Source: Bacteroidia bacterium (GTDB taxonomy: Bacteria > Bacteroidota > Bacteroidia > SpSt-205). Taken from it: a stretch of DNA of 64,000 bases. Under the pieces are notes generated by a model. That model searched no databases, was not told the DNA's origin, and saw nothing but the letters and a program-made list of their open reading frames with translations. Of the stretch, positions 1 to 64,000 are shown in pieces. Both the position numbers and the translations under genes were made by a program. Each line of letters begins with the position of its first letter. Within the stretch, counting starts at the first letter, position 1. Location: assembly GCA_026003215.1 (NCBI GenBank), contig BPGV01000001.1, positions 795,001 through 859,000 of the forward strand, in the 5' to 3' direction.

Positions 1-558
1 AGCCCCGCGATTGTGATAAGCCTCTTGCTCCTTACCCTCTCTCTGCGAGACAAAAACAACGGCCCTATTGAGTGGAAAGAAGCCCTGCGCGAGTCCTTTC
101 TCAACCCCTCCGTGTATCTACTTATAGGTGCCTTGGGCATAGGCGTAATAACCCAAGAAAAAGGCTGGCTCGCTATGAAACCGCTCTTTGGAGACCTTTT
201 TAAGGGGATGCTCGGGCTGTTTCTCTTGGATATGGGATTGGTAGCCGGCAGGCGCCTGAAAGAGCTCAAGAAAGTAGGGATTTTTCTGACTTTATTTGCG
301 GTACTTATACCCCTTATAAATGCTTGCCTGAGCGTGGCTTTGGCTTACCTTTTCCATCTTTCCAAAGGTGATGCGTTTATGTTTGCGATTTTATGCGCCA
401 GCGCCTCCTATATTGCTGTACCCGCTGCCATCCGAATCGCCATCCCCGAAGCAAACCCCAGCTTTTATGTCACGCCGTCCTTGGGGATTACGTTTCCCTT
501 CAATATCGCCATAGGTATCCCCCTCTATTACACAATCATAGACAAACTATGGCCATGA
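1..558 (+). CDS. sbtA: Sodium-dependent bicarbonate transporter SbtA, C-terminal part (cut by window edge)
   Basis: The open frame runs in from the left edge without a start, so only the last 185 residues are present. It shows several hydrophobic segments and the family signature near the end, SASYIAVPAAIRIAIPEANP, followed by a TFPFNIAIGIPLY stretch, which I recognise as typical of SbtA, the inner-membrane sodium/bicarbonate symporter. The stop codon overlaps the start of a PII-like gene, the usual SbtA-SbtB arrangement, so family and context agree. The substrate is inferred from the family; the N-terminal half is not visible. Confidence 0.88.
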   Translation, partial: SPAIVISLLLLTLSLRDKNNGPIEWKEALRESFLNPSVYLLIGALGIGVITQEKGWLAMKPLFGDLFKGMLGLFLLDMGLVAGRRLKELKKVGIFLTLFAVLIPLINACLSVALAYLFHLSKGDAFMFAILCASASYIAVPAAIRIAIPEANPSFYVTPSLGITFPFNIAIGIPLYYTIIDKLWP

Positions 559-854
559 TGGAAAAAGCCCACAAAATAGAGATCATCATAGACAGCGTGC
601 ATGTAGAGAAGGTACTGACTCTTTTAGAGAGAGCCGGCGCGACAGGCTATACCCTCCTGCGGGAGGTCATAGGCAAAGGCGCTCAGGGCGTTCGTCCTGC
701 CGATGAGATTACGGGCGTTTTTCGAAATAGCTACATCATTACCGTATGCTCCGAAGAAGTAGCCCAAAAAGTAGTAGAAAGCCTGGCGCCCCTCCTTAAA
801 AGGATAGGCGGCTTATGCCTCCTCTCCGAAGTCCAACGCATGAACTTTACCTAA
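555..854 (+). CDS. sbtB: PII-like regulator of SbtA (SbtB family)
   Basis: This small protein of about 99 residues has the ferredoxin-like PII pattern: KIEIII first strand, helix VEKVLTLLERAG, a T-loop region around GKGAQGVRPADEITG, then SYIITVCSEE and a final helix and strand. SbtB proteins bind adenine nucleotides and gate SbtA. The start was chosen as the ATG at 555 because it forms an ATGA overlap with the sbtA stop, a pattern repeated in this window; ATGs at 549 and 558 are alternatives. The C-terminal cysteine motif of many cyanobacterial SbtB proteins is absent. The assignment rests on fold pattern plus adjacency to sbtA. Confidence 0.8.
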   Translation: MMEKAHKIEIIIDSVHVEKVLTLLERAGATGYTLLREVIGKGAQGVRPADEITGVFRNSYIITVCSEEVAQKVVESLAPLLKRIGGLCLLSEVQRMNFT

Positions 855-866
855 TCCCCTCCCTGA

Positions 867-1268
867 ATGGAAGGATGGCAAGTACGTTTAGAATACTTTG
901 AAAAGGTACTCAAACGCTTAGAAGAAGCCCTACAACGCTCCCCAACAAGCGACTTGGAAAAAGAAGGTATATGTCACCGATTTGAGTTTACTTTTGAGCT
1001 TGCATGGAAAACCCTTAAGGATTTTTTGGTGTATCAGGGATTTGCTTTTCCCTTAGGTTCTCCGCGGGAGGTACTGCGCACCGCCCTGCAAGCCGGCCTC
1101 TTAGAAGAGGGAGAAGCGTGGCTAACCCTCCTCGCTCTGCGCAATCGCTTGAGCCACTTATATGACAAAAAGCTTTTAGAGGAAGCTTTTTACCAGATTC
1201 GCACCGTAGCCTACCCTCTCTTACACAAACTCTATGAAAAACTCCAAGAAAGAAGGGCAGATTTCTGA
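867..1268 (+). CDS. hepT: HepT-like HEPN toxin (nucleotidyltransferase substrate-binding family)
   Basis: A 133-residue all-helical protein of the HI0074/HEPN type. The helix with FELAWKTLKDFL is typical of the family. The residues RNRLSHLY near position 93-100 fit the RX4HXY motif, in which Arg and His form the RNase site and the Tyr is the residue AMPylated by the partner. It overlaps the MntA gene by 35 bases in the order toxin then antitoxin, as in characterised HepT-MntA pairs. The function as a nucleotidyltransferase-silenced RNase toxin is inferred from the family and pairing. Confidence 0.85.
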   Translation: MEGWQVRLEYFEKVLKRLEEALQRSPTSDLEKEGICHRFEFTFELAWKTLKDFLVYQGFAFPLGSPREVLRTALQAGLLEEGEAWLTLLALRNRLSHLYDKKLLEEAFYQIRTVAYPLLHKLYEKLQERRADF

Positions 1269-1551
1269 AGGGGTTCTATGCCAGCTAAGAAAAGTACTGG
1301 AATCCCATCCTAAGGTTCAGCGGGCTTTATTATTTGGTTCCCGGGCATGGGGTAAGCCTGCGCCGTATGCGGACATAGATATTTATGTAGAAGGGCTCTC
1401 TTGGTTGGAGGCAGGGAGGCTGGCCTTGGAACTGGAAGAGCTGCCGATTCCTTATAAGGTAGAGGTGGTGTCCGCAGATAGCCTGAGTTCTGAGGAGCTG
1501 CGCAAGCGGATATTGGAAGAGGGGATAGAGATTTTTCGGCGAGAAAGCTAA
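1234..1551 (+). CDS. mntA: MntA-like minimal nucleotidyltransferase antitoxin
   Basis: A 105-residue minimal nucleotidyltransferase. It carries the active-site signature GSRAWG followed by ADIDIYVEG (around residues 35-52), with the two metal-binding aspartates intact. In studied HepT-MntA systems this enzyme AMPylates the HepT tyrosine and so neutralises it. The ATG at 1234 lies inside hepT, giving a 35-base overlap; no better in-frame start is visible downstream. The gene ends tail to tail with priA, overlapping its stop by four bases. Confidence 0.85.
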   Translation: MKNSKKEGQISEGVLCQLRKVLESHPKVQRALLFGSRAWGKPAPYADIDIYVEGLSWLEAGRLALELEELPIPYKVEVVSADSLSSEELRKRILEEGIEIFRRES

Positions 1552-3947
1552 GGATCTACGCGGAAGAGCACTCGGGCGGCCAAGTGCCCCCAACGGGCTT
1601 CTTCTTGCTGGGCAAGCTGGACCAGAGCTTTCCGCACCTGGCTGTAGGGATAGGGGGGAGGGCAGTTTGAGAAGGAGCTTCATATGGTAGCGCCCCCGTA
1701 CCCGAGGAATGTCGGCATACACGGGCCCGAGCACCTCTCCTATACGGATTTTTTTGAGGGAAGCGGCCCAAGCTTCGGCTTGCCCTTCTACGTGGAAGGG
1801 GTCTTTGTGGAAAAGGTTTATTTCAATCAGCCGCGTGAAGGGTGGGTAGCCATAGCGCTGGCGCAGGGGTAAAAGGCGCTGGGCAAAATGATCGTAGGAC
1901 CAGGTAAGCTCATGAAAGACCGAGGTGTCCGGCTTGAATGTCTGTATGACGAGGTGACTTTTGGCGCCTCGGCGACCAGCCCGCCCCATGAGCTGCACTA
2001 AAAGCTGATACGCGCGCTCTTCTGCCCGAAAGTCGGCCCGCCCCAACAGGCTATCTGCATACAATACCCCCACTAAGGTGACCCTTTCAAAGTCCAAGCC
2101 CTTGGTGACCATCTGGGTACCCACTAACACGTCGGCTTTGCCGCGTTCAAAGGCGGCGATAATGGCCTCGTGGCTATGCGTACCCGTAGTGTCTCTATCC
2201 AGCCGAAGGACCCGCGCCCCCGGCAAAAACTGCTGCAGCTGCTCCTCTATCCGTTCTGTGCCGATACCGGAGAAGCTGAGCTTATCCCCCCCACACACCG
2301 GGCAGCGCGCAGGTACCTTCTCTTTCTTCCCACAATAATGGCATACCAGCACCTGATTTTTTTTGTGGTAGGTAAGCGTAATAGCGCAGTCGGGACATTC
2401 CCAGCGGTGACCACAAGTTTGACACAAAAGCATAGGAGCATACCCTCGCCGATTACGAAAAAGGATAGCTTGTTCGCCTCGGGCTAAGGTTTGTTGTAAA
2501 AGTTCGTATAAGACAGAAGAAAAAACGCCTGTGCTGAGCTTTTCCTGAAACTCTATGCGCATATCTACCAGGTGAAGCTGTGGGGGGCTCAGCAGGTAAG
2601 GCTTTTTCAGGGAGGGAGACGTAGGCGTATTTGCTCTGGAGGGCGTTACGGTAGGTCTCTAAGGAAGGGGTGGCAGAGCCCAGGACTATGGGTATCTTAC
2701 GCAGGTGAGCGTAATACACGGCCGCATCACGTGCCTGATAGAGGGGGGCGCGTCCTTCTTGGCCAAAGGAGGGATCGTGCTCTTCATCTACGATAATGAG
2801 GCCGAGCCGATGGAAGGGAAGAAAAAGCGCCGAACGGGTACCTACTACGACATCGACCGCATCCTCGCGTACGGCTCTCCAGGTGCGGATGCGTTCGGCT
2901 TCCGAGAGGCCGCTATGGTAGAGCTCCATGGCTTCGCCAAAGGTGGCCCGAAGCCGATCTAAGGTCTGCTTGGTGAGGGCTATCTCCGGCAGAAGGTACA
3001 AAACTTGCTTCCCCTCTTGCAGGAAGCGACGCATCAATTCCAGATAAACGAAGGTCTTACCGCTGGCAGTCACGCCATGCAGCAGGATAGGTCGGGTAGG
3101 ATGTTCGGCCCAGTGGCGCTGCACTTGGGTAAAAGCGGCTTGCTGAGCAGGAGTGAGGATATAAGGTTGGAGAGGACGCGCATACAGCTGCTCGTAGTAG
3201 GTACGGGTAGGCACGCGTCGGACATATCCTTCTTTCAAAAGGATTTTGAGTTTTTTACCCTCCCCGCCGCAAGAGGTGGGCATACGAGAGCGGTTCGCCC
3301 CGCAAGGTGCGTTGAAGCAGCTCTAACAAGAGCGGTTGTAGCTCTGGGGGAAGTTTTTCCCAGACCGCGTGGAAGGCTTCGGGCATGCGCAGCGACGGCA
3401 CCACTTCTATGAAGGAAGGGGGCCTACGCACCGTCTGCCGTACTACCGCTTCCATCGCCACAAGGCCCTGCCGACTCCAACGGCGGACAATACTCAGGAG
3501 CCGTTTAGGCGCGATATTAAGAAGGCGAGCGGCCTTACGCAGAGAAAAGCGCTCTTGTCCCCTGAGCTGCTGAAAAGCTTTTTTAGGCGAAGCGGCCATA
3601 GCGCCTTCTTTCCAGCTTACTATCCAATCCGCAATACCCCCTATGCGCCCGGGGAGGACTACCTGCGCCAAGTCCCCCGGCGTGGCCATGTAGTATTCGG
3701 CCATCCACTGGAAAAACCCTAAAGCTTCGGCATCGTACAGGGGTTCGGCGTCTAAGGCTTGTATAATAGGTTTGATTTCAGGGTAAGGCGGGGCCGTGTC
3801 CGAGACCCGCATAAGGAGGCCTATATATGGCGTATTGTGTCGGCCTAAGGGCACAAGCACGCGTCCACCCACCGGCGGGAGGTCAGTCGGTAGCTTATAC
3901 ACCAGGGCGGAGAGGCCGCGCCGCCGAACCCATACTTCACCCCACAT
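1548..3947 (-). CDS. priA: Primosomal helicase PriA, interrupted by three +1 frameshifts
   Basis: The full protein would be about 798 residues, normal for PriA, which loads the replisome at stalled forks. The pieces follow in order: N-terminal 3'-end-binding domain; helicase with Walker A GVTASGKT and DEEHD box; zinc cysteines CQTCGHRWECPDC and CHYC...CPVC; motif VGTQMVTKGLDF; and the typical ending RVLFRVDP. The frame breaks three times: near 3257-3290 (G4 run 3262-3265), at C6 in the coding strand (2582-2587) and at C6 (1653-1658). Each is repaired by removing one base, which restores LVDMR after the second site and the VDP ending after the third. An essential gene with three like errors suggests sequence error or real frameshifting rather than decay. 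Confidence 0.88.
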
Positions 3948-3955
3948 TACTTTTG
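3948..3955 (+). promoter_or_regulatory. -7 element TACTTTTG, DUF4139-like gene
   Basis: Matches TAnnTTTG; ends seven bases before ATG 3963. Confidence 0.7.
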
Positions 3956-3962
3956 CGCGTGT

Positions 3963-5279
3963 ATGGCAAAACTATGGATTTCGCTGGGCCTTCTGTGGGG
4001 ACAGGTCTCCCTGCCGCTGAGCCGCTTGGTATGGTATGCTAATGGACGCGTGTATTGGGTACGCGAGGCGGTGGTACCCCTGCCCGAACGCAAGCTTGTG
4101 GTTAAACTACCGGGGGAAACCCCACCCATAGGCCCCTTAGTCCAGCCAGAATATCGGATACACCGATGGAGCCTAAATCCAGATACCTTGCTGCGTACGC
4201 CTTTCAGCTTACCCCCCCACTTAGAAGGGTTTTTGCGGCAGCATATCGGTGCTTCTGTATGGGTAAGCTACCTCGCGGGCAGTGAGTGGGAAGAAACAGT
4301 GGGCGTGTTAGAAGGGGTTTTCCCTGAGGGCATTCTTTTGCGGAAGGCCACAGGAGAAAAAGTATGGCTACCCACCAAACTGCTACAAGGAGTACGCGTA
4401 GAGGGAGGAGGTACCCGACGGGAAGTACATGGGGCCTGGCGCTTAGTTTTGGAAACGGATACCACCTTGCCTGCTGCCCGTGTGGCAGTGGCAGGCTGGG
4501 ATACCCTCCCTCCTTGGCAGGCCTATCATACGTTGCGCTTGCTCGGCCCCACCCGTGTCGCACTCACTACATGGACAAGCCTCCCCCCCCTCCCTGAAAC
4601 GGCCTACCCCGTCGAACTCTACCTCCTCCAGCGAAACACCGACAGTACCACCCTGAGCTGGCATCTCCCCCTCCAAAAGATTACCGCCGGCAGTAGCACC
4701 CATATCCTCCTCCTGCAAACGGAAATCCCCTATACAGAGCTATACCGAGCGTTGCTGCCAGACCTGATAGAGAGCTTAGACCCCCTCACCATAGGGCAGT
4801 GGAAGGGCGGCGCCGAACGCAGCCTCCAACTGCTAAATACCGAAAAGACGCCTATCCCCTTAGGTCAAGCGCTGCTCTTGGATGAAGGGGGCCTCCCTAT
4901 GGCCGAAGGCACCCTTCCAGCCATACCGCCTACTACGACAGGTTATTTTCTTTTGGCGCCTATCCCTACCCTCCAACTGCGCCTCCAAGAGAGTGAAGTG
5001 CGTCGGGAAAAGCTGCGCGACCCGGCCGCGGGTACCCAAGTCACGCTCTCAGGTACGCTGCGTATCCAGAACGGCTCGCCCAAGGAAGTGCGCCTCCTCG
5101 TGGAGAAGCCCATCACCGGCATCCCGCTACAAGACAAGTTAGGCTTTGCTCGGGCGGTACCTCTACCCGAACGACGCGGCCCTAATCCGCGCTATACCCT
5201 CACGTGGGAGCTCCTATTGCGCCCCGGCGCCACAGAAACGCTGGACTACACCTACGAGGTACTCCTCCCCACCCGATAA
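3963..5279 (+). CDS. Exported protein with DUF4139-like C-terminal region
   Basis: A 438-residue protein with a very short signal peptide ending in WGQ (residues 11-14). Most of it is beta-rich with many Pro, Leu and Thr residues. The last 90 residues, ending in a LTWELLLRPG...LDYTYEVLLP pattern, resemble the end of DUF4139 proteins, in which a beta-sandwich closes with a W-x-L-x-L-x-PG strand and YEV. The function is unknown; the location should be periplasm or outer membrane. The start at 3963 is supported by a -7 element seven bases upstream. It is divergent from priA, with 15 bases between start codons, and tail to tail with the fatty acid hydroxylase. Confidence 0.65.
   Translation: MAKLWISLGLLWGQVSLPLSRLVWYANGRVYWVREAVVPLPERKLVVKLPGETPPIGPLVQPEYRIHRWSLNPDTLLRTPFSLPPHLEGFLRQHIGASVWVSYLAGSEWEETVGVLEGVFPEGILLRKATGEKVWLPTKLLQGVRVEGGGTRREVHGAWRLVLETDTTLPAARVAVAGWDTLPPWQAYHTLRLLGPTRVALTTWTSLPPLPETAYPVELYLLQRNTDSTTLSWHLPLQKITAGSSTHILLLQTEIPYTELYRALLPDLIESLDPLTIGQWKGGAERSLQLLNTEKTPIPLGQALLLDEGGLPMAEGTLPAIPPTTTGYFLLAPIPTLQLRLQESEVRREKLRDPAAGTQVTLSGTLRIQNGSPKEVRLLVEKPITGIPLQDKLGFARAVPLPERRGPNPRYTLTWELLLRPGATETLDYTYEVLLPTR
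3967..3974 (-). promoter_or_regulatory. -7 element TAGTTTTG, priA
   Basis: Matches TAnnTTTG; lies within the first codons of the divergent gene, 19 bases before the priA ATG. Confidence 0.5.
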
Positions 5280-5280
5280 C

Positions 5281-5916
5281 CTACTGCTGCACCACACGGG
5301 GCCGCTCTTCCGGCAGAGTCCCAAATACCCAATCCCAAAACGGAGAAGACACCCCAAAGGCTCTGTCCGGACTCTTAAAGTGGTGCAGATGATGATGCCG
5401 CCAGAGCTTCCTAAGAAACTTCGTAGGGGGATTTTTCACCCGATGCATCAGGTAGTGCGTGGTAGAATACATCAGATACCCAATGATAAATCCCGCCAGA
5501 AATGCAAAGCCGTACTTGCCCAAGAAGAGATAAAATAGCGCTCCAAAAGCCGTAGCCAGTATCAGGCTCGGGACTGGCGGCATGAAAAGATGATGGGGGT
5601 CGGAAGGATATTCATGATGGACCCCATGCACAAGATAATGGAACCGTTGTACCCAAGGCCGCTCATCCACCCAGTGAAACACAAACCGATGAAGGAGGTA
5701 CTCGGCCAATGTCCAGGTAAGCACAGCCGTAAAAAAAGTCACAGCCACAGCTTGTACCGACAGGCCCAAGCCCGCCACACTATAATAGAGGAGGCCTGAA
5801 ACAATCGGAATATACATGCCCCAAATGACATAGGGCGAGGAAAGCGTAAGGAGTTCTAAAATCGGGCTTTGGAAGAGGCGGGCGCGTCCGTGGACTTTGG
5901 GACGGATAGGTTCCAT
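5281..5916 (-). CDS. Fatty acid hydroxylase / sterol desaturase superfamily membrane protein
   Basis: This 211-residue membrane protein has four or five hydrophobic segments and the His clusters of the di-iron hydroxylase superfamily: EYLLHRFVFH, HYLVHGVHHEYPSD, HYLMH and HHHLHH. The layout is closest to fatty acid 2-hydroxylases, so the likely role is hydroxylating acyl chains of membrane lipids such as sphingolipids or lipid A; the exact substrate cannot be told. Its ATG lies four bases after a TATCTTTG element. It is transcribed alone, upstream of a terminator-bounded tRNA on the same strand. Confidence 0.82.
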   Translation of the reverse strand: MEPIRPKVHGRARLFQSPILELLTLSSPYVIWGMYIPIVSGLLYYSVAGLGLSVQAVAVTFFTAVLTWTLAEYLLHRFVFHWVDERPWVQRFHYLVHGVHHEYPSDPHHLFMPPVPSLILATAFGALFYLFLGKYGFAFLAGFIIGYLMYSTTHYLMHRVKNPPTKFLRKLWRHHHLHHFKSPDRAFGVSSPFWDWVFGTLPEERPRVVQQ

Positions 5917-5920
5917 GAGG

Positions 5921-5928
5921 CAAAGATA
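5921..5928 (-). promoter_or_regulatory. -7 element TATCTTTG, fatty acid hydroxylase
   Basis: Ends four bases before ATG 5916, predicting a leaderless mRNA. Confidence 0.75.
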
Positions 5929-5958
5929 CGTACTTTCCCGAATGCGGATTCGGGCAGT

Positions 5959-5987
5959 AAAAAAGGCGGAAGGGCTATCCTTCCGCC
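5959..5987 (-). terminator. Intrinsic terminator after the initiator tRNA
   Basis: A perfect nine-pair stem (GGCGGAAGG with CCTTCCGCC, five-base loop) lies just beyond the 3' end of the tRNA and is followed on the minus strand by six T residues. Confidence 0.85.
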
Positions 5988-5991
5988 GGCG

Positions 5992-6063
<72 letters not shown>

Positions 6064-6071
6064 ATGTGGTG

Positions 6072-6079
6072 CAAAGGTA
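6072..6079 (-). promoter_or_regulatory. -7 element TACCTTTG, initiator tRNA
   Basis: Ends eight bases before the tRNA 5' end; confirms that the element acts in transcription, not translation. Confidence 0.8.
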
Positions 6080-6105
6080 CGAAGTTTTGGATAAAGGCAA
6101 GCCCC

Positions 6106-6579
6106 TTACTGCCGGTTCATCGTGTAAGTACAAGTAACAGCAGTGCCGCCCACAGTATAGGTCAGCGTCAGTGTAAGCGTATTGCCATTGAGATTGCCAC
6201 TGCCACTTATAGTGACAGCTTGCCCCCCACTGGTGACCTGCTGAGAGGGCACTTCAAAAGTAGTACTACTGGTAAGCTTCCCTCTTATTTGATTGTCTAT
6301 CACAATAGCTATGGCTTCTACCTGGGATTTGTTTATGCTAAAAGCCACATTGTCTACGGAGCCGCCGCAGTTTTCGGTGCCACTCCAAGAACCGACAAAC
6401 TTCTCCCGGGCATCTACTTCGCATTTAGAACCTTCCCATGGGAGGGAACAGGTGCATTTGCCGTCATTACAGGTGCCTCCATTTTGACAGGTTACATCCT
6501 TGCAAGGGTCCTTCTTGCACCCAAGCAGGACAACGCCCCCCAAAATTACGGTTCCTAAAAGATAAGCTAAGCGCTTCAT
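6106..6579 (-). CDS. Lipoprotein with EGF-like domain and lipocalin-like body (copy 1)
   Basis: A 157-residue protein with a lipoprotein signal (LLGC at about residue 20) followed by KKD. Directly after the anchor comes an EGF-like module with six cysteines, CKDVTCQNGG...CTCSLPWEGSKC. The rest starts with DAREKFVGSW, reminiscent of the opening strand of lipocalin-like domains, and continues as beta strands rich in Thr and Gly. It is probably displayed on the outer membrane. A similar protein lies just upstream (6643-7128). The start is supported by TATCTTTG eight bases before ATG 6579. Function unknown. Confidence 0.75.
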   Translation of the reverse strand: MKRLAYLLGTVILGGVVLLGCKKDPCKDVTCQNGGTCNDGKCTCSLPWEGSKCEVDAREKFVGSWSGTENCGGSVDNVAFSINKSQVEAIAIVIDNQIRGKLTSSTTFEVPSQQVTSGGQAVTISGSGNLNGNTLTLTLTYTVGGTAVTCTYTMNRQ

Positions 6580-6587
6580 ATCAGGCG

Positions 6588-6595
6588 CAAAGATA
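6588..6595 (-). promoter_or_regulatory. -7 element TATCTTTG, EGF lipoprotein copy 1
   Basis: Ends eight bases before ATG 6579. Confidence 0.7.
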
Positions 6596-6642
6596 CAATG
6601 AAATCTTGGCATACACGCCAAATATGTACCCAAAGTTGCCTT

Positions 6643-7128
6643 CTACCGACGTTTTAGGGTCCAGAAGCAAGTATCTCTTTGACTGGTGCCCGCGGTGACG
6701 GCAAGCTGGAGGAGAAGGCTATCCCAGCGCTGTTCGGCCCAGCCTTCTACAGCAAGCGCTGTATCCCGCAGAAGCTGCTGAGAAAGACGCATGCGATACG
6801 GCTCTACCAAGCGTCCTGCCAAGGTATCCTGATAAGCAGCCACAAAGCTTCCGGCCAAGAACACTTGGTCCGTAAGCGAGTCTTTCCAAGCGAAGTAACG
6901 CATACCCCCCCGCACATCGCCGCACTGACGCAGCCCTTCCCAGGTCCCTACAAACTTCTCCCGCGCATCTTGGCTGCAATCGGAGCCTTCAAACGGAAGC
7001 GGACACTGGCATACGCCCGCCACACATACACCACTATTGATGCAAGGCGGGTTACACGCAGGCGTAGGCTTGCGCTGACAGGCTATACCCGCTACCCAGA
7101 GGGCCGAGGCAAAGGCAATCCAACGCAT
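6643..7128 (-). CDS. Lipoprotein with EGF-like domain and lipocalin-like body (copy 2)
   Basis: A 161-residue paralogue of the downstream lipoprotein. The lipobox is AGIAC (Cys at about 17). The EGF-like module CNPPCINSGVC...CQCPLPFEGSDC follows, then DAREKFVGTW, almost the same junction as in copy 1. The remaining sequence differs strongly, so the duplication is old or the body is under different selection. The ATG is four bases after TACCTTTG. Both copies have their own promoter elements, so they need not be co-transcribed. Role unknown; surface binding is a guess from the domain types. Confidence 0.75.
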   Translation of the reverse strand: MRWIAFASALWVAGIACQRKPTPACNPPCINSGVCVAGVCQCPLPFEGSDCSQDAREKFVGTWEGLRQCGDVRGGMRYFAWKDSLTDQVFLAGSFVAAYQDTLAGRLVEPYRMRLSQQLLRDTALAVEGWAEQRWDSLLLQLAVTAGTSQRDTCFWTLKRR

Positions 7129-7132
7129 TCCT

Positions 7133-7140
7133 CAAAGGTA
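7133..7140 (-). promoter_or_regulatory. -7 element TACCTTTG, EGF lipoprotein copy 2
   Basis: Ends four bases before ATG 7128. Confidence 0.75.
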
Positions 7141-7150
7141 TCAAATGGCG

Positions 7151-7158
7151 TATGTTTG
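7151..7158 (+). promoter_or_regulatory. -7 element TATGTTTG, epimerase
   Basis: Ends five bases before ATG 7164 and contains the alternative ATG 7152, which it rules out as start. Confidence 0.7.
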
Positions 7159-7163
7159 CGCCC

Positions 7164-8171
7164 ATGCCTATTTCTTTGGTGACAGGGGGAGCCGGCTTTA
7201 TCGGAAGCCATGTGGCCGAGGAGCTCCTACGCTTGGGACATACCGTCGTGGTATTGGACGACCTCAGCGGAGGCTACCGCGATAATGTTCCGCCAGGCGC
7301 TACCTTCATAGAAGGAAGCATCTTAGATAAACCCCTCCTTCAAAACCTCTTTGAACAATACCCCTTTGACTTTGTGTTTCACTTGGCTGCCTACGCCGCC
7401 GAAGGACTAAGCCACTTCATCCGCAGCTTTAACTATACTAACAACCTCATTGGCAGCACATATCTTATAAATTTTTCCATCCTACGCAAGGTAAAGTGCT
7501 TTGTATTCACTTCCTCAATCGCTGTGTACGGCAAAAATCAACTGCCCATGCATGAAGATTTAGTGCCCCAGCCGGAAGATCCTTACGGCATAGCTAAATA
7601 TGCTGTGGAACTGGACCTGAAAGCAGCCCACGAGCTCTTTGGCCTGAACTATATTATCTTCCGACCCCACAATGTCTATGGAGAAAGACAAAATATCGGC
7701 GATAGATACCGAAATGTGATTGGTATTTTCATGAACCAGCTTTTGCAGGGAAAACCCCTTACGGTATTTGGCGATGGCAGCCAGACACGGGCTTTTTCTT
7801 ATATTGGGGATGTGGCCCCTTACATCGCAAAAAGTGTACATATTCCTGAGGCTTACAACGAAGTTTTCAATATTGGTGGGGACACACCCTATTCTATCAA
7901 TCAACTTGCCGAAGCCGTGATGGAAGCGATGGGTATTCGTCAGCCTATTCGCTACTTACCTCCGCGGAATGAGGTACTTCATGCCTATGCTGACCACCAA
8001 AAAGCCTACCGGGTCTTTGGTATACAACCTACCCAACTTACCCCGCTCGCTGAGGGCCTTCACCGCATGGCTGAATGGGTAAAAAAGGTGGGTGCCCGCA
8101 AAACTGCCCCCTTCAAGGACATAGAGATCTACGAAAAACTCCCCGCCGTCTGGTTAGAAGAAGATGCCTAA
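7164..8171 (+). CDS. NAD-dependent nucleotide-sugar epimerase/dehydratase (SDR family)
   Basis: A 335-residue extended SDR enzyme. It begins with the NAD-binding motif TGGAGFIGSH, has LDDLSGG after the second strand, a catalytic Ser region FVFTSSIAVYG and the Tyr-Lys pair in YGIAKYA. It is most like UDP-glucose 4-epimerases (GalE group), but substrate specificity cannot be read. The start at 7164 is preferred over the ATG at 7152, because 7151-7158 is the promoter element TATGTTTG. The glycosyltransferase gene overlaps its end by eight bases, so the two are likely a small surface-polysaccharide operon. Confidence 0.85.
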   Translation: MPISLVTGGAGFIGSHVAEELLRLGHTVVVLDDLSGGYRDNVPPGATFIEGSILDKPLLQNLFEQYPFDFVFHLAAYAAEGLSHFIRSFNYTNNLIGSTYLINFSILRKVKCFVFTSSIAVYGKNQLPMHEDLVPQPEDPYGIAKYAVELDLKAAHELFGLNYIIFRPHNVYGERQNIGDRYRNVIGIFMNQLLQGKPLTVFGDGSQTRAFSYIGDVAPYIAKSVHIPEAYNEVFNIGGDTPYSINQLAEAVMEAMGIRQPIRYLPPRNEVLHAYADHQKAYRVFGIQPTQLTPLAEGLHRMAEWVKKVGARKTAPFKDIEIYEKLPAVWLEEDA

Positions 8172-9255
8172 AAAGATTGCCCTTCTCACCGTATATCCTC
8201 CGGACACGGTTCCCGGCTTGCGCTTTCGTATAGAACAGTACCTACCCCTCCTCCAAGCCGCCGGCTACGACATAGCGTGGGTCTCTTTCTTTGCTCCACA
8301 CCGGTACCGGTATGAGGCTTTTCGCTCCCCCCAGGCCAGTACCCTAAGGAAAGGTACACTCTTTCTCCAAGCAACCCTTACCGCCTTTGCCGCTCTCCGC
8401 AAAAGAACGGCTTACCCAGGGGTCTTCCTTTACCGGGAAGCTTCGCTGTGGGGTACCCCTTTTTTAGAAAAGCTGTGGACTGCGGGACGACCTTATATCT
8501 TAGACTTTGACGACGCTATCTGGCTTTTAGACACCTCCGAGGCTAACCGCGCCTTTGCTTGGCTCAAAAATCCCCGAAAAACCGAAGTCCTCTTGCGGAA
8601 AGCCCGGGTAGTCACCGTCTGTAATGCGTTTCTGGCCGCCTATGCCCGACAGTTTGCCTCGGATGTACGCATCATCCCCACCACTATAGACACCGACCTC
8701 TACCAGCCTCGCCCTAAACCCGAAAGGCCCCATGTCGTGATTGGCTGGAGCGGGAGCTTCACCACGCTCAAGCACCTACACACCATAGAAGGGGTTCTTG
8801 AGCACCTATACCAGCGCTATAAAGAGAAGGTACGGTTTCGGTTTATTGGGGCACCGCAGTATCGGCCGCCCTTTCCGGCGGAGGTGCTCCCCTGGCGAGC
8901 TGAAACTGAGGTCGCCGACCTCTCAGAGATAGATATCGGCGTGATGCCCCTACCCGCAGACGATTGGAGTCGCGGCAAGTGCGCCCTCAAAGCCCTCCAA
9001 TATATGGCGTTGGGTATCCCCGCCGTCGTCTCGCCCGTAGGCATGAATACCACGGTCATCCAAGACGGACAAAATGGCCTCTGGGCTGACACCCCCGAAG
9101 CTTGGATAAACAAACTCTCCTACCTGATAGAACACCCCGAAGAGCGCGAGCGCCTGGGCAGCGCCGGGCGAGAAACTGTGGAGAGCGAATACTCCGTACG
9201 AGCAAACTTTCCCAAGTACTTAGCCGCCTTTGAAGCCGCCTTTGGCCCGGCCTAA
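8164..9255 (+). CDS. Glycosyltransferase, GT-B fold (group 1/GT4-like)
   Basis: A 363-residue protein with two Rossmann halves. The N-terminal half has a LLTVYPPD opening with LRFRIEQYLPLL, and ILDFDDAIW in the middle. The C-terminal half has VIGWSGSFTTLKHL, IGVMPLPADDWSRGKCALKALQYMALGIPAVVSPVG and a Glu in the usual sugar-nucleotide region. It should transfer a sugar from an activated donor to a surface glycan or lipid. It overlaps the epimerase gene by eight bases. Donor and acceptor are unknown. Confidence 0.8.
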   Translation: MPKKIALLTVYPPDTVPGLRFRIEQYLPLLQAAGYDIAWVSFFAPHRYRYEAFRSPQASTLRKGTLFLQATLTAFAALRKRTAYPGVFLYREASLWGTPFLEKLWTAGRPYILDFDDAIWLLDTSEANRAFAWLKNPRKTEVLLRKARVVTVCNAFLAAYARQFASDVRIIPTTIDTDLYQPRPKPERPHVVIGWSGSFTTLKHLHTIEGVLEHLYQRYKEKVRFRFIGAPQYRPPFPAEVLPWRAETEVADLSEIDIGVMPLPADDWSRGKCALKALQYMALGIPAVVSPVGMNTTVIQDGQNGLWADTPEAWINKLSYLIEHPEERERLGSAGRETVESEYSVRANFPKYLAAFEAAFGPA

Positions 9256-9299
9256 TGCCAACTCTTGTATGAGATTGGCTATTGGCATAAATTTTGCCT

Positions 9300-9307
9300 T
9301 ACCTTTG
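9300..9307 (+). promoter_or_regulatory. -7 element TACCTTTG, lipoprotein 9316
   Basis: Ends eight bases before ATG 9316. Confidence 0.7.
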
Positions 9308-9315
9308 CCGGCAAT

Positions 9316-10257
9316 ATGCGGTACGCAAGCATCATAACCCGAACGGGGCTGATTACAGCCCTCAGTATGGCCGCCTTCATGGCCTGCAAGAAGGAAAAAG
9401 AACAAAACGGCCCTTCCATCGTTATCCCCAACGAAACAGGTGTCATCGCCGGTGACCAAACCGTCCCCCCTGGCACCCACACCGTACGCTTCAAGCTTGT
9501 TTTCCAGAAGGGCTCAGGAAAGGACGACGCTGACCTCAAAGACTTTTCGTTTACTTTCAACGCAGGGGCAGGCAATCAACCGGTATTCGCCAATAGGCCC
9601 GCTCCGAATGGCAGTAGCTTTACTTTTGATACTACGCTTGATATTACAGGAACTGCTGGGCAGACATACACGTATACCTTCTCCGTGCGCGATAAAAACG
9701 ATAAGAGCGCTTCTAAGGCATTCAGGATTACATTTGCAGACACTTCTTCACAACCTACGGTCATTATTGACTCCCTCATAAATCAAAGCTTCACAAATGC
9801 TGACTCTGGGGCGCATCTTCGGTATCAACCCGGCACAGGAGCGTTCGCTGTTCAAACCCGAGTCCAAGCGAATGCGAACCCCAGCCAAATCTTATTTGTG
9901 TACTACTACTCCTCCACGTCGGCGCGCCATAGCATTATCTCGCCCGCTATTCTGCGCGACGCTATCTACAACACCACAGCCGTAGAATGGGACAATCCGT
10001 CTACCCAAACCACCAACTTCCGTTCCGCTCCGGCCGGTACCTCCTTTAGTGATATCACTGCGGCAGGCATTACCGCAGCCTATAATAATGGTACGGACGT
10101 AAATGACTTTTCAGGGAATGGGAATCAGCGCGCCGAATGCACCGCAGGCCGCCTGATAGCCTTCAACCAAGGGTCCATTTACGGGATAGTACGCGTGGAA
10201 AGCGTGACTCCTAACGCAGCAGGAGCTACCCTTTCCATCAAGGTAGTACGACCGTAA
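9316..10257 (+). CDS. Secreted lipoprotein, beta-rich, unknown function
   Basis: The protein is 313 residues. The signal ends in FMACKKEKE (Cys at about 26), a lipoprotein anchor followed by a charged stretch. The body is rich in Thr, Ala, Ser and Asn with alternating hydrophobic residues, suggesting one or two beta-sandwich (PKD/Ig-like) domains; a PPGTHTVRFKL stretch and a TYTYTFSVRDKN stretch look like Ig-type strands. I do not recognise a family. ATG 9316 is eight bases after TACCTTTG; the longer frame from 9265 crosses this promoter and was rejected. A strong terminator follows. Confidence 0.65.
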   Translation: MRYASIITRTGLITALSMAAFMACKKEKEQNGPSIVIPNETGVIAGDQTVPPGTHTVRFKLVFQKGSGKDDADLKDFSFTFNAGAGNQPVFANRPAPNGSSFTFDTTLDITGTAGQTYTYTFSVRDKNDKSASKAFRITFADTSSQPTVIIDSLINQSFTNADSGAHLRYQPGTGAFAVQTRVQANANPSQILFVYYYSSTSARHSIISPAILRDAIYNTTAVEWDNPSTQTTNFRSAPAGTSFSDITAAGITAAYNNGTDVNDFSGNGNQRAECTAGRLIAFNQGSIYGIVRVESVTPNAAGATLSIKVVRP

Positions 10258-10277
10258 GGATAAAAAACTTTACCTTC

Positions 10278-10312
10278 AAGCGGGGCCTCTCTGAGGCCCC
10301 GCTTCTATTTTT
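10278..10312 (+). terminator. Intrinsic terminator whose T-tract overlaps the next promoter
   Basis: A perfect twelve-pair stem, AAGCGGGGCCTC (10278-10289) with GAGGCCCCGCTT (10293-10304), three-base loop, followed by CTATTTTT. It ends the lipoprotein transcript. The T-tract is shared with the -7 element TATTTTTG of the next gene. Confidence 0.9.
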
Positions 10313-10313
10313 G
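10306..10313 (+). promoter_or_regulatory. -7 element TATTTTTG, glycosyltransferase fragment
   Basis: Ends five bases before ATG 10319 and overlaps the T-tract of the preceding terminator. Confidence 0.6.
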
Positions 10314-10318
10314 TGCGG

Positions 10319-14670
<4,352 letters not shown>

Positions 14671-14699
<29 letters not shown>

Positions 14700-14982
14700 C
14701 GCGCGGCTAAAGACCTTAGAAGCCCGGATACGAGCGCTGCGGATAGCCTATGAAGAGGCCGAGAATGAAAAGAAAAGGCTACTTTTGGCGTGGCAGACGC
14801 AGTGGGAGCGCACCCGAGCGCGCCTGCTGCAGCTGCACCAAAAGGTAAGTAGGGCTCTATCGCATGGCACAGGAGACTCGGACATGGATTTTACTGGGGC
14901 GGCGGCTGACCGTACAGGCGCCCCCCGAAACGATAACTCGGCTGGAGAGCCTACTGGCGACCCTCGAGGCGGAAGCCAGTAG
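14671..14982 (+). CDS. Small coiled-coil protein upstream of zapA
   Basis: A 103-residue frame whose first 65 residues are a strongly charged heptad-like helix (EEIDARLKTLEARIRALRIAYEEAENEKKRL). Small coiled-coil proteins often sit just before zapA and rny in Bacteroidota. The last 35 residues overlap zapA by 119 bases and look like random Gly/Asp/Arg sequence, so the true end may be earlier; in the next frame a TAA lies 18 bases before the zapA ATG. The ATG lies inside the end of the M1 peptidase gene. A role in division is a guess from context. Confidence 0.55.
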
Positions 14983-15136
14983 GTATAAAACCCTTCAGCC
15001 GGAGACCGACGAGTTGACTCATTGGCTGATGGCTACCCTGAGCCTCTTAGAAGCGCTCAGCGACCGGCTACAGCGGTACGAGGCCTTCTGTGCTCGGATA
15101 GAGGCCCTGCTTCCCCCCTTACCTTCCCAAACCTAA
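14864..15136 (+). CDS. zapA: Cell division protein ZapA-like
   Basis: A 90-residue protein starting with a short beta hairpin (RTWILLGRRLTVQAP, where the ZapA N-domain has strand-turn-strand) followed by a long helix, with ELTHWLMATLSLLEAL matching the region that forms the ZapA dimer coiled coil. ZapA bundles FtsZ filaments. Being immediately upstream of rny (six-base gap) is a recurrent Bacteroidota arrangement and supports the call. Sequence identity to known ZapA is weak, so confidence is moderate. Confidence 0.65.
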   Translation: MAQETRTWILLGRRLTVQAPPETITRLESLLATLEAEASRYKTLQPETDELTHWLMATLSLLEALSDRLQRYEAFCARIEALLPPLPSQT

Positions 15137-15142
15137 GCGGCT

Positions 15143-16825
15143 ATGACAGGTGTAGTCCTCTCTACGGTAATCGGATTTGTGATAGGCGGGGCCTTAGGGT
15201 ACCTCGCTTTGTATGCAGCCCTTCGTCGGCATCGCGCTAAGCTCCAGAAAGCCGAAGTCGAACACCAGCAGCGGCTCCTCGCCCTGGAAAAAGAAGCCCA
15301 AGAGCGCGCCCAACGCTTGGAACGCAAAGCCCAACACCACCTGCATGAGGCCCAAAAACGGCTCCAACAAGCCGAAAAGGAAGCCGAACGCCGCATACGC
15401 GAAAAACTCGCCCAAGACATTGCCGCCGCCGAAGCCCGCGCCCGAGAAATCCTCACCCAAGCCGAAAGCCGCAGCAAAGAAGTAGAAGAGCAGAAAAAAC
15501 AGGTACTCCTGCTGGAAGAAACCCTCAATCGCCGCCAAGAGCAAATCCAGCAGCAGCTGGCTGCCCTCCAAAAAGACTTTGAACGGTTGGAGGAACAAAA
15601 GCAGCGCCAAGAACAGCGCTTGCGGGAAATCCTCCAGCGCGAAGAAGCCGTAGTTGAAAAAGAAAAGCAGCTCATCGCTCGCCTGGAAGAGATTGCCGGC
15701 CTGACCCGAGAAGAAGCTGTCCAACAGCTCATGGACAACCTTCGGCATGAAGCAGAGGTGCGGGCCCATAGCCAAGTCCAGCAAATCCTGGAAGAAGCCC
15801 GTATCCGGGCCGTGGAGGAGTCCCAACGCATTATAGCTATCACCCTCTCCCGAGTCGGGGTAGAACAAGCTATCCAGCATAGCATCACCACCTTCCCCTT
15901 AGAAAGTGACGAGCACAAAGGGCGCATCATCGGACGAGAGGGCCGAAACATCCGCACCTTGGAAAGCCTCACCGGCGTGGAGATTATCGTAGATGATACG
16001 CCCGGCGCTATCGTGATATCCTGCCATGACCCTATCCGCCGGGAGATTGCCAGCCGCACCCTTCAGCGGGTCTTAGCCGACGGACGCGTCCATCCCGCCC
16101 GCATTGAAGAAGTCGCCAAAAAAGTAGAACAGGAAATAGAACAAGAAATCCGCGAAACCGGCCACCGCACCTTGATGAGCTTGGACATCCGGGGGGTAGC
16201 CCCCGAAGTGCGAGACCTCGTGGGAAAAATGCGCTTTCGGTTTTCCTTCGGGCAAAATCTCCTCCACCACTCGAAGGAAGTGGCGCGGTTAGCAGCCCTG
16301 ATTACTACAGAACTGGGCCTCCCCGCCGAAAAAGTGCGCTTAGCCAAACGCGCCGGCCTCCTCCACGATATCGGAAAAGTCTCCGATGAAAACCCCGAAC
16401 TGCCCCACGCCCTCTTAGGCATGGAAATCCTCAAACGATACAAAGAACACCCCGAGGTGCTCAATGCCGTCGGAGCCCACCACGATGAGATTGAAATGAC
16501 CAGCATTATCTCACCGATTGTTCAAGTGGCCGATGCGATTAGCGGAGCACGACCGGGAGCTCGCCGTGAAACCGTAGAAAAATATATCCAACGCATCCAA
16601 GAACTGGAAAACCTGCCGAAAAAGTTTCCGGGGGTCATCCAAGCTTACGCTCTCCAAGCCGGCCGAGAACTGCGCATCCTCGTAGAAAGTGAGAAGGTCT
16701 CCGACGACCTCACCGACAAAATCGCCCAGGCCGTCGCCGAGGAGATACAAAATACTATGCAATACCCCGGCCAAATCAAAGTCACCGTAATCCGAGAAAA
16801 ACGCAGCACGGCTTATGCGCGCTAA
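15143..16825 (+). CDS. rny: Ribonuclease Y
   Basis: A 560-residue membrane-anchored endoribonuclease that starts bulk mRNA decay. Domains in order: an N-terminal membrane helix (about 5-25), a very long Gln/Glu/Arg-rich coiled coil (about 30-220), a KH domain with GRIIGREGRNIRTLE, and an HD domain with HHSKEVARLA...LLHDIGKVSDE. Length and order match the family. It follows zapA and overlaps the doxX-like gene by 11 bases. The long antisense open frame opposite the coiled coil is a codon-bias shadow. Confidence 0.96.
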   Translation: MTGVVLSTVIGFVIGGALGYLALYAALRRHRAKLQKAEVEHQQRLLALEKEAQERAQRLERKAQHHLHEAQKRLQQAEKEAERRIREKLAQDIAAAEARAREILTQAESRSKEVEEQKKQVLLLEETLNRRQEQIQQQLAALQKDFERLEEQKQRQEQRLREILQREEAVVEKEKQLIARLEEIAGLTREEAVQQLMDNLRHEAEVRAHSQVQQILEEARIRAVEESQRIIAITLSRVGVEQAIQHSITTFPLESDEHKGRIIGREGRNIRTLESLTGVEIIVDDTPGAIVISCHDPIRREIASRTLQRVLADGRVHPARIEEVAKKVEQEIEQEIRETGHRTLMSLDIRGVAPEVRDLVGKMRFRFSFGQNLLHHSKEVARLAALITTELGLPAEKVRLAKRAGLLHDIGKVSDENPELPHALLGMEILKRYKEHPEVLNAVGAHHDEIEMTSIISPIVQVADAISGARPGARRETVEKYIQRIQELENLPKKFPGVIQAYALQAGRELRILVESEKVSDDLTDKIAQAVAEEIQNTMQYPGQIKVTVIREKRSTAYAR

Positions 16826-17816
16826 ACCGGATCACTTCCTGCTACTCTCTCGCCTTTTTGTGGGGGTAGTCTTCACCCTCTCAGGGCTAATAAAAGTAAA
16901 TGACATTCGGGGCTTTGCTTACAAGCTGGACGAGTACTTTGAAGTTTTTTACAAGCACAGCGGCCTACCCTTTCATGAAATCTTCGGGCCGTGGAGTGTG
17001 CCGCTGGCAGGGACTATCGCCGTATTTGAAACGGCCTTAGCTATTTTCTTGCTGATAGGCTTTGCTCGGCGAGTTACTGCGTGGAGCCTACTCCTCATGA
17101 TACTTTTCTTTACTTTCCTCACAGCGTACTCGGCTCTGACCAAAGCCGTCTCTGACTGCGGCTGCTTTGGCGATGCGATAAAGTTTACCCCCTGGCAGTC
17201 TTTTATAAAGGACCTCGTTCTGCTGGTATTTATCGGGTATATCTTCCTTAAGCGAGAGGAGATTCGGCCGTGGCTGCCCCAGAAGCTCTTGGCCCCTGTG
17301 GCCATAGGTAGCACAGCCCTTATTGCAGGTATGACCCTCTATTTTTACCTGTACCTCCCCGCGATGGACTTTTTGCCCTACAAAGTAGGAAAAAATCTCA
17401 AAAAAGCCCTACTACCCGGCCCGAAGGGAACGCCCGAGATTACCGACTACGTCTCTACCCAATACACCGATTGCCAAGTAGAGGAACTAAGCGGTAGGGT
17501 ACTGGTATTGGTGGCGCTTCGGTTAGAGGCCTTAGGAGAAGCGGAGATAGAGCGGTTCAGGCGGGCCGTAGAGGGCCTTCCAGCAGGGATAAAGGTCGTA
17601 GGGATTACCGCTTCGCCGCGGTCGGTGCGGGAGAGCTGGCCCAAGCAACATAACCTCCCGGTGTGCTTTGCCCCGCAGGACCAGACCGTCTTGAAGGCTA
17701 TCCTTCGTTCCTCGGCGGGGGCCCTGTACTTAGAGGATGGGGTTATCCGAGCGAAGTGGCCGTGGCGCAGGCTCCCGCCGGGTAGTGCGATTGGACGATG
17801 GGCCGCTTCCTCCTGA
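16815..17816 (+). CDS. DoxX-family membrane protein, BT_3928 type
   Basis: The protein is 333 residues. The N-terminal half has four or five hydrophobic helices with the DoxX pattern (LFVGVVFTLSGLIKVND) and the SDCGCFGD motif found in the Bacteroidota BT_3928 subfamily and in MauE-like proteins. The C-terminal part (from about residue 210) is soluble and looks like a degenerate thioredoxin-like region without a CxxC. Redox or quinone-linked roles are proposed for relatives; none is proven here. It overlaps rny upstream and the permease gene downstream by 19 bases. Confidence 0.8.
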   Translation: MRAKPDHFLLLSRLFVGVVFTLSGLIKVNDIRGFAYKLDEYFEVFYKHSGLPFHEIFGPWSVPLAGTIAVFETALAIFLLIGFARRVTAWSLLLMILFFTFLTAYSALTKAVSDCGCFGDAIKFTPWQSFIKDLVLLVFIGYIFLKREEIRPWLPQKLLAPVAIGSTALIAGMTLYFYLYLPAMDFLPYKVGKNLKKALLPGPKGTPEITDYVSTQYTDCQVEELSGRVLVLVALRLEALGEAEIERFRRAVEGLPAGIKVVGITASPRSVRESWPKQHNLPVCFAPQDQTVLKAILRSSAGALYLEDGVIRAKWPWRRLPPGSAIGRWAASS

Positions 17817-18766
17817 GGCTTCTCGGCCAAAGCTTCCTCCTGTTTTTTTTGAGCTTTACGCTGCTTTTTTTCCTGCTGCGGGTACTGGGTGACCCGGCCC
17901 AGATGCTTTTAGGTCAGCGTTCGGACAAAGTTTCCTTAGAAGCGATACGGGCGAGCCTCCACTTAGATGCCCCCCTGTGGCAGCAATACCTCTATGCGTG
18001 GGCTGATTGGCTACCCTATCGGGCGGGACGCTGGCAGTGGCCGACCCTGGGCCTCTCTTACCAATACGGCCGGCCGGTCGCCCACCTCTATGCGGAACGT
18101 TTCCCCGCCACAGCGCTGCTTAGCGTTACGGCCATGGGCTTAGCGGTAGTACTGGGAGTCTCGGCTGGCTTATGGCAGGCTTACCGGCCTCAACGCTTCC
18201 TCCATGGATTGTCTTTGGTTTTACTCTCGCTACCCAGCTACGTGATAGGCTTAGGGTTGTTAGCGGTATTTGCTTTGTACTTGGGGCCATGGACTAAGCT
18301 GCCTTTGGGCGGCTATGTATGGGACTACGACCCCCTCCAAGAGAAGCTCACCGCGCGGTGGGAGGCGCTGGTGCTGCCAGCCATAGCCCTTGCTCTACGG
18401 CCGGCTGCTTACCTTTTTCAGCTTACCCAGAGCCAAGCCCGTGAAATATGGCAAGCAGACTATATACGCGCGGCTTTTGCCCGAGGAAAAGCCCCCATAG
18501 CTGTACTTTTTTCTGATGTACTTCGGGCCCTTCTGCCCACCCTCACTACCAGTCTCACCCAGTGGCTGGCCAGCTTATTTACAGGCGCTCTCTTTGTAGA
18601 AGAGCTATTTGATTGGCCGGGGATTGGGAAGCTCCTTTTCAGCGCCTTGCTCAGCAGCGACTTCCCGCTTATTATGGGGATAGCCCAGCTTTCTGTGCTG
18701 CTTTTCGTGGTACTACATGCCGCCGGCGAACTGCTGGCCCGCTGGAGCGACCCTCGCCTCCGATAG
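17798..18766 (+). CDS. ABC transporter permease, DppB/OppB type
   Basis: A 322-residue inner-membrane permease with six hydrophobic helices, a periplasmic stretch after the first helix (LGDPAQMLLGQRSDK...) and the cytoplasmic coupling region QADYIRAAFARGKAP, which matches the EAA loop of peptide/nickel transporter permeases. Substrates of relatives are di- and oligopeptides. No second permease, ATPase or binding protein is next to it: the following gene is on the other strand. The partners must lie elsewhere. It overlaps doxX by 19 bases. Confidence 0.85.
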   Translation: MGRFLLRLLGQSFLLFFLSFTLLFFLLRVLGDPAQMLLGQRSDKVSLEAIRASLHLDAPLWQQYLYAWADWLPYRAGRWQWPTLGLSYQYGRPVAHLYAERFPATALLSVTAMGLAVVLGVSAGLWQAYRPQRFLHGLSLVLLSLPSYVIGLGLLAVFALYLGPWTKLPLGGYVWDYDPLQEKLTARWEALVLPAIALALRPAAYLFQLTQSQAREIWQADYIRAAFARGKAPIAVLFSDVLRALLPTLTTSLTQWLASLFTGALFVEELFDWPGIGKLLFSALLSSDFPLIMGIAQLSVLLFVVLHAAGELLARWSDPRLR

Positions 18767-18772
18767 CTGCCC

Positions 18773-20830
18773 TTAGGGAAGGTATAGAAACTTAACTACT
18801 CTTTCGGCACCACCGCCATACACACGGAAAATATATAGGCCTCTCGGTAGTGACCCCAACTCTATCTCACTTTGCCCATCAGAAATTGATAAAGTATACT
18901 GCCGGCATAATCGGCCGAGCGCGTCATAAAGCTCTCCTCTTAGGGGCTCTGAGGGCATCCCCGCCACCTGTACTATAAGCCGGTTAGCGCCGGGCGAGGC
19001 TATGACTTGTAGTTGGGGGAGCGATGGGACATCTGTATCCGTATGCAAGGTGATCCACTGCGAATACAACGTAGCCTGCCCTGTCTCTACGCGTAAGCGA
19101 TAGGTTACGACACGGCCCCCAGGCGCAGTCATTACGTACTCTGTGAATGCAGCAGGAAGGGCTATTTCGTGGGGCTCTTCACCCGCGCGCTGCACCGCCA
19201 AGTACAGGTTTGCCGTCGCCAAGTCTATCTGCGGGGGAAGCTTCCAGGATAGCTCATGGGCCCCATCTGCGCGTACCTTCCCCTGTAAAGAGAGCGTAGG
19301 GGTTGCCAAAGGGGTGCATGGATAAGAACCCGGCGGAGAGGCTGGCACAGGCGCAGAGATAGTAAGGTTATCAAAATTACCGCAGTGTGGGGGGCCATAA
19401 TGATTCACCACGAGGTAGTAGGTCATTCCTGCCACGGCGTATATCGTCATACTTCTATTGCCCCCAGAGAAGATACCGCCACTGAGGCAAGTAGCGCCAT
19501 CTAATCCGTCTCCACAGGTAATAACCCCTCCGCAATATACCGCCCACCCTGTGTACGTAGAACTGTTGGTGATTTGGATAGTCACATTGCCTGAGGTAGC
19601 CGGGCTAAACTGCCAGATAAGGTCGTTACCGGTATTATAGGTAGTCATGCCACAACTGCCGGAGTTTGCATGATTGAAGCGGTCGCGTTGGCCACAGGTA
19701 CTTCCTGGCCCATGGCTATAGGGAAGGGTGGTTACGGCCGTAGCCCCATAGATAGGCACCTGTACAGGTTCTATGAGCAGGCTATCAAACTTACCACAGT
19801 TAGTGGCGGTAATGGTACTTTGGGTTTGGTTGAAGACCAGATAATAGGTCTGGCCGGCGGTCACACAAGCATATAAGAGCCTATCCCCTCCTCCCCATAT
19901 CTCCTCCGCTATGCAGGTGCCCCCGCTCAGACCATCGCTACAACCGGTTGGCGGATTGCCGCCTTCATACAGGGTCCAGTGAGAATAGGTACTGGTTCCC
20001 CATATACGGATGCGTATTTCGCCTGTGGCTGAGGCGGTGAAGCGCCATACCCGATCTTCGCCATTACGATACATGTTATAGCCGACATTAGAAGTATTGC
20101 AATAGGGAGCCACATTGGTAGCGCTAAAGTCATTGAGCATGCCACAAGTGGAGGTACGTCCTTCGCTATACGGGAGAGCGGGAATATCTACCACAGTGGG
20201 CAAGGTATTGGTCGCCACCACATGGATACGGTCTATGGCAGCGGGGGGTTGGGTTCCGCTATTAGCAGGTGAAGGGTTGGTATTTGTAGTACGCCAGGAA
20301 AAAATAAGCCGGTAGGTGCCCGGTCCCACCCCACAGATGTGCGTTTCAAAATAGGTCCATTCATTAGAGATGAGGGCGGCTCCCACTTGCTGATAGCTGC
20401 TATTGACCAGGGTGCCTGGAGTAGGCGTCACCGAAGTAGGGGCCCAATACACACCGAGGTAGTCATACAGGTAGGCCGCCACCCGATCGCCCTGCAGGCG
20501 CGCATAAAAGGAGACCTTCACATACGCATACCCCGCCGGCACCGTGATATCGCGGTAGAAATGCACCACATCCTCCCCAGCTATGTCGTACTGATAAGCA
20601 GAACAGTCCGCCTGGTCCGAAATAAATATGGCCCGATTACCGTGATGGGCACCAGCGAGGGTACCTACAGCCCAACGGTGCGTCTGACTGCCATTTACTA
20701 CGCTCCATCCATCTGCTGCATAGCTACTACCGCAAGCATCTTGGGTTTCAAACGAACCGTCCGCACTGGTGCCATCTATAAGTACGAGCTGCGCCCAGAC
20801 AACCCCCACGAGAAAAAGGATAGCTTGCAT
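18773..20830 (-). CDS. Large secreted protein with type IX secretion C-terminal tail
   Basis: The protein is 685 residues. The signal peptide ends in VVWAQ. The middle contains three related beta-rich segments, each with a TCG...DF/RF start, a Gly-Asn-Asp/Glu turn before a W-x-F strand and a C-D/S-D-G-L motif, resembling pre-peptidase C-terminal-type repeats. The last 75 residues (from LQVIASPG to VVKFLYLP, with LYDALGR and LPRGLYIFRV) form a Por secretion tail, so it should be exported across the outer membrane and attached to the surface. No catalytic motif is seen. ATG 20830 is four bases after TATTTTTG. Confidence 0.75.
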   Translation of the reverse strand: MQAILFLVGVVWAQLVLIDGTSADGSFETQDACGSSYAADGWSVVNGSQTHRWAVGTLAGAHHGNRAIFISDQADCSAYQYDIAGEDVVHFYRDITVPAGYAYVKVSFYARLQGDRVAAYLYDYLGVYWAPTSVTPTPGTLVNSSYQQVGAALISNEWTYFETHICGVGPGTYRLIFSWRTTNTNPSPANSGTQPPAAIDRIHVVATNTLPTVVDIPALPYSEGRTSTCGMLNDFSATNVAPYCNTSNVGYNMYRNGEDRVWRFTASATGEIRIRIWGTSTYSHWTLYEGGNPPTGCSDGLSGGTCIAEEIWGGGDRLLYACVTAGQTYYLVFNQTQSTITATNCGKFDSLLIEPVQVPIYGATAVTTLPYSHGPGSTCGQRDRFNHANSGSCGMTTYNTGNDLIWQFSPATSGNVTIQITNSSTYTGWAVYCGGVITCGDGLDGATCLSGGIFSGGNRSMTIYAVAGMTYYLVVNHYGPPHCGNFDNLTISAPVPASPPGSYPCTPLATPTLSLQGKVRADGAHELSWKLPPQIDLATANLYLAVQRAGEEPHEIALPAAFTEYVMTAPGGRVVTYRLRVETGQATLYSQWITLHTDTDVPSLPQLQVIASPGANRLIVQVAGMPSEPLRGELYDALGRLCRQYTLSISDGQSEIELGSLPRGLYIFRVYGGGAERVVKFLYLP

Positions 20831-20834
20831 AAAC

Positions 20835-20842
20835 CAAAAATA
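20835..20842 (-). promoter_or_regulatory. -7 element TATTTTTG, secreted protein 18773-20830
   Basis: Ends four bases before ATG 20830. Confidence 0.7.
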
Positions 20843-20931
20843 AAGGGCCTTCGCGCCGGCTGAGCTCACATATACGAGACTCAAGAAACAACTATTTAGG
20901 CTCTTACATTCCACCGAATGCACAAAAGCCT

Positions 20932-20939
20932 TATATTTG
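20932..20939 (+). promoter_or_regulatory. -7 element TATATTTG, helical-repeat protein
   Basis: Ends eight bases before ATG 20948. Confidence 0.7.
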
Positions 20940-20947
20940 GCAAACAG

Positions 20948-22369
20948 ATGTCACGGTTATGGCGGTATCTGCGGCGGCTCTCTGGGGAGGAGTGGGCCGA
21001 TTTGTATGCTGCGGCACAAAGTGAGCTTGCCCCTATAAGTCGCTCGCTGCTTTTTCGTCTGCGGGAAGCCTTAGCCCCTCCTCCCCTCTCTACCAGCGAA
21101 AAAGTCTTAGCCCAGCGCATAGAACGCTGGTTATGGCGTAAAGCCTGCGAGAAGCAATACACCCACTATCCGACTTACAAGGTGCCGCCGCCCCTGTGGC
21201 TCCAGGTCGGTGCCGAACTGTATTACGCCAAAGGCTTGCATGCAGAAGCTTCGGCGCTCCTAATGCGAGCACGCCAGCAGGGGTATTACCCCCTATACCT
21301 GCTTTTCCAAGAAGCCCAGTGGAGCGTAGAGCAAGGCCAGCTTAAGAAGGCTGACGCCCTCTTGTGTAAAGCACAAAAGCTCTGTCAAACCCTATGGCAA
21401 AACGCCCAAAGAAGCCGCCTCCAACTCCTTTTGAGCCGCCTCTTTTATGAACATGGAGGGTCTTTCACCCCTTCGGCCCGACAGGTCTTAGAGCGACTCG
21501 CTACGCTCAAAAGATGGCAGTCGCCCCTACCCGAGAGCCCCCTGCAAAGAGTAGCGGAAAAAAACCTGCGCGGCACTTGGTCGCTCCTGCAAGGCGACAT
21601 ACTCGCAGCCCTCCACTGGTATCAGCCGGAGCCAACCTGCCCAGAACCCCTCCAAGTCTCCCTCCACCTCAACCGTTGGTTAGCCCACATTTATCAGGAA
21701 TCGCCCCCCACAGAAATAGAACCCATACTTGCAGCGCTAAGCCCCAGTAAGCTTTCTCCTTTTGACCGCTCAGTGTATGCAGAACGTATATGGCTGACAC
21801 TCCTACGGTACGGGCACCCCTCCGAGATTGAAACTATACTCCCTTTTGCCGAGCAGCTGGAGTCGGCCTTGGACTTTCGTCCGCTTAGTCATACGCTACT
21901 CTTTTTACAACTCAAATGGCTAATAGAGGGAAAAACCCGCTGGATCCATGCTATCCACAGAATAGCTCAACAAAATAACGCTACACTCTCAGAAAAATGG
22001 CAAGCTTCGCTGCTGAGCCTCCTTTTAGCCGCAGAAGAACGAGATACTCGGCTCCTTATCTACTGCTACAAGGAGTTTCTGCGGTATCTCCGGAAGACAA
22101 AAGGGTCTTTTGCCTCTGTCCCTATCCTGCGGAAGCTGGCCTATTACCTCTACGAGACACGACTCAGCGAAAAAGCCTTAGCCAAAGCCGCCCAGACATG
22201 GGAAGCTCACCTAACCCAGTTTCCAGCCGAAAAATACTTTTGGCTACATACCCTCCTACCTGATTGGCTACAAGCCCGTAAAGAACGAATCCCCCTTCGC
22301 CAGTATCGTTGGCAAAAACCCGCCCACCAAAGCTTGGCAACCACGCTCAGAAAAGCCTTACAAAAGTAA
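20948..22369 (+). CDS. Helical-repeat protein of unknown function
   Basis: The protein is 473 residues, almost entirely amphipathic helices rich in Leu, Ala and Arg, without a signal peptide or membrane helix. Stretches such as LYYAKGLHAEASALLMRARQ and LKKADALLCKAQKL resemble TPR hairpins; later parts are more degenerate. It is likely a cytoplasmic scaffold or adaptor. I do not recognise a family. The ATG is eight bases after TATATTTG. It stands alone between two genes on the opposite strand. Confidence 0.6.
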   Translation: MSRLWRYLRRLSGEEWADLYAAAQSELAPISRSLLFRLREALAPPPLSTSEKVLAQRIERWLWRKACEKQYTHYPTYKVPPPLWLQVGAELYYAKGLHAEASALLMRARQQGYYPLYLLFQEAQWSVEQGQLKKADALLCKAQKLCQTLWQNAQRSRLQLLLSRLFYEHGGSFTPSARQVLERLATLKRWQSPLPESPLQRVAEKNLRGTWSLLQGDILAALHWYQPEPTCPEPLQVSLHLNRWLAHIYQESPPTEIEPILAALSPSKLSPFDRSVYAERIWLTLLRYGHPSEIETILPFAEQLESALDFRPLSHTLLFLQLKWLIEGKTRWIHAIHRIAQQNNATLSEKWQASLLSLLLAAEERDTRLLIYCYKEFLRYLRKTKGSFASVPILRKLAYYLYETRLSEKALAKAAQTWEAHLTQFPAEKYFWLHTLLPDWLQARKERIPLRQYRWQKPAHQSLATTLRKALQK

Positions 22370-22380
22370 GCCACCCTCAC

Positions 22381-23022
22381 TTACAATCCCACCATACGTA
22401 AAAAGGTATCTTGTACTTCCTTTTCTTGAAATGCCCCCCGAAAAGCATAGGTCAGCGTCCGACTGGCTTCATCTTGGATACCCCGCATAGAAACACAGTA
22501 ATGCTTCGCATCAATAACCACCGCAATATCCGACGTTTGCAGCTTTTCTGCTAAAAAGTCCGCTATTTGGATAGTCATGCGTTCCTGCACTTGCGGACGC
22601 CGAGCAAAATAATCCACTACCCTATTGAGCTTAGACAAACCCACCACATACTCACGCGGAATATACGCCACATGCGCCACCCCAATAATCGGCACAAAGT
22701 GATGCTCACACACTGAACGCACACGGATTTCCTTTTCAATCACCATCTGATTATAGCCATAAGTATTGGGAAAAAGTCGTATTTCTGGGGCATTTTCTGG
22801 ACAAAGACCCACAAAAAGTTCTCGTACATACATTTTAGCTACGCGAGCGGGAGTACCTTGCAAGCTGGGGTCGTTGAGGTCCAGTCCCAAAAGAGCCATG
22901 ATTTGCGCAAAATGGTGGGCAATCTGGGCTTCTTTTTCCGATAGAGAGGCGGCAGAGAGAGTAAGCGCTTCAGTCTCTCCGCAGCCCCCGTGGCCGTTAG
23001 TGTGGAGGTAAGGTTTCTCCAT
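22381..23022 (-). CDS. folE: GTP cyclohydrolase I
   Basis: A 213-residue enzyme converting GTP to 7,8-dihydroneopterin triphosphate, the first step to folate and, through QueD, to queuosine. The zinc ligands are visible in SVCEHHFVP and HYCVSMRG, and the GTP region in KLNRVVDYFARRPQVQERMT. Length is normal. The ATG at 23022 lies inside queD (26-base overlap), so both are translated from one message; FolE directly feeds the QueD substrate. Confidence 0.96.
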   Translation of the reverse strand: MEKPYLHTNGHGGCGETEALTLSAASLSEKEAQIAHHFAQIMALLGLDLNDPSLQGTPARVAKMYVRELFVGLCPENAPEIRLFPNTYGYNQMVIEKEIRVRSVCEHHFVPIIGVAHVAYIPREYVVGLSKLNRVVDYFARRPQVQERMTIQIADFLAEKLQTSDIAVVIDAKHYCVSMRGIQDEASRTLTYAFRGAFQEKEVQDTFLRMVGL

Positions 23023-23431
23023 AGTACTCAAAACAATTTTTGGGGGTTTCTTGGAGGCGCAAGCGTACCAATTCCACCCCTGGCGGTAAAAGGGCCTGTA
23101 TCTGCTGCCAGAGGGCTACAATCAGATTTTCAGAAGACGGTATCTTCCCCTGCAAAAAAGGCACATCCACATTGAGGTTTTTATGGTCCAAGAGCTGGAT
23201 GACCTTTTCGTCTATAAGGCTTTTGAGGTAGGTCATATCTATGACGTAGCCGGTTTCAGGGTCGGGGGTACCGGCGACAGTAACTTCTAACTCGTAGTTG
23301 TGGCCGTGGCCTGCGGGGTTACTGCATTTGCCGAAGACCTCGCGGTTTTTTTCCTCATCCCAGGCCGGGTTATACACCCGATGAGAAGCCGCAAAGTCAA
23401 ACTTTCGGGTGAGATAGATTTTGGGACGCAT
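22997..23431 (-). CDS. queD: 6-carboxytetrahydropterin synthase (QueD/PTPS family)
   Basis: A 144-residue member of the 6-pyruvoyl-tetrahydropterin synthase fold. The zinc histidines are in FAASHRVY and GHGHNYELEV, with the catalytic Cys in GKCSNPAGHGHN and the DHKNLN and PSSENL motifs. It converts dihydroneopterin triphosphate to carboxytetrahydropterin for queuosine. ATG 23431 (MRPKIYL) is preferred; the longer frame uses TTG 23452. It overlaps nuoJ by 35 bases and folE by 26. The queG gene of the same pathway is at 29987. Confidence 0.93.
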   Translation of the reverse strand: MRPKIYLTRKFDFAASHRVYNPAWDEEKNREVFGKCSNPAGHGHNYELEVTVAGTPDPETGYVIDMTYLKSLIDEKVIQLLDHKNLNVDVPFLQGKIPSSENLIVALWQQIQALLPPGVELVRLRLQETPKNCFEYYGETLPPH

Positions 23432-23903
23432 GGGTACCTTTCCATAAAACAATAATCAGGAGGGCCACTCCCGCCAAAAGCACCGACAGCCACGCAAAGA
23501 GCACCGCCCACGCCCGCCCCAATACCAGGCCTATGTCTCCCAAGGTAGGCAAGACCTTAGGGAGGGGATAGAGCAGGACAGGCGCCCCGAGGGCTTCGCC
23601 CAAAAGCCAAGCTAAGAGCGCTAAGGCGACGACGGCGCCTTGCCAATCCCAGCGAGGCATGGCAGCGATAGGATTATCTAAGGCTACCCAGGCCCACAAA
23701 AGGAGGATTCCCGCAGCATAGACGGTCCACTGGGCTGCCCACAGGTAAGCCGCTCCCCGCCAGCCATACCACAGGCCCAGCCCTAAGAGCACAATAAACG
23801 CCCCACTAAGCCCCCCCGCCAGGCTCCGCCGGCTGAGGAGATACACCAGCCCGCTCACCAAAGCGAAGGACCAAATCTGCTCTATTATCAGTAGCGTAAG
23901 CAT
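23397..23903 (-). CDS. nuoJ: NADH-quinone oxidoreductase subunit J
   Basis: A 168-residue protein with five hydrophobic helices. The family region around the pi-bulge helix is seen as WTVYAAGILLLWAWVAL, where NuoJ usually has VQVIVYAGAIMVLF. It is part of the proton-pumping membrane arm of complex I. The start ATG 23903 lies 98 bases inside the nuoI frame, an unusually long overlap. No nuoK-N follows; queD does. The call rests on topology, that motif and adjacency to nuoI. Confidence 0.8.
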   Translation of the reverse strand: MLTLLIIEQIWSFALVSGLVYLLSRRSLAGGLSGAFIVLLGLGLWYGWRGAAYLWAAQWTVYAAGILLLWAWVALDNPIAAMPRWDWQGAVVALALLAWLLGEALGAPVLLYPLPKVLPTLGDIGLVLGRAWAVLFAWLSVLLAGVALLIIVLWKGTHASQNLSHPKV

Positions 23904-24309
23904 ACACCGGCTCCATGATGATGCATTCGGTCGGACACACCACCGTACATAACCCGCAGAAGCAGCACAGCGCATGGTCAATATCAAACCGCGGCAAATG
24001 AAAGCGCTTCGGGGCACCGCTACGGGTATACCCTAAGACCGTGGGAGACTTTTCTTTTTCTATGGTGATACAGCTGACGGGACACACGCGCGCACATAGG
24101 TCACACCCGATGCAGTCTTCTATATCCACGTGGAGGCGATAGTGGCCATTTTCGGGAACAGGTAGCTGGGCATGGGGATAAGGCACCGTTACGGCGCCGT
24201 GAGGCGAAGCGGTAAAAGCCCCCTCCTTCATGGGATACCGTGTATCTCGGCGCCACCCACGCCAAGCATGCCGCAGCGCCAGCCATAACCCGCGAAGTAG
24301 ATTTTTCAT
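23806..24309 (-). CDS. nuoI: NADH-quinone oxidoreductase subunit I (two 4Fe-4S clusters)
   Basis: A 167-residue ferredoxin-like subunit of complex I. Two classic cluster motifs are present: CIGCDLCARVCP and CCFCGLCTVVCP. They carry electrons from the peripheral arm towards quinone. ATG 24309 is five bases after TACTTTTG, so this gene starts a transcript nuoI-nuoJ-queD-folE. The last 33 residues overlap nuoJ and are Pro/Gly-rich, so the true end may be earlier if there is a base error. The other nuo genes are not in this window. Confidence 0.92.
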   Translation of the reverse strand: MKNLLRGLWLALRHAWRGWRRDTRYPMKEGAFTASPHGAVTVPYPHAQLPVPENGHYRLHVDIEDCIGCDLCARVCPVSCITIEKEKSPTVLGYTRSGAPKRFHLPRFDIDHALCCFCGLCTVVCPTECIIMEPVYAYATDNRADLVLRFGERAGVSPQPAEPGGGA

Positions 24310-24314
24310 TTCTA

Positions 24315-24322
24315 CAAAAGTA
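24315..24322 (-). promoter_or_regulatory. -7 element TACTTTTG, nuoI operon
   Basis: Ends five bases before ATG 24309; heads nuoI-nuoJ-queD-folE. Confidence 0.65.
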
Positions 24323-24336
24323 GGTAACTTGACAGC

Positions 24337-24715
24337 ATGGGCAAAGCTAAGCACAAAAATACCAAAACCACAGAAGTAGTCAGCGTACGACTTAGACTTA
24401 GCCGAATGCCTTGCTAAATCCCACCCTAATGCCCCCCGCTGGGACTATTTGGTATTTCTACACTGCAACGGGAAAACATGTGTCATAGCCGTAGAGGTGC
24501 ATACGGCTACCACGAGTAAAGCCTCTAATCTTCTTAAGAAAAAAACTTGGCTGGATAGCCTATTCAAAACAAATCCCCATCTGCGGAAATGCATAAAAAA
24601 GACCTGGTATTGGGTAGCCAAGTCTAAGGTAGCTCTTTCCCAACCGAAGAGGCTTGCGATGGCCGAGCAAGGTATCCAAGTTAGAGGGCATGTAGAACTC
24701 TGCTGCTCTTCCTAA
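24337..24715 (+). CDS. Conserved hypothetical protein, one +1 frameshift
   Basis: ATG 24337 opens a frame (MGKAKHKNTKTTEVVS) that stops at 24414-24416, while the next frame continues from 24380 (YDLDLAECLAKSHP...RWDYLVFL). Removing one base near 24380-24390 gives a single protein of about 125 residues. It contains a V-I-A-V-E-V-H strand followed by a Ser/Lys helix and KKTWLDSLF, which I recall from small uncharacterised bacterial proteins. No catalytic motif is clear. It is divergent from nuoI with 27 bases between starts. Confidence 0.5.
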
Positions 24716-24743
24716 AAGCGTTAAAGCATCGGGTAGTTTTTGG

Positions 24744-24751
24744 TACCTTTG
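24744..24751 (+). promoter_or_regulatory. -7 element TACCTTTG, guaB
   Basis: Ends three bases before ATG 24755. Confidence 0.75.
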
Positions 24752-24754
24752 TCT

Positions 24755-26221
24755 ATGGCTACCCGGGGCGAGGAGATTCCTTTGGCTTTGACGTATGATG
24801 ATGTGCTTTTGGTGCCGGCGTATTCCGAAGTGCTACCCGAGGAGACGGATGTACGCACGCAGCTGGCGCCGGGGCTAACCCTCAATATTCCTATTCTCAG
24901 TGCGGCGATGGATACGGTGACGGAGTATCAGATGGCCATCGCCATGGCCAGTGAAGGGGGCTTGGGGATCATCCATAAGAATCTCTCCATCGCCGAGCAA
25001 GCCGAGCAGGTGCGCCGGGTGAAGCGCTACGAAAGCGGGCTGATTGTGGATCCCATTACCCTCCCGCCTGAAGCTCCCGTTAAAGAAGCCTTTCAGCTGA
25101 TGGCAGAGCACCGCATAGGGGGGATTCCTATCGTAGATAAACAGCGCAAGCTGATAGGCATCTTGACCAATCGGGATATTCGGTTTGGGGTGCCGGACGA
25201 GACGCCGGTATCGGCTTATATGACACCTGCTCCGCTGGTCACAGCGCCCGAAGGCACCTCCTTAGAGGAAGCTGAGGCCCTCCTGCGCAAACACCGCATT
25301 GAAAAACTCCCCTTGGTAGATAAAGAAGGACGACTGGTAGGGCTTATTACGTACAAGGACATTTTACGGCGGCGCACTTATCCCAATGCCTGTAAGGACC
25401 ACCTGGGGCGTCTGCGGGTAGGAGCTGCTGTGGGCGTAGGGGAAGAGGCCCTCGCTCGTGCCGAAGCCTTGGTACAAGCGGGGGTGGACCTCCTCACCAT
25501 AGACACGGCACACGGCCACAGCCGACGCGTGATAGAGACTCTCACGCTGCTGCGGGAGCGGTATCCCCGTCTCCTGATTATGGCCGGCAATATCGCCACA
25601 GCAGAAGCCGCGGAGGACCTTATACGAGCGGGCGCAGATATTGTAAAGGTGGGCATTGGTCCGGGCAGCATTTGCACCACGCGGGTAGTGACAGGGGTAG
25701 GCATGCCGCAACTCTCGGCCATCTTAGCGGTGGCGGCGGTCACTCGTCCCGCAGGCGTGGGGTTAGTGGCAGATGGCGGGATTCGGTATAGTGGCGATAT
25801 CACCAAAGCGTTGGCGGCCGGTGCGGATGCTGTCATGCTGGGTAGCCTCTTAGCCGGGACCGAAGAAAGCCCCGGCGAGACCCTCCTATACGAAGGCCGA
25901 AAGTTTAAGGTCTATCGGGGGATGGGTTCTATAGAAGCGATGCAGGCCGGCAGTGCGGACCGCTATGCCCAAGAGCGCAGAAAAGGCGGGAAGTTCGTAC
26001 CGGAGGGCGTGGTAGGACGCGTGCCCTATCGGGGCAGCGTCGCGGAGGTGCTGTATCAGTTGGTCGGCGGGCTACGCGCAGGGATGGGCTATTGTGGGGC
26101 AGCTACCTTGGAAGAGCTACGTCAGGCTCGCTTCGTCCGGATAAGTGCCGCCAGCGTAGCCGAAAGCCACCCCCACAGCTTAGAAATCATCCGAGAAGCC
26201 CCCAACTACTCCATCCGTTGA
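24755..26221 (+). CDS. guaB: Inosine-5'-monophosphate dehydrogenase
   Basis: A 488-residue enzyme oxidising IMP to XMP, the first step to GTP. The TIM barrel is split by two CBS domains (about 95-210, with [22 protein letters not shown] and [20 protein letters not shown]). The catalytic loop [13 protein letters not shown] holds the active Cys, and the flap has [11 protein letters not shown] 24755 is three bases after TACCTTTG, so it is nearly leaderless. The stop overlaps the TTG start of the phosphatase gene (TTGA). Confidence 0.97.
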
Positions 26222-28236
26222 AGGGCCTGCGCAGTAAAGGCATACTCATCACCACATTTAGTGTCTTCTTTTTACTGCTCTACCTGTGGATAAGGTATTT
26301 CTCTCCACGTTTCCCGAGCAGCTTTTTAGGCATTTGTGCTTTCTTAGGGTTATGGGCAGGAGGGTATCTGTGGCTACAAGAACTCATCCCACGCCGGTAT
26401 AGGCTACCCGCTCGGTTCCTGCGCTGGAATGCGCTGGTAGCGGTATTGGGCCTTACCCATGTGTTATTGTGGGGGGTAATCCTCGGACTATTCAAGCCAG
26501 AGGCTGCTCCGACGACTCCTGCGGCTGAAAGGCTGATAAGCCTCCTTACGGCCATCTTAGATGGGGGCATTCTTTTGCAGGCTGCTGTACATTTCATTTT
26601 AGCTTCCCACCTGATCTCCACTCGTCCTACGCCGCAGAAACGCTGGAGCCTAATCGGTTTTTTTGCGTTGGCCGCCCTTATACTTTTCCTACAAGCAGGC
26701 AGGGTTCCCTTTTCGTCCTACCTTACCCCTGTCCTGTGGATAGGCACATTTCCGCTATTGTATTATAGCCAGTGGCTGCAAGACATCACGCAAAAAAGTC
26801 TTTGGGAAAACCTCCTGCTCATTATCGCTGCATTTGTAGCGCTATTTATCGGATGGGAAGTATTCCCTTCGCTTCTCTTACCCGAAGTCGGCCCCCTCTA
26901 TGAGGTGCTATATCCGATACTGCTCACAGGTATTTTTCTGCACGGAGGGTGGGTCATTGTACCGCTGCTCCTTCGTGTGGCACGCATAGCGGCGCCCGAA
27001 GAAGGCTCCTTAGAACTGCTTACCGACTTTTTAGCGCAACAGCAGCGCGCTACCACTACGCAAGAAGTGCTACAGACGGCGCAGCAAGCCTTTTTACAAG
27101 TACCGGCAGTCGGCGGCGTCGTCATAGAACTGCGTACCCCCTTAGAAAAATCGCTGCGCTTCTCTTCCTATGCTACCGACTCGGCGATAGGCCAGGAGCT
27201 TTTAGCGCTATTGCACGCCAAAAGTGGTGGTGACCCTTCAGCCGAAGTGGTGGTTTCGCTGCAAAAGCGCCGAAAAGACCTGCCGGATCATTCCGCACTC
27301 TTAGTGGTACGACCTGTATCCCTCTTGCAGGGCGCTGCCCTCTACCGAACCCTCTCCGTAGCCATAGAAAGCCGCGAGCCCGATGGCTTTGAAGAAAAAG
27401 ACATTACCCTGCTCTCTACCTTAGTAGAACAAACAGCCTTATTTTTAGAGAGCATAGAAAGGCGGTCTTATCAAGAACAGCTACTGACTGCGCGCAAAGA
27501 AGCCGACTTTCTCCGAGAGACCCGCGAAGCTTTACTCCCTCCCCCCCCTCCTATCCTCAACAAGGTAGATTTCCACATCCTCTTTGAACAGTACGACAAA
27601 ACTATTGGCGGAGACTACTACCAAATACACGAATATCCCCAAGGAAACATAGTAGATTTTTGGCTATCGGACTGTGCTGGCAGTGGTATCGCCGCAGCCT
27701 ATCAAATGGCACAAGCCCGCGGCGCCCTCAATACCCTCTGGCTCCGCCAACTGCCCCCAGAAACCCTCCTCTTAGAGCTCAACGACGCCCTAAAAAGGGT
27801 TTTCTACAAAAATAACTTCATCGCCGCTACGCTACTGCGCTTTGACTTAGAACGCAAAGAGTATACGCTCTTACGGGCAGGTACGCCCGAAGTTTTTTAT
27901 TGGAACCCCTTTACTCAGACCGCAGAAATCCTCCGTCCCTCGGGGATTGTGTTAGGTAATGCCTCTTCTTCTATTATCAATCGCATCCTGGTGCCCGAGC
28001 GCGGCAAACTCCTGCCAGGTAGCTTATTTATGCTTTTCAGCGACGGCTTTACCGAGGCCTCTAATGCCCAAGGCGAGATGTTTAGCACGGAAACCTTGTT
28101 TAGCCTCTTTCAGCGGTATGCGGCTTTGCCCGTAGAAGAGATGGCACTGCGCATCTTAGAAGCCGTCCGGCACTTTGTCGGCGATACCTCGCTGGGTGAT
28201 GATGGCACCTTACTGGTTATTCGGTATACCGGTTGA
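26218..28236 (+). CDS. rsbU: Membrane sensor with SpoIIE/RsbU-type PP2C phosphatase domain
   Basis: The protein is 672 residues. About seven hydrophobic helices fill residues 10-270. A GAF-like domain (about 280-430) follows, then a linker helix and a PPM phosphatase domain (about 455-672) with its metal sites: [20 protein letters not shown] and GDDGTLLVI. Such enzymes dephosphorylate STAS proteins, and rsbV and rsbW homologues follow directly. The start is inferred as TTG 26218 overlapping the guaB stop (TTGA); the open frame upstream is only a guaB shadow. The signal sensed is unknown. Confidence 0.85.
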
Positions 28237-28241
28237 ATGCG

Positions 28242-28249
28242 TATCTTTG
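28242..28249 (+). promoter_or_regulatory. -7 element TATCTTTG, rsbV
   Basis: Ends four bases before ATG 28254; lets rsbV-rsbW-ruvB-queG be transcribed apart from rsbU. Confidence 0.7.
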
Positions 28250-28253
28250 TTTC

Positions 28254-28574
28254 ATGCAAATAGAAGTGCTGCCTAACGGCGACTCCCAGCACCTGCACGT
28301 GACCTTGAAGGGGGAGTTAGATGCCTTGACAGCCCCTAAACTCTACGAGCGGCTCTCCCAGCTGGTCCAAAGTACCCCCAATCTCACCCAGATAACCCTC
28401 CACTGTAAAGAACTTACCTACCTCTCCAGCGCTGGCGCAGGTATCTTGCTCATGTGCATGGATAACTTCTCTCCCAAAGGCATCACCCTATCCCTCGTGG
28501 AAGTGCAACCCGAAGTCTATAACATCTTAGACCTACTCGGCCTGACTAAACTCCTGCCGGTCAATCATGCTTAA
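28254..28574 (+). CDS. rsbV: STAS-domain anti-sigma factor antagonist (RsbV/SpoIIAA family)
   Basis: A 106-residue single STAS domain. The phosphorylation loop is LTYLSSAGAGIL, where the second Ser is the usual target of the RsbW-type kinase. Start ATG 28254 is four bases after TATCTTTG, so it can be transcribed apart from rsbU, 17 bases upstream. It overlaps rsbW by eight bases. It should switch between phosphorylated and free forms under the neighbouring phosphatase and kinase. Confidence 0.88.
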   Translation: MQIEVLPNGDSQHLHVTLKGELDALTAPKLYERLSQLVQSTPNLTQITLHCKELTYLSSAGAGILLMCMDNFSPKGITLSLVEVQPEVYNILDLLGLTKLLPVNHA

Positions 28575-28986
28575 GACCAGCCTACAGTTTGGCGCTACTA
28601 CCGAAAATCTACCTATCATTCGTCATTTCGTTCAAACACATATCCAAAAAGTCACCACAGACCCTATCAAAATAAACCAGATTACCGTAGCCGTCGAAGA
28701 ACTTTGTGCTAACTCCATTCTACACGGCAATAAAGAAAATCCCGAAAAAGAACTCCGTTTAGAGCTGCGGTATCAAGGCCGAGACCTGCATATTTATCTC
28801 TATGACCCGGCCCCCCCTTATGATTTACACAGCTACCCCCAGGAACCTAAGCTCTTGCGGGCAGATACCCTCCGTCCCGGGGGCTTTGGGATTTATCTTA
28901 TCCGGCGCCTCATAGATAGGATTGACATCCGGCAGCGCAAAGGCGGCAGTTCTGTCTATCACTTAGTGAAGCATCTCACCCCATGA
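28567..28986 (+). CDS. rsbW: Serine-protein kinase / anti-sigma factor, HATPase fold (RsbW family)
   Basis: A 139-residue GHKL-type ATPase. The N-box is VEELCANSILHG and the G-box is GGFGIYLIRRLIDRI; no histidine kinase domain is attached, which matches RsbW/SpoIIAB. It should phosphorylate the STAS partner and bind a target protein. No sigma factor gene is adjacent, so the target is open. It overlaps rsbV (8 bases) and ruvB (ATGA). Confidence 0.87.
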   Translation: MLKTSLQFGATTENLPIIRHFVQTHIQKVTTDPIKINQITVAVEELCANSILHGNKENPEKELRLELRYQGRDLHIYLYDPAPPYDLHSYPQEPKLLRADTLRPGGFGIYLIRRLIDRIDIRQRKGGSSVYHLVKHLTP

Positions 28987-29990
28987 AGGCCGCTAAGCCT
29001 TCGCCTCCGGCCATAGACCCAGAGGAAAAAAACCTACGCCCCAAGAAGTTAGCCGACTTTGTCGGGGAGCGGCCTTTTTTGCATAACCTGCGTATTTTCC
29101 TCCAAGCCGCCCGAGAAAGGCGAGAAGCCTTAGATCATACCCTATTGTACGGCCCCCCCGGCCTGGGGAAAACCACCTTAGCCCACATTATCGCCCAGGA
29201 AATGGGCACGCGCCTTTTCCCCACCAGTGGCCCTGCCCTGCAAAGGCCAGCCGACTTAGCGGGCCTTCTCACCCAGTTAGAGACAGGAGATGTGCTCTTT
29301 ATAGACGAAATCCACCGCTTACACCCTGCCATTGAAGAATACCTCTACACCGCAATGGAGGACTACCGATTGGATATTGTAATAGACAGCGGTCCCCACG
29401 CGAAGACCCTCCAGCTGCGCCTCAAGCCTTTTACGCTTGTCGGGGCCACCACCCGCATCGGGTTGCTTACTTCGCCCTTAGTGGCGCGCTTCGGCATAAC
29501 CATCCATGTAGAATACTACTCCCAAGCCGAACTGGCCCAGATCGCTTTACGCTCCGGAAAGATTTTAGGAATCGCCTTAGAGGAGGAAGCGGCTTGGGCT
29601 ATTGCGCGCCGCAGCCGCGGCACCCCGCGTACCGCGAATCGGCTCCTACGGCGCATCCGCGACTTTGCTCAAGTAGCAGGGGTATCGCTCATTACAGGGG
29701 CCTTCGCCGAAGAAGCCTTGCGAACGCTCCAAATAGACCCCGCCGGCTTAGAAGAAATAGACAAAAAACTTCTCCTCACGCTTATAGACCGTTTTAGCGG
29801 AGGGCCCACAGGAATCCAGACCCTCGCCGTCGCCATCGGTGAAGAAGCCGAAACCCTGGAAGAAGTGTATGAACCCTACCTCATCATGGAGGGCTTTTTA
29901 GAGCGCACTCCCCGCGGACGTAAAGCCCTGGCCCGCGCCTATACCCACTTTGGCCGTTCGCCTTCGCAGACGCCTTCCCTCTTCGGATGA
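28983..29990 (+). CDS. ruvB: Holliday junction branch-migration ATPase RuvB
   Basis: A 335-residue AAA+ motor that drives branch migration with RuvA. It shows LADFVGE at the start, Walker A YGPPGLGKTT, Walker B LFIDEIHRL, sensor VGATTRIG and arginine finger region GTPRTANRLLRR, and ends in a winged helix (GFLERTPRGRKAL). Length is normal. The ATG overlaps the rsbW stop, and its own stop overlaps the queG start (ATGA), so repair and tRNA modification genes are translationally coupled to the stress module. Confidence 0.97.
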   Translation: MKAAKPSPPAIDPEEKNLRPKKLADFVGERPFLHNLRIFLQAARERREALDHTLLYGPPGLGKTTLAHIIAQEMGTRLFPTSGPALQRPADLAGLLTQLETGDVLFIDEIHRLHPAIEEYLYTAMEDYRLDIVIDSGPHAKTLQLRLKPFTLVGATTRIGLLTSPLVARFGITIHVEYYSQAELAQIALRSGKILGIALEEEAAWAIARRSRGTPRTANRLLRRIRDFAQVAGVSLITGAFAEEALRTLQIDPAGLEEIDKKLLLTLIDRFSGGPTGIQTLAVAIGEEAETLEEVYEPYLIMEGFLERTPRGRKALARAYTHFGRSPSQTPSLFG

Positions 29991-31048
29991 AGGTAGCGCT
30001 CACGCACGCCGTCCGCGCCTTAGCGGAAGGGTTAGGATTTGAGGCTTGGGGCATAGCCGCCGTACCCCCGTTAGCGGAACCCCTTCCCCCGCTCATCCAG
30101 AGCGCATACGAACGCTATCTCCAGTGGATAGCTCAGGGCAACCAAGCAGACATGCGTTACCTGGCCGAGAATCCTGAGCTTCGCCGACACCCGGCGTATG
30201 TGCTCCCCGGCGCCCGAAGTATCCTTCTCGTCCTGCAAAGCTACTTCCACACCCGCGCTGCAGTCTCACCCATCGCCCAATATGCTTGGGGTAAGGATTA
30301 TCACACGAGTCTCTATCGGCGCTTGGATATCATCGCCGATTATCTGCGCAGACAAGGGGAGCAGGCCCGCCCTTTTGTGGATACCGCCCCGATTCTGGAA
30401 AAAGCGTGGGCTGTTCAGGCGGGCTTAGGCTGGATAGGAAAAAACACGTTGCTTATTAGCCGGAAGGCAGGCAGCTATACTTTTATCGGAGGGGTACTCA
30501 CTACGGCGTCCCTGGTGCCGGATAGCCCTTTTACGGAGGACCTATGCGGCCGATGTAATCGGTGTATAGAAGCTTGTCCCACGGGGGCCCTTGAGCCCTA
30601 TGTGCTGGATGCGCGCCGGTGCATCGCTTATTGGACCATAGAAGCTAACACCTTGGAAGAAGGCTGTCCTTACACCCATGGCTGGCTCTTTGGCTGTGAT
30701 ATTTGTCAGCAGGTGTGCCCCTGGAATCGCTTTGCCAAGCCCCAAGGTGAGCCGGCCTTTCGTCCCCAAGCATATGCCTTCTGGCCCCGAGAAAAATGGA
30801 CTACCCTCTCCCGTAGCCAAGTCAAGAAGCTCCAACAAGGCACAGCCTTGCGGCGAGCCCGCCCAGAAAAACTGCTGCGCTTAGCTTCCCAGCAAAAGGA
30901 CTCTACTGCGGCGCCTTCTTTTGAAGGATTTCCTGCAAAAGCTGCTCCGGCGGCTTGCCTAAGTTTTGGAGAGAAAGGCGGGCTTCCTGCGCGAGTTCGT
31001 GGTCAGGATAATACCGCAGAAAGGCTTCATAGCGCTCCCGGGCCGTAG
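29987..31048 (+). CDS. queG: Epoxyqueuosine reductase QueG
   Basis: The protein is 353 residues. It performs the last step of queuosine synthesis in tRNA, using cobalamin and two 4Fe-4S clusters. Cluster cysteines are in CGRCNRCIEACPTGAL and CDICQQVCPWN; the substrate region has GWIGKN. Conserved similarity seems to end near RRARPEKLLRLA. The last 45 or so residues run antisense into the convergent lipoprotein gene (146-base overlap) and look like chance sequence, so the true stop may have been lost by a base error or the tail is an extension. Confidence 0.92.
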   Translation: MKVALTHAVRALAEGLGFEAWGIAAVPPLAEPLPPLIQSAYERYLQWIAQGNQADMRYLAENPELRRHPAYVLPGARSILLVLQSYFHTRAAVSPIAQYAWGKDYHTSLYRRLDIIADYLRRQGEQARPFVDTAPILEKAWAVQAGLGWIGKNTLLISRKAGSYTFIGGVLTTASLVPDSPFTEDLCGRCNRCIEACPTGALEPYVLDARRCIAYWTIEANTLEEGCPYTHGWLFGCDICQQVCPWNRFAKPQGEPAFRPQAYAFWPREKWTTLSRSQVKKLQQGTALRRARPEKLLRLASQQKDSTAAPSFEGFPAKAAPAACLSFGEKGGLPARVRGQDNTAERLHSAPGP

Positions 31049-31436
31049 CCGTATCCGAGAGCATGTTTTCATACAGGAAGGCCTCGTAAAAGAGCGCGCG
31101 GGGCGCATAAGCAGACTTTTGGCGGAAGCGTAAATCCACGCTACGCAAGAGCTGCACCGCCTTAGGGACATCCCCAAAGTAAGTGGCGTATATCTCGGCG
31201 GCTTCTATGAGGAGGTTAGGCACCTCGGGGTGGTTAGGGTACTTAGCGGCGAAGGCTTCTTCTGCCCGCACCAGGTTTAGCGCAGCTGTCATAAAAGCGG
31301 TGCTTTGGGGGCCTTCGGCATTGAGGAGTTTACGCAGTTCTTTTTGCTGCTCACGTAGGGCATCCAGCTCCGGCAGGCGCGGCTCGCAGCCCACCCATAG
31401 GAGGGCACTACATCCAATCAGCTTTAGCCAGCGCAT
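30903..31436 (-). CDS. Lipoprotein with TPR repeats (BamD-like)
   Basis: A 177-residue lipoprotein, Cys of LLWVGC at about position 16, followed by a helical solenoid. KAVQLLRSVDLRFRQKSAYAPRALFYEAFLYEN and ARERYEAFLRYYPDHELAQEARLSL are typical TPR units of the BamD/YbgF kind. It is probably on the periplasmic face of the outer membrane. ATG 31436 overlaps hisS by 29 bases, so it is the last gene of the ribosomal-protein transcript. Whether it is the BAM-complex BamD is uncertain, because it is shorter than usual. Confidence 0.7.
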   Translation of the reverse strand: MRWLKLIGCSALLWVGCEPRLPELDALREQQKELRKLLNAEGPQSTAFMTAALNLVRAEEAFAAKYPNHPEVPNLLIEAAEIYATYFGDVPKAVQLLRSVDLRFRQKSAYAPRALFYEAFLYENMLSDTATARERYEAFLRYYPDHELAQEARLSLQNLGKPPEQLLQEILQKKAPQ

Positions 31437-32751
31437 CGAGCGATAAGGTTTCTTGCGTGTGCGAAAGTAAGTTTTTCCGTTGGACGGTACGGGTAGTTTC
31501 TTCGGCCCGGCCCACAATCACCACCCAAGGGAGCCCTCGGCGCTGGGCATATTCTATTTGGCGGGAGAGCTTTTTAGGCGCAGGATACGCAAAGGCCGTC
31601 TGTCCTGCTTGGTGAAGCTGCTGAACGACCTCTTGAATATACCCAGGGGAGGCATCTACCCACGCCACCAAGACGGGCTGTATAGCCTCTATGGAGAGCC
31701 CATTTTGAGCGCTTTCTAACAAAGTGAGGAGGCGTTCCACCCCAAACGAAAAGCCCACCGCGGGCAAGTCCGGCCCCCCAAAGTCATGGACGAGGCTTGC
31801 ATACGCCCCGCCTGCCCCGATGCTGCCTACGCCGCTGCCAGGCACACGCAGCTCATACACATAGCCCGTATAATACTCTAACCCCCGCGCCAAGGTAGAG
31901 TCCCAGCGCACCGGCACAAACGCCGGGGTATCCAGGAGATTTTGTAGGGTCTCTGCGTCCTGGGCCACCTCGGGCAAGTCAGAGAACGGCGGCAGGCCCT
32001 CTATAGGATGGAGCCACCTCGGCAATCTAACCCCCCGTGCCGTAAAAGCCTCTTCTACGGCTTCCCACCCTATCTTATCGGCCTTGTCCAGAAGGCCACA
32101 GAACCCGGCAAAGTCTGACTCGGGCCAGCCAGCCTCTCGGGCAGCTTTTTCTAAGAGCGCACGGTGATTGAGATGCAATACGGCCCCTGAAAGACCCAGC
32201 TTTTGAAGGACTTCCCGAATAATAGCTACAATCTCCAAAAGTGGTACAATCCCTTCTGCCCCCACGATATCTATGTCGCACTGATAGAACTCGCGGAAGC
32301 GGCCCCGCTGGGGTCTATCTGCACGCCACACCGGTTGGATTTGATAGCGCTTGAAGGGGAAGACCAGCTCGCCGGCGTGCTGCGCCACCCATCGAGCCAT
32401 CGGTACCGTCAGGTCATAGCGCAGGGCCTTCTCTGTAATGTACGGAAGAAGGGTATGGCTATGTGCACGCGCTTCCTCGGGCGCTTCCGCTAAAAAGTCG
32501 CCGGAGTTTAGGATGCGGAAAAGCAGCTTATCGCCTTCCTCGCCGTACTTACCTAATAAAACGGAAAGGAGTTCTACCGCGGGTGTCTCTAAGGGTTGGT
32601 AGCCGTAGCGTTCAAATAGCTCTATGAGGACGCTAAAGAGGCGACGGCGGCGATAGACCTCTGCCGGCCCGAAGTCCCGAAAGCCCGAGGGGAGGGCCGG
32701 CCGAACTTTCTTATTCGGCTTCTTTGGCAAGGGATTCGGCTTTCGCCGCAT
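31408..32751 (-). CDS. hisS: Histidyl-tRNA synthetase
   Basis: A 447-residue class II synthetase. It begins with LPSGFRDFGP and has motif 2 (RYQIQPVWRADRPQRGRFREFYQCDIDIVG), the histidine motifs LARGLEYYTGYVYE and GGAYASL, motif 3 GFSFGVERL and the C-terminal anticodon-binding domain (VLVAWVDAS...AFAYP). The start overlaps rpsB by 41 bases; a GTG at VRPALPSGF would shorten it by about 15 residues. It sits where tsf often follows rpsB. Confidence 0.96.
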   Translation of the reverse strand: MRRKPNPLPKKPNKKVRPALPSGFRDFGPAEVYRRRRLFSVLIELFERYGYQPLETPAVELLSVLLGKYGEEGDKLLFRILNSGDFLAEAPEEARAHSHTLLPYITEKALRYDLTVPMARWVAQHAGELVFPFKRYQIQPVWRADRPQRGRFREFYQCDIDIVGAEGIVPLLEIVAIIREVLQKLGLSGAVLHLNHRALLEKAAREAGWPESDFAGFCGLLDKADKIGWEAVEEAFTARGVRLPRWLHPIEGLPPFSDLPEVAQDAETLQNLLDTPAFVPVRWDSTLARGLEYYTGYVYELRVPGSGVGSIGAGGAYASLVHDFGGPDLPAVGFSFGVERLLTLLESAQNGLSIEAIQPVLVAWVDASPGYIQEVVQQLHQAGQTAFAYPAPKKLSRQIEYAQRRGLPWVVIVGRAEETTRTVQRKNLLSHTQETLSLDALAKADWM

Positions 32752-33430
32752 CCAACCCCTCCCGTATCGCAGCCGTGATGACCCCCGTGATAAGCTCTAT
32801 GGAACGGGTAGAGTCGTCATTGGCCGGAATAGGAAAGGTCACTTGAGTAGGGTCCGCGTTGGTATCCACCATAGCAATGGTGGGAATATTGAGGCGCTGG
32901 GCTTCTGCTACCGCGATCTCCTCCTCTACAATATCCACGATATACACCGCTGCAGGCGGGAAGTGCGGCATACGGGCAATCCCAGCCAAAAATCGCTCCA
33001 GCTTTTCTTTTTCCCGCAACTTCTGGAGGCGCTCCCGCTTAGAGATTTTTTCAAAGGTACCATCGCGCATCATGCGTTCAATCGCCTCCATTTTCATGAT
33101 AGAGCGGCGGATAGTTTTGTAGTTGGTGAGCATGCCGCCAAGCCAACGCTCGGTTACATACGGCATACCCACGGAAAGGGCCATTTCTTTGAGGATTTCC
33201 CGGGCTTGCTTCTTGGTGCCTACATATAAGATAGCGCGCCCTTGCCGAGCGATTTCCCGTACAGCTTTGGCGGCTTCTTCTAAGAGGCGCTGCGTTTTGA
33301 GGATATCTATCAGGTGTATCTTGTCTTTTTCGCCGTAGATATAGGGCCGCATCCGGGGATTCCAGCGGCTGCGCAGGTGCCCCAAATGTACCCGCGCTTC
33401 TAAAAGCTGCTCAACCGAAGGTATCAGCAT
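32711..33430 (-). CDS. rpsB: 30S ribosomal protein S2
   Basis: A 239-residue S2. Family stretches seen: LLEARVHLGHLRSRWNPRMRPYIYG, HLIDILKT, FVGTKKQA-like VGTKKQAREI, RWLGGMLTNYKTI, and IPTIAMVDTNADP near the C-terminus. ATG 33430 lies two bases from the rpsI stop; the longer frame upstream is an rpsI shadow. It is third gene of the rplM-rpsI-rpsB operon. Confidence 0.97.
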   Translation of the reverse strand: MLIPSVEQLLEARVHLGHLRSRWNPRMRPYIYGEKDKIHLIDILKTQRLLEEAAKAVREIARQGRAILYVGTKKQAREILKEMALSVGMPYVTERWLGGMLTNYKTIRRSIMKMEAIERMMRDGTFEKISKRERLQKLREKEKLERFLAGIARMPHFPPAAVYIVDIVEEEIAVAEAQRLNIPTIAMVDTNADPTQVTFPIPANDDSTRSIELITGVITAAIREGLDAAKAESLAKEAE

Positions 33431-33431
33431 A

Positions 33432-33836
33432 TTATCGCTTAGAGAATTGGAAGCTCTTCCGGGCTTTCTTGTGACCGTAGTGCTTACGCTCAACCTGACG
33501 AGAATCTACCGTCAGGAGGCCAGCCTTGCGCAAGAAGGGCCGCCGCGTCTCATCTTCTGTTACTAAAGCCCGAGCCATAGCCAAGCGAAGGGCTTCTGCT
33601 TGTCCTTTGATACCTCCGCCTTCGGCATACACAATGAGGTCATACTTTTCCGGCGCAAGATGTAGCACTTCAAACGGCTTAAGTATCTCCAACTGGTATA
33701 TCTCCTCGGGGAAGTACTCTTTCCATGCGCGTCTATTCACTTGGAAGGAGCCTGAACCCGGACGCAAGTACAAGCGCACCACGGCGGTCTTCCGACGACC
33801 AATCGTATGGATATACTCTTTCAAGAGCGGATTCAT
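33432..33836 (-). CDS. rpsI: 30S ribosomal protein S9
   Basis: A 134-residue S9, starting with the family motif TIGRRKTAVVRLYLRPG and ending in the basic tail ...HYGHKKARKSFQFSKR, whose last residues reach into the ribosomal P site. GGGIKGQAEALRLAMARAL is the conserved middle. The ATG overlaps the rplM stop (ATGA). Confidence 0.97.
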   Translation of the reverse strand: MNPLLKEYIHTIGRRKTAVVRLYLRPGSGSFQVNRRAWKEYFPEEIYQLEILKPFEVLHLAPEKYDLIVYAEGGGIKGQAEALRLAMARALVTEDETRRPFLRKAGLLTVDSRQVERKHYGHKKARKSFQFSKR

Positions 33837-34276
33837 AGGGCGAGACTTACAGGTTTAGGTTGCTGAGCGAGATGGGGATGCGAAGGCCCCACATACACAA
33901 ATAGATTTCTCAGCATGCGGCTACCCAGTTTGTTCTTGGGAAGCATCCCTTTTACAGCATGGTGTATCACTTCTTCAGGCGTAAGACGAAAGACCGGTAT
34001 ATGCCTTTGCCCCCCTGGATAGCCTGTATGCCGAACATAGATTTTTTGCTGGGCCTTTTTACCGGTCAAAAGCACTTTTTCGGCGTTGATTACTATCACC
34101 GCGGCGCCGAGACTCCATTGGGGAGCAAACATGGGCTTATGTTTGCCACGCAAGAACTTAGCCACTTGGCTGGCCAGGCGCCCCAAGGGAACATCCGTCG
34201 CATCTACCAGCAGCCATTCCCGCACTTGGCCCTTTGGCGGGATCATGGGCGTACGATACACAGGGATTGTCTTCAC
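33833..34276 (-). CDS. rplM: 50S ribosomal protein L13
   Basis: A 147-residue L13 with WLLVDATDVPLGRLASQVAKFLRGKHKP at the N-terminus, VLLTGKK, YVRHTGYPGG and the AVKGMLPKNKLGSRML helix. The start is GTG 34276; the TACCTTTG element (34285-34292) ends eight bases before it, which supports this unusual start. It is the first gene of the operon rplM-rpsI-rpsB-hisS-lipoprotein. Confidence 0.96.
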   Translation of the reverse strand: MKTIPVYRTPMIPPKGQVREWLLVDATDVPLGRLASQVAKFLRGKHKPMFAPQWSLGAAVIVINAEKVLLTGKKAQQKIYVRHTGYPGGQRHIPVFRLTPEEVIHHAVKGMLPKNKLGSRMLRNLFVYVGPSHPHLAQQPKPVSLAL

Positions 34277-34284
34277 AGCGGGGG

Positions 34285-34292
34285 CAAAGGTA
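34285..34292 (-). promoter_or_regulatory. -7 element TACCTTTG, rplM operon
   Basis: Ends eight bases before GTG 34276. Confidence 0.75.
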
Positions 34293-34297
34293 TAAAC

Positions 34298-36559
34298 TTA
34301 TTTCCAAATCAGCACACGCTTGGGACCTTCCGGCGTCTGGACCACATACACCCCCCCGGATAGGGGTAGCCGTAGGTGTTCTGAGGGGGCAAGTTGGCCG
34401 CGTCCATACAGGCGGCCTAAAATATCATACACCCCATACAGCCCAGGGACAGGCGCGTGGTTTTGAATGTGTAAGAGCCCTTCCTCTGCCCACACGCGCC
34501 ACAAGGAAACCGGCGTCTCTGGCCGATAAGCTATGTCTGTCGTAACCTGTTTTTTCCCGAGCGCATATTCGCCGGGGAGGAGCGAGTCGGCCACAATCCG
34601 CCCTTGAAGGTCTGTAGGGGAAGTGCCTGGCTGGATTTGGTAGTAGGGCCATTCTCGCCAGGCTTCTCCGGTATGAGGACGCCAATACAGGGCCAGGGAA
34701 TCTTCGGAAAAGCTGAGCCACAGCGTATCCAAGTAAGCACCTGTGCCTATCGCCCGACCATTATAGGTGAAGGTTCCCCGCAAAGCGAGGGAAGCATCCC
34801 ACCCCCCCTCTACGGAATGGTATCGGCTGCCTGAGAGCGGCAAGGCTCCTCCATCATAGGGAGGTACCCAGTGATGCCCTACATGTATCCAGACGGAGTC
34901 ACCCGCCAGTAAACCTATGGCCCGTAAGGTAAGGTAGGTATTGGTGAAGCCGATATTGCCTGTGGTTTTTATCCAGCGCACGCTATGGGTGGAAGCATCG
35001 GAGACTTCTCCATTCGGGTGGAGCACAGCCACCACCGGCTGGAAAGGACAGGCCACCCGCGCCACGCCCTGCGAGGTCCCGTCAGTGAAAAACTGCACAT
35101 AAAGGGTATCGCCCGGCGCACTCCCCCGCAAATACACCGTAAGGCGCGTGGGCGTCGTATAGCTGGGCTTATCGCGTAGGCTCATCCGCCACGCAATCCA
35201 CACGGTATCGGTATTTACGCGTCCAAAAGAATCTACCCGAAAATGCACATCCCCCGGCTTGCGCAGCCAATCATCAAAGAAGGTTTGCAAGCTCAGGCCC
35301 GTACTATCCTCCAATACCCGCTGTAGGCTATCTAAGGTCACCAACTTATGCCGATAGCGCGCATTATAGGCCCGCATGCCTAAGAAGTATAGGCTATCGC
35401 CGAGCTGATGCCGAAGGGTATTCAGCACAGTGGCGCCTTTTTGATAAGTGGCTATCCCATAAGTATGTTCAGGCGGGATATTGGAGAGGGGAAAAAGCCC
35501 TTCTTCCCATTTGAGGGCCCGGAGCGAGCGTTCTAAAAACCCTTGGATGTGCGAGTAATAACGTGCTTTACCGAAAAACAACTCATAGAAAAGCGCTTCG
35601 CTGAAGGTAGCAAATCCTTCTTTGAGGAATATTTGACTTTCCAAGCTGCCGGCGACGGAGTTACCAAACCACTGGTGAGCCAGCTCGTGGGCCCACAGCC
35701 AGTCGTATTGATTGGTCCCTGCGATGATGAGGTTCGGATACACAATATGGGTAGCATGTTCCATCGCTCCGGAAGAGAAAGTCGTACCTACATATCCTAC
35801 CCGTTCATAGGGATAGGGACCGAACTTCTGCTCCCAGTCGCGCAAAAGGGCCTTGAGGCGCTGAAAAGTAGTATAGGTACCTGCACTATCTGAGCGCTGC
35901 ACCCAATATTGGATGGGGAGTGTATCTCCTGGGGCCCGTATGAAAGTGTCTTGGGCGGCTACGTACTTTCCGATGGCTATGCCTGCCAGATACGCAGAAA
36001 TAGGATACTGCAAGCGCCAGTGCCAACGCTTCCAGCCGGTACCTTCTGCGACCACACTGTCTAAGAGGCCATTCGCTGTGGCGGTGAGGGTATCGGGCAC
36101 CCGCAGATGAAACGCATAATACGCTTTGTTGCCAAAAGTATCTGCGCAGGGGTGCCAGGCCCGCCCGAAGCTATGCGGAGAAATATATAATGAAACCCCG
36201 ATATTGAAGACATAGTCACTTCCCCAGTACAATCCACCGAAGCCCCCCGGGTCCTGCACACCCGAGCCGTGATAATATACCCAGAGAGTTTCTTGAGCTC
36301 CCATGCCAGCGGGTAGCGTAATGGAAAGGAGGCTATCATTATACGAGTAACTGACAGGCTGCCCTGCCCAGCGGATTGAGTCTATGGTATAGTTGCGCAG
36401 AGCCAGGAAAAGCGTAGAAGCGGTTTGCGGCTCTATGACCACCCCGGCTCGCCAGCGCCACCACCGCTGAGGGAGGCTCAGACTGTCCAGCCATAAGTCA
36501 TAGCCTATCACGCGCTGCGCCCAGAGAATGCCGAGAAGCGCGAAAACGAACTTCTGCAT
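34298..36559 (-). CDS. Secreted M1-family aminopeptidase with type IX secretion tail
   Basis: The protein is 753 residues. The signal peptide ends in ILWAQ. The M1 catalytic core shows GAMEH (in place of GAMEN), HELAHQWFGN (zinc) and FLKEGFATFSE (third ligand). The C-terminal third is beta-rich and ends with a Por-type tail (GLYGVYDILGRLYGRG...GGVYVV), so it should be released or anchored on the surface by the type IX system. It is likely to take part in peptide scavenging. ATG 36559 is four bases after TATATTTG. It is divergent from an M43 protease gene, with which it shares a mirrored promoter region. Confidence 0.87.
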   Translation of the reverse strand: MQKFVFALLGILWAQRVIGYDLWLDSLSLPQRWWRWRAGVVIEPQTASTLFLALRNYTIDSIRWAGQPVSYSYNDSLLSITLPAGMGAQETLWVYYHGSGVQDPGGFGGLYWGSDYVFNIGVSLYISPHSFGRAWHPCADTFGNKAYYAFHLRVPDTLTATANGLLDSVVAEGTGWKRWHWRLQYPISAYLAGIAIGKYVAAQDTFIRAPGDTLPIQYWVQRSDSAGTYTTFQRLKALLRDWEQKFGPYPYERVGYVGTTFSSGAMEHATHIVYPNLIIAGTNQYDWLWAHELAHQWFGNSVAGSLESQIFLKEGFATFSEALFYELFFGKARYYSHIQGFLERSLRALKWEEGLFPLSNIPPEHTYGIATYQKGATVLNTLRHQLGDSLYFLGMRAYNARYRHKLVTLDSLQRVLEDSTGLSLQTFFDDWLRKPGDVHFRVDSFGRVNTDTVWIAWRMSLRDKPSYTTPTRLTVYLRGSAPGDTLYVQFFTDGTSQGVARVACPFQPVVAVLHPNGEVSDASTHSVRWIKTTGNIGFTNTYLTLRAIGLLAGDSVWIHVGHHWVPPYDGGALPLSGSRYHSVEGGWDASLALRGTFTYNGRAIGTGAYLDTLWLSFSEDSLALYWRPHTGEAWREWPYYQIQPGTSPTDLQGRIVADSLLPGEYALGKKQVTTDIAYRPETPVSLWRVWAEEGLLHIQNHAPVPGLYGVYDILGRLYGRGQLAPSEHLRLPLSGGVYVVQTPEGPKRVLIWK

Positions 36560-36563
36560 ACCC

Positions 36564-36571
36564 CAAATATA
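36564..36571 (-). promoter_or_regulatory. -7 element TATATTTG, secreted M1 aminopeptidase
   Basis: Ends four bases before ATG 36559; part of an inverted repeat with the divergent M43 promoter. Confidence 0.75.
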
Positions 36572-36603
36572 CGCTTATCTTTCCAACTGCCCTGTGTTTT
36601 CTT

Positions 36604-36611
36604 TACCTTTG
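36604..36611 (+). promoter_or_regulatory. -7 element TACCTTTG, secreted M43 protease
   Basis: Ends four bases before ATG 36616. Confidence 0.75.
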
Positions 36612-36615
36612 GGGT

Positions 36616-38877
36616 ATGAAGTATCTTTTATGCCTGGCAGGGGCCCTAATATGGGCCCAAACGCATCGCTGCGGCACGATAGAGCGCCTTCAATACCTTA
36701 TGCAGCAGGACCCTTCCATCCTGAGCCGTATGCAAGCGGTGGAAGAGCACACTCGCCAATACATGCAAAATCTTGCACGTATGCCCGGACAACGCACCAA
36801 TAATGTGATTACCATACCGGTAGTCGTGCATATTGTCTATCGCACCGCCAGCGAAAATATCACGGACGCTCAGGTCCAATCCCAGATAGATGTGCTCAAT
36901 GAAGACTTCCGTCGGCTGAATGCAGATACGACCAATACCCCTTCGCTTTTTGCGGGGGTGGCAGCCGATGCCGAAATCCAGTTTTGTTTAGCTACCCGAG
37001 ATCCCTTAGGGAATCCCACCACCGGCATCACCCGCACCCAGACCACGAAAACTTCTTTCAGCGCATATGCTGATGATGTCAAGTTTAGCAGTCAAGGGGG
37101 GAAGGACGCTTGGCCCACAGACCAATACCTGAATATATGGGTATGCCGGCTCTCCGGGGGCGTTCTGGGATATGCGCAATTTCCTGGGAGCGGACCAGCG
37201 AGTACCGATGGGGTGGTGATAGACTTTCGGTACTTCGGGCGGGGTGGATCGGCCCAAGCGCCTTACGATCAAGGACGCACCGCTACCCACGAGGTGGGTC
37301 ACTGGCTCAACCTTCGTCATATTTGGGGCGATGCTCAGTGCGGCGATGACCTCGTAAATGACACCCCTACCCAAGAAGGCCCTAACTACAGCTGTCCTAC
37401 TTTTCCCCATCCCACTTGTGGCAATACCAGTGACATGTTCATGAACTACATGGATTACACCGATGACGCTTGCATGAACCTTTTCACCGTAGGGCAGAAA
37501 AATCGCATGCGGGCCGTGCTCAGTCTGGGGGGCTATCGGTACAGCCTTCTCAGTTCCTTAGGCTGTTCTCCCCCAGGGGGCGGCTGCTCGGGCACCCAAA
37601 CCCTTACCGCTTCCTCAGGGACTTTCTCCGACGGCAGTGGCACAAGTAACTATCAAAACAACGCCGACTGCCGCTGGCTTATTCAACCTTCTAATGCCCT
37701 GTCTATCACCCTTTCTTTCCAAAGCTTCCAGCTGCTCTCTGGGGACTCCGTGATTGTATATGATGGGAGTACTACTTCGGCCCCACGCTTGGGCGCCTTT
37801 TCCGGAAGTAGCTTGCCTCCTTCCGTCACCTCCAGCGGAGGCGTAATGCTGGTACGGTTTATCTCAAACGGCAGTGGCGTAGCGGATGGCTTTGTTGCCT
37901 CTTACACCTCTCAGCTCAACCTCCCCTGCTATGGGACGCAAGTGCTTACCCAAGCTTCGGGTACCATAACCGATGGAAGCGGCACCTCCGACTACCAAGA
38001 TAACGCCGACTGCAAATGGGTCATCCAGCCCGGCAGTGGAGCGGGTATTCGCATAGAGTTTACGCAGTTTGCCACGGAGCAGGGGTATGACTTTGTCACC
38101 ATTTACGATGGCTCCTTGGTAAACTCCACCTATATGGTGCGTCGCTTCTCGGGTACAAATCTGCCCTCGGTGGTGACCACGTCTATTCCCGAGGCCACCA
38201 TTTACTTTACCTCTGACCAGAGTATCACGGCGGCAGGCTGGGGGCTAAACTACACCACCATAGCCCAGCCGTACTGCCAAGGAACAGTACAGCTTACGGC
38301 GCCCAGTGGGAGCTTCTCCGACGGAAGCGGGAATAGCGATTACACAAACAGAGCCGACTGCCGCTGGCTCATCCAGCCCCCAGGAGCTACTTGGGTTAGG
38401 TTGTCTTTTACCAGCTTCACCACAGAAGCGAACTATGACTTTGTGCGGGTGTATGATGGCCCGACTACCAGCTCGCCCCTCTTAGGCAGTTATAGTGGTA
38501 CTACCTTGCCCCCTACGCTCACCTCCACAGGCGGCAGTATGCTCGTGGTCTTTACCTCCGACAGCTCTATTACTCGGGCAGGCTGGGAGGCTACCTATAC
38601 CAGTAATGGCACTTCTACCGCGCTCTCTGCTGAAAGTGCTGCTGAGGTACGCTTCTACCCCACCCCAGCGCATGAAGTCCTCCATATAGAATTACCGCAG
38701 CCCCAAGGCGGCGGTATCCTCACCGTCTATGACCTTCAAGGACGGAAAGCGTGGGAAGGCCTCCTACAGCCTGGCAACAATACCCTATCGGTCGTATCCT
38801 GGGCATCAGGGGTTTATATTGGGGTTCTCCAACAATCACAGGGAGCGGTGGTAAGCTTCCGCTTCGTGAAGGAGTAG
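36616..38877 (+). CDS. Secreted M43 (pappalysin-type) metalloprotease with three CUB domains and type IX tail
   Basis: The protein is 753 residues. The signal peptide ends in LIWAQ. The metzincin core has HEVGHWLNLRHIWGD (zinc His, catalytic Glu; Asn where Gly is classical) and the Met-turn region MFMNYMDYTDD. Three CUB-like domains follow (about 325-430, 440-550, 555-665), each with the pattern G-S/T-FSDGSG-N/SDY-NNADCRWLIQP and a Y-DG turn. A Por tail ends the chain (EVRFYPTPAHEVLHIELP...VYDLQGRK). It probably cuts extracellular proteins, the CUB units giving adhesion. ATG 36616 is four bases after TACCTTTG. Confidence 0.9.
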   Translation: MKYLLCLAGALIWAQTHRCGTIERLQYLMQQDPSILSRMQAVEEHTRQYMQNLARMPGQRTNNVITIPVVVHIVYRTASENITDAQVQSQIDVLNEDFRRLNADTTNTPSLFAGVAADAEIQFCLATRDPLGNPTTGITRTQTTKTSFSAYADDVKFSSQGGKDAWPTDQYLNIWVCRLSGGVLGYAQFPGSGPASTDGVVIDFRYFGRGGSAQAPYDQGRTATHEVGHWLNLRHIWGDAQCGDDLVNDTPTQEGPNYSCPTFPHPTCGNTSDMFMNYMDYTDDACMNLFTVGQKNRMRAVLSLGGYRYSLLSSLGCSPPGGGCSGTQTLTASSGTFSDGSGTSNYQNNADCRWLIQPSNALSITLSFQSFQLLSGDSVIVYDGSTTSAPRLGAFSGSSLPPSVTSSGGVMLVRFISNGSGVADGFVASYTSQLNLPCYGTQVLTQASGTITDGSGTSDYQDNADCKWVIQPGSGAGIRIEFTQFATEQGYDFVTIYDGSLVNSTYMVRRFSGTNLPSVVTTSIPEATIYFTSDQSITAAGWGLNYTTIAQPYCQGTVQLTAPSGSFSDGSGNSDYTNRADCRWLIQPPGATWVRLSFTSFTTEANYDFVRVYDGPTTSSPLLGSYSGTTLPPTLTSTGGSMLVVFTSDSSITRAGWEATYTSNGTSTALSAESAAEVRFYPTPAHEVLHIELPQPQGGGILTVYDLQGRKAWEGLLQPGNNTLSVVSWASGVYIGVLQQSQGAVVSFRFVKE
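37600..38620 (+). repeat. Three CUB-domain coding repeats
   Basis: Within the M43 protease gene, three roughly 330-base units encode similar CUB domains, each with FSDGSG or ITDGSG and NADCRWLIQP/NADCKWVIQP/RADCRWLIQP. Confidence 0.7.
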
Positions 38878-39828
38878 GCGCTTTATAGGCGCGGGCAAGC
38901 CATACTGCCCCAAGACAGACCACTCTACAGGGCGGCTCCCCTCTGCCGGCGAGGGGAGCCGTTCTACATAGCCCATAAGCTGAAAATGTGTAAGTGTATG
39001 ACAAAAGGTCGGCTTCTCCGCAGCAGGGGCCGGTAGCTCTTCCATGGGCAAGCACCACAACCCACCCCATAGCCCCTTAGGAGGACGCTGTACCAGCCAT
39101 ACACCCTCGGCCGTGGCATACAGCTTGAAAATGAAGTGACGCGTAGGCCGAGGAGGACGTTCCGCCCGCACAGGAAACCGCATCACGGCTCCCTGCCTCA
39201 GCCCCTCACAAAAAGCAGAAAGGGGACATAAAAGGCATTTGGGTTGGCGAGGTGTACAAAGGAGAGTAGCCAAATCCATCAGCGCAAAGGCTACCTTACG
39301 CTGCCGCCATGCAAGGGGTAAACCATCCGCCTGCCCTTGATAATAGGCTCGATCGGTAGCAGGGGTAGGGTCTGCAAAAAGGCGGCTAAGCACTCGCACA
39401 AGATTTCCATCCACAGGCAGGTAAGCCCCTTTTTCGCTGAAAGCCAAGATAGCCCGCGCCGTGTAGGGGCCTATACCCGGAAGCGCAAGCAACCCCTGTA
39501 AGGGGTCGGGCCTCGTCCATAGGGCTTCAAACCCGCCTTGGGCGTGCAGCCGCTGTGCAGCTCGATGGAGATTATGCGCGCGCTGATAATAGCCTAAGCC
39601 CTGCCATACTTCCAGCACCGACTCTATAGGAGCCTGCGCTAACGCCTGAAGCGAGGGAAACCATGCCAAAAAACGCACTATACGCGCTTCTGCCTGCGCT
39701 ATGCGGGTCTGCTGCAGAAGCGTCTCTATAACCCAAATGCGATAAGGGTCTTCTGTCTCTCGCCAAGGGAGGACCCGCCCCTGCCGGTCAAACCACGCCA
39801 GAAGGGCCCCTACCGCAGCTTCACTCAC
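38836..39828 (-). CDS. mutY: A/G-specific adenine glycosylase MutY
   Basis: About 330 residues. The catalytic core has [24 protein letters not shown] (catalytic Glu), the helix-hairpin-helix [26 protein letters not shown] with the catalytic Asp, and the 4Fe-4S motif C-x6-CLLC-x5-C. The C-terminal NUDIX-like domain recognises 8-oxoG. I chose GTG 39828, which overlaps the yjbQ stop, because residues before it are a yjbQ shadow; ATG 39870 is the alternative. The last 14 codons overlap the convergent M43 gene by 42 bases. Confidence 0.93.
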
Positions 39829-40234
39829 CCAAGATCTTGATGACCACCCTTTTGCGGCGCTGCCCATCAAACTCTATATAAAAAATCTCTTGCCACGGCC
39901 CTAAGTCTAAATCCCCTTTCGTTACGGGCACAAGCACCTGGAGGTGGGTCAGCAAGTTTTTCAGATGGGCATCGCCATTATCCTCACCGGTGCGATGGTG
40001 CCGATAGTCAGGCCGCAGAGGCGCCAGCTTCTCCAGCCATTCAAAGATATCTTCATGTAGGCCTCTTTCGTTATCCTGGATAATCACTGAAGCCGTAAGA
40101 TGCATAGAAGAAACCAAGCAAAGGCCTTCTTGGATGCCGGACTTTTTAACTTCCTCCCGCACCTGTGGGGTAAGGTGCACGATAGCTCGCCGCTGCGGCG
40201 TATGCATCCACAAGTAAGCCGTGTGGCTCCGCAT
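39821..40234 (-). CDS. YjbQ family protein (UPF0047)
   Basis: A 137-residue member of the YjbQ family, shown by the [12 protein letters not shown] stretch and by the metal-binding pattern [20 protein letters not shown], then [15 protein letters not shown]. The family has a beta-barrel with a conserved zinc-like site; weak thiamine-phosphate synthase activity was reported for relatives, but the main role is uncertain. It overlaps mutY by eight bases or more. A near-consensus TAAGTTCG lies four bases before ATG 40234. Confidence 0.88.
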
Positions 40235-40267
40235 GCAGCGAACTTAGCCCACTCTCACCAAAAGCCC

Positions 40268-40275
40268 TATATTTG
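40268..40275 (+). promoter_or_regulatory. -7 element TATATTTG, outer-membrane protein 40280
   Basis: Ends four bases before ATG 40280 and fixes this start. Confidence 0.75.
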
Positions 40276-40279
40276 TCCC

Positions 40280-40822
40280 ATGCGTAGAGGCGCATGCTTA
40301 TTGGCTATAAGCTTACTGGCCTATGCCCAAAAAGGCATAGGAGGGTTTGGCCGGGTAGGGATTGGCGGCACCTATGGACCGCATTTGATAGGGGCTTCCT
40401 TTCGCTTGCCGCTTGGGTACAGCGAATACACTTTTGTAGAGCTAAGTGGCGGCTGGGGCCGTTCCAAAGCCCCCTATGTTTCAGGCTTGCAGGAAGGCTA
40501 TGTGCTCGGCCTCGGTATGAATCAGGGCATTTTGGGTACGTGGCTCAGCCGAGACTGCGGGATTTATTGGTTCCTCCCTTACTTGGACTTAGGGGCCCGA
40601 GCGTACTACTATAATAACTTACCCCAACCCGACGGGAATGGTAATACCACCAATAAAACGGTAATCGTACCTGATGTGTATGCCGGCATAGGCAGCTTGT
40701 TTAATGTTTTGCCTCACTTTGAGCTATTTGGGTCGGTGCGGGCGCGAGCAGAGATTATAGAAGATTTTGCCCCGGCTTTTAGCTGGCAAGTAGGTGCGCG
40801 CGTGAGCTTCGGCTACAAATGA
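40280..40822 (+). CDS. Small outer-membrane beta-barrel-like protein
   Basis: A 180-residue protein with signal peptide ending in LAYAQ. The mature part alternates hydrophobic residues, glycines and aromatics in strand-length segments (GGFGRVGIGGTYG, YTFVELSGGWG, AGIGSLFNVLPHFELFGSVRARAE) and ends in VSFGYK, as expected for an outer-membrane barrel. No specific family is recognised. The ATG is four bases after TATATTTG; the upstream open frame is not coding. Its stop overlaps the amidohydrolase start by four bases. Confidence 0.65.
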   Translation: MRRGACLLAISLLAYAQKGIGGFGRVGIGGTYGPHLIGASFRLPLGYSEYTFVELSGGWGRSKAPYVSGLQEGYVLGLGMNQGILGTWLSRDCGIYWFLPYLDLGARAYYYNNLPQPDGNGNTTNKTVIVPDVYAGIGSLFNVLPHFELFGSVRARAEIIEDFAPAFSWQVGARVSFGYK

Positions 40823-42018
40823 ACTGGATAGGATGGATTTTATGGGGACAAATCCTTATCCGCGGGGCGTGGATCCACCGCGGGGATGGAACGCTCCCCG
40901 TACGCGGAGATGTGCTCATCCAAGGGGATAGCATCGCTGCGGTAGGACCGGTAATTACAGCTCTTCCGGGCTATCAGGTAATAGAGGCTGGGGGGAAACA
41001 CCTGTATCCAGCCCTTATCGGGCTTAGTACCCCTGTGGGCCTGGTAGAAATAGAAGCGGTACGCGCCACCCGTGACAATGCCGAAGTAGGCGATTTCACG
41101 CCGGAGGTACTCGCTTATACGGCTTTCAATATAGACTCCCGCGTGCTGCCTACGCTCCGGGCCAACGGTATACTTTATGCCGAATCGGCGCCCCAAGGCG
41201 GCGTAATAGCCGGGCAATCTGCCGTAATGCGGCTTTTTGGACGCACCCGGGAGGAGGCCGTGGTAAAGCCCATAGCAGCCCTCCATTTGTATCCGCCTTC
41301 TTTGCGCCCTTGGCTCTATGCCTCCTACGAAGACCAAAAGAAAGCCGCCGAACGCGCCCAAAAAACTTGGGAAGCCTTAGACCAATACCTGGAAAAAGCG
41401 GCTCGCTGGTGCCGAGGCGACTCCAGCGAAAAAGATTTACGCCTGCGTGCCTTGTGCCCTTATCTGCGGGGCGAATATCCCGTCATTTGGCATGTAGACG
41501 CCGCTGAGGACATAGAGGCGGCCCTCCATCTCTCCCAGAAATGGAAGCTTAAAGCAGCCATAGCCGGCGGCAGCGAAGCCCCCAGGGTAGCCTCTGCTTT
41601 GCGCAGGGCCGCTGTACCTGTTATCCTTACCCGCACCCACCGCCTCCCCCCCGCAGAAGATACCCCCGTTAGCTACGCCTACACCCTCCCTAAGGTGCTA
41701 CAGGACAGCGGACTGACAGTGCTTTTGGCCCATGAGAGCTTCTGGAACCAGCGCAACCTCTCCTATAATGCGGGCACAGCCGCAGCCTATGGCCTCTCCC
41801 CCGAGGAAGCCCTCAGCCTCCTTACCGACAAGCCCGCCCAGTGGCTGGGCCTTCGGCGCCTCGGACGGATTGCGCCCGGGTACCTCGCCTCCCTCCTCCT
41901 CGCAGAAGGCGACCTCTTAGATATGCCCACTTCTACCATCCAAAAAATCTGGCTGGAAGGCCGCGAAATATCCCTCAGTAACAATCCCCAAGAACAGCTA
42001 TTCCAAAAATACCGATGA
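40819..42018 (+). CDS. Exported amidohydrolase-like protein lacking canonical metal ligands
   Basis: A 399-residue protein with signal-like start ending in LWGQ. It has the amidohydrolase N-terminal sandwich (GDVLIQGDSIAAVGP) and C-terminal return (LRRLGRIAPGYLASLLLAEGD). Where active members have GLIDxHxH, this one has YPALIGLSTPVGL, so the HxH metal pair is missing. I recall a Bacteroidota subgroup with this loss and the conserved EIEAVRATRDNAEVGDF stretch. It may be inactive or use another chemistry. ATGA overlap with the next gene. Confidence 0.75.
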   Translation: MNWIGWILWGQILIRGAWIHRGDGTLPVRGDVLIQGDSIAAVGPVITALPGYQVIEAGGKHLYPALIGLSTPVGLVEIEAVRATRDNAEVGDFTPEVLAYTAFNIDSRVLPTLRANGILYAESAPQGGVIAGQSAVMRLFGRTREEAVVKPIAALHLYPPSLRPWLYASYEDQKKAAERAQKTWEALDQYLEKAARWCRGDSSEKDLRLRALCPYLRGEYPVIWHVDAAEDIEAALHLSQKWKLKAAIAGGSEAPRVASALRRAAVPVILTRTHRLPPAEDTPVSYAYTLPKVLQDSGLTVLLAHESFWNQRNLSYNAGTAAAYGLSPEEALSLLTDKPAQWLGLRRLGRIAPGYLASLLLAEGDLLDMPTSTIQKIWLEGREISLSNNPQEQLFQKYR

Positions 42019-43445
42019 ATACCCCGCTTTTTTTCGACCTCCATGTGCACAGCACCCTTAAGCCTTACCTGCTGAGCGCTGTAGACTCTCCTTGGGAGGA
42101 CTATGACAAGGCTACCCCCGAAGAACGCGTGCGCCGTACGCCGAAGGTGACTCAATCTGACTTTACAAAGCTTCTCCGCTCTGGCACACGGGTGATTACT
42201 TTAGCCCTGCACCCCATAGAACGCTATCTCATCTCTGCGCTGACGACCCGACCCGTTGCGTATGCTTTGGTCTTCCGTATGCGGATAGAACGCGTGCGAC
42301 AAGTGCTCCAGCGCGATCCCTTCTTTATCCTCCAACAAGAATACAACCTCCTCATGGCTTACCGCCAAAATCCTGCAGGAGCAGGTGAGATTGTACTGGC
42401 ACGCAGGCCTCAAGACATCGACTCGGCCTTACAAGACCCAAATAAGATTGCCGTTATTTTGGCGATTGAAGGAGCCCATGCGCTCGGATTTGAATACAGA
42501 GATTATAAGTTTCCTGCAATAAAGGGATTTTCCTATGATGGATTTACGCCCCTTTCGCGGGAGAGCATACGAGAACGGTTAGATTGGGCTGCCGGTAAGG
42601 GTGTACATTTAATTACGCTCCTACACATGGTGTATAACCATTTAGGCACGCCGGCCAAAGCGGTAGAGCTACGCGGCCCTATGGCTATCCTACCCAATCC
42701 CTACCGGAGTGTGCGTTCCGTAGGAGGATACCGAGGACTTACGGCATACGGGGTGACTTTTGTAGAAGAGGCCTATAAGCGACATATCCTCATAGATGTA
42801 AAGCACTGTGACCACACGACTCGGGCACAGATCTACGAGATTGCCCAAGAATACCAGATGCCTGTGGTGGCTTCGCATGTAGCGGCTTCTGGGCATGCCC
42901 TCCAGCAACGCCCCCAGCGCACCGACCGCCCGCGCCACCGCCTCCAAAGTGAAAACTTCAACCCCTGGGATATCAACCTCCACGATGAAGACCTTATCGC
43001 TATCGCCCGTAGCCAAGGGCTAATTGGACTCATCTTAGATGAGCGAGTCCTGGCCGGCGAAAAACTCTTACAGGCCGTGCGAGCCGGCGAACTTCCCCCC
43101 TTAGAACCCCTTTTCCAACAAATACGCTATATCTACACCACCCTCATCCAAGCGGGTATCCCGCCTCGGCAAGCCTTCTCTACTTTATGCATCGGCAGTG
43201 ATTATGATGGATTTATAGATCCTATAGATGCTGTGCCCACAACCCTGGAATATCCTACCATTTTATACCCAGGCTTATTATGTTTTTTTGAAGAAGAACA
43301 TTCCCTCTTTCAAGACACAGGGCTTTCCCCCCAAGAGCTTGCCGAGCACTTCTGCTTCTGGAACGGAGTCCATTTTTGGAAGCATTTTTTGGAAAGAAAA
43401 GTACGGGCAGCCGAAGCTACCCCCCTCTTTATCCCCCCCCTCTAA
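42015..43445 (+). CDS. Membrane dipeptidase-like protein, peptidase family M19
   Basis: A 476-residue TIM-barrel metallohydrolase. Metal ligands typical of M19 are seen in FFDLHVHS, the Glu of AIEGAHAL, HMVYNHLG, ASHVAASGHA and GSDYDGFIDP. Family members cleave dipeptides, including those with D-residues, and related compounds. No signal peptide is evident. The ATG overlaps the amidohydrolase stop. It meets the PgpH-like gene tail to tail with four bases overlap. It is longer than the usual 330-400 residues owing to inserts around 60-130 and 280-310. Confidence 0.8.
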   Translation: MNTPLFFDLHVHSTLKPYLLSAVDSPWEDYDKATPEERVRRTPKVTQSDFTKLLRSGTRVITLALHPIERYLISALTTRPVAYALVFRMRIERVRQVLQRDPFFILQQEYNLLMAYRQNPAGAGEIVLARRPQDIDSALQDPNKIAVILAIEGAHALGFEYRDYKFPAIKGFSYDGFTPLSRESIRERLDWAAGKGVHLITLLHMVYNHLGTPAKAVELRGPMAILPNPYRSVRSVGGYRGLTAYGVTFVEEAYKRHILIDVKHCDHTTRAQIYEIAQEYQMPVVASHVAASGHALQQRPQRTDRPRHRLQSENFNPWDINLHDEDLIAIARSQGLIGLILDERVLAGEKLLQAVRAGELPPLEPLFQQIRYIYTTLIQAGIPPRQAFSTLCIGSDYDGFIDPIDAVPTTLEYPTILYPGLLCFFEEEHSLFQDTGLSPQELAEHFCFWNGVHFWKHFLERKVRAAEATPLFIPPL

Positions 43446-45505
43446 GCTGATACTGGAGCAGCTTCTACTTCTGTATATTGAATGCGGGCATGATGGAGGG
43501 AGAGAAGCTGCTGATAAAAAGCTTCTTCCAGCTCTTTTATCTGCGGAAAGGCAAGCGGTGCTTCTTCTAATTGTCCCTCTTCTATGCGCTGCTGGATCAT
43601 TCGGCGTACATGGGCACGCAGTTTTTGAGGGGTAAGGTCAGAAATAGCGCGGGTACTGGCCTCCAAGGTATCCGCTAACATGAGTATCGCTTCTTCCTTG
43701 GTAGAAGGCAGCGGCCCTGGGTACCGAAACTCCTCTTCCCATAGCTCGGCCTCGTGGGGCGCTATTTGCTTTTGTTTTTGCCAAAAATACTGGATATAGG
43801 TGGTGCCATGATGGGTACGTATACCCGCTATAATCTCTTGTGGCAGGCGATAGCGTCGCGCTAAATACACCCCATACTCCACATGACTCCGAATGATAGC
43901 CGCACTTTCTCTGGGGGACAAGGCATGATGAGGATTTTCAGCTCCTCCTTGAGAAATAACCGCGAGATTTTCAATAAAATACTGCGGCGCCTCTAACTTA
44001 CCTATATCATGAAAAAGCGCCATAACATGACACTTTAAGGGATGGGCTCCAACAGCCTGAGCAGCGGCTTCAGCCAAAGAAGCCACTGCCAAACTGTGTT
44101 GAAAAGTGCCTGGCGCCCTGTGCGCAAGTTCTTTCAAAACAGGATGATTGGTATTCAACAACTCTAAAAAAGTAATGTCTGAGCTCATCTTGAAAACCTT
44201 TTCAATACCATAAATGAGCGGATAGACCATTAGACAAAGCAGCGCATTTAGATAAAGAATAGGAAGCCCTTCCCACGGAATAGCCTGAAAGGTACCCTGG
44301 TAAAAGAGATGATATCCTACATAACTTACCGTATACCCCAAAGCTAAAAGTGCCAGCGCATAGTACAGATGCGAGCGGCGCTGCATCACCCGCAGCCGAA
44401 AAACCGCCAACATCGTACTAAAACCATGCACAAAGAAAAACTCCACTGGCGCTTCCATGATGAGGCTAAGCTGAGCCCCCAACGCAATAGCCGAAATAAA
44501 ACCAACCCTATCGTCAAAAAATATCGCCAATAAAAGCGGCCCCATAGCCACAGGCACTAAATGGTGTAAGGGCAAACCCGAACTGAGATTCCAACTTTGG
44601 ACAAAACGTAAGAAAAGAGCAGAAGTCCCTGTAAATATCAAATATACCGTAAGCAAAAGGGCTATGGGGCGTACATCTGAGGGAGAGAAACGACGAGATA
44701 TATATAGATATTGCAATGCGATGAAAGTAATAACCCCGACAAGCAGCAAAGCCCCTAAGTAACTGAGAAGGCGTCCTTGGAGGGGATGTATTCTTTCGTA
44801 AGCTACACGAAGTGATCGGAGTTTCTGTTCCGTGTCTTTGGTAAGGATCTCGCCCTTGCGGATAATCAGCTCTCCTTTCCGTACAGTGCCGCTATACGGA
44901 GAAAGCGCCTGCGAGGCCAGACGCAAACGCTCCTCAGAAGCCACAGGATCGTATAGGCAGTCTACGCGCAGAAGCTGCCGCAACAGTTGCTTGAGGGTAT
45001 CTTGCACCCGCAAAGGAACCTGCGCTTCTACCCAACGCCAGAGGCGGAAGCTATCTACTAAGGCCTGAAGAGCTACCTCCCGCTCAGCTTGGGGAGAATA
45101 CCGCAGCACAGCGACCCCCGGCTTACCTTCTAAACGGATCCCTACGTATCCATACCTATAGACATACTCCACCGCCACTAAGAGTGCTTGCCGTACCTCC
45201 GGCGGAAGCCGCCCAGCAAGCTGTTCCGCTTTTTCCCGCACCACGACAGCTATATGGGTGTCCTTCTGAAAAACTAAACTAAAGTGCTGCACAAGCGAGT
45301 CTATTTCCTCCCCCCTCTCCTCCGTAGTCTTATATATTCTGAACTCAAAAGGGGCAAATAGATCCGGATAAGGCCAAATATCTCCTTCTCGGTAATCCGA
45401 AAGGTAAGGGGGAGTATGCCACCACAAGAGAAAAGCGCTACTTAGCCATACATATGCCCCCACCAAAAAGGCTAATACCCCCCATCGCCTAATGCGCAAG
45501 GCCAT
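43442..45505 (-). CDS. pgpH: 7TM-HD family phosphohydrolase, PgpH-like (c-di-AMP phosphodiesterase type)
   Basis: The protein is 687 residues. One N-terminal membrane helix, a 7TMR-HDED-type extracytoplasmic domain (about 45-265, with EILTKDTEQKLRSL near its end), seven hydrophobic helices (about 270-450) and a cytoplasmic HD domain with HSLAVASLAEAAA, ALFHDIGKLEAPQYF, and HVEYGVYLARRY...RTHHGT. In relatives it hydrolyses cyclic di-AMP. Its start overlaps the end of the preceding hypothetical gene by 17 bases. Confidence 0.9.
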   Translation of the reverse strand: MALRIRRWGVLAFLVGAYVWLSSAFLLWWHTPPYLSDYREGDIWPYPDLFAPFEFRIYKTTEERGEEIDSLVQHFSLVFQKDTHIAVVVREKAEQLAGRLPPEVRQALLVAVEYVYRYGYVGIRLEGKPGVAVLRYSPQAEREVALQALVDSFRLWRWVEAQVPLRVQDTLKQLLRQLLRVDCLYDPVASEERLRLASQALSPYSGTVRKGELIIRKGEILTKDTEQKLRSLRVAYERIHPLQGRLLSYLGALLLVGVITFIALQYLYISRRFSPSDVRPIALLLTVYLIFTGTSALFLRFVQSWNLSSGLPLHHLVPVAMGPLLLAIFFDDRVGFISAIALGAQLSLIMEAPVEFFFVHGFSTMLAVFRLRVMQRRSHLYYALALLALGYTVSYVGYHLFYQGTFQAIPWEGLPILYLNALLCLMVYPLIYGIEKVFKMSSDITFLELLNTNHPVLKELAHRAPGTFQHSLAVASLAEAAAQAVGAHPLKCHVMALFHDIGKLEAPQYFIENLAVISQGGAENPHHALSPRESAAIIRSHVEYGVYLARRYRLPQEIIAGIRTHHGTTYIQYFWQKQKQIAPHEAELWEEEFRYPGPLPSTKEEAILMLADTLEASTRAISDLTPQKLRAHVRRMIQQRIEEGQLEEAPLAFPQIKELEEAFYQQLLSLHHARIQYTEVEAAPVSA

Positions 45506-46523
45506 AGCGATTGAGCTTTTTCTGGGCTTCGTCCCGCTGCCGCCAAATCTCCTTCGGATCGTACTGCTCTATCTCCGGCGCATACGGAATCACATTCCGC
45601 CGATAGACCAATATCCCCTTACGCCCCTCAAATCGACGCTTTTTCCAGTATTCTAATGCATCATACGTCCCATCCGCTCCAAAAAAAGGGCGCGGGTCCT
45701 CCCGTAGCGTACGCCGACGATTGCTGGTAGAAATATGGTCAAAGATTATCGCCGTATAGCGCTTCTTAGCCCCTACCCGCCGCACGTACCACCCTTTATT
45801 AAGAGAAAGCGGCGTAGTCTCGGGATATTCCAAAATCAATCGCATCTTCGGTACAGGCCCCACATAAATGACAGGCGCCCCAAAAAAGACTTTGTCCGGT
45901 TTCTTGGGATCAAAAAAGACCGTTTCTACCACTTTAAAGTTACGCCGTCTATCGTAGCCATTCCACCCCAAGAGCACATAATAGCGCATCTTCTCCCGCG
46001 CCAGGCGCTTCCCCCGCGGTACCCGAGCTTCCCCCTCATATTGTAAAACCCCATGCGTACTATACCGAGGATGGTAATAAAGCGCGCCGACCCATTCGTC
46101 CTGCGTAAGCGTGCGCCGTTCCATATCCTCCTCGTCCAGTACCTCGGGTACCTCCCTCAGCACAAAAACTTTTACCTGCCAAGGCGATTTTTTACTTTCG
46201 CGCCAACGCCGAACTAAGATACCATAATATCTATGGGTCTGCTTAGCAAAATCTACCACCTGCCACGTGAAAATACGAAAAGCACTATCCGTCGGTGCTA
46301 AATCTGACACCGTCACCACCGAATCAAACGGATAGCTAAAGGCCTCGGGGTAAGATAAAACGCTAATCCACTTTTGGAGGAAAAGCTGATTGACGGAGTC
46401 TTTTTCCGCAGTGCTTTCGTGGTGTAGCACGAAGTGCCCCATGCGCGTGAGCTCTTTTTCTACTTCGGTCAGGGCTATATGCTGAGCCCACAGCCACCCC
46501 ACACCCCACACAATCCACCGCAT
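45489..46523 (-). CDS. Exported protein conserved in Bacteroidota, unknown function
   Basis: A 344-residue protein with a short signal peptide ending in WLWAQ. The body is basic and aromatic, with YYVLLGWNGYDRRRNFKVVETVFF followed by VFFGAPVIY and a late TAIIFDHISTSN; I have seen this pattern in uncharacterised Bacteroidota proteins. No enzyme motif is found. ATG 46523 is ten bases after TACCTTTG. It leads a two-gene unit with pgpH. Confidence 0.6.
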   Translation of the reverse strand: MRWIVWGVGWLWAQHIALTEVEKELTRMGHFVLHHESTAEKDSVNQLFLQKWISVLSYPEAFSYPFDSVVTVSDLAPTDSAFRIFTWQVVDFAKQTHRYYGILVRRWRESKKSPWQVKVFVLREVPEVLDEEDMERRTLTQDEWVGALYYHPRYSTHGVLQYEGEARVPRGKRLAREKMRYYVLLGWNGYDRRRNFKVVETVFFDPKKPDKVFFGAPVIYVGPVPKMRLILEYPETTPLSLNKGWYVRRVGAKKRYTAIIFDHISTSNRRRTLREDPRPFFGADGTYDALEYWKKRRFEGRKGILVYRRNVIPYAPEIEQYDPKEIWRQRDEAQKKLNRYGLAH

Positions 46524-46533
46524 GTACGAAAGT

Positions 46534-46541
46534 CAAAGGTA
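46534..46541 (-). promoter_or_regulatory. -7 element TACCTTTG, hypothetical 45489-46523
   Basis: Ends ten bases before ATG 46523. Confidence 0.65.
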
Positions 46542-46551
46542 CAACAAAAAC

Positions 46552-47409
46552 TCACACAAACGCTTGAGGGAGGAGCGCCTGGGCCTCTAAAAGGGCCATT
46601 TCATTGAGGGGAGGGAGGGCGCCCTTCTCTCGGAGGAAGGCTATGACGGTCTCTGTACGGAGGTTAGAGACGAGGGGAACCCCAGCAAAGGGACAACCGC
46701 CATAGCCCCCTAAGGCACTATCAAAGCGGCGGCAGCCCGCTTCCCAGGCCGCTTCTACCTTAGCCCAAGCAGAGCTGGGATCCGCATGTAAATGCACCCC
46801 CCAAGTAATCCCCTTCACCGCCTCCAAAGCCTTAGATAGCGTAGTATACACCTCATCCGGCGTGGCTACCCCCACCGTATCGGCCAGAGAGATAATCTCT
46901 ACCCCCATCGCCACCAGGCGTCCAGCGGTGTCTATCACCTCCTGCGGATGATACGTCTCCCCATAAGGATTGCCAAAGCCCATAGAGAGATACACCACAG
47001 GGATCTTATCGGCCGTCTTTGCGGCTTGCACTATCTCTGGGATAAAAGCTTCGGCTTCGGCCCGCGACTGCCGCGTATTCTGCTGCTGAAAAGTCTCAGA
47101 TAAGGACAGCGGATATCCTATGTAGCGTACCGCAGGATGAGCCACCGCCTCCTCTAAGCCCCTGCTATTAGCTATAATAACCAAAATGCCCGTCTGGGGA
47201 TAATCCCTATAAGGAAGCGCTGCTAAAACCTCTCCCGTATCCTGCATCTGAGGAACTGCCTTAGGCGATACAAACGAACCTGCATCTATGGTATAGAAAC
47301 CCACACGCAAAAGGGCCGATAAATACCGAATCTTTACTTCCGTCGGGATGAAAGTAGGTAGCCCTTGCCAGGCATCCCGCGGACATTCTATAAGCTGAAC
47401 CGCTGCCAT
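46552..47409 (-). CDS. Hydroxymethylglutaryl-CoA lyase
   Basis: A 285-residue TIM-barrel lyase splitting HMG-CoA to acetyl-CoA and acetoacetate, in leucine degradation. Signatures: ECPRDAWQGL (usually GPRDGLQ), FVSPKAVPQM, SLADTVGVATP, GVHLHADP for metal binding, and the catalytic Cys in GGYGGCPFAG. ATG 47409 avoids the overlap with the DUF5103 gene made by ATG 47430. It is last gene of the GH3-DUF5103-lyase transcript. Confidence 0.92.
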   Translation of the reverse strand: MAAVQLIECPRDAWQGLPTFIPTEVKIRYLSALLRVGFYTIDAGSFVSPKAVPQMQDTGEVLAALPYRDYPQTGILVIIANSRGLEEAVAHPAVRYIGYPLSLSETFQQQNTRQSRAEAEAFIPEIVQAAKTADKIPVVYLSMGFGNPYGETYHPQEVIDTAGRLVAMGVEIISLADTVGVATPDEVYTTLSKALEAVKGITWGVHLHADPSSAWAKVEAAWEAGCRRFDSALGGYGGCPFAGVPLVSNLRTETVIAFLREKGALPPLNEMALLEAQALLPQAFV

Positions 47410-47419
47410 AGCGCTCGTA

Positions 47420-48688
47420 CTAAGGTTCATAATAGTTGAGCCAGCGATGGCCTACTACTCGGTCTTCTCTGTCGGTAAAGCCGCGATAACCCACCAGCAC
47501 CGCATACAGGTTTTCTGCCTCAAAGTAACTCCCTTCTACGGGTTCTGGGTCAAAGGAGCCTTTTTCGGCATCCCACACCGCATAAAGGTAGTCATACACC
47601 CCTTGTTTGAGCAGGATACGGCCGCGATACTCTCCCCTTTGCTCATCATAGGTGAGCTGGAAGCGAGGGTCCGGCCGCCACCCCATGAAATCACCCACTA
47701 CATAGAGGGGCTTTTCGTAAGGTGTACTGGCCTGGAGCCGAAACTCTACCCAGAAATAATCCGCTTGTACGCTGCTTAGCTCATCGCGCCCCTGCCATAA
47801 CCGCACCGTGTCTAAGAGGGCATCCTGGATCTGAATAAAGAAGCGGCCATTCAAATCAAACTGGCTGGTGTAAGCGAGCCCAGCTCGGGGCTGTTCGGCC
47901 ACTAAACGCACCACGATACCGCTATCTGTCCAAAAGGTCCTTTCCACCTGAAAGCTCCTGCGCCGTAAAATAGAACGCAAGTCCAACACCCGAAACTCTA
48001 CCCCCGCCGGCATATCTAACCCCGCTTGAAAGCGATATTCCAAGTGATCGGGATATAAAAAAGTGGGCTTAAGCCCCGCACGAGCATTATCCCAGCGACC
48101 ATTTTGCAAAAGCATACAAAAAAACTCTTGATAGGCTTGGGTAGAGTTTAACGACCCTGGGAAAACCGAAAAAGCTATCGTCTGGAAGCGCTGGCGCTGC
48201 CCCGTCACCACCTGGCCGGAGAGGTCGGGCTGCACCTTGACCACATTTTCCACCACATAGAAGCGCCGCCGCAATACTAACCGCTTGGGGTCATTCTCCC
48301 GAAAAACCTCTACTACATAAAAGCCGCTTCGTTGAAAGGCATTCCGTAGACGATACCGATAATGCACATATCCCACTCGGGTATTGTACGAAGGGACAAA
48401 CTCCGTGATACGGTCCGACACAAACGCCGGCCAATATTCTGTGAGCGGCAAAGAAGAGGGTTCCCATGTGCGAGAACACAGCTGGATACGGACCCAAAAA
48501 TCACTGGGGGCCTCCTCCGCTACCTCGTCAAACTCTAAGGTGAGGTAGTTGTCCTCCCGAAGGCCTAAGAAAGGAAAACTCAGCGTATTCTCCCCCCGGT
48601 AAAACTGTACCGTATAAATATGCGGCTCACAAATCGTGTCGGTAAGGGGCACAGCCCAAGCCAAGGAGAACCACAGCCAGTATTTCAT
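47420..48688 (-). CDS. DUF5103 protein, type IX secretion system plug type
   Basis: A 422-residue exported protein (short hydrophobic start MKYWLWFSLAWAVPL). The pattern of a beta-rich N-terminal half with WVRIQLCSRTWEPSSLPLTEYWPAF, then NTRVGYVHYRY and a later carbohydrate-binding-like fold (YVVGDFMGWRPDPRFQLTYDEQRGEYRG...GVYDYLYAV) matches DUF5103, members of which were found plugging the SprA translocon of the type IX system. This agrees with the secreted cargo in the window. It overlaps GH3 by an ATGA. Confidence 0.8.
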   Translation of the reverse strand: MKYWLWFSLAWAVPLTDTICEPHIYTVQFYRGENTLSFPFLGLREDNYLTLEFDEVAEEAPSDFWVRIQLCSRTWEPSSLPLTEYWPAFVSDRITEFVPSYNTRVGYVHYRYRLRNAFQRSGFYVVEVFRENDPKRLVLRRRFYVVENVVKVQPDLSGQVVTGQRQRFQTIAFSVFPGSLNSTQAYQEFFCMLLQNGRWDNARAGLKPTFLYPDHLEYRFQAGLDMPAGVEFRVLDLRSILRRRSFQVERTFWTDSGIVVRLVAEQPRAGLAYTSQFDLNGRFFIQIQDALLDTVRLWQGRDELSSVQADYFWVEFRLQASTPYEKPLYVVGDFMGWRPDPRFQLTYDEQRGEYRGRILLKQGVYDYLYAVWDAEKGSFDPEPVEGSYFEAENLYAVLVGYRGFTDREDRVVGHRWLNYYEP

Positions 48689-50196
48689 GAGGAGAGGGGA
48701 AAGAGAAGGGGTTCAGCTTCGGGAAGGAGCGCGTCTATGAGGCTGCGGTCGCTTTTGAGGTGCGGGAACTTATTTTGGCCGCCGAGCTTTCCTTGGACTT
48801 GCATATAAGCGTACCCAGTCCCTACGGGGAGGCGATACAGGCGCGGTTCTGCCAAGATGCCTCCTTTACGCAGGTCGTCATAGTAGGGGTTATGTCGTCG
48901 GAGCGTTTCATCTAAGGTCTTGAGGAAAACGCCCCAATCGGCGGGAGGTTCTATCACTTCTAAGAGCCACTCATGACAAGGCATACCTGGGCCAAAATAC
49001 GGTCCCACCGTGTATTCATGGATACGAGCGCCTGTAGCCTGTACAGCTGCCTGCAGAGCCGTCTCTACTTCCCATTCAATCACATGCTCGCCGAAGGCGC
49101 TCAGGTGGCTTTTGACGCGACCTGTGACACGCAGGCGATACGGCCGCACCGAGGTAAAGGTTACCACATCCCCAATCGCATACGCCCACAAGCCCGCATT
49201 TGTGGTAAGGAGGAGCGCATAGGGCCGGCCCACCTCCACCTCCCATAAAGGCAGGCGGGTAGGTTGAGGCCTATCTACCTCGTCCAAAGGAATAAACTCA
49301 TAAAATATGCCATTATCGGTCAGAAGCCTTAGACCTTCTGCGGGGTCCTCTGTGTCTTGAAAGGCAAAGAACCCCTCAGAAGCCGGAAAGGTCTCTATAA
49401 AATCTACCCCCGGGAGCTTTTCCCGAAGTCTCGGCTCATACAAGCGAAAATCTACGCCGCCATGCACATACACCTGCAAGTACGGCCAGCACTCGGTAGC
49501 TTTTCGGGCGAAGCGTTTCTCCACTTCTTCCAGCATCTGTTCTATCCAAGGCGGGATGCCCGAGAGCAGGCGCAAGTCTGTTTGGGCGGCTTCGGTAATG
49601 ACAGCCTCTACCTTAGCGGGCCACTCTTCTATGCAGTTTATCTCGTAGGAAGGCAAGCGATTACGGGTAAGGTACGCAGGCACCCAGTGATGCACAATCC
49701 CCGACAAACGGCCATACCAAATGCCCGCAGGGGTTTTTTCCAGGGCTGGGCTGCCCGAGAGGAAAAGCCACTTACCTGAGATGAAAGCGGCCTTTTTGCG
49801 CCGGTAGAGGTACAGAAGAAGGGTATCGCGTGCCCCCCGGATATGCGTAGGTATGCTCTCTTGGGTAAGCGGCAAGAATTTAGCGCCCGCCGTAGTGCCA
49901 GAAGTTTTGGCAAAATAGCGGGGACGCCCCGGCCAAAGGGCATCCGCCTCCCCGGCCCACACGCGCCTTAGGTACTTTTCCCACAAAAGCTCGTACGAAT
50001 ACACCGGCACCGCCGCCCGAAACTCTTCATACGTTTGTACCTCAAAAAGCCGGTGGTCCCTACCGAAAGCGGTGGCTTTCCCTTTTTGAAGAAGCTGGTG
50101 TAAAATACGCCTTTGGTGTGCGACCTCCTGCCCTACTTTTCGGGCATAGGCGTGAGCCACTGCATGAGCCCATAGGTGGGCAAGCGCCTCCTTCAC
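48685..50196 (-). CDS. GH3 auxin-responsive-promoter family acyl-adenylating enzyme
   Basis: About 503 residues. Adenylation motifs are present: AKTSGTTAGAKFLPLT (phosphate loop), a YEFIPLDEV strand and YAIGDVVTFT, then RVTGRVKSHLSAFGEHV. Plant GH3 enzymes conjugate amino acids to hormones; bacterial substrates are unknown. GTG 50196 is chosen because TACCTTTC, one base off consensus, ends four bases before it and because 78 further upstream codons overlap the methyltransferase gene in meaningless sequence. Confidence 0.85.
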   Translation of the reverse strand: MKEALAHLWAHAVAHAYARKVGQEVAHQRRILHQLLQKGKATAFGRDHRLFEVQTYEEFRAAVPVYSYELLWEKYLRRVWAGEADALWPGRPRYFAKTSGTTAGAKFLPLTQESIPTHIRGARDTLLLYLYRRKKAAFISGKWLFLSGSPALEKTPAGIWYGRLSGIVHHWVPAYLTRNRLPSYEINCIEEWPAKVEAVITEAAQTDLRLLSGIPPWIEQMLEEVEKRFARKATECWPYLQVYVHGGVDFRLYEPRLREKLPGVDFIETFPASEGFFAFQDTEDPAEGLRLLTDNGIFYEFIPLDEVDRPQPTRLPLWEVEVGRPYALLLTTNAGLWAYAIGDVVTFTSVRPYRLRVTGRVKSHLSAFGEHVIEWEVETALQAAVQATGARIHEYTVGPYFGPGMPCHEWLLEVIEPPADWGVFLKTLDETLRRHNPYYDDLRKGGILAEPRLYRLPVGTGYAYMQVQGKLGGQNKFPHLKSDRSLIDALLPEAEPLLFPLSS

Positions 50197-50200
50197 AGCA

Positions 50201-50208
50201 GAAAGGTA
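50201..50208 (-). promoter_or_regulatory. Near-consensus -7 element TACCTTTC, GH3 gene
   Basis: One mismatch from TAnnTTTG; ends four bases before GTG 50196. Confidence 0.45.
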
Positions 50209-50222
50209 CAAAAAAACCTCCG

Positions 50223-50834
50223 TTAGGTTTGGCGCAAAACCCAAAGGATTTCTCGCCCAGCGCGGGCAGGATGCGAAGGCGGATTCGGCTCCTCCATGAC
50301 GAGGGATAAGCCGACCTGCTGAGCCAGCAGAATAGCCTCCTCGCGCACCACTAAGAAAGGAGGACCTTCCGACGGCGCTCCGCTGAGTGGAAAAAGCAAC
50401 CCCACAAAAAGCCCACCCGGGTTGAGCCATCGGGCCACCTGCTGCCAGTACGCCGCCCTACGCTGAGGCTCTATAGCACAGTAGCAGGTGTATTCCCACA
50501 CCCCTTCTACCTCAGCTGGCGGGAAAAACTTAAAAATATCTGCCTGAATAGTGCGTATGCGGTTCTTTAGCCCATGCTTTTCGGCTTGTATTGCTAAAAA
50601 ATTTAGCGGCTCTGAGGCAAAGTCTATGGCCCATACCTGGTAGCCTTGCTTAGCTAAGAAGAGCACATCATGCCCGAAGCCACAGCCAGGTACCACCAGC
50701 GAAGCAGGCGGAGGCGGAAAAAGGGATTTTTCTACAGCATAGCTAAGGGCCGGGGGTACGCGGCCAAGGTCCCAGCCAGTTTGTCCCTCTTGGTAGCGCT
50801 GACGCCAATAAGCTGGCTCGCTAACGCTCGCCAT
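50223..50834 (-). CDS. SAM-dependent methyltransferase, thiopurine methyltransferase (TPMT) family
   Basis: A 203-residue class I methyltransferase. It opens with WRQRYQEGQTGWDLGRVPPAL, a mark of the TPMT group, then the SAM site LVVPGCGFGHDVLFLAKQG and AIDFASEPL, and the later motif EYTCYCAIEPQRRAAYW. Bacterial relatives act on selenium, tellurium or thiol compounds. ATGs at 50834 and 50840 are both possible; both overlap the DUF4230 gene slightly. Confidence 0.88.
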   Translation of the reverse strand: MASVSEPAYWRQRYQEGQTGWDLGRVPPALSYAVEKSLFPPPPASLVVPGCGFGHDVLFLAKQGYQVWAIDFASEPLNFLAIQAEKHGLKNRIRTIQADIFKFFPPAEVEGVWEYTCYCAIEPQRRAAYWQQVARWLNPGGLFVGLLFPLSGAPSEGPPFLVVREEAILLAQQVGLSLVMEEPNPPSHPARAGREILWVLRQT

Positions 50835-51417
50835 AGACAAAACGCACCTCTTGCCACCCCATCTCTTGACAGAGGGAACGGAGGAGCTTTTCGGCTTGGG
50901 CCTGAGCAGCCGCTCGGGGAAAAGAAGTCGCGATGCGCACGCGAAGGGTTTCTTGGGCAGCGGCTAAGGTTTCGCGAACCCGCTCAGCCTCTCCACCTTG
51001 CCACCATTCAATCACCGAAAAATCGGCCGCATATACCCGAGATTGTGTAGGATCTATACGCACCTGACAGAGGAATGGCACAGGCAAACGCAGGGTGACT
51101 GCTTTACGCTCCCAGCGGGCTTCTTGTACGCGCACCTGGCTAAAATCTATGCATATATCGGCTTCACCAGCTACCACCAGGAGCAACTCGGAGCTGGTAA
51201 AGGGCACACCGTAGCGCCATTCCCGCTGTACCACATCACGCACGACATACCGCAGCACAGTAAGCTGCCCGAGTGTGGTAAGCCTTTCTATAAGTAGGGT
51301 TTGATGCTCTTTAAGGGAAGGGGAAACTTCTCGGGTTTGAGAGAGGCGCCACCCCACCCATGCGCCCACCCCTATGCCCCCCCCTATTAGGAGGAGCGGC
51401 CCGAGCAGGCGACGCAC
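50821..51417 (-). CDS. DUF4230 membrane-anchored protein
   Basis: A 198-residue protein with one N-terminal membrane helix (GPLLLIGGGIGVGAWVGW) and a soluble mixed domain with VLRYVVRDVVQREWRYG and ADICIDFSQVRVQE...VTLRLPVPFLCQVRID, the pattern of DUF4230. Function unknown. GTG 51417 starts two bases from the rplY stop; the longer ATG start at 51489 would overlap rplY by 71 bases. It lies in the tRNA-Arg, rplY, DUF4230, methyltransferase transcript. Confidence 0.75.
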   Translation of the reverse strand: MRRLLGPLLLIGGGIGVGAWVGWRLSQTREVSPSLKEHQTLLIERLTTLGQLTVLRYVVRDVVQREWRYGVPFTSSELLLVVAGEADICIDFSQVRVQEARWERKAVTLRLPVPFLCQVRIDPTQSRVYAADFSVIEWWQGGEAERVRETLAAAQETLRVRIATSFPRAAAQAQAEKLLRSLCQEMGWQEVRFVYGER

Positions 51418-51418
51418 C

Positions 51419-51982
51419 TTAGCCTTGCTGAGCACGCAGGGCCCGAGGTACCTCCACTCGGGCAATAGCCGTATCCGGGGAAGCCACAATCTGCAAGCCA
51501 GGAAGGCTCACCCGGCCTACCGTAAGCGTTTTACCGAGCTTGAGGGCTGAAATGTCTATTTCAAGCGCATCGGGTAAGTCCTTTACTTGCCCTCGCACAC
51601 GCAGACGACGCAGCATAGGCACCAACTTTCCGCCCATCTGGACCCCCTCGGCTATCCCAACCAGCCTAACCGGTAAAGCTATCGTCACCTCATCCTCTGG
51701 CCCACACGCCATGAAGTCCAAGTGCATGACATAATCATGCACAGGATGAAGCTGATACTCGCGTAAAATCGCCGAATGCCCACCCGTGGGAAGCTCTATT
51801 GTAAAAAGATATACGTGAGGGGTAAAGACAATCTTATGGGCTTCAGTCTGTGAGATGAAAAAGGTTTCGGAGAGGCCTTTGCCATAGAGCGCGCAGGGTA
51901 CTTTGCCGGCTCGGCGGAGACGACGCGCTTCCGCGCTTCTTTGGGGCACTCGCGACTCACCCCGCAAGACATACACTTGCAT
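51419..51982 (-). CDS. rplY: 50S ribosomal protein L25 (TL5/CTC form)
   Basis: A 187-residue two-domain L25. The 5S rRNA-binding domain shows SAEARRLRRAGKVPCALYGKG and HDYVMHLDFMA; the C-terminal TL5 domain includes PVRLVGIAEGVQMGGKLVPMLRRLRVRG and LPDALEIDISAL. The ATG lies only two bases after the 3' end of tRNA-Arg, so there is no separate leader; processing of the tRNA would leave a nearly leaderless message. Confidence 0.95.
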   Translation of the reverse strand: MQVYVLRGESRVPQRSAEARRLRRAGKVPCALYGKGLSETFFISQTEAHKIVFTPHVYLFTIELPTGGHSAILREYQLHPVHDYVMHLDFMACGPEDEVTIALPVRLVGIAEGVQMGGKLVPMLRRLRVRGQVKDLPDALEIDISALKLGKTLTVGRVSLPGLQIVASPDTAIARVEVPRALRAQQG

Positions 51983-51984
51983 AG

Positions 51985-52058
51985 CGCACCCGGGAGGACT
52001 CGAACCCCCAACCGCCAGATCCGAAGTCTGGTGCTCTATCCAATTGAGCTACGGGTGC
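51985..52058 (-). tRNA. tRNA-Arg (TCG)
   Basis: A 74-base cloverleaf on the minus strand: acceptor GCACCCG/CGGGTGC with discriminator G, anticodon stem CCAGA/TCTGG with loop CTTCGGA, giving anticodon TCG, and T-arm with TTCGAGT. CCA is not encoded. A TACCTTTG element ends seven bases before the 5' end. rplY starts two bases downstream. Confidence 0.94.
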
Positions 52059-52065
52059 AGGGCCA

Positions 52066-52073
52066 CAAAGGTA
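52066..52073 (-). promoter_or_regulatory. -7 element TACCTTTG, tRNA-Arg / rplY
   Basis: Ends seven bases before the tRNA 5' end. Confidence 0.8.
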
Positions 52074-52080
52074 CAAAATC

Positions 52081-53031
52081 TCAGTGCGTCAAGTAATAGT
52101 AAGCCTCCACATTATCCAGAAAAGCCCCATCAAACCCCGCCGCCAAAATATGCGACATATACGAACCTTCCCCCTTAAAGAGAATCTGCTTCCAGACTTC
52201 CTCCCAGTACGCCACATAAAACTCATCCGGATACCCTGGATAAGGCTTTCGAAGCCAAGAAGGACTCCCCAACCGCCACCCAGGCTGCCAATAGAAGCGC
52301 CACCGCTCCGCAGCCCCTATATTGATATAGGCTAACACCAACCGACGCTTGCCGCTGGGTTTATAGTGCAAACGGCGTACCTCTTCCTCAGAGAGCCATG
52401 CACCCTGATACTGCGCATCTATTACCAATACATCAAACTTACTTTGGGCCAAAGCCGTTATGTAAGCTTCCCGAGAGGGGAAAAGATCTGGGTTTAGCAG
52501 GTATAAAAAGTTTCGAGCTGCACCCAGCGAAGGGATAGAATCTTCATTGAGCATCGGTACCGTATCCGGCAGCTCCTGGTAATAGTAGTTATTCGGACTT
52601 CTCACAAAGCCTATGAACCCCTCTTGATAAATACGCGCATAAGCAGCAGGTATTCGCGCCGAGTCGCGCACATACTCAGAGCAAAAAATAGGTTTATAAG
52701 CCCTTAGCCGCCGCAGGACCTCTAAACGCGCCGGCGAAGGCAAAGTATCTCCCGTGTCCGCCTCGTAGAAAACCTCTTCGGCCGTAAACCCATCTATGGC
52801 ATTTAAGTAGCTCCAACGAAGAGGCTGGGTAGGATCTGCAGCTTCAAAAGCTAACTCGGGGCCATTTTGTGGGAGGAGGATAAAGCCGGGTTTGCGGCTA
52901 CGGGCCCAGACCGATAACTCCTCCACAAACTCCTGCATATACTGCGCCGCTCGGGACTCAGCCCACCGGGGTTTTTCGGACTTACACGCCCACGCCAGAA
53001 GGAGAGCTATGCCTATCGTCCCTCTACTCAG
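52081..53031 (-). CDS. GH114-like (TM1410 type) TIM-barrel lipoprotein
   Basis: About 316 residues. A lipoprotein signal (IALLLAWACKSEK) precedes a barrel with stretches typical of the endo-alpha-1,4-polygalactosaminidase-like group: FDVLVIDAQYQGAWLSEEEV, KRRLVLAYINIGAAERWRFYW and AAGFDGAFLDNVEAYYY. The likely role is glycan hydrolysis outside the cell. No ATG, GTG or TTG lies near the signal; a CTG at 53031 overlapping the previous stop as CTGA gives a perfect signal peptide, so I infer a CTG start. The longer ATG frame (53115) is a shadow of the upstream gene. Confidence 0.7.
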   Translation of the reverse strand: MSRGTIGIALLLAWACKSEKPRWAESRAAQYMQEFVEELSVWARSRKPGFILLPQNGPELAFEAADPTQPLRWSYLNAIDGFTAEEVFYEADTGDTLPSPARLEVLRRLRAYKPIFCSEYVRDSARIPAAYARIYQEGFIGFVRSPNNYYYQELPDTVPMLNEDSIPSLGAARNFLYLLNPDLFPSREAYITALAQSKFDVLVIDAQYQGAWLSEEEVRRLHYKPSGKRRLVLAYINIGAAERWRFYWQPGWRLGSPSWLRKPYPGYPDEFYVAYWEEVWKQILFKGEGSYMSHILAAGFDGAFLDNVEAYYYLTH

Positions 53032-53390
53032 CCGAGATACCGCAGCAAGAAGATAAGCAGCACCACCAGCGCTATCACCATAATCAGCACATCCAACGGC
53101 CACGGCAGTAGCCATACAACGATACTGATAATAAGCGCGACGATAATAGCAATAATCAATAGCCGGACTAAATCATCTGTAGCTGTACGCAGCCGTTCTT
53201 TGAGAGACTGCCAGGCCGCTTCAGCTTTGGCTTTGAGGCGATGCCAGAAACCCTTCTTGACCGTCTTTTGCTTAGAAGCCACCCGCTCCACCTGTGCCTC
53301 TGTAAGGGGGATACCTGAGGAAGAGGTAGCAGCAGCGTAAAGCGGCAACATAAAAAGCCCGCAGAGAAAAAGGTAACGCGGATTTGTCAT
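53028..53390 (-). CDS. Small exported membrane protein with two terminal helices
   Basis: A 120-residue protein with signal peptide (YLFLCGLFMLPLYAAA), a short loop, a basic amphipathic segment (KKGFWHRLKAKAEAAWQSLKERL) and two strongly hydrophobic helices up to the C-terminus. The architecture parallels the upstream neighbour. ATG 53390 is six bases after TACCTTTG; the longer start at 53426 lies before that element. Function unknown. Confidence 0.6.
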   Translation of the reverse strand: MTNPRYLFLCGLFMLPLYAAATSSSGIPLTEAQVERVASKQKTVKKGFWHRLKAKAEAAWQSLKERLRTATDDLVRLLIIAIIVALIISIVVWLLPWPLDVLIMVIALVVLLIFLLRYLG

Positions 53391-53396
53391 ACGGGA

Positions 53397-53404
53397 CAAA
53401 GGTA
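53397..53404 (-). promoter_or_regulatory. -7 element TACCTTTG, small membrane protein 53028
   Basis: Ends six bases before ATG 53390 and fixes this start. Confidence 0.7.
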
Positions 53405-53422
53405 AGAGGAGTTTTGCGTTTT

Positions 53423-53950
53423 TCATTTAGGGCGACCTTTCCCGCGGGGTGGAGAGGTAGTTTGTCCGGAGGAGGAGCGTGGTGCTGGGCCAGCCTTAGG
53501 GGGTGGGCCTGCGGGTCTACCGGGGGGAGGGCCTACAGGTCGGCCCGGGGGCGGCCCCACCGGCCTACCCGGGGGCGGGCCCGGCGGTGGTGGCGGCGCC
53601 ATGCCCCGCTTGCGCCACCACCCTACCCGACGCCCCGGCCGCAAGAAAACGGCTAATAATCCCACAAGCAACAATAAACCCACCAACAAAAGAAGCACCA
53701 GCACCCCCGGCCCTCCCCCCACCAACACCACCACCAGAACCCCTAATAAAACCACCAATAACACCATAGCTATCAAGAGCCCCTGCGCTTTTTCCTTGAT
53801 ACGCACCCAAAAAGGCTCCTTTTTGGGTGTAGTGGGGCCCCTCGGACGCATCATCACTACCGCTACCTCAGAAGGTCCTTTTGCAGGCACAGGGGTGGCT
53901 ATTTCCCCTAACAAAGCAAGCCCCAGCATTAAGAGAAGCCGCATAATCAA
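53423..53950 (-). CDS. Small membrane protein with proline-rich repeat tail
   Basis: A 175-residue protein: signal-like N-terminus, a KKEPFWVRIKEKAQ amphipathic segment, two hydrophobic helices made almost only of Leu, Val and Gly, then a tail with tandem repeats of GPPPGRPV (three to four copies) ending in basic residues. Only the first part resembles the neighbour at 53028. The DNA of the tail is very GC-rich. The ATG overlaps the gpsA stop. The tail may bind partners or cell wall; nothing more can be said. Confidence 0.55.
   Translation of the reverse strand: MIMRLLLMLGLALLGEIATPVPAKGPSEVAVVMMRPRGPTTPKKEPFWVRIKEKAQGLLIAMVLLVVLLGVLVVVLVGGGPGVLVLLLLVGLLLLVGLLAVFLRPGRRVGWWRKRGMAPPPPPGPPPGRPVGPPPGRPVGPPPGRPAGPPPKAGPAPRSSSGQTTSPPRGKGRPK
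53490..53600 (-). repeat. Short tandem repeats encoding GPPPGRPV
   Basis: Three to four 24-base units, very GC-rich, in the tail of the small membrane protein gene 53423-53950. Confidence 0.75.
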
Positions 53951-54927
53951 ATATCGGAAAAACTTTCCATTACGTTCACCACGGCTTGCCGTAGTACCTC
54001 GGAGGGATTAGACTGGCTCTGGATTGCTTCAACCACGGCTCTCAGCAAAGGAAAACGCCGGTATTCCGCCCAACTGGCCAAGCTTTGCGCGGCATAGTAC
54101 CCCTCCGCTACCATGCCCAGCTTCTGGAGCGCGGCCAAGGCCGTATACCCCTGGGCCAGCAGCTGACCAAAACGCTGATTCCGGCTATACGGGCTAAAGG
54201 CGGTCACCAAAAAGTCCCCTGTCCAGCCCGGCGATAGAAAAGGCGGCTCTTCTTCGGGAACAAGCATTTGGAGCACTTCTTGCATTTCGCGCAAAGCCAC
54301 CGCCGCCAATGCCGCCCGGGCATTATCTCCCCACAAGCTCACGACCCCCATCCCAATCGCATAAATGTTTTTCAAGACGCCCACCCACTCCAAGGATACC
54401 CAGGCTCGGCTCCAAAGCAAATGAAAGTATGGCTGACTAAAAAGCTGGGCTCCCCTCTCGTAAAGCGACCGTTCCGGCGTGCCCACCGCTACCCAGGTAG
54501 GCTTCCGTAAGATAACCTCCTCCGCATGACTGGGACCACTCAGGATAACCACAGCCTGCACACCCTTTTCACGGAGATATTGAGAGGGGCGTAGTAGGCC
54601 TCCCGGCAAAAGCCCCTTGGTACAGGAAACCCATAGCCGCGCCGGCAACGGCTCCTCCTCCAGCACCTCAGGCACATACCGAGAAGGTAGCGCTAAAACT
54701 ATCGCCTCCGCTCCCCGCCAAACCTCTTTGAGCCGAGTACCCACATAAGCTATCTGTGCTGGGGGGAAAACATACTCGGGAAACACACTCGGATGCATCC
54801 CCCGTTCTATCAGACTTTGCGCAATCTCTTCTTTATGCACCCACCACCGCACCCGATGGCCCTTCTCTAAAAGCACCGCCGCCAACGCACACCCCCAACT
54901 CCCCGCTCCAATAAGCCCTACGGTCAT
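53947..54927 (-). CDS. gpsA: NAD(P)-dependent glycerol-3-phosphate dehydrogenase
   Basis: A 326-residue enzyme making sn-glycerol 3-phosphate for phospholipids. It has the dinucleotide motif GLIGAGSWGCALA, WVSCTKGLLPGG, LSGPSHAEE, the catalytic Lys in GVLKNIYAIGMGV, and NARAAL followed by the substrate-binding region. Start ATG overlaps the efflux adaptor stop (ATGA) and its stop overlaps the next start. Confidence 0.95.
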   Translation of the reverse strand: MTVGLIGAGSWGCALAAVLLEKGHRVRWWVHKEEIAQSLIERGMHPSVFPEYVFPPAQIAYVGTRLKEVWRGAEAIVLALPSRYVPEVLEEEPLPARLWVSCTKGLLPGGLLRPSQYLREKGVQAVVILSGPSHAEEVILRKPTWVAVGTPERSLYERGAQLFSQPYFHLLWSRAWVSLEWVGVLKNIYAIGMGVVSLWGDNARAALAAVALREMQEVLQMLVPEEEPPFLSPGWTGDFLVTAFSPYSRNQRFGQLLAQGYTALAALQKLGMVAEGYYAAQSLASWAEYRRFPLLRAVVEAIQSQSNPSEVLRQAVVNVMESFSDI

Positions 54928-56162
54928 TCTTTTTTAGGCAAGGGCTTTATCCGCACACTATCTCGTAGCTTTTCCTGTAACACATCATACGGACCTACTA
55001 CTATAACTCGTCCTTCTTGAAGCCCTTCCGTGACTTCTATCTGCTGATCGTCTGCTACGCCTGTTTTCACTGGACGCTCCCGCACCACAGAACCCCCCTC
55101 TACCTCATATACGACTTCCTTTTGGCCCCGAACGGCTACCGCTTGGAGGGGCACCGCCACCACTGCGTCGCGGCGAGTATAGAATATGCGTACGACTGCA
55201 CTCATCTCGGGTCGTAGCGGGTATTTTTTTCGGTCATATCGGGCCGTATCTATGGCTATGCGCACCAAGTAAGTGCTTACTTGTTCTCCGCCCAGTGCCG
55301 AAGCGTCCTGGGTAGCGGCTTTGCCAGAACTGTATCCAATCTCTTGCACGCGTCCAACGAAATACACGCCCGGATAAGCTTGAACCTCCACGCTCGCCGA
55401 ATCTCCTACATGAAGCCGTACGACATCGCTTTCTGTGATTTGCACTTCTACCAAGAAGCGGCTAAGGTCAGCGATACGCACGCTTTCTGTACCGGCCATT
55501 TGGCCCACACCTACTACACGTTGGCCTGTGCGCACCAGGAGCCGCGTGACCACCCCATCCATAGACGCATATACCGACGTCCGTTGGTAATCAATCTGGG
55601 CTCGGCGTAGGTTTGCTTCGGTGCTGCGGATACGGTAGTATGCAGCCTGCACATTACTTTCTGCACTGCGCAGCTGGGCTTGCGCCACCTGATACCGAAT
55701 CCGCGCCGCATCCCAATCTGCCTCCGCAATAGCTTGCTTCTCATACAGCTTCTGGGCCCGGACAAAAGCCAGCGAGTCCTGTAAGAAACTGGCTCGCTGC
55801 TGAGCCAACGCCGCCTGCGCTGCCGCATATTGGGCCTTAGCTTCCTCCAACGCCGCCTGCATCTGCATAAGCGCCGTCTGATAGTTATCCGGCCGAATCG
55901 TAAAAAGCACCTGCCCAGCTCGTACCGTATCCCCTTCCTTCACGTAGATGCGCACCACCTCACCCGAGACATCTGGGCTAATCGGCACCTCCACCACAGG
56001 CCGTATCACCGCCGACTCCGTGATAAACGGGATAATCGTATGCCGTCGTACCGTGTCTACCTCCACAGCCAGCGTATCGCGGGAACCCCAAATCCAGCGG
56101 CCCCCAAGCATCCCTATCAGGAGAATAAGCCCGATCCAGAGTATCCACTTCCTGAGTTTCAT
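54924..56162 (-). CDS. HlyD/AcrA-type efflux periplasmic adaptor
   Basis: A 412-residue membrane fusion protein: N-terminal anchor helix, lipoyl half-motif (ISPDVSGEVVRIYVKEGDTVRAGQVLFTI), a long coiled-coil hairpin (about 95-205, Ala/Gln-rich), the second lipoyl half (VYASMDGVVTRLLVRTGQRV), beta-barrel and membrane-proximal domain. It links an inner-membrane pump to TolC, whose gene is directly upstream. No pump gene (RND or MacB) is adjacent: gpsA follows. Confidence 0.9.
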   Translation of the reverse strand: MKLRKWILWIGLILLIGMLGGRWIWGSRDTLAVEVDTVRRHTIIPFITESAVIRPVVEVPISPDVSGEVVRIYVKEGDTVRAGQVLFTIRPDNYQTALMQMQAALEEAKAQYAAAQAALAQQRASFLQDSLAFVRAQKLYEKQAIAEADWDAARIRYQVAQAQLRSAESNVQAAYYRIRSTEANLRRAQIDYQRTSVYASMDGVVTRLLVRTGQRVVGVGQMAGTESVRIADLSRFLVEVQITESDVVRLHVGDSASVEVQAYPGVYFVGRVQEIGYSSGKAATQDASALGGEQVSTYLVRIAIDTARYDRKKYPLRPEMSAVVRIFYTRRDAVVAVPLQAVAVRGQKEVVYEVEGGSVVRERPVKTGVADDQQIEVTEGLQEGRVIVVGPYDVLQEKLRDSVRIKPLPKKE

Positions 56163-57535
56163 AAGTCTGCGTATTTACCGATGTAGGCTCCCAAGAGAAG
56201 TGTGCGTAGCTGTACTTCCATATGGGCCTGAGCGGCTTCGGCTTGAGCTTGTGTGTAGGCTTGGAGCGATTCTCGGAAGGTCCAGTAAGATACACGCCCG
56301 GCTTCGTACTGGGCTTGGGTCTGCCGAAAGGCCCGCTCCGCCGCTTCTAAGCTGCGCTGCAAAGCCCGTTCCTGGGCCAGCGCATTTTGCCAAGCCATAT
56401 AGGCTTGTTGGGTACGGCGCACCACCTGCTGCCGCTGGATAAGGGTCTGAAGCTGCGCATTTTGCAGGTTAGCCTCCGCCCGCACTACCTGCGTACGCTG
56501 CCTCAGCTGCCGAAAAATAGGCACCGATAAAGTAAAGCCCACCGATTGATTGAAGTTTTCGCGCACCTGCCGCTCAAAAGGTAGCGGTTCTCGCACTATA
56601 CCCAGCACAGGATCAAACCGAATATTGCCTGCGTTTGAGGAGTAGTTCGTTTGAATAGAAGCATTCAGGGAAAGGGTAGGCCAATACCCCGCTCGGGCTG
56701 TACGCAGGGCATACTGTTGGAGGAGTTCTCGCCAGCGGGCTTCTTGCAGCTCCGGGGCAAAGGCTAAGGCCTTTTGGAGGGCTTCTGCTTCGGTCAGGAG
56801 GCCGAGGGGTTCTACTGTTATCCCGAGGGTAAACTCCACCGAATCTACCCGCACCTCATCCCAAGCCATGAGCTGGAGGAGGGCAAGTTTATTTTCTCGG
56901 TGGCGGGCATACAAGCTGAGGTATTGAGCTTCCTCGCGGGCAAGCTGTGCCGCTAAGGAAAGGCTATCCGTCAAAAGCACTTGGCCTACTTCCAGCTGAG
57001 CGGTTACCCGCGCGAGTTGGTCGCGCAAACGCTCTATCCGCTGCTGCGCCAGCACCAGCGCGGAGGAGTCGCTGAGCGTCTGGATAAACTGCATGAGAGC
57101 TTGGGCCAGTACCTCGGTCTGCGTGCGCCGGTAGGTGGCTTGCGCCAGGGCGGCATTGGCCTGCGCCTGCCGAAGAAGATAATGATTCGCTAAACCCGCA
57201 AAAAGTGTCCAACTGGCCCCCACCGACCCCGAACTAAACGTGGTAGTTTGCTGCACCCGAGTGAAAGCGAAAGGGTCAAAAGTGGTACCATAGTTTTGCG
57301 TGGCACTGGCACTGGCCGAAATATTCGGCAGAAAGTTGGCGTATCCTTGATACACCTCCCATTGGGTAGTACGTAGCGAGAGAGCCGCCTGGCGCACCGT
57401 GAGCGCATTATCCCGCACCGCTGCCAAAAAAGTAGGGAGAGCAATCCATTTTACACCGGTAGGCGGAAAAGACGGGAGGGCTTCCTGCGCAAACAAAAGC
57501 GCCCAACTCCACCAGCAGAAAGCTTTATATTTCAT
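56159..57535 (-). CDS. TolC-family outer membrane channel protein
   Basis: A 458-residue protein with signal peptide ending in LLFAQ. Two related halves each with long helices (e.g. TQTEVLAQALMQFIQTLSDSSALVLAQQRIERLRDQL and LRQRTQVVRAEANLQNAQLQTLIQRQQ) and a strand region YWPTLSLNASIQTNYS in the second half match the outer-membrane efflux protein repeat. It forms the outer channel with the adaptor encoded next. ATG 57535 overlaps lysC by 11 bases. Confidence 0.9.
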   Translation of the reverse strand: MKYKAFCWWSWALLFAQEALPSFPPTGVKWIALPTFLAAVRDNALTVRQAALSLRTTQWEVYQGYANFLPNISASASATQNYGTTFDPFAFTRVQQTTTFSSGSVGASWTLFAGLANHYLLRQAQANAALAQATYRRTQTEVLAQALMQFIQTLSDSSALVLAQQRIERLRDQLARVTAQLEVGQVLLTDSLSLAAQLAREEAQYLSLYARHRENKLALLQLMAWDEVRVDSVEFTLGITVEPLGLLTEAEALQKALAFAPELQEARWRELLQQYALRTARAGYWPTLSLNASIQTNYSSNAGNIRFDPVLGIVREPLPFERQVRENFNQSVGFTLSVPIFRQLRQRTQVVRAEANLQNAQLQTLIQRQQVVRRTQQAYMAWQNALAQERALQRSLEAAERAFRQTQAQYEAGRVSYWTFRESLQAYTQAQAEAAQAHMEVQLRTLLLGAYIGKYADL

Positions 57536-58790
57536 ACGTGAGCCAGTGAATACGGTCCGGCAGGCGCTGAAGGTAGAGCGCTTCGCCATTAGGGAGGGGA
57601 AAGTTTTCCGAAGGATAAAGCACGGTACTTAAAGTGACAGGCTGACGGAGCTGCACTTCCCATCCCGCGGGTAGGGTGGTTCGCCACCGCTCTAAGCTAT
57701 CTTGGGGACCTTGCACGGCCAGAGCCGCTGTACGCCGGCCTCCTTGTGCAAAATATACTTCTATCCCTTCGGCTTCTAAACCTTGTAAAAGCTCGCCTAA
57801 GGACAGGGGAGATAAATCTACGCTTTCCACTTCTATCAACAAAAGGCCTTTGCGGGTGGCACGGATAGGCGGAAGGGGGTCTACCCACTTTTCCGCGATA
57901 AGCGACCCTTCTGCCTCTGGCTCAAAGTAGGAAAGAATGTATAAGGGGATTCGGGCATCCCGCAAAGGCTTAAGGGTGCGTGGGTGGAGGACTTGGGCAC
58001 CATAGTAGGTCATTTCAGCAGCCTGAGCGTAGCTTAGCTCAGGAAGGGGCTGGGCGTCTGGATAGGTCCGTGGGTCAGCAGAGTACAAGCGACCTACATC
58101 TTTCCAAGCAATCATTCCCTGGGCATTTAGCAGCTGAGCAAAGAGTGCAGCCGAGTAATCCGAACCTTCTCGGCCCAAAGTGACACTCCGTCGGCGAAGG
58201 TCCGATGCAATATACCCTTGCGTAATGACCAAACGATGCGTACGGAAAAGCGGCACCAGTTGCGCATCTACATTCGCTTGACTGGGACCTAACAGCACCT
58301 CCGGCTCAGGATAAGCTCCATCTGTGACGAGGAGCCGCCGAGCATCTATCCACTCCAGAGGAAAGCCTTGTCCAGAGAGATAGGCGGCTACAATCTCACT
58401 ACTCAGAAGCTCTCCATACACGAGAATGGCATCGGTAGCAGCGCCATCGGCTTCACCCAAGTGCGCCAAGGCTTGTACTCGCTGCCAGAGCCCCTGCCAA
58501 TACTTTTCTTCTAACCGCTTCCAGAGGGCTTCGGCCGTGGGGAAAGGGAAAAGCCCTTCTACCATCTCGCGATGAAAAGCCTGTATCTCGCCAAAGACCC
58601 GATGCGCTGCCGAAAGGTCAGCCCGTGCCGCACTCTCTGCTAACGCAACCAATCGGTTAGTGGTTTTGCCAAAGGCAGACACCACTAAAAGCCGCCGCGC
58701 CTCGGGATAGGCTGCTTGCAGGACCATAGGTAGTTGGCGAACCGCCTCCACATCCCTAAGGCAGCCGCCCCCCACCTTCATCACCCACAT
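57525..58790 (-). CDS. lysC: Aspartate kinase
   Basis: A 421-residue monofunctional enzyme phosphorylating aspartate, entry to lysine, threonine and methionine. The N-terminal motif is KVGGGCLRD (classically KFGGTSV), with VVSAFGKTTNRL, the catalytic and binding stretch LGREGSDYSAALFA, WKDVGRLYSADPR and AEMTYYGAQVLHPRTL. The C-terminal 120 residues should be ACT domains. ATG 58790 is four bases after TACCTTTG. It is divergent from nadB with 29 bases between starts. Confidence 0.93.
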   Translation of the reverse strand: MWVMKVGGGCLRDVEAVRQLPMVLQAAYPEARRLLVVSAFGKTTNRLVALAESAARADLSAAHRVFGEIQAFHREMVEGLFPFPTAEALWKRLEEKYWQGLWQRVQALAHLGEADGAATDAILVYGELLSSEIVAAYLSGQGFPLEWIDARRLLVTDGAYPEPEVLLGPSQANVDAQLVPLFRTHRLVITQGYIASDLRRRSVTLGREGSDYSAALFAQLLNAQGMIAWKDVGRLYSADPRTYPDAQPLPELSYAQAAEMTYYGAQVLHPRTLKPLRDARIPLYILSYFEPEAEGSLIAEKWVDPLPPIRATRKGLLLIEVESVDLSPLSLGELLQGLEAEGIEVYFAQGGRRTAALAVQGPQDSLERWRTTLPAGWEVQLRQPVTLSTVLYPSENFPLPNGEALYLQRLPDRIHWLTYEI

Positions 58791-58794
58791 GCGG

Positions 58795-58802
58795 CAAAGG
58801 TA
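58795..58802 (-). promoter_or_regulatory. -7 element TACCTTTG, lysC operon
   Basis: Ends four bases before ATG 58790; five bases from the nadB element on the other strand. Confidence 0.75.
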
Positions 58803-58807
58803 GCAGT

Positions 58808-58815
58808 TATATTTG
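58808..58815 (+). promoter_or_regulatory. -7 element TATATTTG, nadB
   Basis: Ends four bases before GTG 58820 and supports this start codon. Confidence 0.75.
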
Positions 58816-58819
58816 CCTT

Positions 58820-60410
58820 GTGCGGGTAGAAACCGACTATTTAGTCATCGGCAGCGGCGTAGCCGGGCTTTTTTTTGCGCTCAAAGCCGCTGCGTACGGA
58901 GAGGTCCTCCTCCTTACCAAAGACCAAATCCAAGAAAGCAACACCACCTATGCCCAAGGCGGCATCGCCGGCGTCTTCTCCTCCCAAGACAGCTTTGAAG
59001 CTCATATCCAAGACACCCTCACCGCAGGGGACGGCCTCTGCCGAGAAGCGGTGGTGCGCAGCGTCATCCAAGAAGCACCCGCTGCTATCCGAGAGCTGAT
59101 GGCATACGGCGTAGAGTTTGACCGAGATGAAACGGGGCAGCTCCTCCTGGCCCGAGAGGGAGGACATTCGCACCCGCGCGTATTGCATAGCCGAGATGCC
59201 ACCGGTGCCGCCATCAGTAAAGCGCTCATTGCCGCCGTGCAAGCCCATCCCCGTATCCAAGTGTGGGAGGGGGTCTTTGCCCTGGACCTGATTACGCAGC
59301 ACCACTTGGGCATATATGTCAATAGGGGCTACCCCGGCATCACCTGCTATGGAGTCTATGCCCTGGAAATAGCCACGGGCAAAATCTGGACTATCCTCTC
59401 TCGCGTCACGGTGTTAGCCGCTGGGGGCGCCGGCCAAGTGTATCCTGTCACCACAAATCCCCCTACCGCCACCGGTGATGGCGTAGCGATGGCCCTGCGC
59501 GCAAAAGCCCGCATAGCCAATATGGAGTTTTACCAGTTTCACCCCACCGCTTTATACGAACCCGATAAGCGTCCGGCCTTCCTGCTCACAGAAGCCCTGC
59601 GAGGCGCCGGCGCTACCCTCGTAGATCCCCTCCGCCACAAGCCCTTCATGCATAAGTATGACCCGCGGGGAGACCTGGCCCCTCGGGATATTGTGGCCCG
59701 TGCCATAGACACCGAGTCCAAGATCGCCGGCCTGCCCTATGTCTTCTTAGATGCTCGGCCAGTAAAAAACCTCCCCGAAAACTTCCCCACTATCTACCAG
59801 TATTGTCTAAAAAAAGGGGTAGACCCCACTCAAGACCTCCTTCCCGTGGCGCCTGCTGCCCACTACATGGTGGGGGGCATAGATACCGATCCGCAGGGCC
59901 GCACTTCTATCCAACGGCTCTATGCCATCGGCGAAGTAAGCTATACCGGCCTCCACGGCGCTAACCGCTTAGCCTCTAACTCGCTCTTAGAGGCCCTGGT
60001 CTTTGCCCGCCGTGCTGCCCAGGACACCCGCGATAAGCTCGCTTCCTACACTGGGCAAAAAGAGGTGCCCGATTGGGACCCCCCGAGGCAGCCGCCATCC
60101 CGAAGAACGCGTACTCATCAGCCATAACCTCCAAGAGCTGCGCACCCTCATGGGAAACTATGTAGGGATTGTACGGTCAAACTTTCGTTTGGAGCGGGCC
60201 CGCCGCCGCATCGCCCTCCTCTACGAGGAAACCGAAGCTTTTTACGCCCATACCTACCCCTCCCGAGAACTCTTTGAACTGCGTAACCTCATCGCCGTGG
60301 CTTACCTTATCGTCAAATGCGCCAGCATCCGGAAAGAAAGCCGGGGCTTACACTATACCTTGGATTACCCCACAAAAAAACCCGGTCCCCCCTGGGATAC
60401 CCTGGTCTAA
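58820..60410 (+). CDS. nadB: L-aspartate oxidase, one +1 frameshift
   Basis: About 529 residues once a base is removed. It oxidises aspartate to iminoaspartate for NAD synthesis. FAD motif GSGVAGLFFALKAA, active-site stretches AQGGIAGVFSSQDSF, GGHSHPRVLHSRDATG, and TASNSLLEAL-type LASNSLLEALVFARRAA are clear. The frame breaks at the C6 run 60079-60084: zero frame gives DPPRQPP and a stop at 60125-60127, the next frame gives RHPEERVLISHNLQELRTLMGNYVGIVR, the expected C-terminal domain. GTG 58820 is supported by TATATTTG ending four bases before it. Confidence 0.92.
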
Positions 60411-60438
60411 AAGAGAGCGCCTCTCATCCCACAAACTC

Positions 60439-60473
60439 AAAAAAAGAAAAGGGGATAGGCTTAGCCTACCCCC
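60439..60473 (-). terminator. Intrinsic terminator of the Mn catalase gene
   Basis: On the minus strand a ten-pair stem with one G-U pair (GGGGGTAGGC / GCCTATCCCC, three-base loop) is followed by TTTTCTTTTTTT, 24 bases after the catalase stop. Confidence 0.88.
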
Positions 60474-60496
60474 TCTATGGCCCAGATGGGAGGATT

Positions 60497-61396
60497 TTAC
60501 CGGGCTTTTTTCATCAGCCAGTCGGCTATTTCTTTGAGCTCTTCTATATTATATCCTGGCGCAAATACGGCGGGTTCTTCGGGGGGATTGGCTGGGCCGC
60601 CGGCGTGCTCAGGAAGTCCGTCTATGACCTCTAACGGCTGTCCATCCGCCGGGTGCTCGCCCGTCCACACCGCGGTGATTTCCTTAAAGTCCTCTAAGCT
60701 AAAGCGGTACAGGCGGCGATGGAACCCTCGCTCAATGAAAGGCCGCGACTCCTTAAACTCAATGTCAGGGATGCGCGGGATAGGCAGCATCTTTTTGACA
60801 TCTACCCCCGTCAGTACTTCTAAGGCTTTGGCATAAGCTAAGGCATGGACACCGCCACGGACAAAGAGGTACCCCAGCATTTGCCGAGCAATCGGGTGGT
60901 CCGTCATTTCATACACCCGGATTTTAGCCATGCGGGCCCCATTTTCTAAAAAGAAGTTGTGCAAGAGGTCCAAAATCAAGTCCCCAGAGTTGAAGACATA
61001 CTCGCCGTTCCATCCTTGTCCGAGGGCATTTACGGGCAGCGCACCGAGGCCGCTATTGATGTAGTGATGACGTAGGCCAGCGCTGTCTTTGAGGTTTTTC
61101 AACGGTGTCTCACGGGGATCATCTTTTTCAGGGGCTCCAGTCAAGAGGCCATTAATCACCGCCGAGACGAGCTCTATGTGTCCGTACTCCTCAGCGGCGA
61201 TGTTGGCAATCAGGGCATAAAAAGGACGAACCTTGTCTCGGCCCCGGAGGTTGAAGGACTGGTAGGTGTAGTTCATGAGGGTGGACATTTCGCCAAAGCG
61301 TCCGCCCAAAAGTTCTTGCACGGCTGCGGCTGCGGCCGGATCCGGCTCGCTGGGCATCGGCAGCTCAATTTGCAGTCGGTCTACTCGCAGTATCAT
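60497..61396 (-). CDS. Manganese catalase
   Basis: A 299-residue non-haem catalase, very similar to the Thermus type from the first residues (MILRVDRLQIELPMP). The dimanganese ligands are visible in the four-helix bundle: Glu of GRFGEMSTLMNY, EEYGHIE, the Glu of FFLENGARM or RVYEMTD, and the His of VRGGVHALAYAKALE. It destroys peroxide. ATG 61396 is chosen; the TTG at 61417 lies within the promoter element TACCTTTG, 18 bases upstream, so this gene has a real leader. It is monocistronic with its own terminator. Confidence 0.95.
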   Translation of the reverse strand: MILRVDRLQIELPMPSEPDPAAAAAVQELLGGRFGEMSTLMNYTYQSFNLRGRDKVRPFYALIANIAAEEYGHIELVSAVINGLLTGAPEKDDPRETPLKNLKDSAGLRHHYINSGLGALPVNALGQGWNGEYVFNSGDLILDLLHNFFLENGARMAKIRVYEMTDHPIARQMLGYLFVRGGVHALAYAKALEVLTGVDVKKMLPIPRIPDIEFKESRPFIERGFHRRLYRFSLEDFKEITAVWTGEHPADGQPLEVIDGLPEHAGGPANPPEEPAVFAPGYNIEELKEIADWLMKKAR

Positions 61397-61414
61397 AGGC
61401 GTGTAGGTTTGCCC

Positions 61415-61422
61415 CAAAGGTA
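61415..61422 (-). promoter_or_regulatory. -7 element TACCTTTG, Mn catalase
   Basis: Ends 18 bases before ATG 61396, an exception with a true leader. Confidence 0.65.
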
Positions 61423-61463
61423 TAACTTTTCTACCAAATGTTCGGTCGGTCGGGCTATTGGAC

Positions 61464-61886
61464 TTAGTGCAATCGGAGGCTGAAGAGGAGTTCGCCTATA
61501 GCCTGGGAGCCTTCCAAGCGCTGGAAGCCCACCCGCAGGAAAAGCCGCTGCGCTGGAAGGTTCTCCGGATGCACGGCTGCCCGCACCTCCTGCACCCGAT
61601 AAGAACGACTCAGCTGCGCTATTAGCGCCTCCAGCGCCGCTCTTCCATAGCCTAACTCTTGCTTATCCCACCGAACCCCTATCCGACTTATCCATAAGAC
61701 GGGCGGCGTGCCCGCCACCTCTATGAAGCCTATCAGCTCTTCTTGCTGCCATATGCCCCACCGCTGGAGGGGTACCCCCCGCGCCGCCTCCCCAGGAAAA
61801 AACTCTGCCTGGGCAGGGGCTACTCGCAGCTGCTCAATCAAGTACTCCTCCGAGGGAAGGAGACGCCGCACCGAGACCTTACTCAT
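61464..61886 (-). CDS. GNAT-family acetyltransferase
   Basis: A 140-residue GNAT fold: LWISRIGVRWDKQELGYGRAALEALI contains the acetyl-CoA loop (Q/R-x-x-G-x-G/A as KQELGYG), followed by VRAAVHPENLPAQRLFLRVGFQRLE. Its overlap with tsaB (ATGA) recalls the tsaB-rimI pairing, but the sequence is not clearly RimI, so the substrate is open. It is the last gene of the cytochrome oxidase accessory transcript. Confidence 0.75.
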   Translation of the reverse strand: MSKVSVRRLLPSEEYLIEQLRVAPAQAEFFPGEAARGVPLQRWGIWQQEELIGFIEVAGTPPVLWISRIGVRWDKQELGYGRAALEALIAQLSRSYRVQEVRAAVHPENLPAQRLFLRVGFQRLEGSQAIGELLFSLRLH

Positions 61887-62527
61887 GCCCGCCGTGTAGT
61901 AGGCACAAAAGGACGAAAGTATAAGGGTACGAGCGCCCCGATTTCTTCTGGCGCGGTGAGGGGCGCTATGCCCTCTGCGGCCCGAGCCACCTCCTGCCAC
62001 GAGACTTCACGCACGTATACCCCTATCTGGGTGGGGATGCCTACATTCCCCACGCAGAGCGTAGCAGGGGTAAGGCGTTTCAGCCACTGGGAGGCTTCCG
62101 CTACGGTAGCTTCCTCCTCCGGCGTGCCTTCTCGCCAGAACTGCCCATACCACTGCCCCGGCCGACTCGCCCAAAAGGTAAAAACCAGCTGGGAGGGTTC
62201 AGCTACGCTTTGGGCTATTTGCCATAAGACCCGCATAAGCGGCACCGGATAGACAGCCCAGCCCAAAGACAAAGCCCAAGCCTTCGCCGCTGCCAGGCCT
62301 ATACGGAGCCCTGTATGCGAACCGGGCCCCTGATGATAGATAACCTGCCCAATCTCTCGCCACGTAAGGCCCGCTTGCTCCAAAACCTGCTGCACAAGCC
62401 CAATCAGCCGCTCGGCATGCTGAAGAGACCAATCCCACCGGATCCCCCCTACGGGTTCTCCCTCCTTAAGGAGCCCCACTTGACAGCTCGGCCCCGCCGT
62501 CTCCAATACGAGCGTCCAGCCCTTCAC
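61883..62527 (-). CDS. tsaB: tRNA threonylcarbamoyladenosine biosynthesis protein TsaB
   Basis: A 214-residue ASKHA-fold protein, partner of TsaD in making t6A in tRNA. It starts LVLETAGPSCQVGLL, and has the typical QHAERLIGLVQQVLEQAGLTW and GPGSHTGLRIGLAAAKAWA. The start is GTG 62527, which lies 62 bases inside the upstream small gene. ATGA overlap with the GNAT gene. Confidence 0.92.
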   Translation of the reverse strand: MKGWTLVLETAGPSCQVGLLKEGEPVGGIRWDWSLQHAERLIGLVQQVLEQAGLTWREIGQVIYHQGPGSHTGLRIGLAAAKAWALSLGWAVYPVPLMRVLWQIAQSVAEPSQLVFTFWASRPGQWYGQFWREGTPEEEATVAEASQWLKRLTPATLCVGNVGIPTQIGVYVREVSWQEVARAAEGIAPLTAPEEIGALVPLYFRPFVPTTRRA

Positions 62528-62732
62528 GGTCTTTCATGCGTTTATACCAGAGCCAGCCCACGATACCCGCAGCCACATACGGCGCCGCAAACAGCACAAT
62601 AATACCTACCCGCAGGCCTTTGGCCAGGCCCGGCGCGGCCGCCTCAGCATTCTTACGACACATGGCACACTGGGCCGCCCCCCACACAGGCAAGCCTAAT
62701 AGCCCCAGCAGTACAACCTTCCGCCAATCCAT
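62466..62732 (-). CDS. Small membrane protein with CAMC motif, conserved in Bacteroidota
   Basis: The protein is 88 residues. A signal-like helix ends in AAQCAMCRKNAE, followed by a second hydrophobic helix (VGIIVLFAAPYVAAGIVGWLWY) and a charged tail. Such CAMC-containing small proteins often follow SCO and DUF420 in Bacteroidota oxidase loci. The last 20 residues overlap tsaB and are probably not conserved. The cysteine pair may bind copper or take part in redox; this is a guess. Confidence 0.7.
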   Translation of the reverse strand: MDWRKVVLLGLLGLPVWGAAQCAMCRKNAEAAAPGLAKGLRVGIIVLFAAPYVAAGIVGWLWYKRMKDREGLDARIGDGGAELSSGAP

Positions 62733-62733
62733 A

Positions 62734-63267
62734 TCAAGTAGGATAGTAGGGCGCTAAAAACACATACACCAGTACCCCTGTCACCGACACATAAAGCCAT
62801 AGGGGAAAAGTCCAACGCGCCAGGCGCCGATGCTGCCTATAGCGCCCCAAAAGCGCTGGGTACAACGTAAATAACGCCAAAGGCACCACAAATACACTGA
62901 GCCCGATATGCGTAATCAAGATAAAAAGATATACCGCCTTAATCCAGCCTGTACCCCCGAAGCGTACTTCCTCATGCGTGAGGTGATAGACCACATACGA
63001 GACCAAAAAGAGCACACTAAGTGCGAAAGCCGTAAGCATGACCTTGCGATGCTCCTGCCTTCGCCCCTTCCGAATAAGAAAATATCCTACGGTCAAAAGC
63101 CCCGTCACGGCACTATTGATAAGGGCATTTAGCCGAGGAATAAAACTCGTGTCTATACCTATATCTACCCGAGGCAGCTGTAGAAGAATAACCACAACCA
63201 GCGGTATAACTATAGAAATACCCCATATTAGGGAGCGCAGGGCTCCTTCGCTAAGGCTTAGGCGCAT
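62734..63267 (-). CDS. DUF420 membrane protein
   Basis: A 177-residue protein with five hydrophobic helices. The family pattern is clear: IPRLNALINSAVTGLLTVGYFLIRKGRRQEHRKVMLTAF, YHLTHEEVRFGGTG and YLFILITHIGLSVFVVPLALFTLY, with conserved His residues in the membrane. DUF420 (CtaM-like) proteins help haem-copper oxidase assembly. It overlaps the SCO gene by 17 bases. Confidence 0.9.
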   Translation of the reverse strand: MRLSLSEGALRSLIWGISIVIPLVVVILLQLPRVDIGIDTSFIPRLNALINSAVTGLLTVGYFLIRKGRRQEHRKVMLTAFALSVLFLVSYVVYHLTHEEVRFGGTGWIKAVYLFILITHIGLSVFVVPLALFTLYPALLGRYRQHRRLARWTFPLWLYVSVTGVLVYVFLAPYYPT

Positions 63268-63913
63268 ACTCTAACAACAACAGATTGAGGTCTTCGCGGA
63301 GTTTTTTACGCTGGAGGCTATCTAAGCCGCTATAAAATCCCCGTATGCGTAGCTCCGGGTCCACGAGCACCAGCATGTCGCTATGTACATAGCCGAGTTC
63401 GCCCTGGGTGGAGTCGGGCGCCTTATCTACGGGGAGGAGGTACCCCTTGATAGCGAGGCGATAGAGGGTAGTCTCGGGGCCGGTGACGAAAGTCCACCGA
63501 CTTAAGTCTGCCCCATATCGTGTAGCATATTCGCGCAAAACGGAAGGCGAATCGTGGGCCGGATCTATAGTATAGGATATCAAACGCACCTTCGCAGAGC
63601 TACCCTGCAAGTAGTCTTGCAGCTCGCGCATAGCTTCACTTAGCCGAGGGCAGATGCCAGGGCAGCGCGTAAAAAAGTAATCCGCCACATGAACCCACCC
63701 CCGCAGCGAGTCCTCCGTAAAAGGCACACTATCCTGCGTCAGGAGCCCAAACGCAGGCAAGGTATGCCAGACCGTATCGCCCACACCCCGCACCTCATAG
63801 GGACCCAACTTAGGTAGGGTTTTATAGCGATTACGCCCTTGGCTGAGAAACCACCACAAGAGTAGCGGGAAGAAAAAGACCAGTAGCACCACAAGAACCC
63901 GCACCCCGCGCAT
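63251..63913 (-). CDS. SCO1/SenC family copper chaperone
   Basis: A 220-residue thioredoxin-like protein anchored by one N-terminal helix. The copper site is complete: CPGIC (CxxxC) within FFTRCPGICPRL and the distal His in GYVHSDMLVLVD. It delivers copper to the CuA site of cytochrome c oxidase. Its ATG shares a base with the stop of the preceding gene (TGATG). Confidence 0.93.
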   Translation of the reverse strand: MRGVRVLVVLLVFFFPLLLWWFLSQGRNRYKTLPKLGPYEVRGVGDTVWHTLPAFGLLTQDSVPFTEDSLRGWVHVADYFFTRCPGICPRLSEAMRELQDYLQGSSAKVRLISYTIDPAHDSPSVLREYATRYGADLSRWTFVTGPETTLYRLAIKGYLLPVDKAPDSTQGELGYVHSDMLVLVDPELRIRGFYSGLDSLQRKKLREDLNLLLLEYAPKP

Positions 63914-64000
63914 CAGCCAAAAAGCAACTGAAAGAGCTTTACCCCTTCATACCACAGCACCACCAGCAAAGCCATCAAAAGTATCATCGGCGATATAATA
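63913..64000 (-). CDS. Probable cytochrome c oxidase subunit IV, C-terminal end (cut by window edge)
   Basis: The minus-strand frame entering from the right edge reads a hydrophobic helix (ISPMILLMALLVVLWYEGVKLFQLLFG) and stops at 63913-63915 in TGATG with the SCO gene. In Bacteroidota the gene before SCO and DUF420 is usually the small oxidase subunit IV. Only about 28 residues are visible, so the call rests mainly on context. Confidence 0.5.
   Translation of the reverse strand, partial: IISPMILLMALLVVLWYEGVKLFQLLFG

Follow-up and report, generated by a model that had tools for sequence, protein, structure and literature searches.

In this Bacteroidia genome, the commonest distance from the sequence TAnnTTTG to the start codon is exactly four bases, and since we read this sequence as a promoter element, the corresponding mRNAs probably have no leader. 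Judged from the DNA, leaderless mRNAs are probably produced from about half or more of the genes that stand first in an operon. Specifically, we take TAnnTTTG to be the −7 element of the Bacteroidota primary sigma factor and predict from its placement that the sigma-A start point sits on or near the AUG, with leaders of 0 to 4 nt; as a whole, we hold this reading to be highly probable. The initial annotation had proposed that transcription starts at or within a few bases of the start codon, and this proposal gains support from spacing, first-gene bias, orthologues, spread through the family, tRNA anchors, and the absence of Shine-Dalgarno (SD) and riboswitch signals.

The window, the whole 64-kb stretch that was analyzed, contains 61 matches to the box (TANNTTTG) compared to 30.15 expected from dinucleotide shuffles (standard deviation, 4.86), none of 100 of which reached 61. 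Spacing (k) is given in nucleotides from the end of the box to the start codon. Boxes precede 21 protein genes: ten at k = 4, ten at k = 3, 5, 6, 7, 8, or 10, and one at k = 18. All ten k = 4 starts listed in the initial annotation were correct, ten genes were likewise found at the other short spacings as claimed, and 21 of the 23 boxed protein genes that it counted were recovered; whether the other two are included depends on the treatment of a few small or overlapping open reading frames.

The k = 4 boxes read TATCTTTG at 5921 to 5928 (minus strand; ATG 5916, fatty acid hydroxylase family) and 28242 to 28249 (plus; ATG 28254, STAS domain); TACCTTTG at 7133 to 7140 (minus; ATG 7128), 36604 to 36611 (plus; ATG 36616, M43 protease carrying CUB domains and weakly matching a Por-secretion tail), and 58795 to 58802 (minus; ATG 58790, amino acid kinase, domain from residue 2); TATATTTG at 10635 to 10642 (plus; ATG 10647, thiC), 36564 to 36571 (minus; ATG 36559, M1 peptidase), 40268 to 40275 (plus; ATG 40280), and 58808 to 58815 (plus; GTG 58820, FAD_binding_2, domain from residue 6); and TATTTTTG at 20835 to 20842 (minus; ATG 20830). 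At k = 3, TACCTTTG (24744 to 24751, plus) precedes ATG 24755 of a 488-aa IMP dehydrogenase. At k = 5, TATGTTTG (7151 to 7158, plus) precedes ATG 7164 of an epimerase, with its domain from residue 5, and TACTTTTG (24315 to 24322, minus) precedes ATG 24309 of a 4Fe-4S ferredoxin-like protein. Spacings of 6, 7, and 10 are represented by TACCTTTG at 53397 to 53404 (minus; ATG 53390), TACTTTTG at 3948 to 3955 (plus; ATG 3963), and TACCTTTG at 46534 to 46541 (minus; ATG 46523), respectively. Boxes at k = 8 are TATCTTTG at 6588 to 6595 (minus; ATG 6579), TACCTTTG at 9300 to 9307 (plus; ATG 9316) and at 34285 to 34292 (minus; GTG 34276, ribosomal protein L13), and TATATTTG at 20932 to 20939 (plus; ATG 20948). 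A leadered exception is TACCTTTG at 61415 to 61422 (minus), 18 nt before a predicted ATG at 61396. Both tRNA genes carry the box at the distances originally given, with TACCTTTG at 6072 to 6079 (minus) 8 nt before tRNA-Met (5991 to 6063) and at 52066 to 52073 (minus) 7 nt before tRNA-Arg (51984 to 52058).

A genome-wide excess at spacing 4 had been named beforehand as a test of the initial annotation, and such an excess was found: TAnnTTTG-N4-ATG occurs 223 times in the 2.27-Mb source genome (G000), compared to 16 for the reversed motif. Gene-level counts were made in 864 kb of this genome, with gene starts that are our own calls from coding potential and in-frame ATG or GTG codons; for a few genes, an in-frame ATG further into the frame is a possible start, such as M4 of the kinase at 58790. 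In these 864 kb, 76 boxes at k = 4 precede an ATG that opens at least 60 codons, compared to 2 for the reversed motif. The distance to such an ATG peaks sharply at 4 within a range of 3 to 8 (10, 76, 33, 22, 20, and 18 boxes at k = 3 through 8, respectively) and falls to background from 9 on, mostly 2 to 6 per bin. The reversed control motif has a peak of its own at k = 9, which is spurious and derives mostly from a CRISPR array. An exact box lies 3 to 8 nt before the in-frame start of 178 of 640 called genes (mean, 4.8, and maximum, 20, for 29 permuted motifs). Among divergent genes, which are first in their operons, 81 of 158 (51%) are boxed in this way compared to 1.4 for the permuted-motif control, and a further 37 have a one-mismatch box near the start (control, 14.8). 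About one-third of divergent genes have no clear box near the start.

The identification of TAnnTTTG as the Bacteroidota −7 box is backed by its letter rules, the tRNA anchors, and the first-gene bias. As in the −33/−7 promoters of sigma-ABfr in Bacteroidetes, the middle two letters avoid G (approximately 5% per position across 178 boxes), and an A-rich peak occurs near −18 upstream of boxed genes, as in Flavobacterium johnsoniae. Sigma-ABfr promoters differ in having a −33 TTTG element, a feature of that class for which no T or TTG enrichment near −33 was visible at the 178 boxes, and the middle letters here prefer C/T and then C. In F. johnsoniae the −33 element is likewise far harder to discern (PMC6847099), and it therefore does not define the class reliably. 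The start point is bounded by tRNA and tmRNA genes, 11 of 19 of which have a box 4 to 9 nt upstream, most often at 7 and for one tRNA-Ser gene at 4; the RNase P RNA match has no box directly 5′ of it and is uninformative as an anchor. In F. johnsoniae, transcription starts 4 to 5 nt past the −7 box (PMC6847099), and together with the tRNA spacing this indicates that transcripts should begin at the AUG or within approximately 4 nt of it. Purines are enriched at base 5 after the box for k = 6, base 5 for k = 7 (74%), and base 6 for k = 8.

SD-like sequences precede 2 of the 178 boxed genes, compared to 9.7 in an upstream control, and no SD signal was detected for internal genes in the 864 kb, where Rfam leader elements were also not found. 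The cobalamin riboswitch is absent from all 12 family genomes and present in the sister-family genome; the TPP riboswitch was found in none of these 13 genomes, and thiC is predicted to be leaderless, with its box 4 nt before ATG 10647. The original statement that no ribosome binding site or riboswitch can exist holds only for boxed first genes; it is too broad for internal cistrons, which have upstream RNA, and for those divergent genes, approximately 15% of the boxed ones sampled, whose box lies 9 to 150 nt upstream of the start. Weak 5′ structure would help AUG-first initiation, but the first 30 nt of k = 4 transcripts showed no reduction in structure relative to random genome segments, which counts against the leaderless reading. 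Both bS1 and bS21 are present, and the ribosome is thus not visibly specialized; 16S rRNA was not found in the 13 genomes searched, nor an anti-SD match in the fetched loci.

Selection on the four-base spacing, as initially suggested, is supported by orthologues. In 137 pairs compared, 13 of the 14 pairs in which the gene has k = 4 and its relative is boxed keep k = 4, while flanks have diverged. Upstream DNA is available for six orthologues of the gene at 36616; all of them keep exactly 4 nt, one with a box that differs by one letter. The M1 peptidase gene at 36559 retains k = 4 in its L071 orthologue. TAnnTTTG-N4-ATG is enriched in all 12 genomes of the family (133 to 223, compared to 2 to 23 for the control), which consists of uncultivated hot-spring Bacteroidota mainly known from metagenomes. 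The one sister-family genome prefers a spacing of 7.

From these patterns we infer how initiation may proceed. Transcription would start at the fifth, sometimes the sixth, base after the box, which at k = 4 is the A of the AUG and at k = 5 to 8 lies up to approximately 4 bases before it, such that approximately half to two-thirds of first-in-operon genes would yield mRNAs with leaders of 0 to 4 nt. By analogy with leaderless mRNAs elsewhere, the 5′-terminal AUG would be bound, probably by 70S ribosomes, without an SD or other upstream site. Internal cistrons, many of which begin in an ATGA overlap with the preceding gene, would probably be reached by coupling.

The motif might instead be a U-rich, non-SD ribosome site with transcription starting further upstream, as AT-rich non-canonical ribosome sites are described for Bacteroidota (PMC9581028). 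We consider this very unlikely: internal genes (gap of at most 20), which would need such a site most, are boxed in only 10% of cases compared to 51% of divergent genes, arguing that the box marks promoters; tRNA and tmRNA genes have it at a similar distance; it obeys promoter letter rules (T, A, a middle without G, TTTG); and a second box lies 12 to 150 nt upstream in just 2 of the 81 boxed divergent genes. The least probable alternative, in our estimate, is that the box is a promoter but translation in fact begins at codons further downstream, giving ordinary leaders. The way starts were called and the possible codon-4 ATG of the kinase leave room for it, but it does not explain the enrichment of ATG at exactly 4 nt, conserved domains already begin at residues 2, 5, and 6 of the genes at 58790, 7164, and 58820, and the residues that directly follow the box-proximal ATG agree between orthologues (for example, MTPE/MTPE, MEAL/MEAL, MWAL/MWAL) while upstream bases differ.

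There is also only a slim chance, between those two, that the k = 4 excess represents a minor class found throughout the Bacteroidota, which would make this genome unremarkable. At k = 4, other Bacteroidota loci do show a small peak, with 20 in 1.26 Mb; the excess at this spacing is strong in some other Bacteroidia families as well; and in published maps, leaders below 10 nt make up 3.7% in Bacteroides thetaiotaomicron, and 5.5% are leaderless in F. psychrophilum. However, among 297 genomes of the phylum, G000 has by far the highest excess per Mb, with G041 next (128 compared to 33 in 2.2 Mb); near-start boxes account for 65 to 93% of boxed divergent genes in the family, compared to 32% in G041 and 23% in Hymenobacter; and the broad hump at 14 to 33 nt of other loci is missing in the family. 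Existing 5′ end maps of typical Bacteroidota show mostly long leaders: 87% exceed 10 nt in F. johnsoniae (PMC6847099), and across the three mapped species median or mean leaders are 24 to 65 nt, with approximately 4 to 13% very short or absent. These species share the −7 box, and presumably the box-to-start distance, with the family but are mostly leadered, whereas near-start boxes dominate here.

The predicted leaderless organization resembles that of Actinobacteria, Deinococcus-Thermus, and archaea, where the promoter lies a few bases before the start, first-in-operon genes are enriched, and starts are AUG or GUG; leaderless genes are predicted to average 19% in Actinobacteria and 39% in Deinococcus-Thermus (Zheng 2011, PMC3160421). 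Those systems use Pribnow-type −10 or archaeal promoter elements rather than the −7 box, and unlike them the family has no detected SD signal even for internal genes. The excess in other Bacteroidia families suggests that leaderless placement recurs. We lean slightly toward the broader account in which the whole family moved to a mainly leaderless transcriptome, with the sigma-A start locked onto the AUG and the tested 5′-UTR riboswitches absent, several other Bacteroidia families made the same move independently, and the sister family adopted a fixed 3-nt leader (box-N4-GC(U/C)-AUG).

Leaderless transcriptomes are already known from actinobacteria, Deinococcus, and archaea; what appears new is a mainly leaderless family within Bacteroidota, as predicted from −7 box placement. 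It matters because Bacteroidota with mapped transcript starts use leaders on most genes; the phylum generally retains the anti-SD sequence without using SD, and on the basis of a model-species map, leaderless initiation had been expressly excluded as the explanation (PMC6847099). In the family, 5′-UTR control such as riboswitches is predicted to be absent or relocated, with thiC as a concrete case. The fixed box-to-AUG distance would allow start codons and transcription start points to be called from DNA in uncultivated genomes. Overall, leadered Bacteroidota, the leaderless family, and a sister family with possible 3-nt leaders may offer a natural comparison for shifts in translation initiation.

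The source genome (G000) is a single contig of 2,268,343 bases (99% complete), of which the window covers bases 795001-859000. Within the window, the motif TANNTTTG, the -7 promoter element of Bacteroidota (the box), occurs 61 times compared with 30 expected. The initial annotation had placed ten protein genes exactly four bases behind a box and assigned spacers to both tRNA genes; all ten starts and both spacers were confirmed. It had also called for a genome-wide scan, which yielded 223 instances of the box followed by four bases and ATG, against 16 for the reversed motif. Spacings (k, the bases between box and start codon) were tallied in 864 kb of G000, 38% of the genome, for ATG codons opening at least 60 codons. 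Boxes numbered 10, 76, 33, 22, 20, and 18 at k = 3, 4, 5, 6, 7, and 8, respectively, with mostly 2 to 6 per bin at spacings of 9 or more. The reversed-motif control at k = 9 is inflated by a CRISPR array at 14141-15880 of retrieved locus L034 (genome ~134 kb), which carries at least 11 exact copies of the repeat GTTTTTATCGGCCCATTATGGAGTGGAAAC.

For gene-level counts, 640 genes were called with starts picked blind to the box, and an in-frame start close to the called position was also accepted. An exact box lay 3 to 8 nt ahead of the start in 178 of these genes, whereas 29 permutations of the motif letters, given the same start freedom, averaged 4.8 and reached at most 20. The same interval holds 85% of the excess of boxed genes among divergent genes, our proxy for first-in-operon position. 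One-mismatch boxes added 37 divergent genes (14.8 expected), so that approximately 60 to 65% of divergent genes fit. Among the window's boxed genes, a leadered exception was observed at 61396-61422, where a clear box lies 18 nt before the predicted ATG.

A motif this close to start codons could serve either transcription or ribosome binding. Boxes preceded 51% of divergent genes but 10% of genes lying 20 bp or less behind a codirectional upstream gene, and 11 of 19 tRNA and tmRNA genes had a box 4 to 9 nt upstream (mode, 7). G was avoided at both middle letters, the rule also seen in the Flavobacterium johnsoniae box, TAHHTTTG (PMC6847099), and just 2 of the 81 divergent genes with a box had a second exact one 12 to 150 nt upstream. 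Together, these data indicate that the box near starts is a promoter and not a ribosome site.

Spacing was also conserved. For the M43 protease gene at 36616, the four-base distance from box to ATG was kept in all six orthologues with upstream DNA, although box middles, linkers, and upstream DNA differed and one box deviated by a letter (TATCTTTA). Among 137 orthologue pairs, k = 4 was retained in 13 of the 14 with an own spacing of four and a boxed relative. The called start codons look real, as N-terminal residues are common to orthologues and three window genes have conserved domains starting as early as residues 2, 5, and 6.

In F. johnsoniae, transcription starts 4 or 5 nt past the box, with the G at -5 (PMC6847099). 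In the sampled genome, the start point is bounded from the other side by a tRNA-Ser gene whose spacing is 4 and by eight tRNA genes with spacings of 6 to 8. Genes of the family (12 genomes including G000) were enriched for purine at the fifth base after the box for spacings 6 and 7 (60% and 74%; P = 0.008 and 9e-6) and at the sixth for spacing 8 (65%; P = 0.003; one-sided binomial, assumed 40% background). From these three lines, +1 is predicted to fall on the A of AUG at spacing 4, and spacings 5 to 8 would leave leaders of approximately 1 to 4 nt. Family genes at spacing 7 or 8 (loci L031-L070, L151-L170, and L204-L223) favored G-N-T before ATG (GAT, GGT, GCT), and T occupied position -1 in 64 to 70%; this may reflect either a transcription start preference or translation context.

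Transcriptomes rich in leaderless mRNAs are well documented for Actinobacteria, Deinococcus-Thermus, and archaea. Of 37 Bacteroidetes/Chlorobi genomes surveyed in 2011, one had leaderless genes (2.4%); the survey relied on a Pribnow-type search, which by its authors' account would miss other promoter types (PMC3160421). Mapped Bacteroidota have shown ~3.7% of 5' UTRs below 10 nt (PMC7366714), 5.5% leaderless (PMC9723704), and 87% of leaders above 10 nt (PMC6847099). In a comparative study from 2017, base composition was taken to suggest that leaderless genes may be among Bacteroidetes non-Shine-Dalgarno (SD) genes (PMC5397173). A gene-start study later than the 2011 survey treated the FCB group as relying on non-canonical, AT-rich ribosome sites (PMC9581028). 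The literature searched, which covers only a minority of subscription papers and preprints, contained no description of a Bacteroidota lineage that is mainly leaderless.

The box-N4-ATG arrangement was present in all 12 family genomes, spanning two genera (133 to 223 instances versus 2 to 23 in controls). The only sister-family genome sampled (G297, 77% complete) showed no clear excess at k = 4 (50 versus 39); its mode was seven bases (84 versus 27), its linkers before ATG most often ended GC(T/C), and a second hump lay at 20 to 28 nt. This linker pattern represents a possible fixed three-nucleotide leader. At its spacing peak of 7 (L184-L203), the last three linker bases were most often GCT, CCT, or GCC. 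Other Bacteroidota loci peaked only slightly at k = 4 and displayed a broad 14-to-33-nt hump, and G000 had the largest k = 4 excess per Mb in a phylum sample of 297 genomes. In a class sample of 395 genomes, strong k = 4 excesses over control appeared in families f86 (G342, 317 versus 47 in 2.9 Mb), f93 (G349, 164 versus 43), f67 (G323, 108 versus 17), f7 (G041, 108 versus 15, mixed with a 15-to-21-nt hump), and f77 (G538, 136 versus 19). Three f86 genomes (G342, G375, and G404) had an excess per Mb similar to that of the family. Based on these per-genome counts, recurrence of the four-base placement in other Bacteroidia families is likely. Close relatives of a window protein came from metagenome-assembled Bacteroidia, several of which (KatS3mg026, SKYB7, SKYB95, SKW77, SKYG57, and SKW103) are, judging by isolate name, probably from hot-spring samples. 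Another was on a contig deposited as Sphingobacterium sp. RSWP8 (L072, JAPYWM010000006.1), which encodes a 75% identical family protein; its label looks wrong, and the contig appears to belong with the family.

No SD excess was detected ahead of boxed genes or of internal genes, those closely following a codirectional gene. Codirectional gene gaps peaked at -4 (64 cases) and at 1 to 4, which is consistent with coupled reinitiation. Nearly every genome encoded ribosomal proteins bS1 and bS21; no bS1 was detected in G298 (66% complete). In the G000 sample (L031-L070 and the window), boxed genes favored TGG (13/178 versus 4/234 internal; background, 2.1%) and CGN (46/178 versus 22/234) as second codons, and internal genes favored AAG/AAA. 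An Rfam scan of 864 kb returned tRNA and tmRNA matches only. None of the 12 family genomes yielded a cobalamin riboswitch; the sister-family genome was positive, as were 8 of 14 controls. TPP riboswitches were found in 0 of the 13 genomes of the order versus 10 of 14 controls. The gene thiC (window 10647-12470) is itself a k = 4 gene, its box 4 nt before ATG, and since the order yielded no TPP riboswitch, any thiamine control must act another way. Since the sister-family genome shares this absence, loss of the TPP riboswitch may have preceded leaderlessness.
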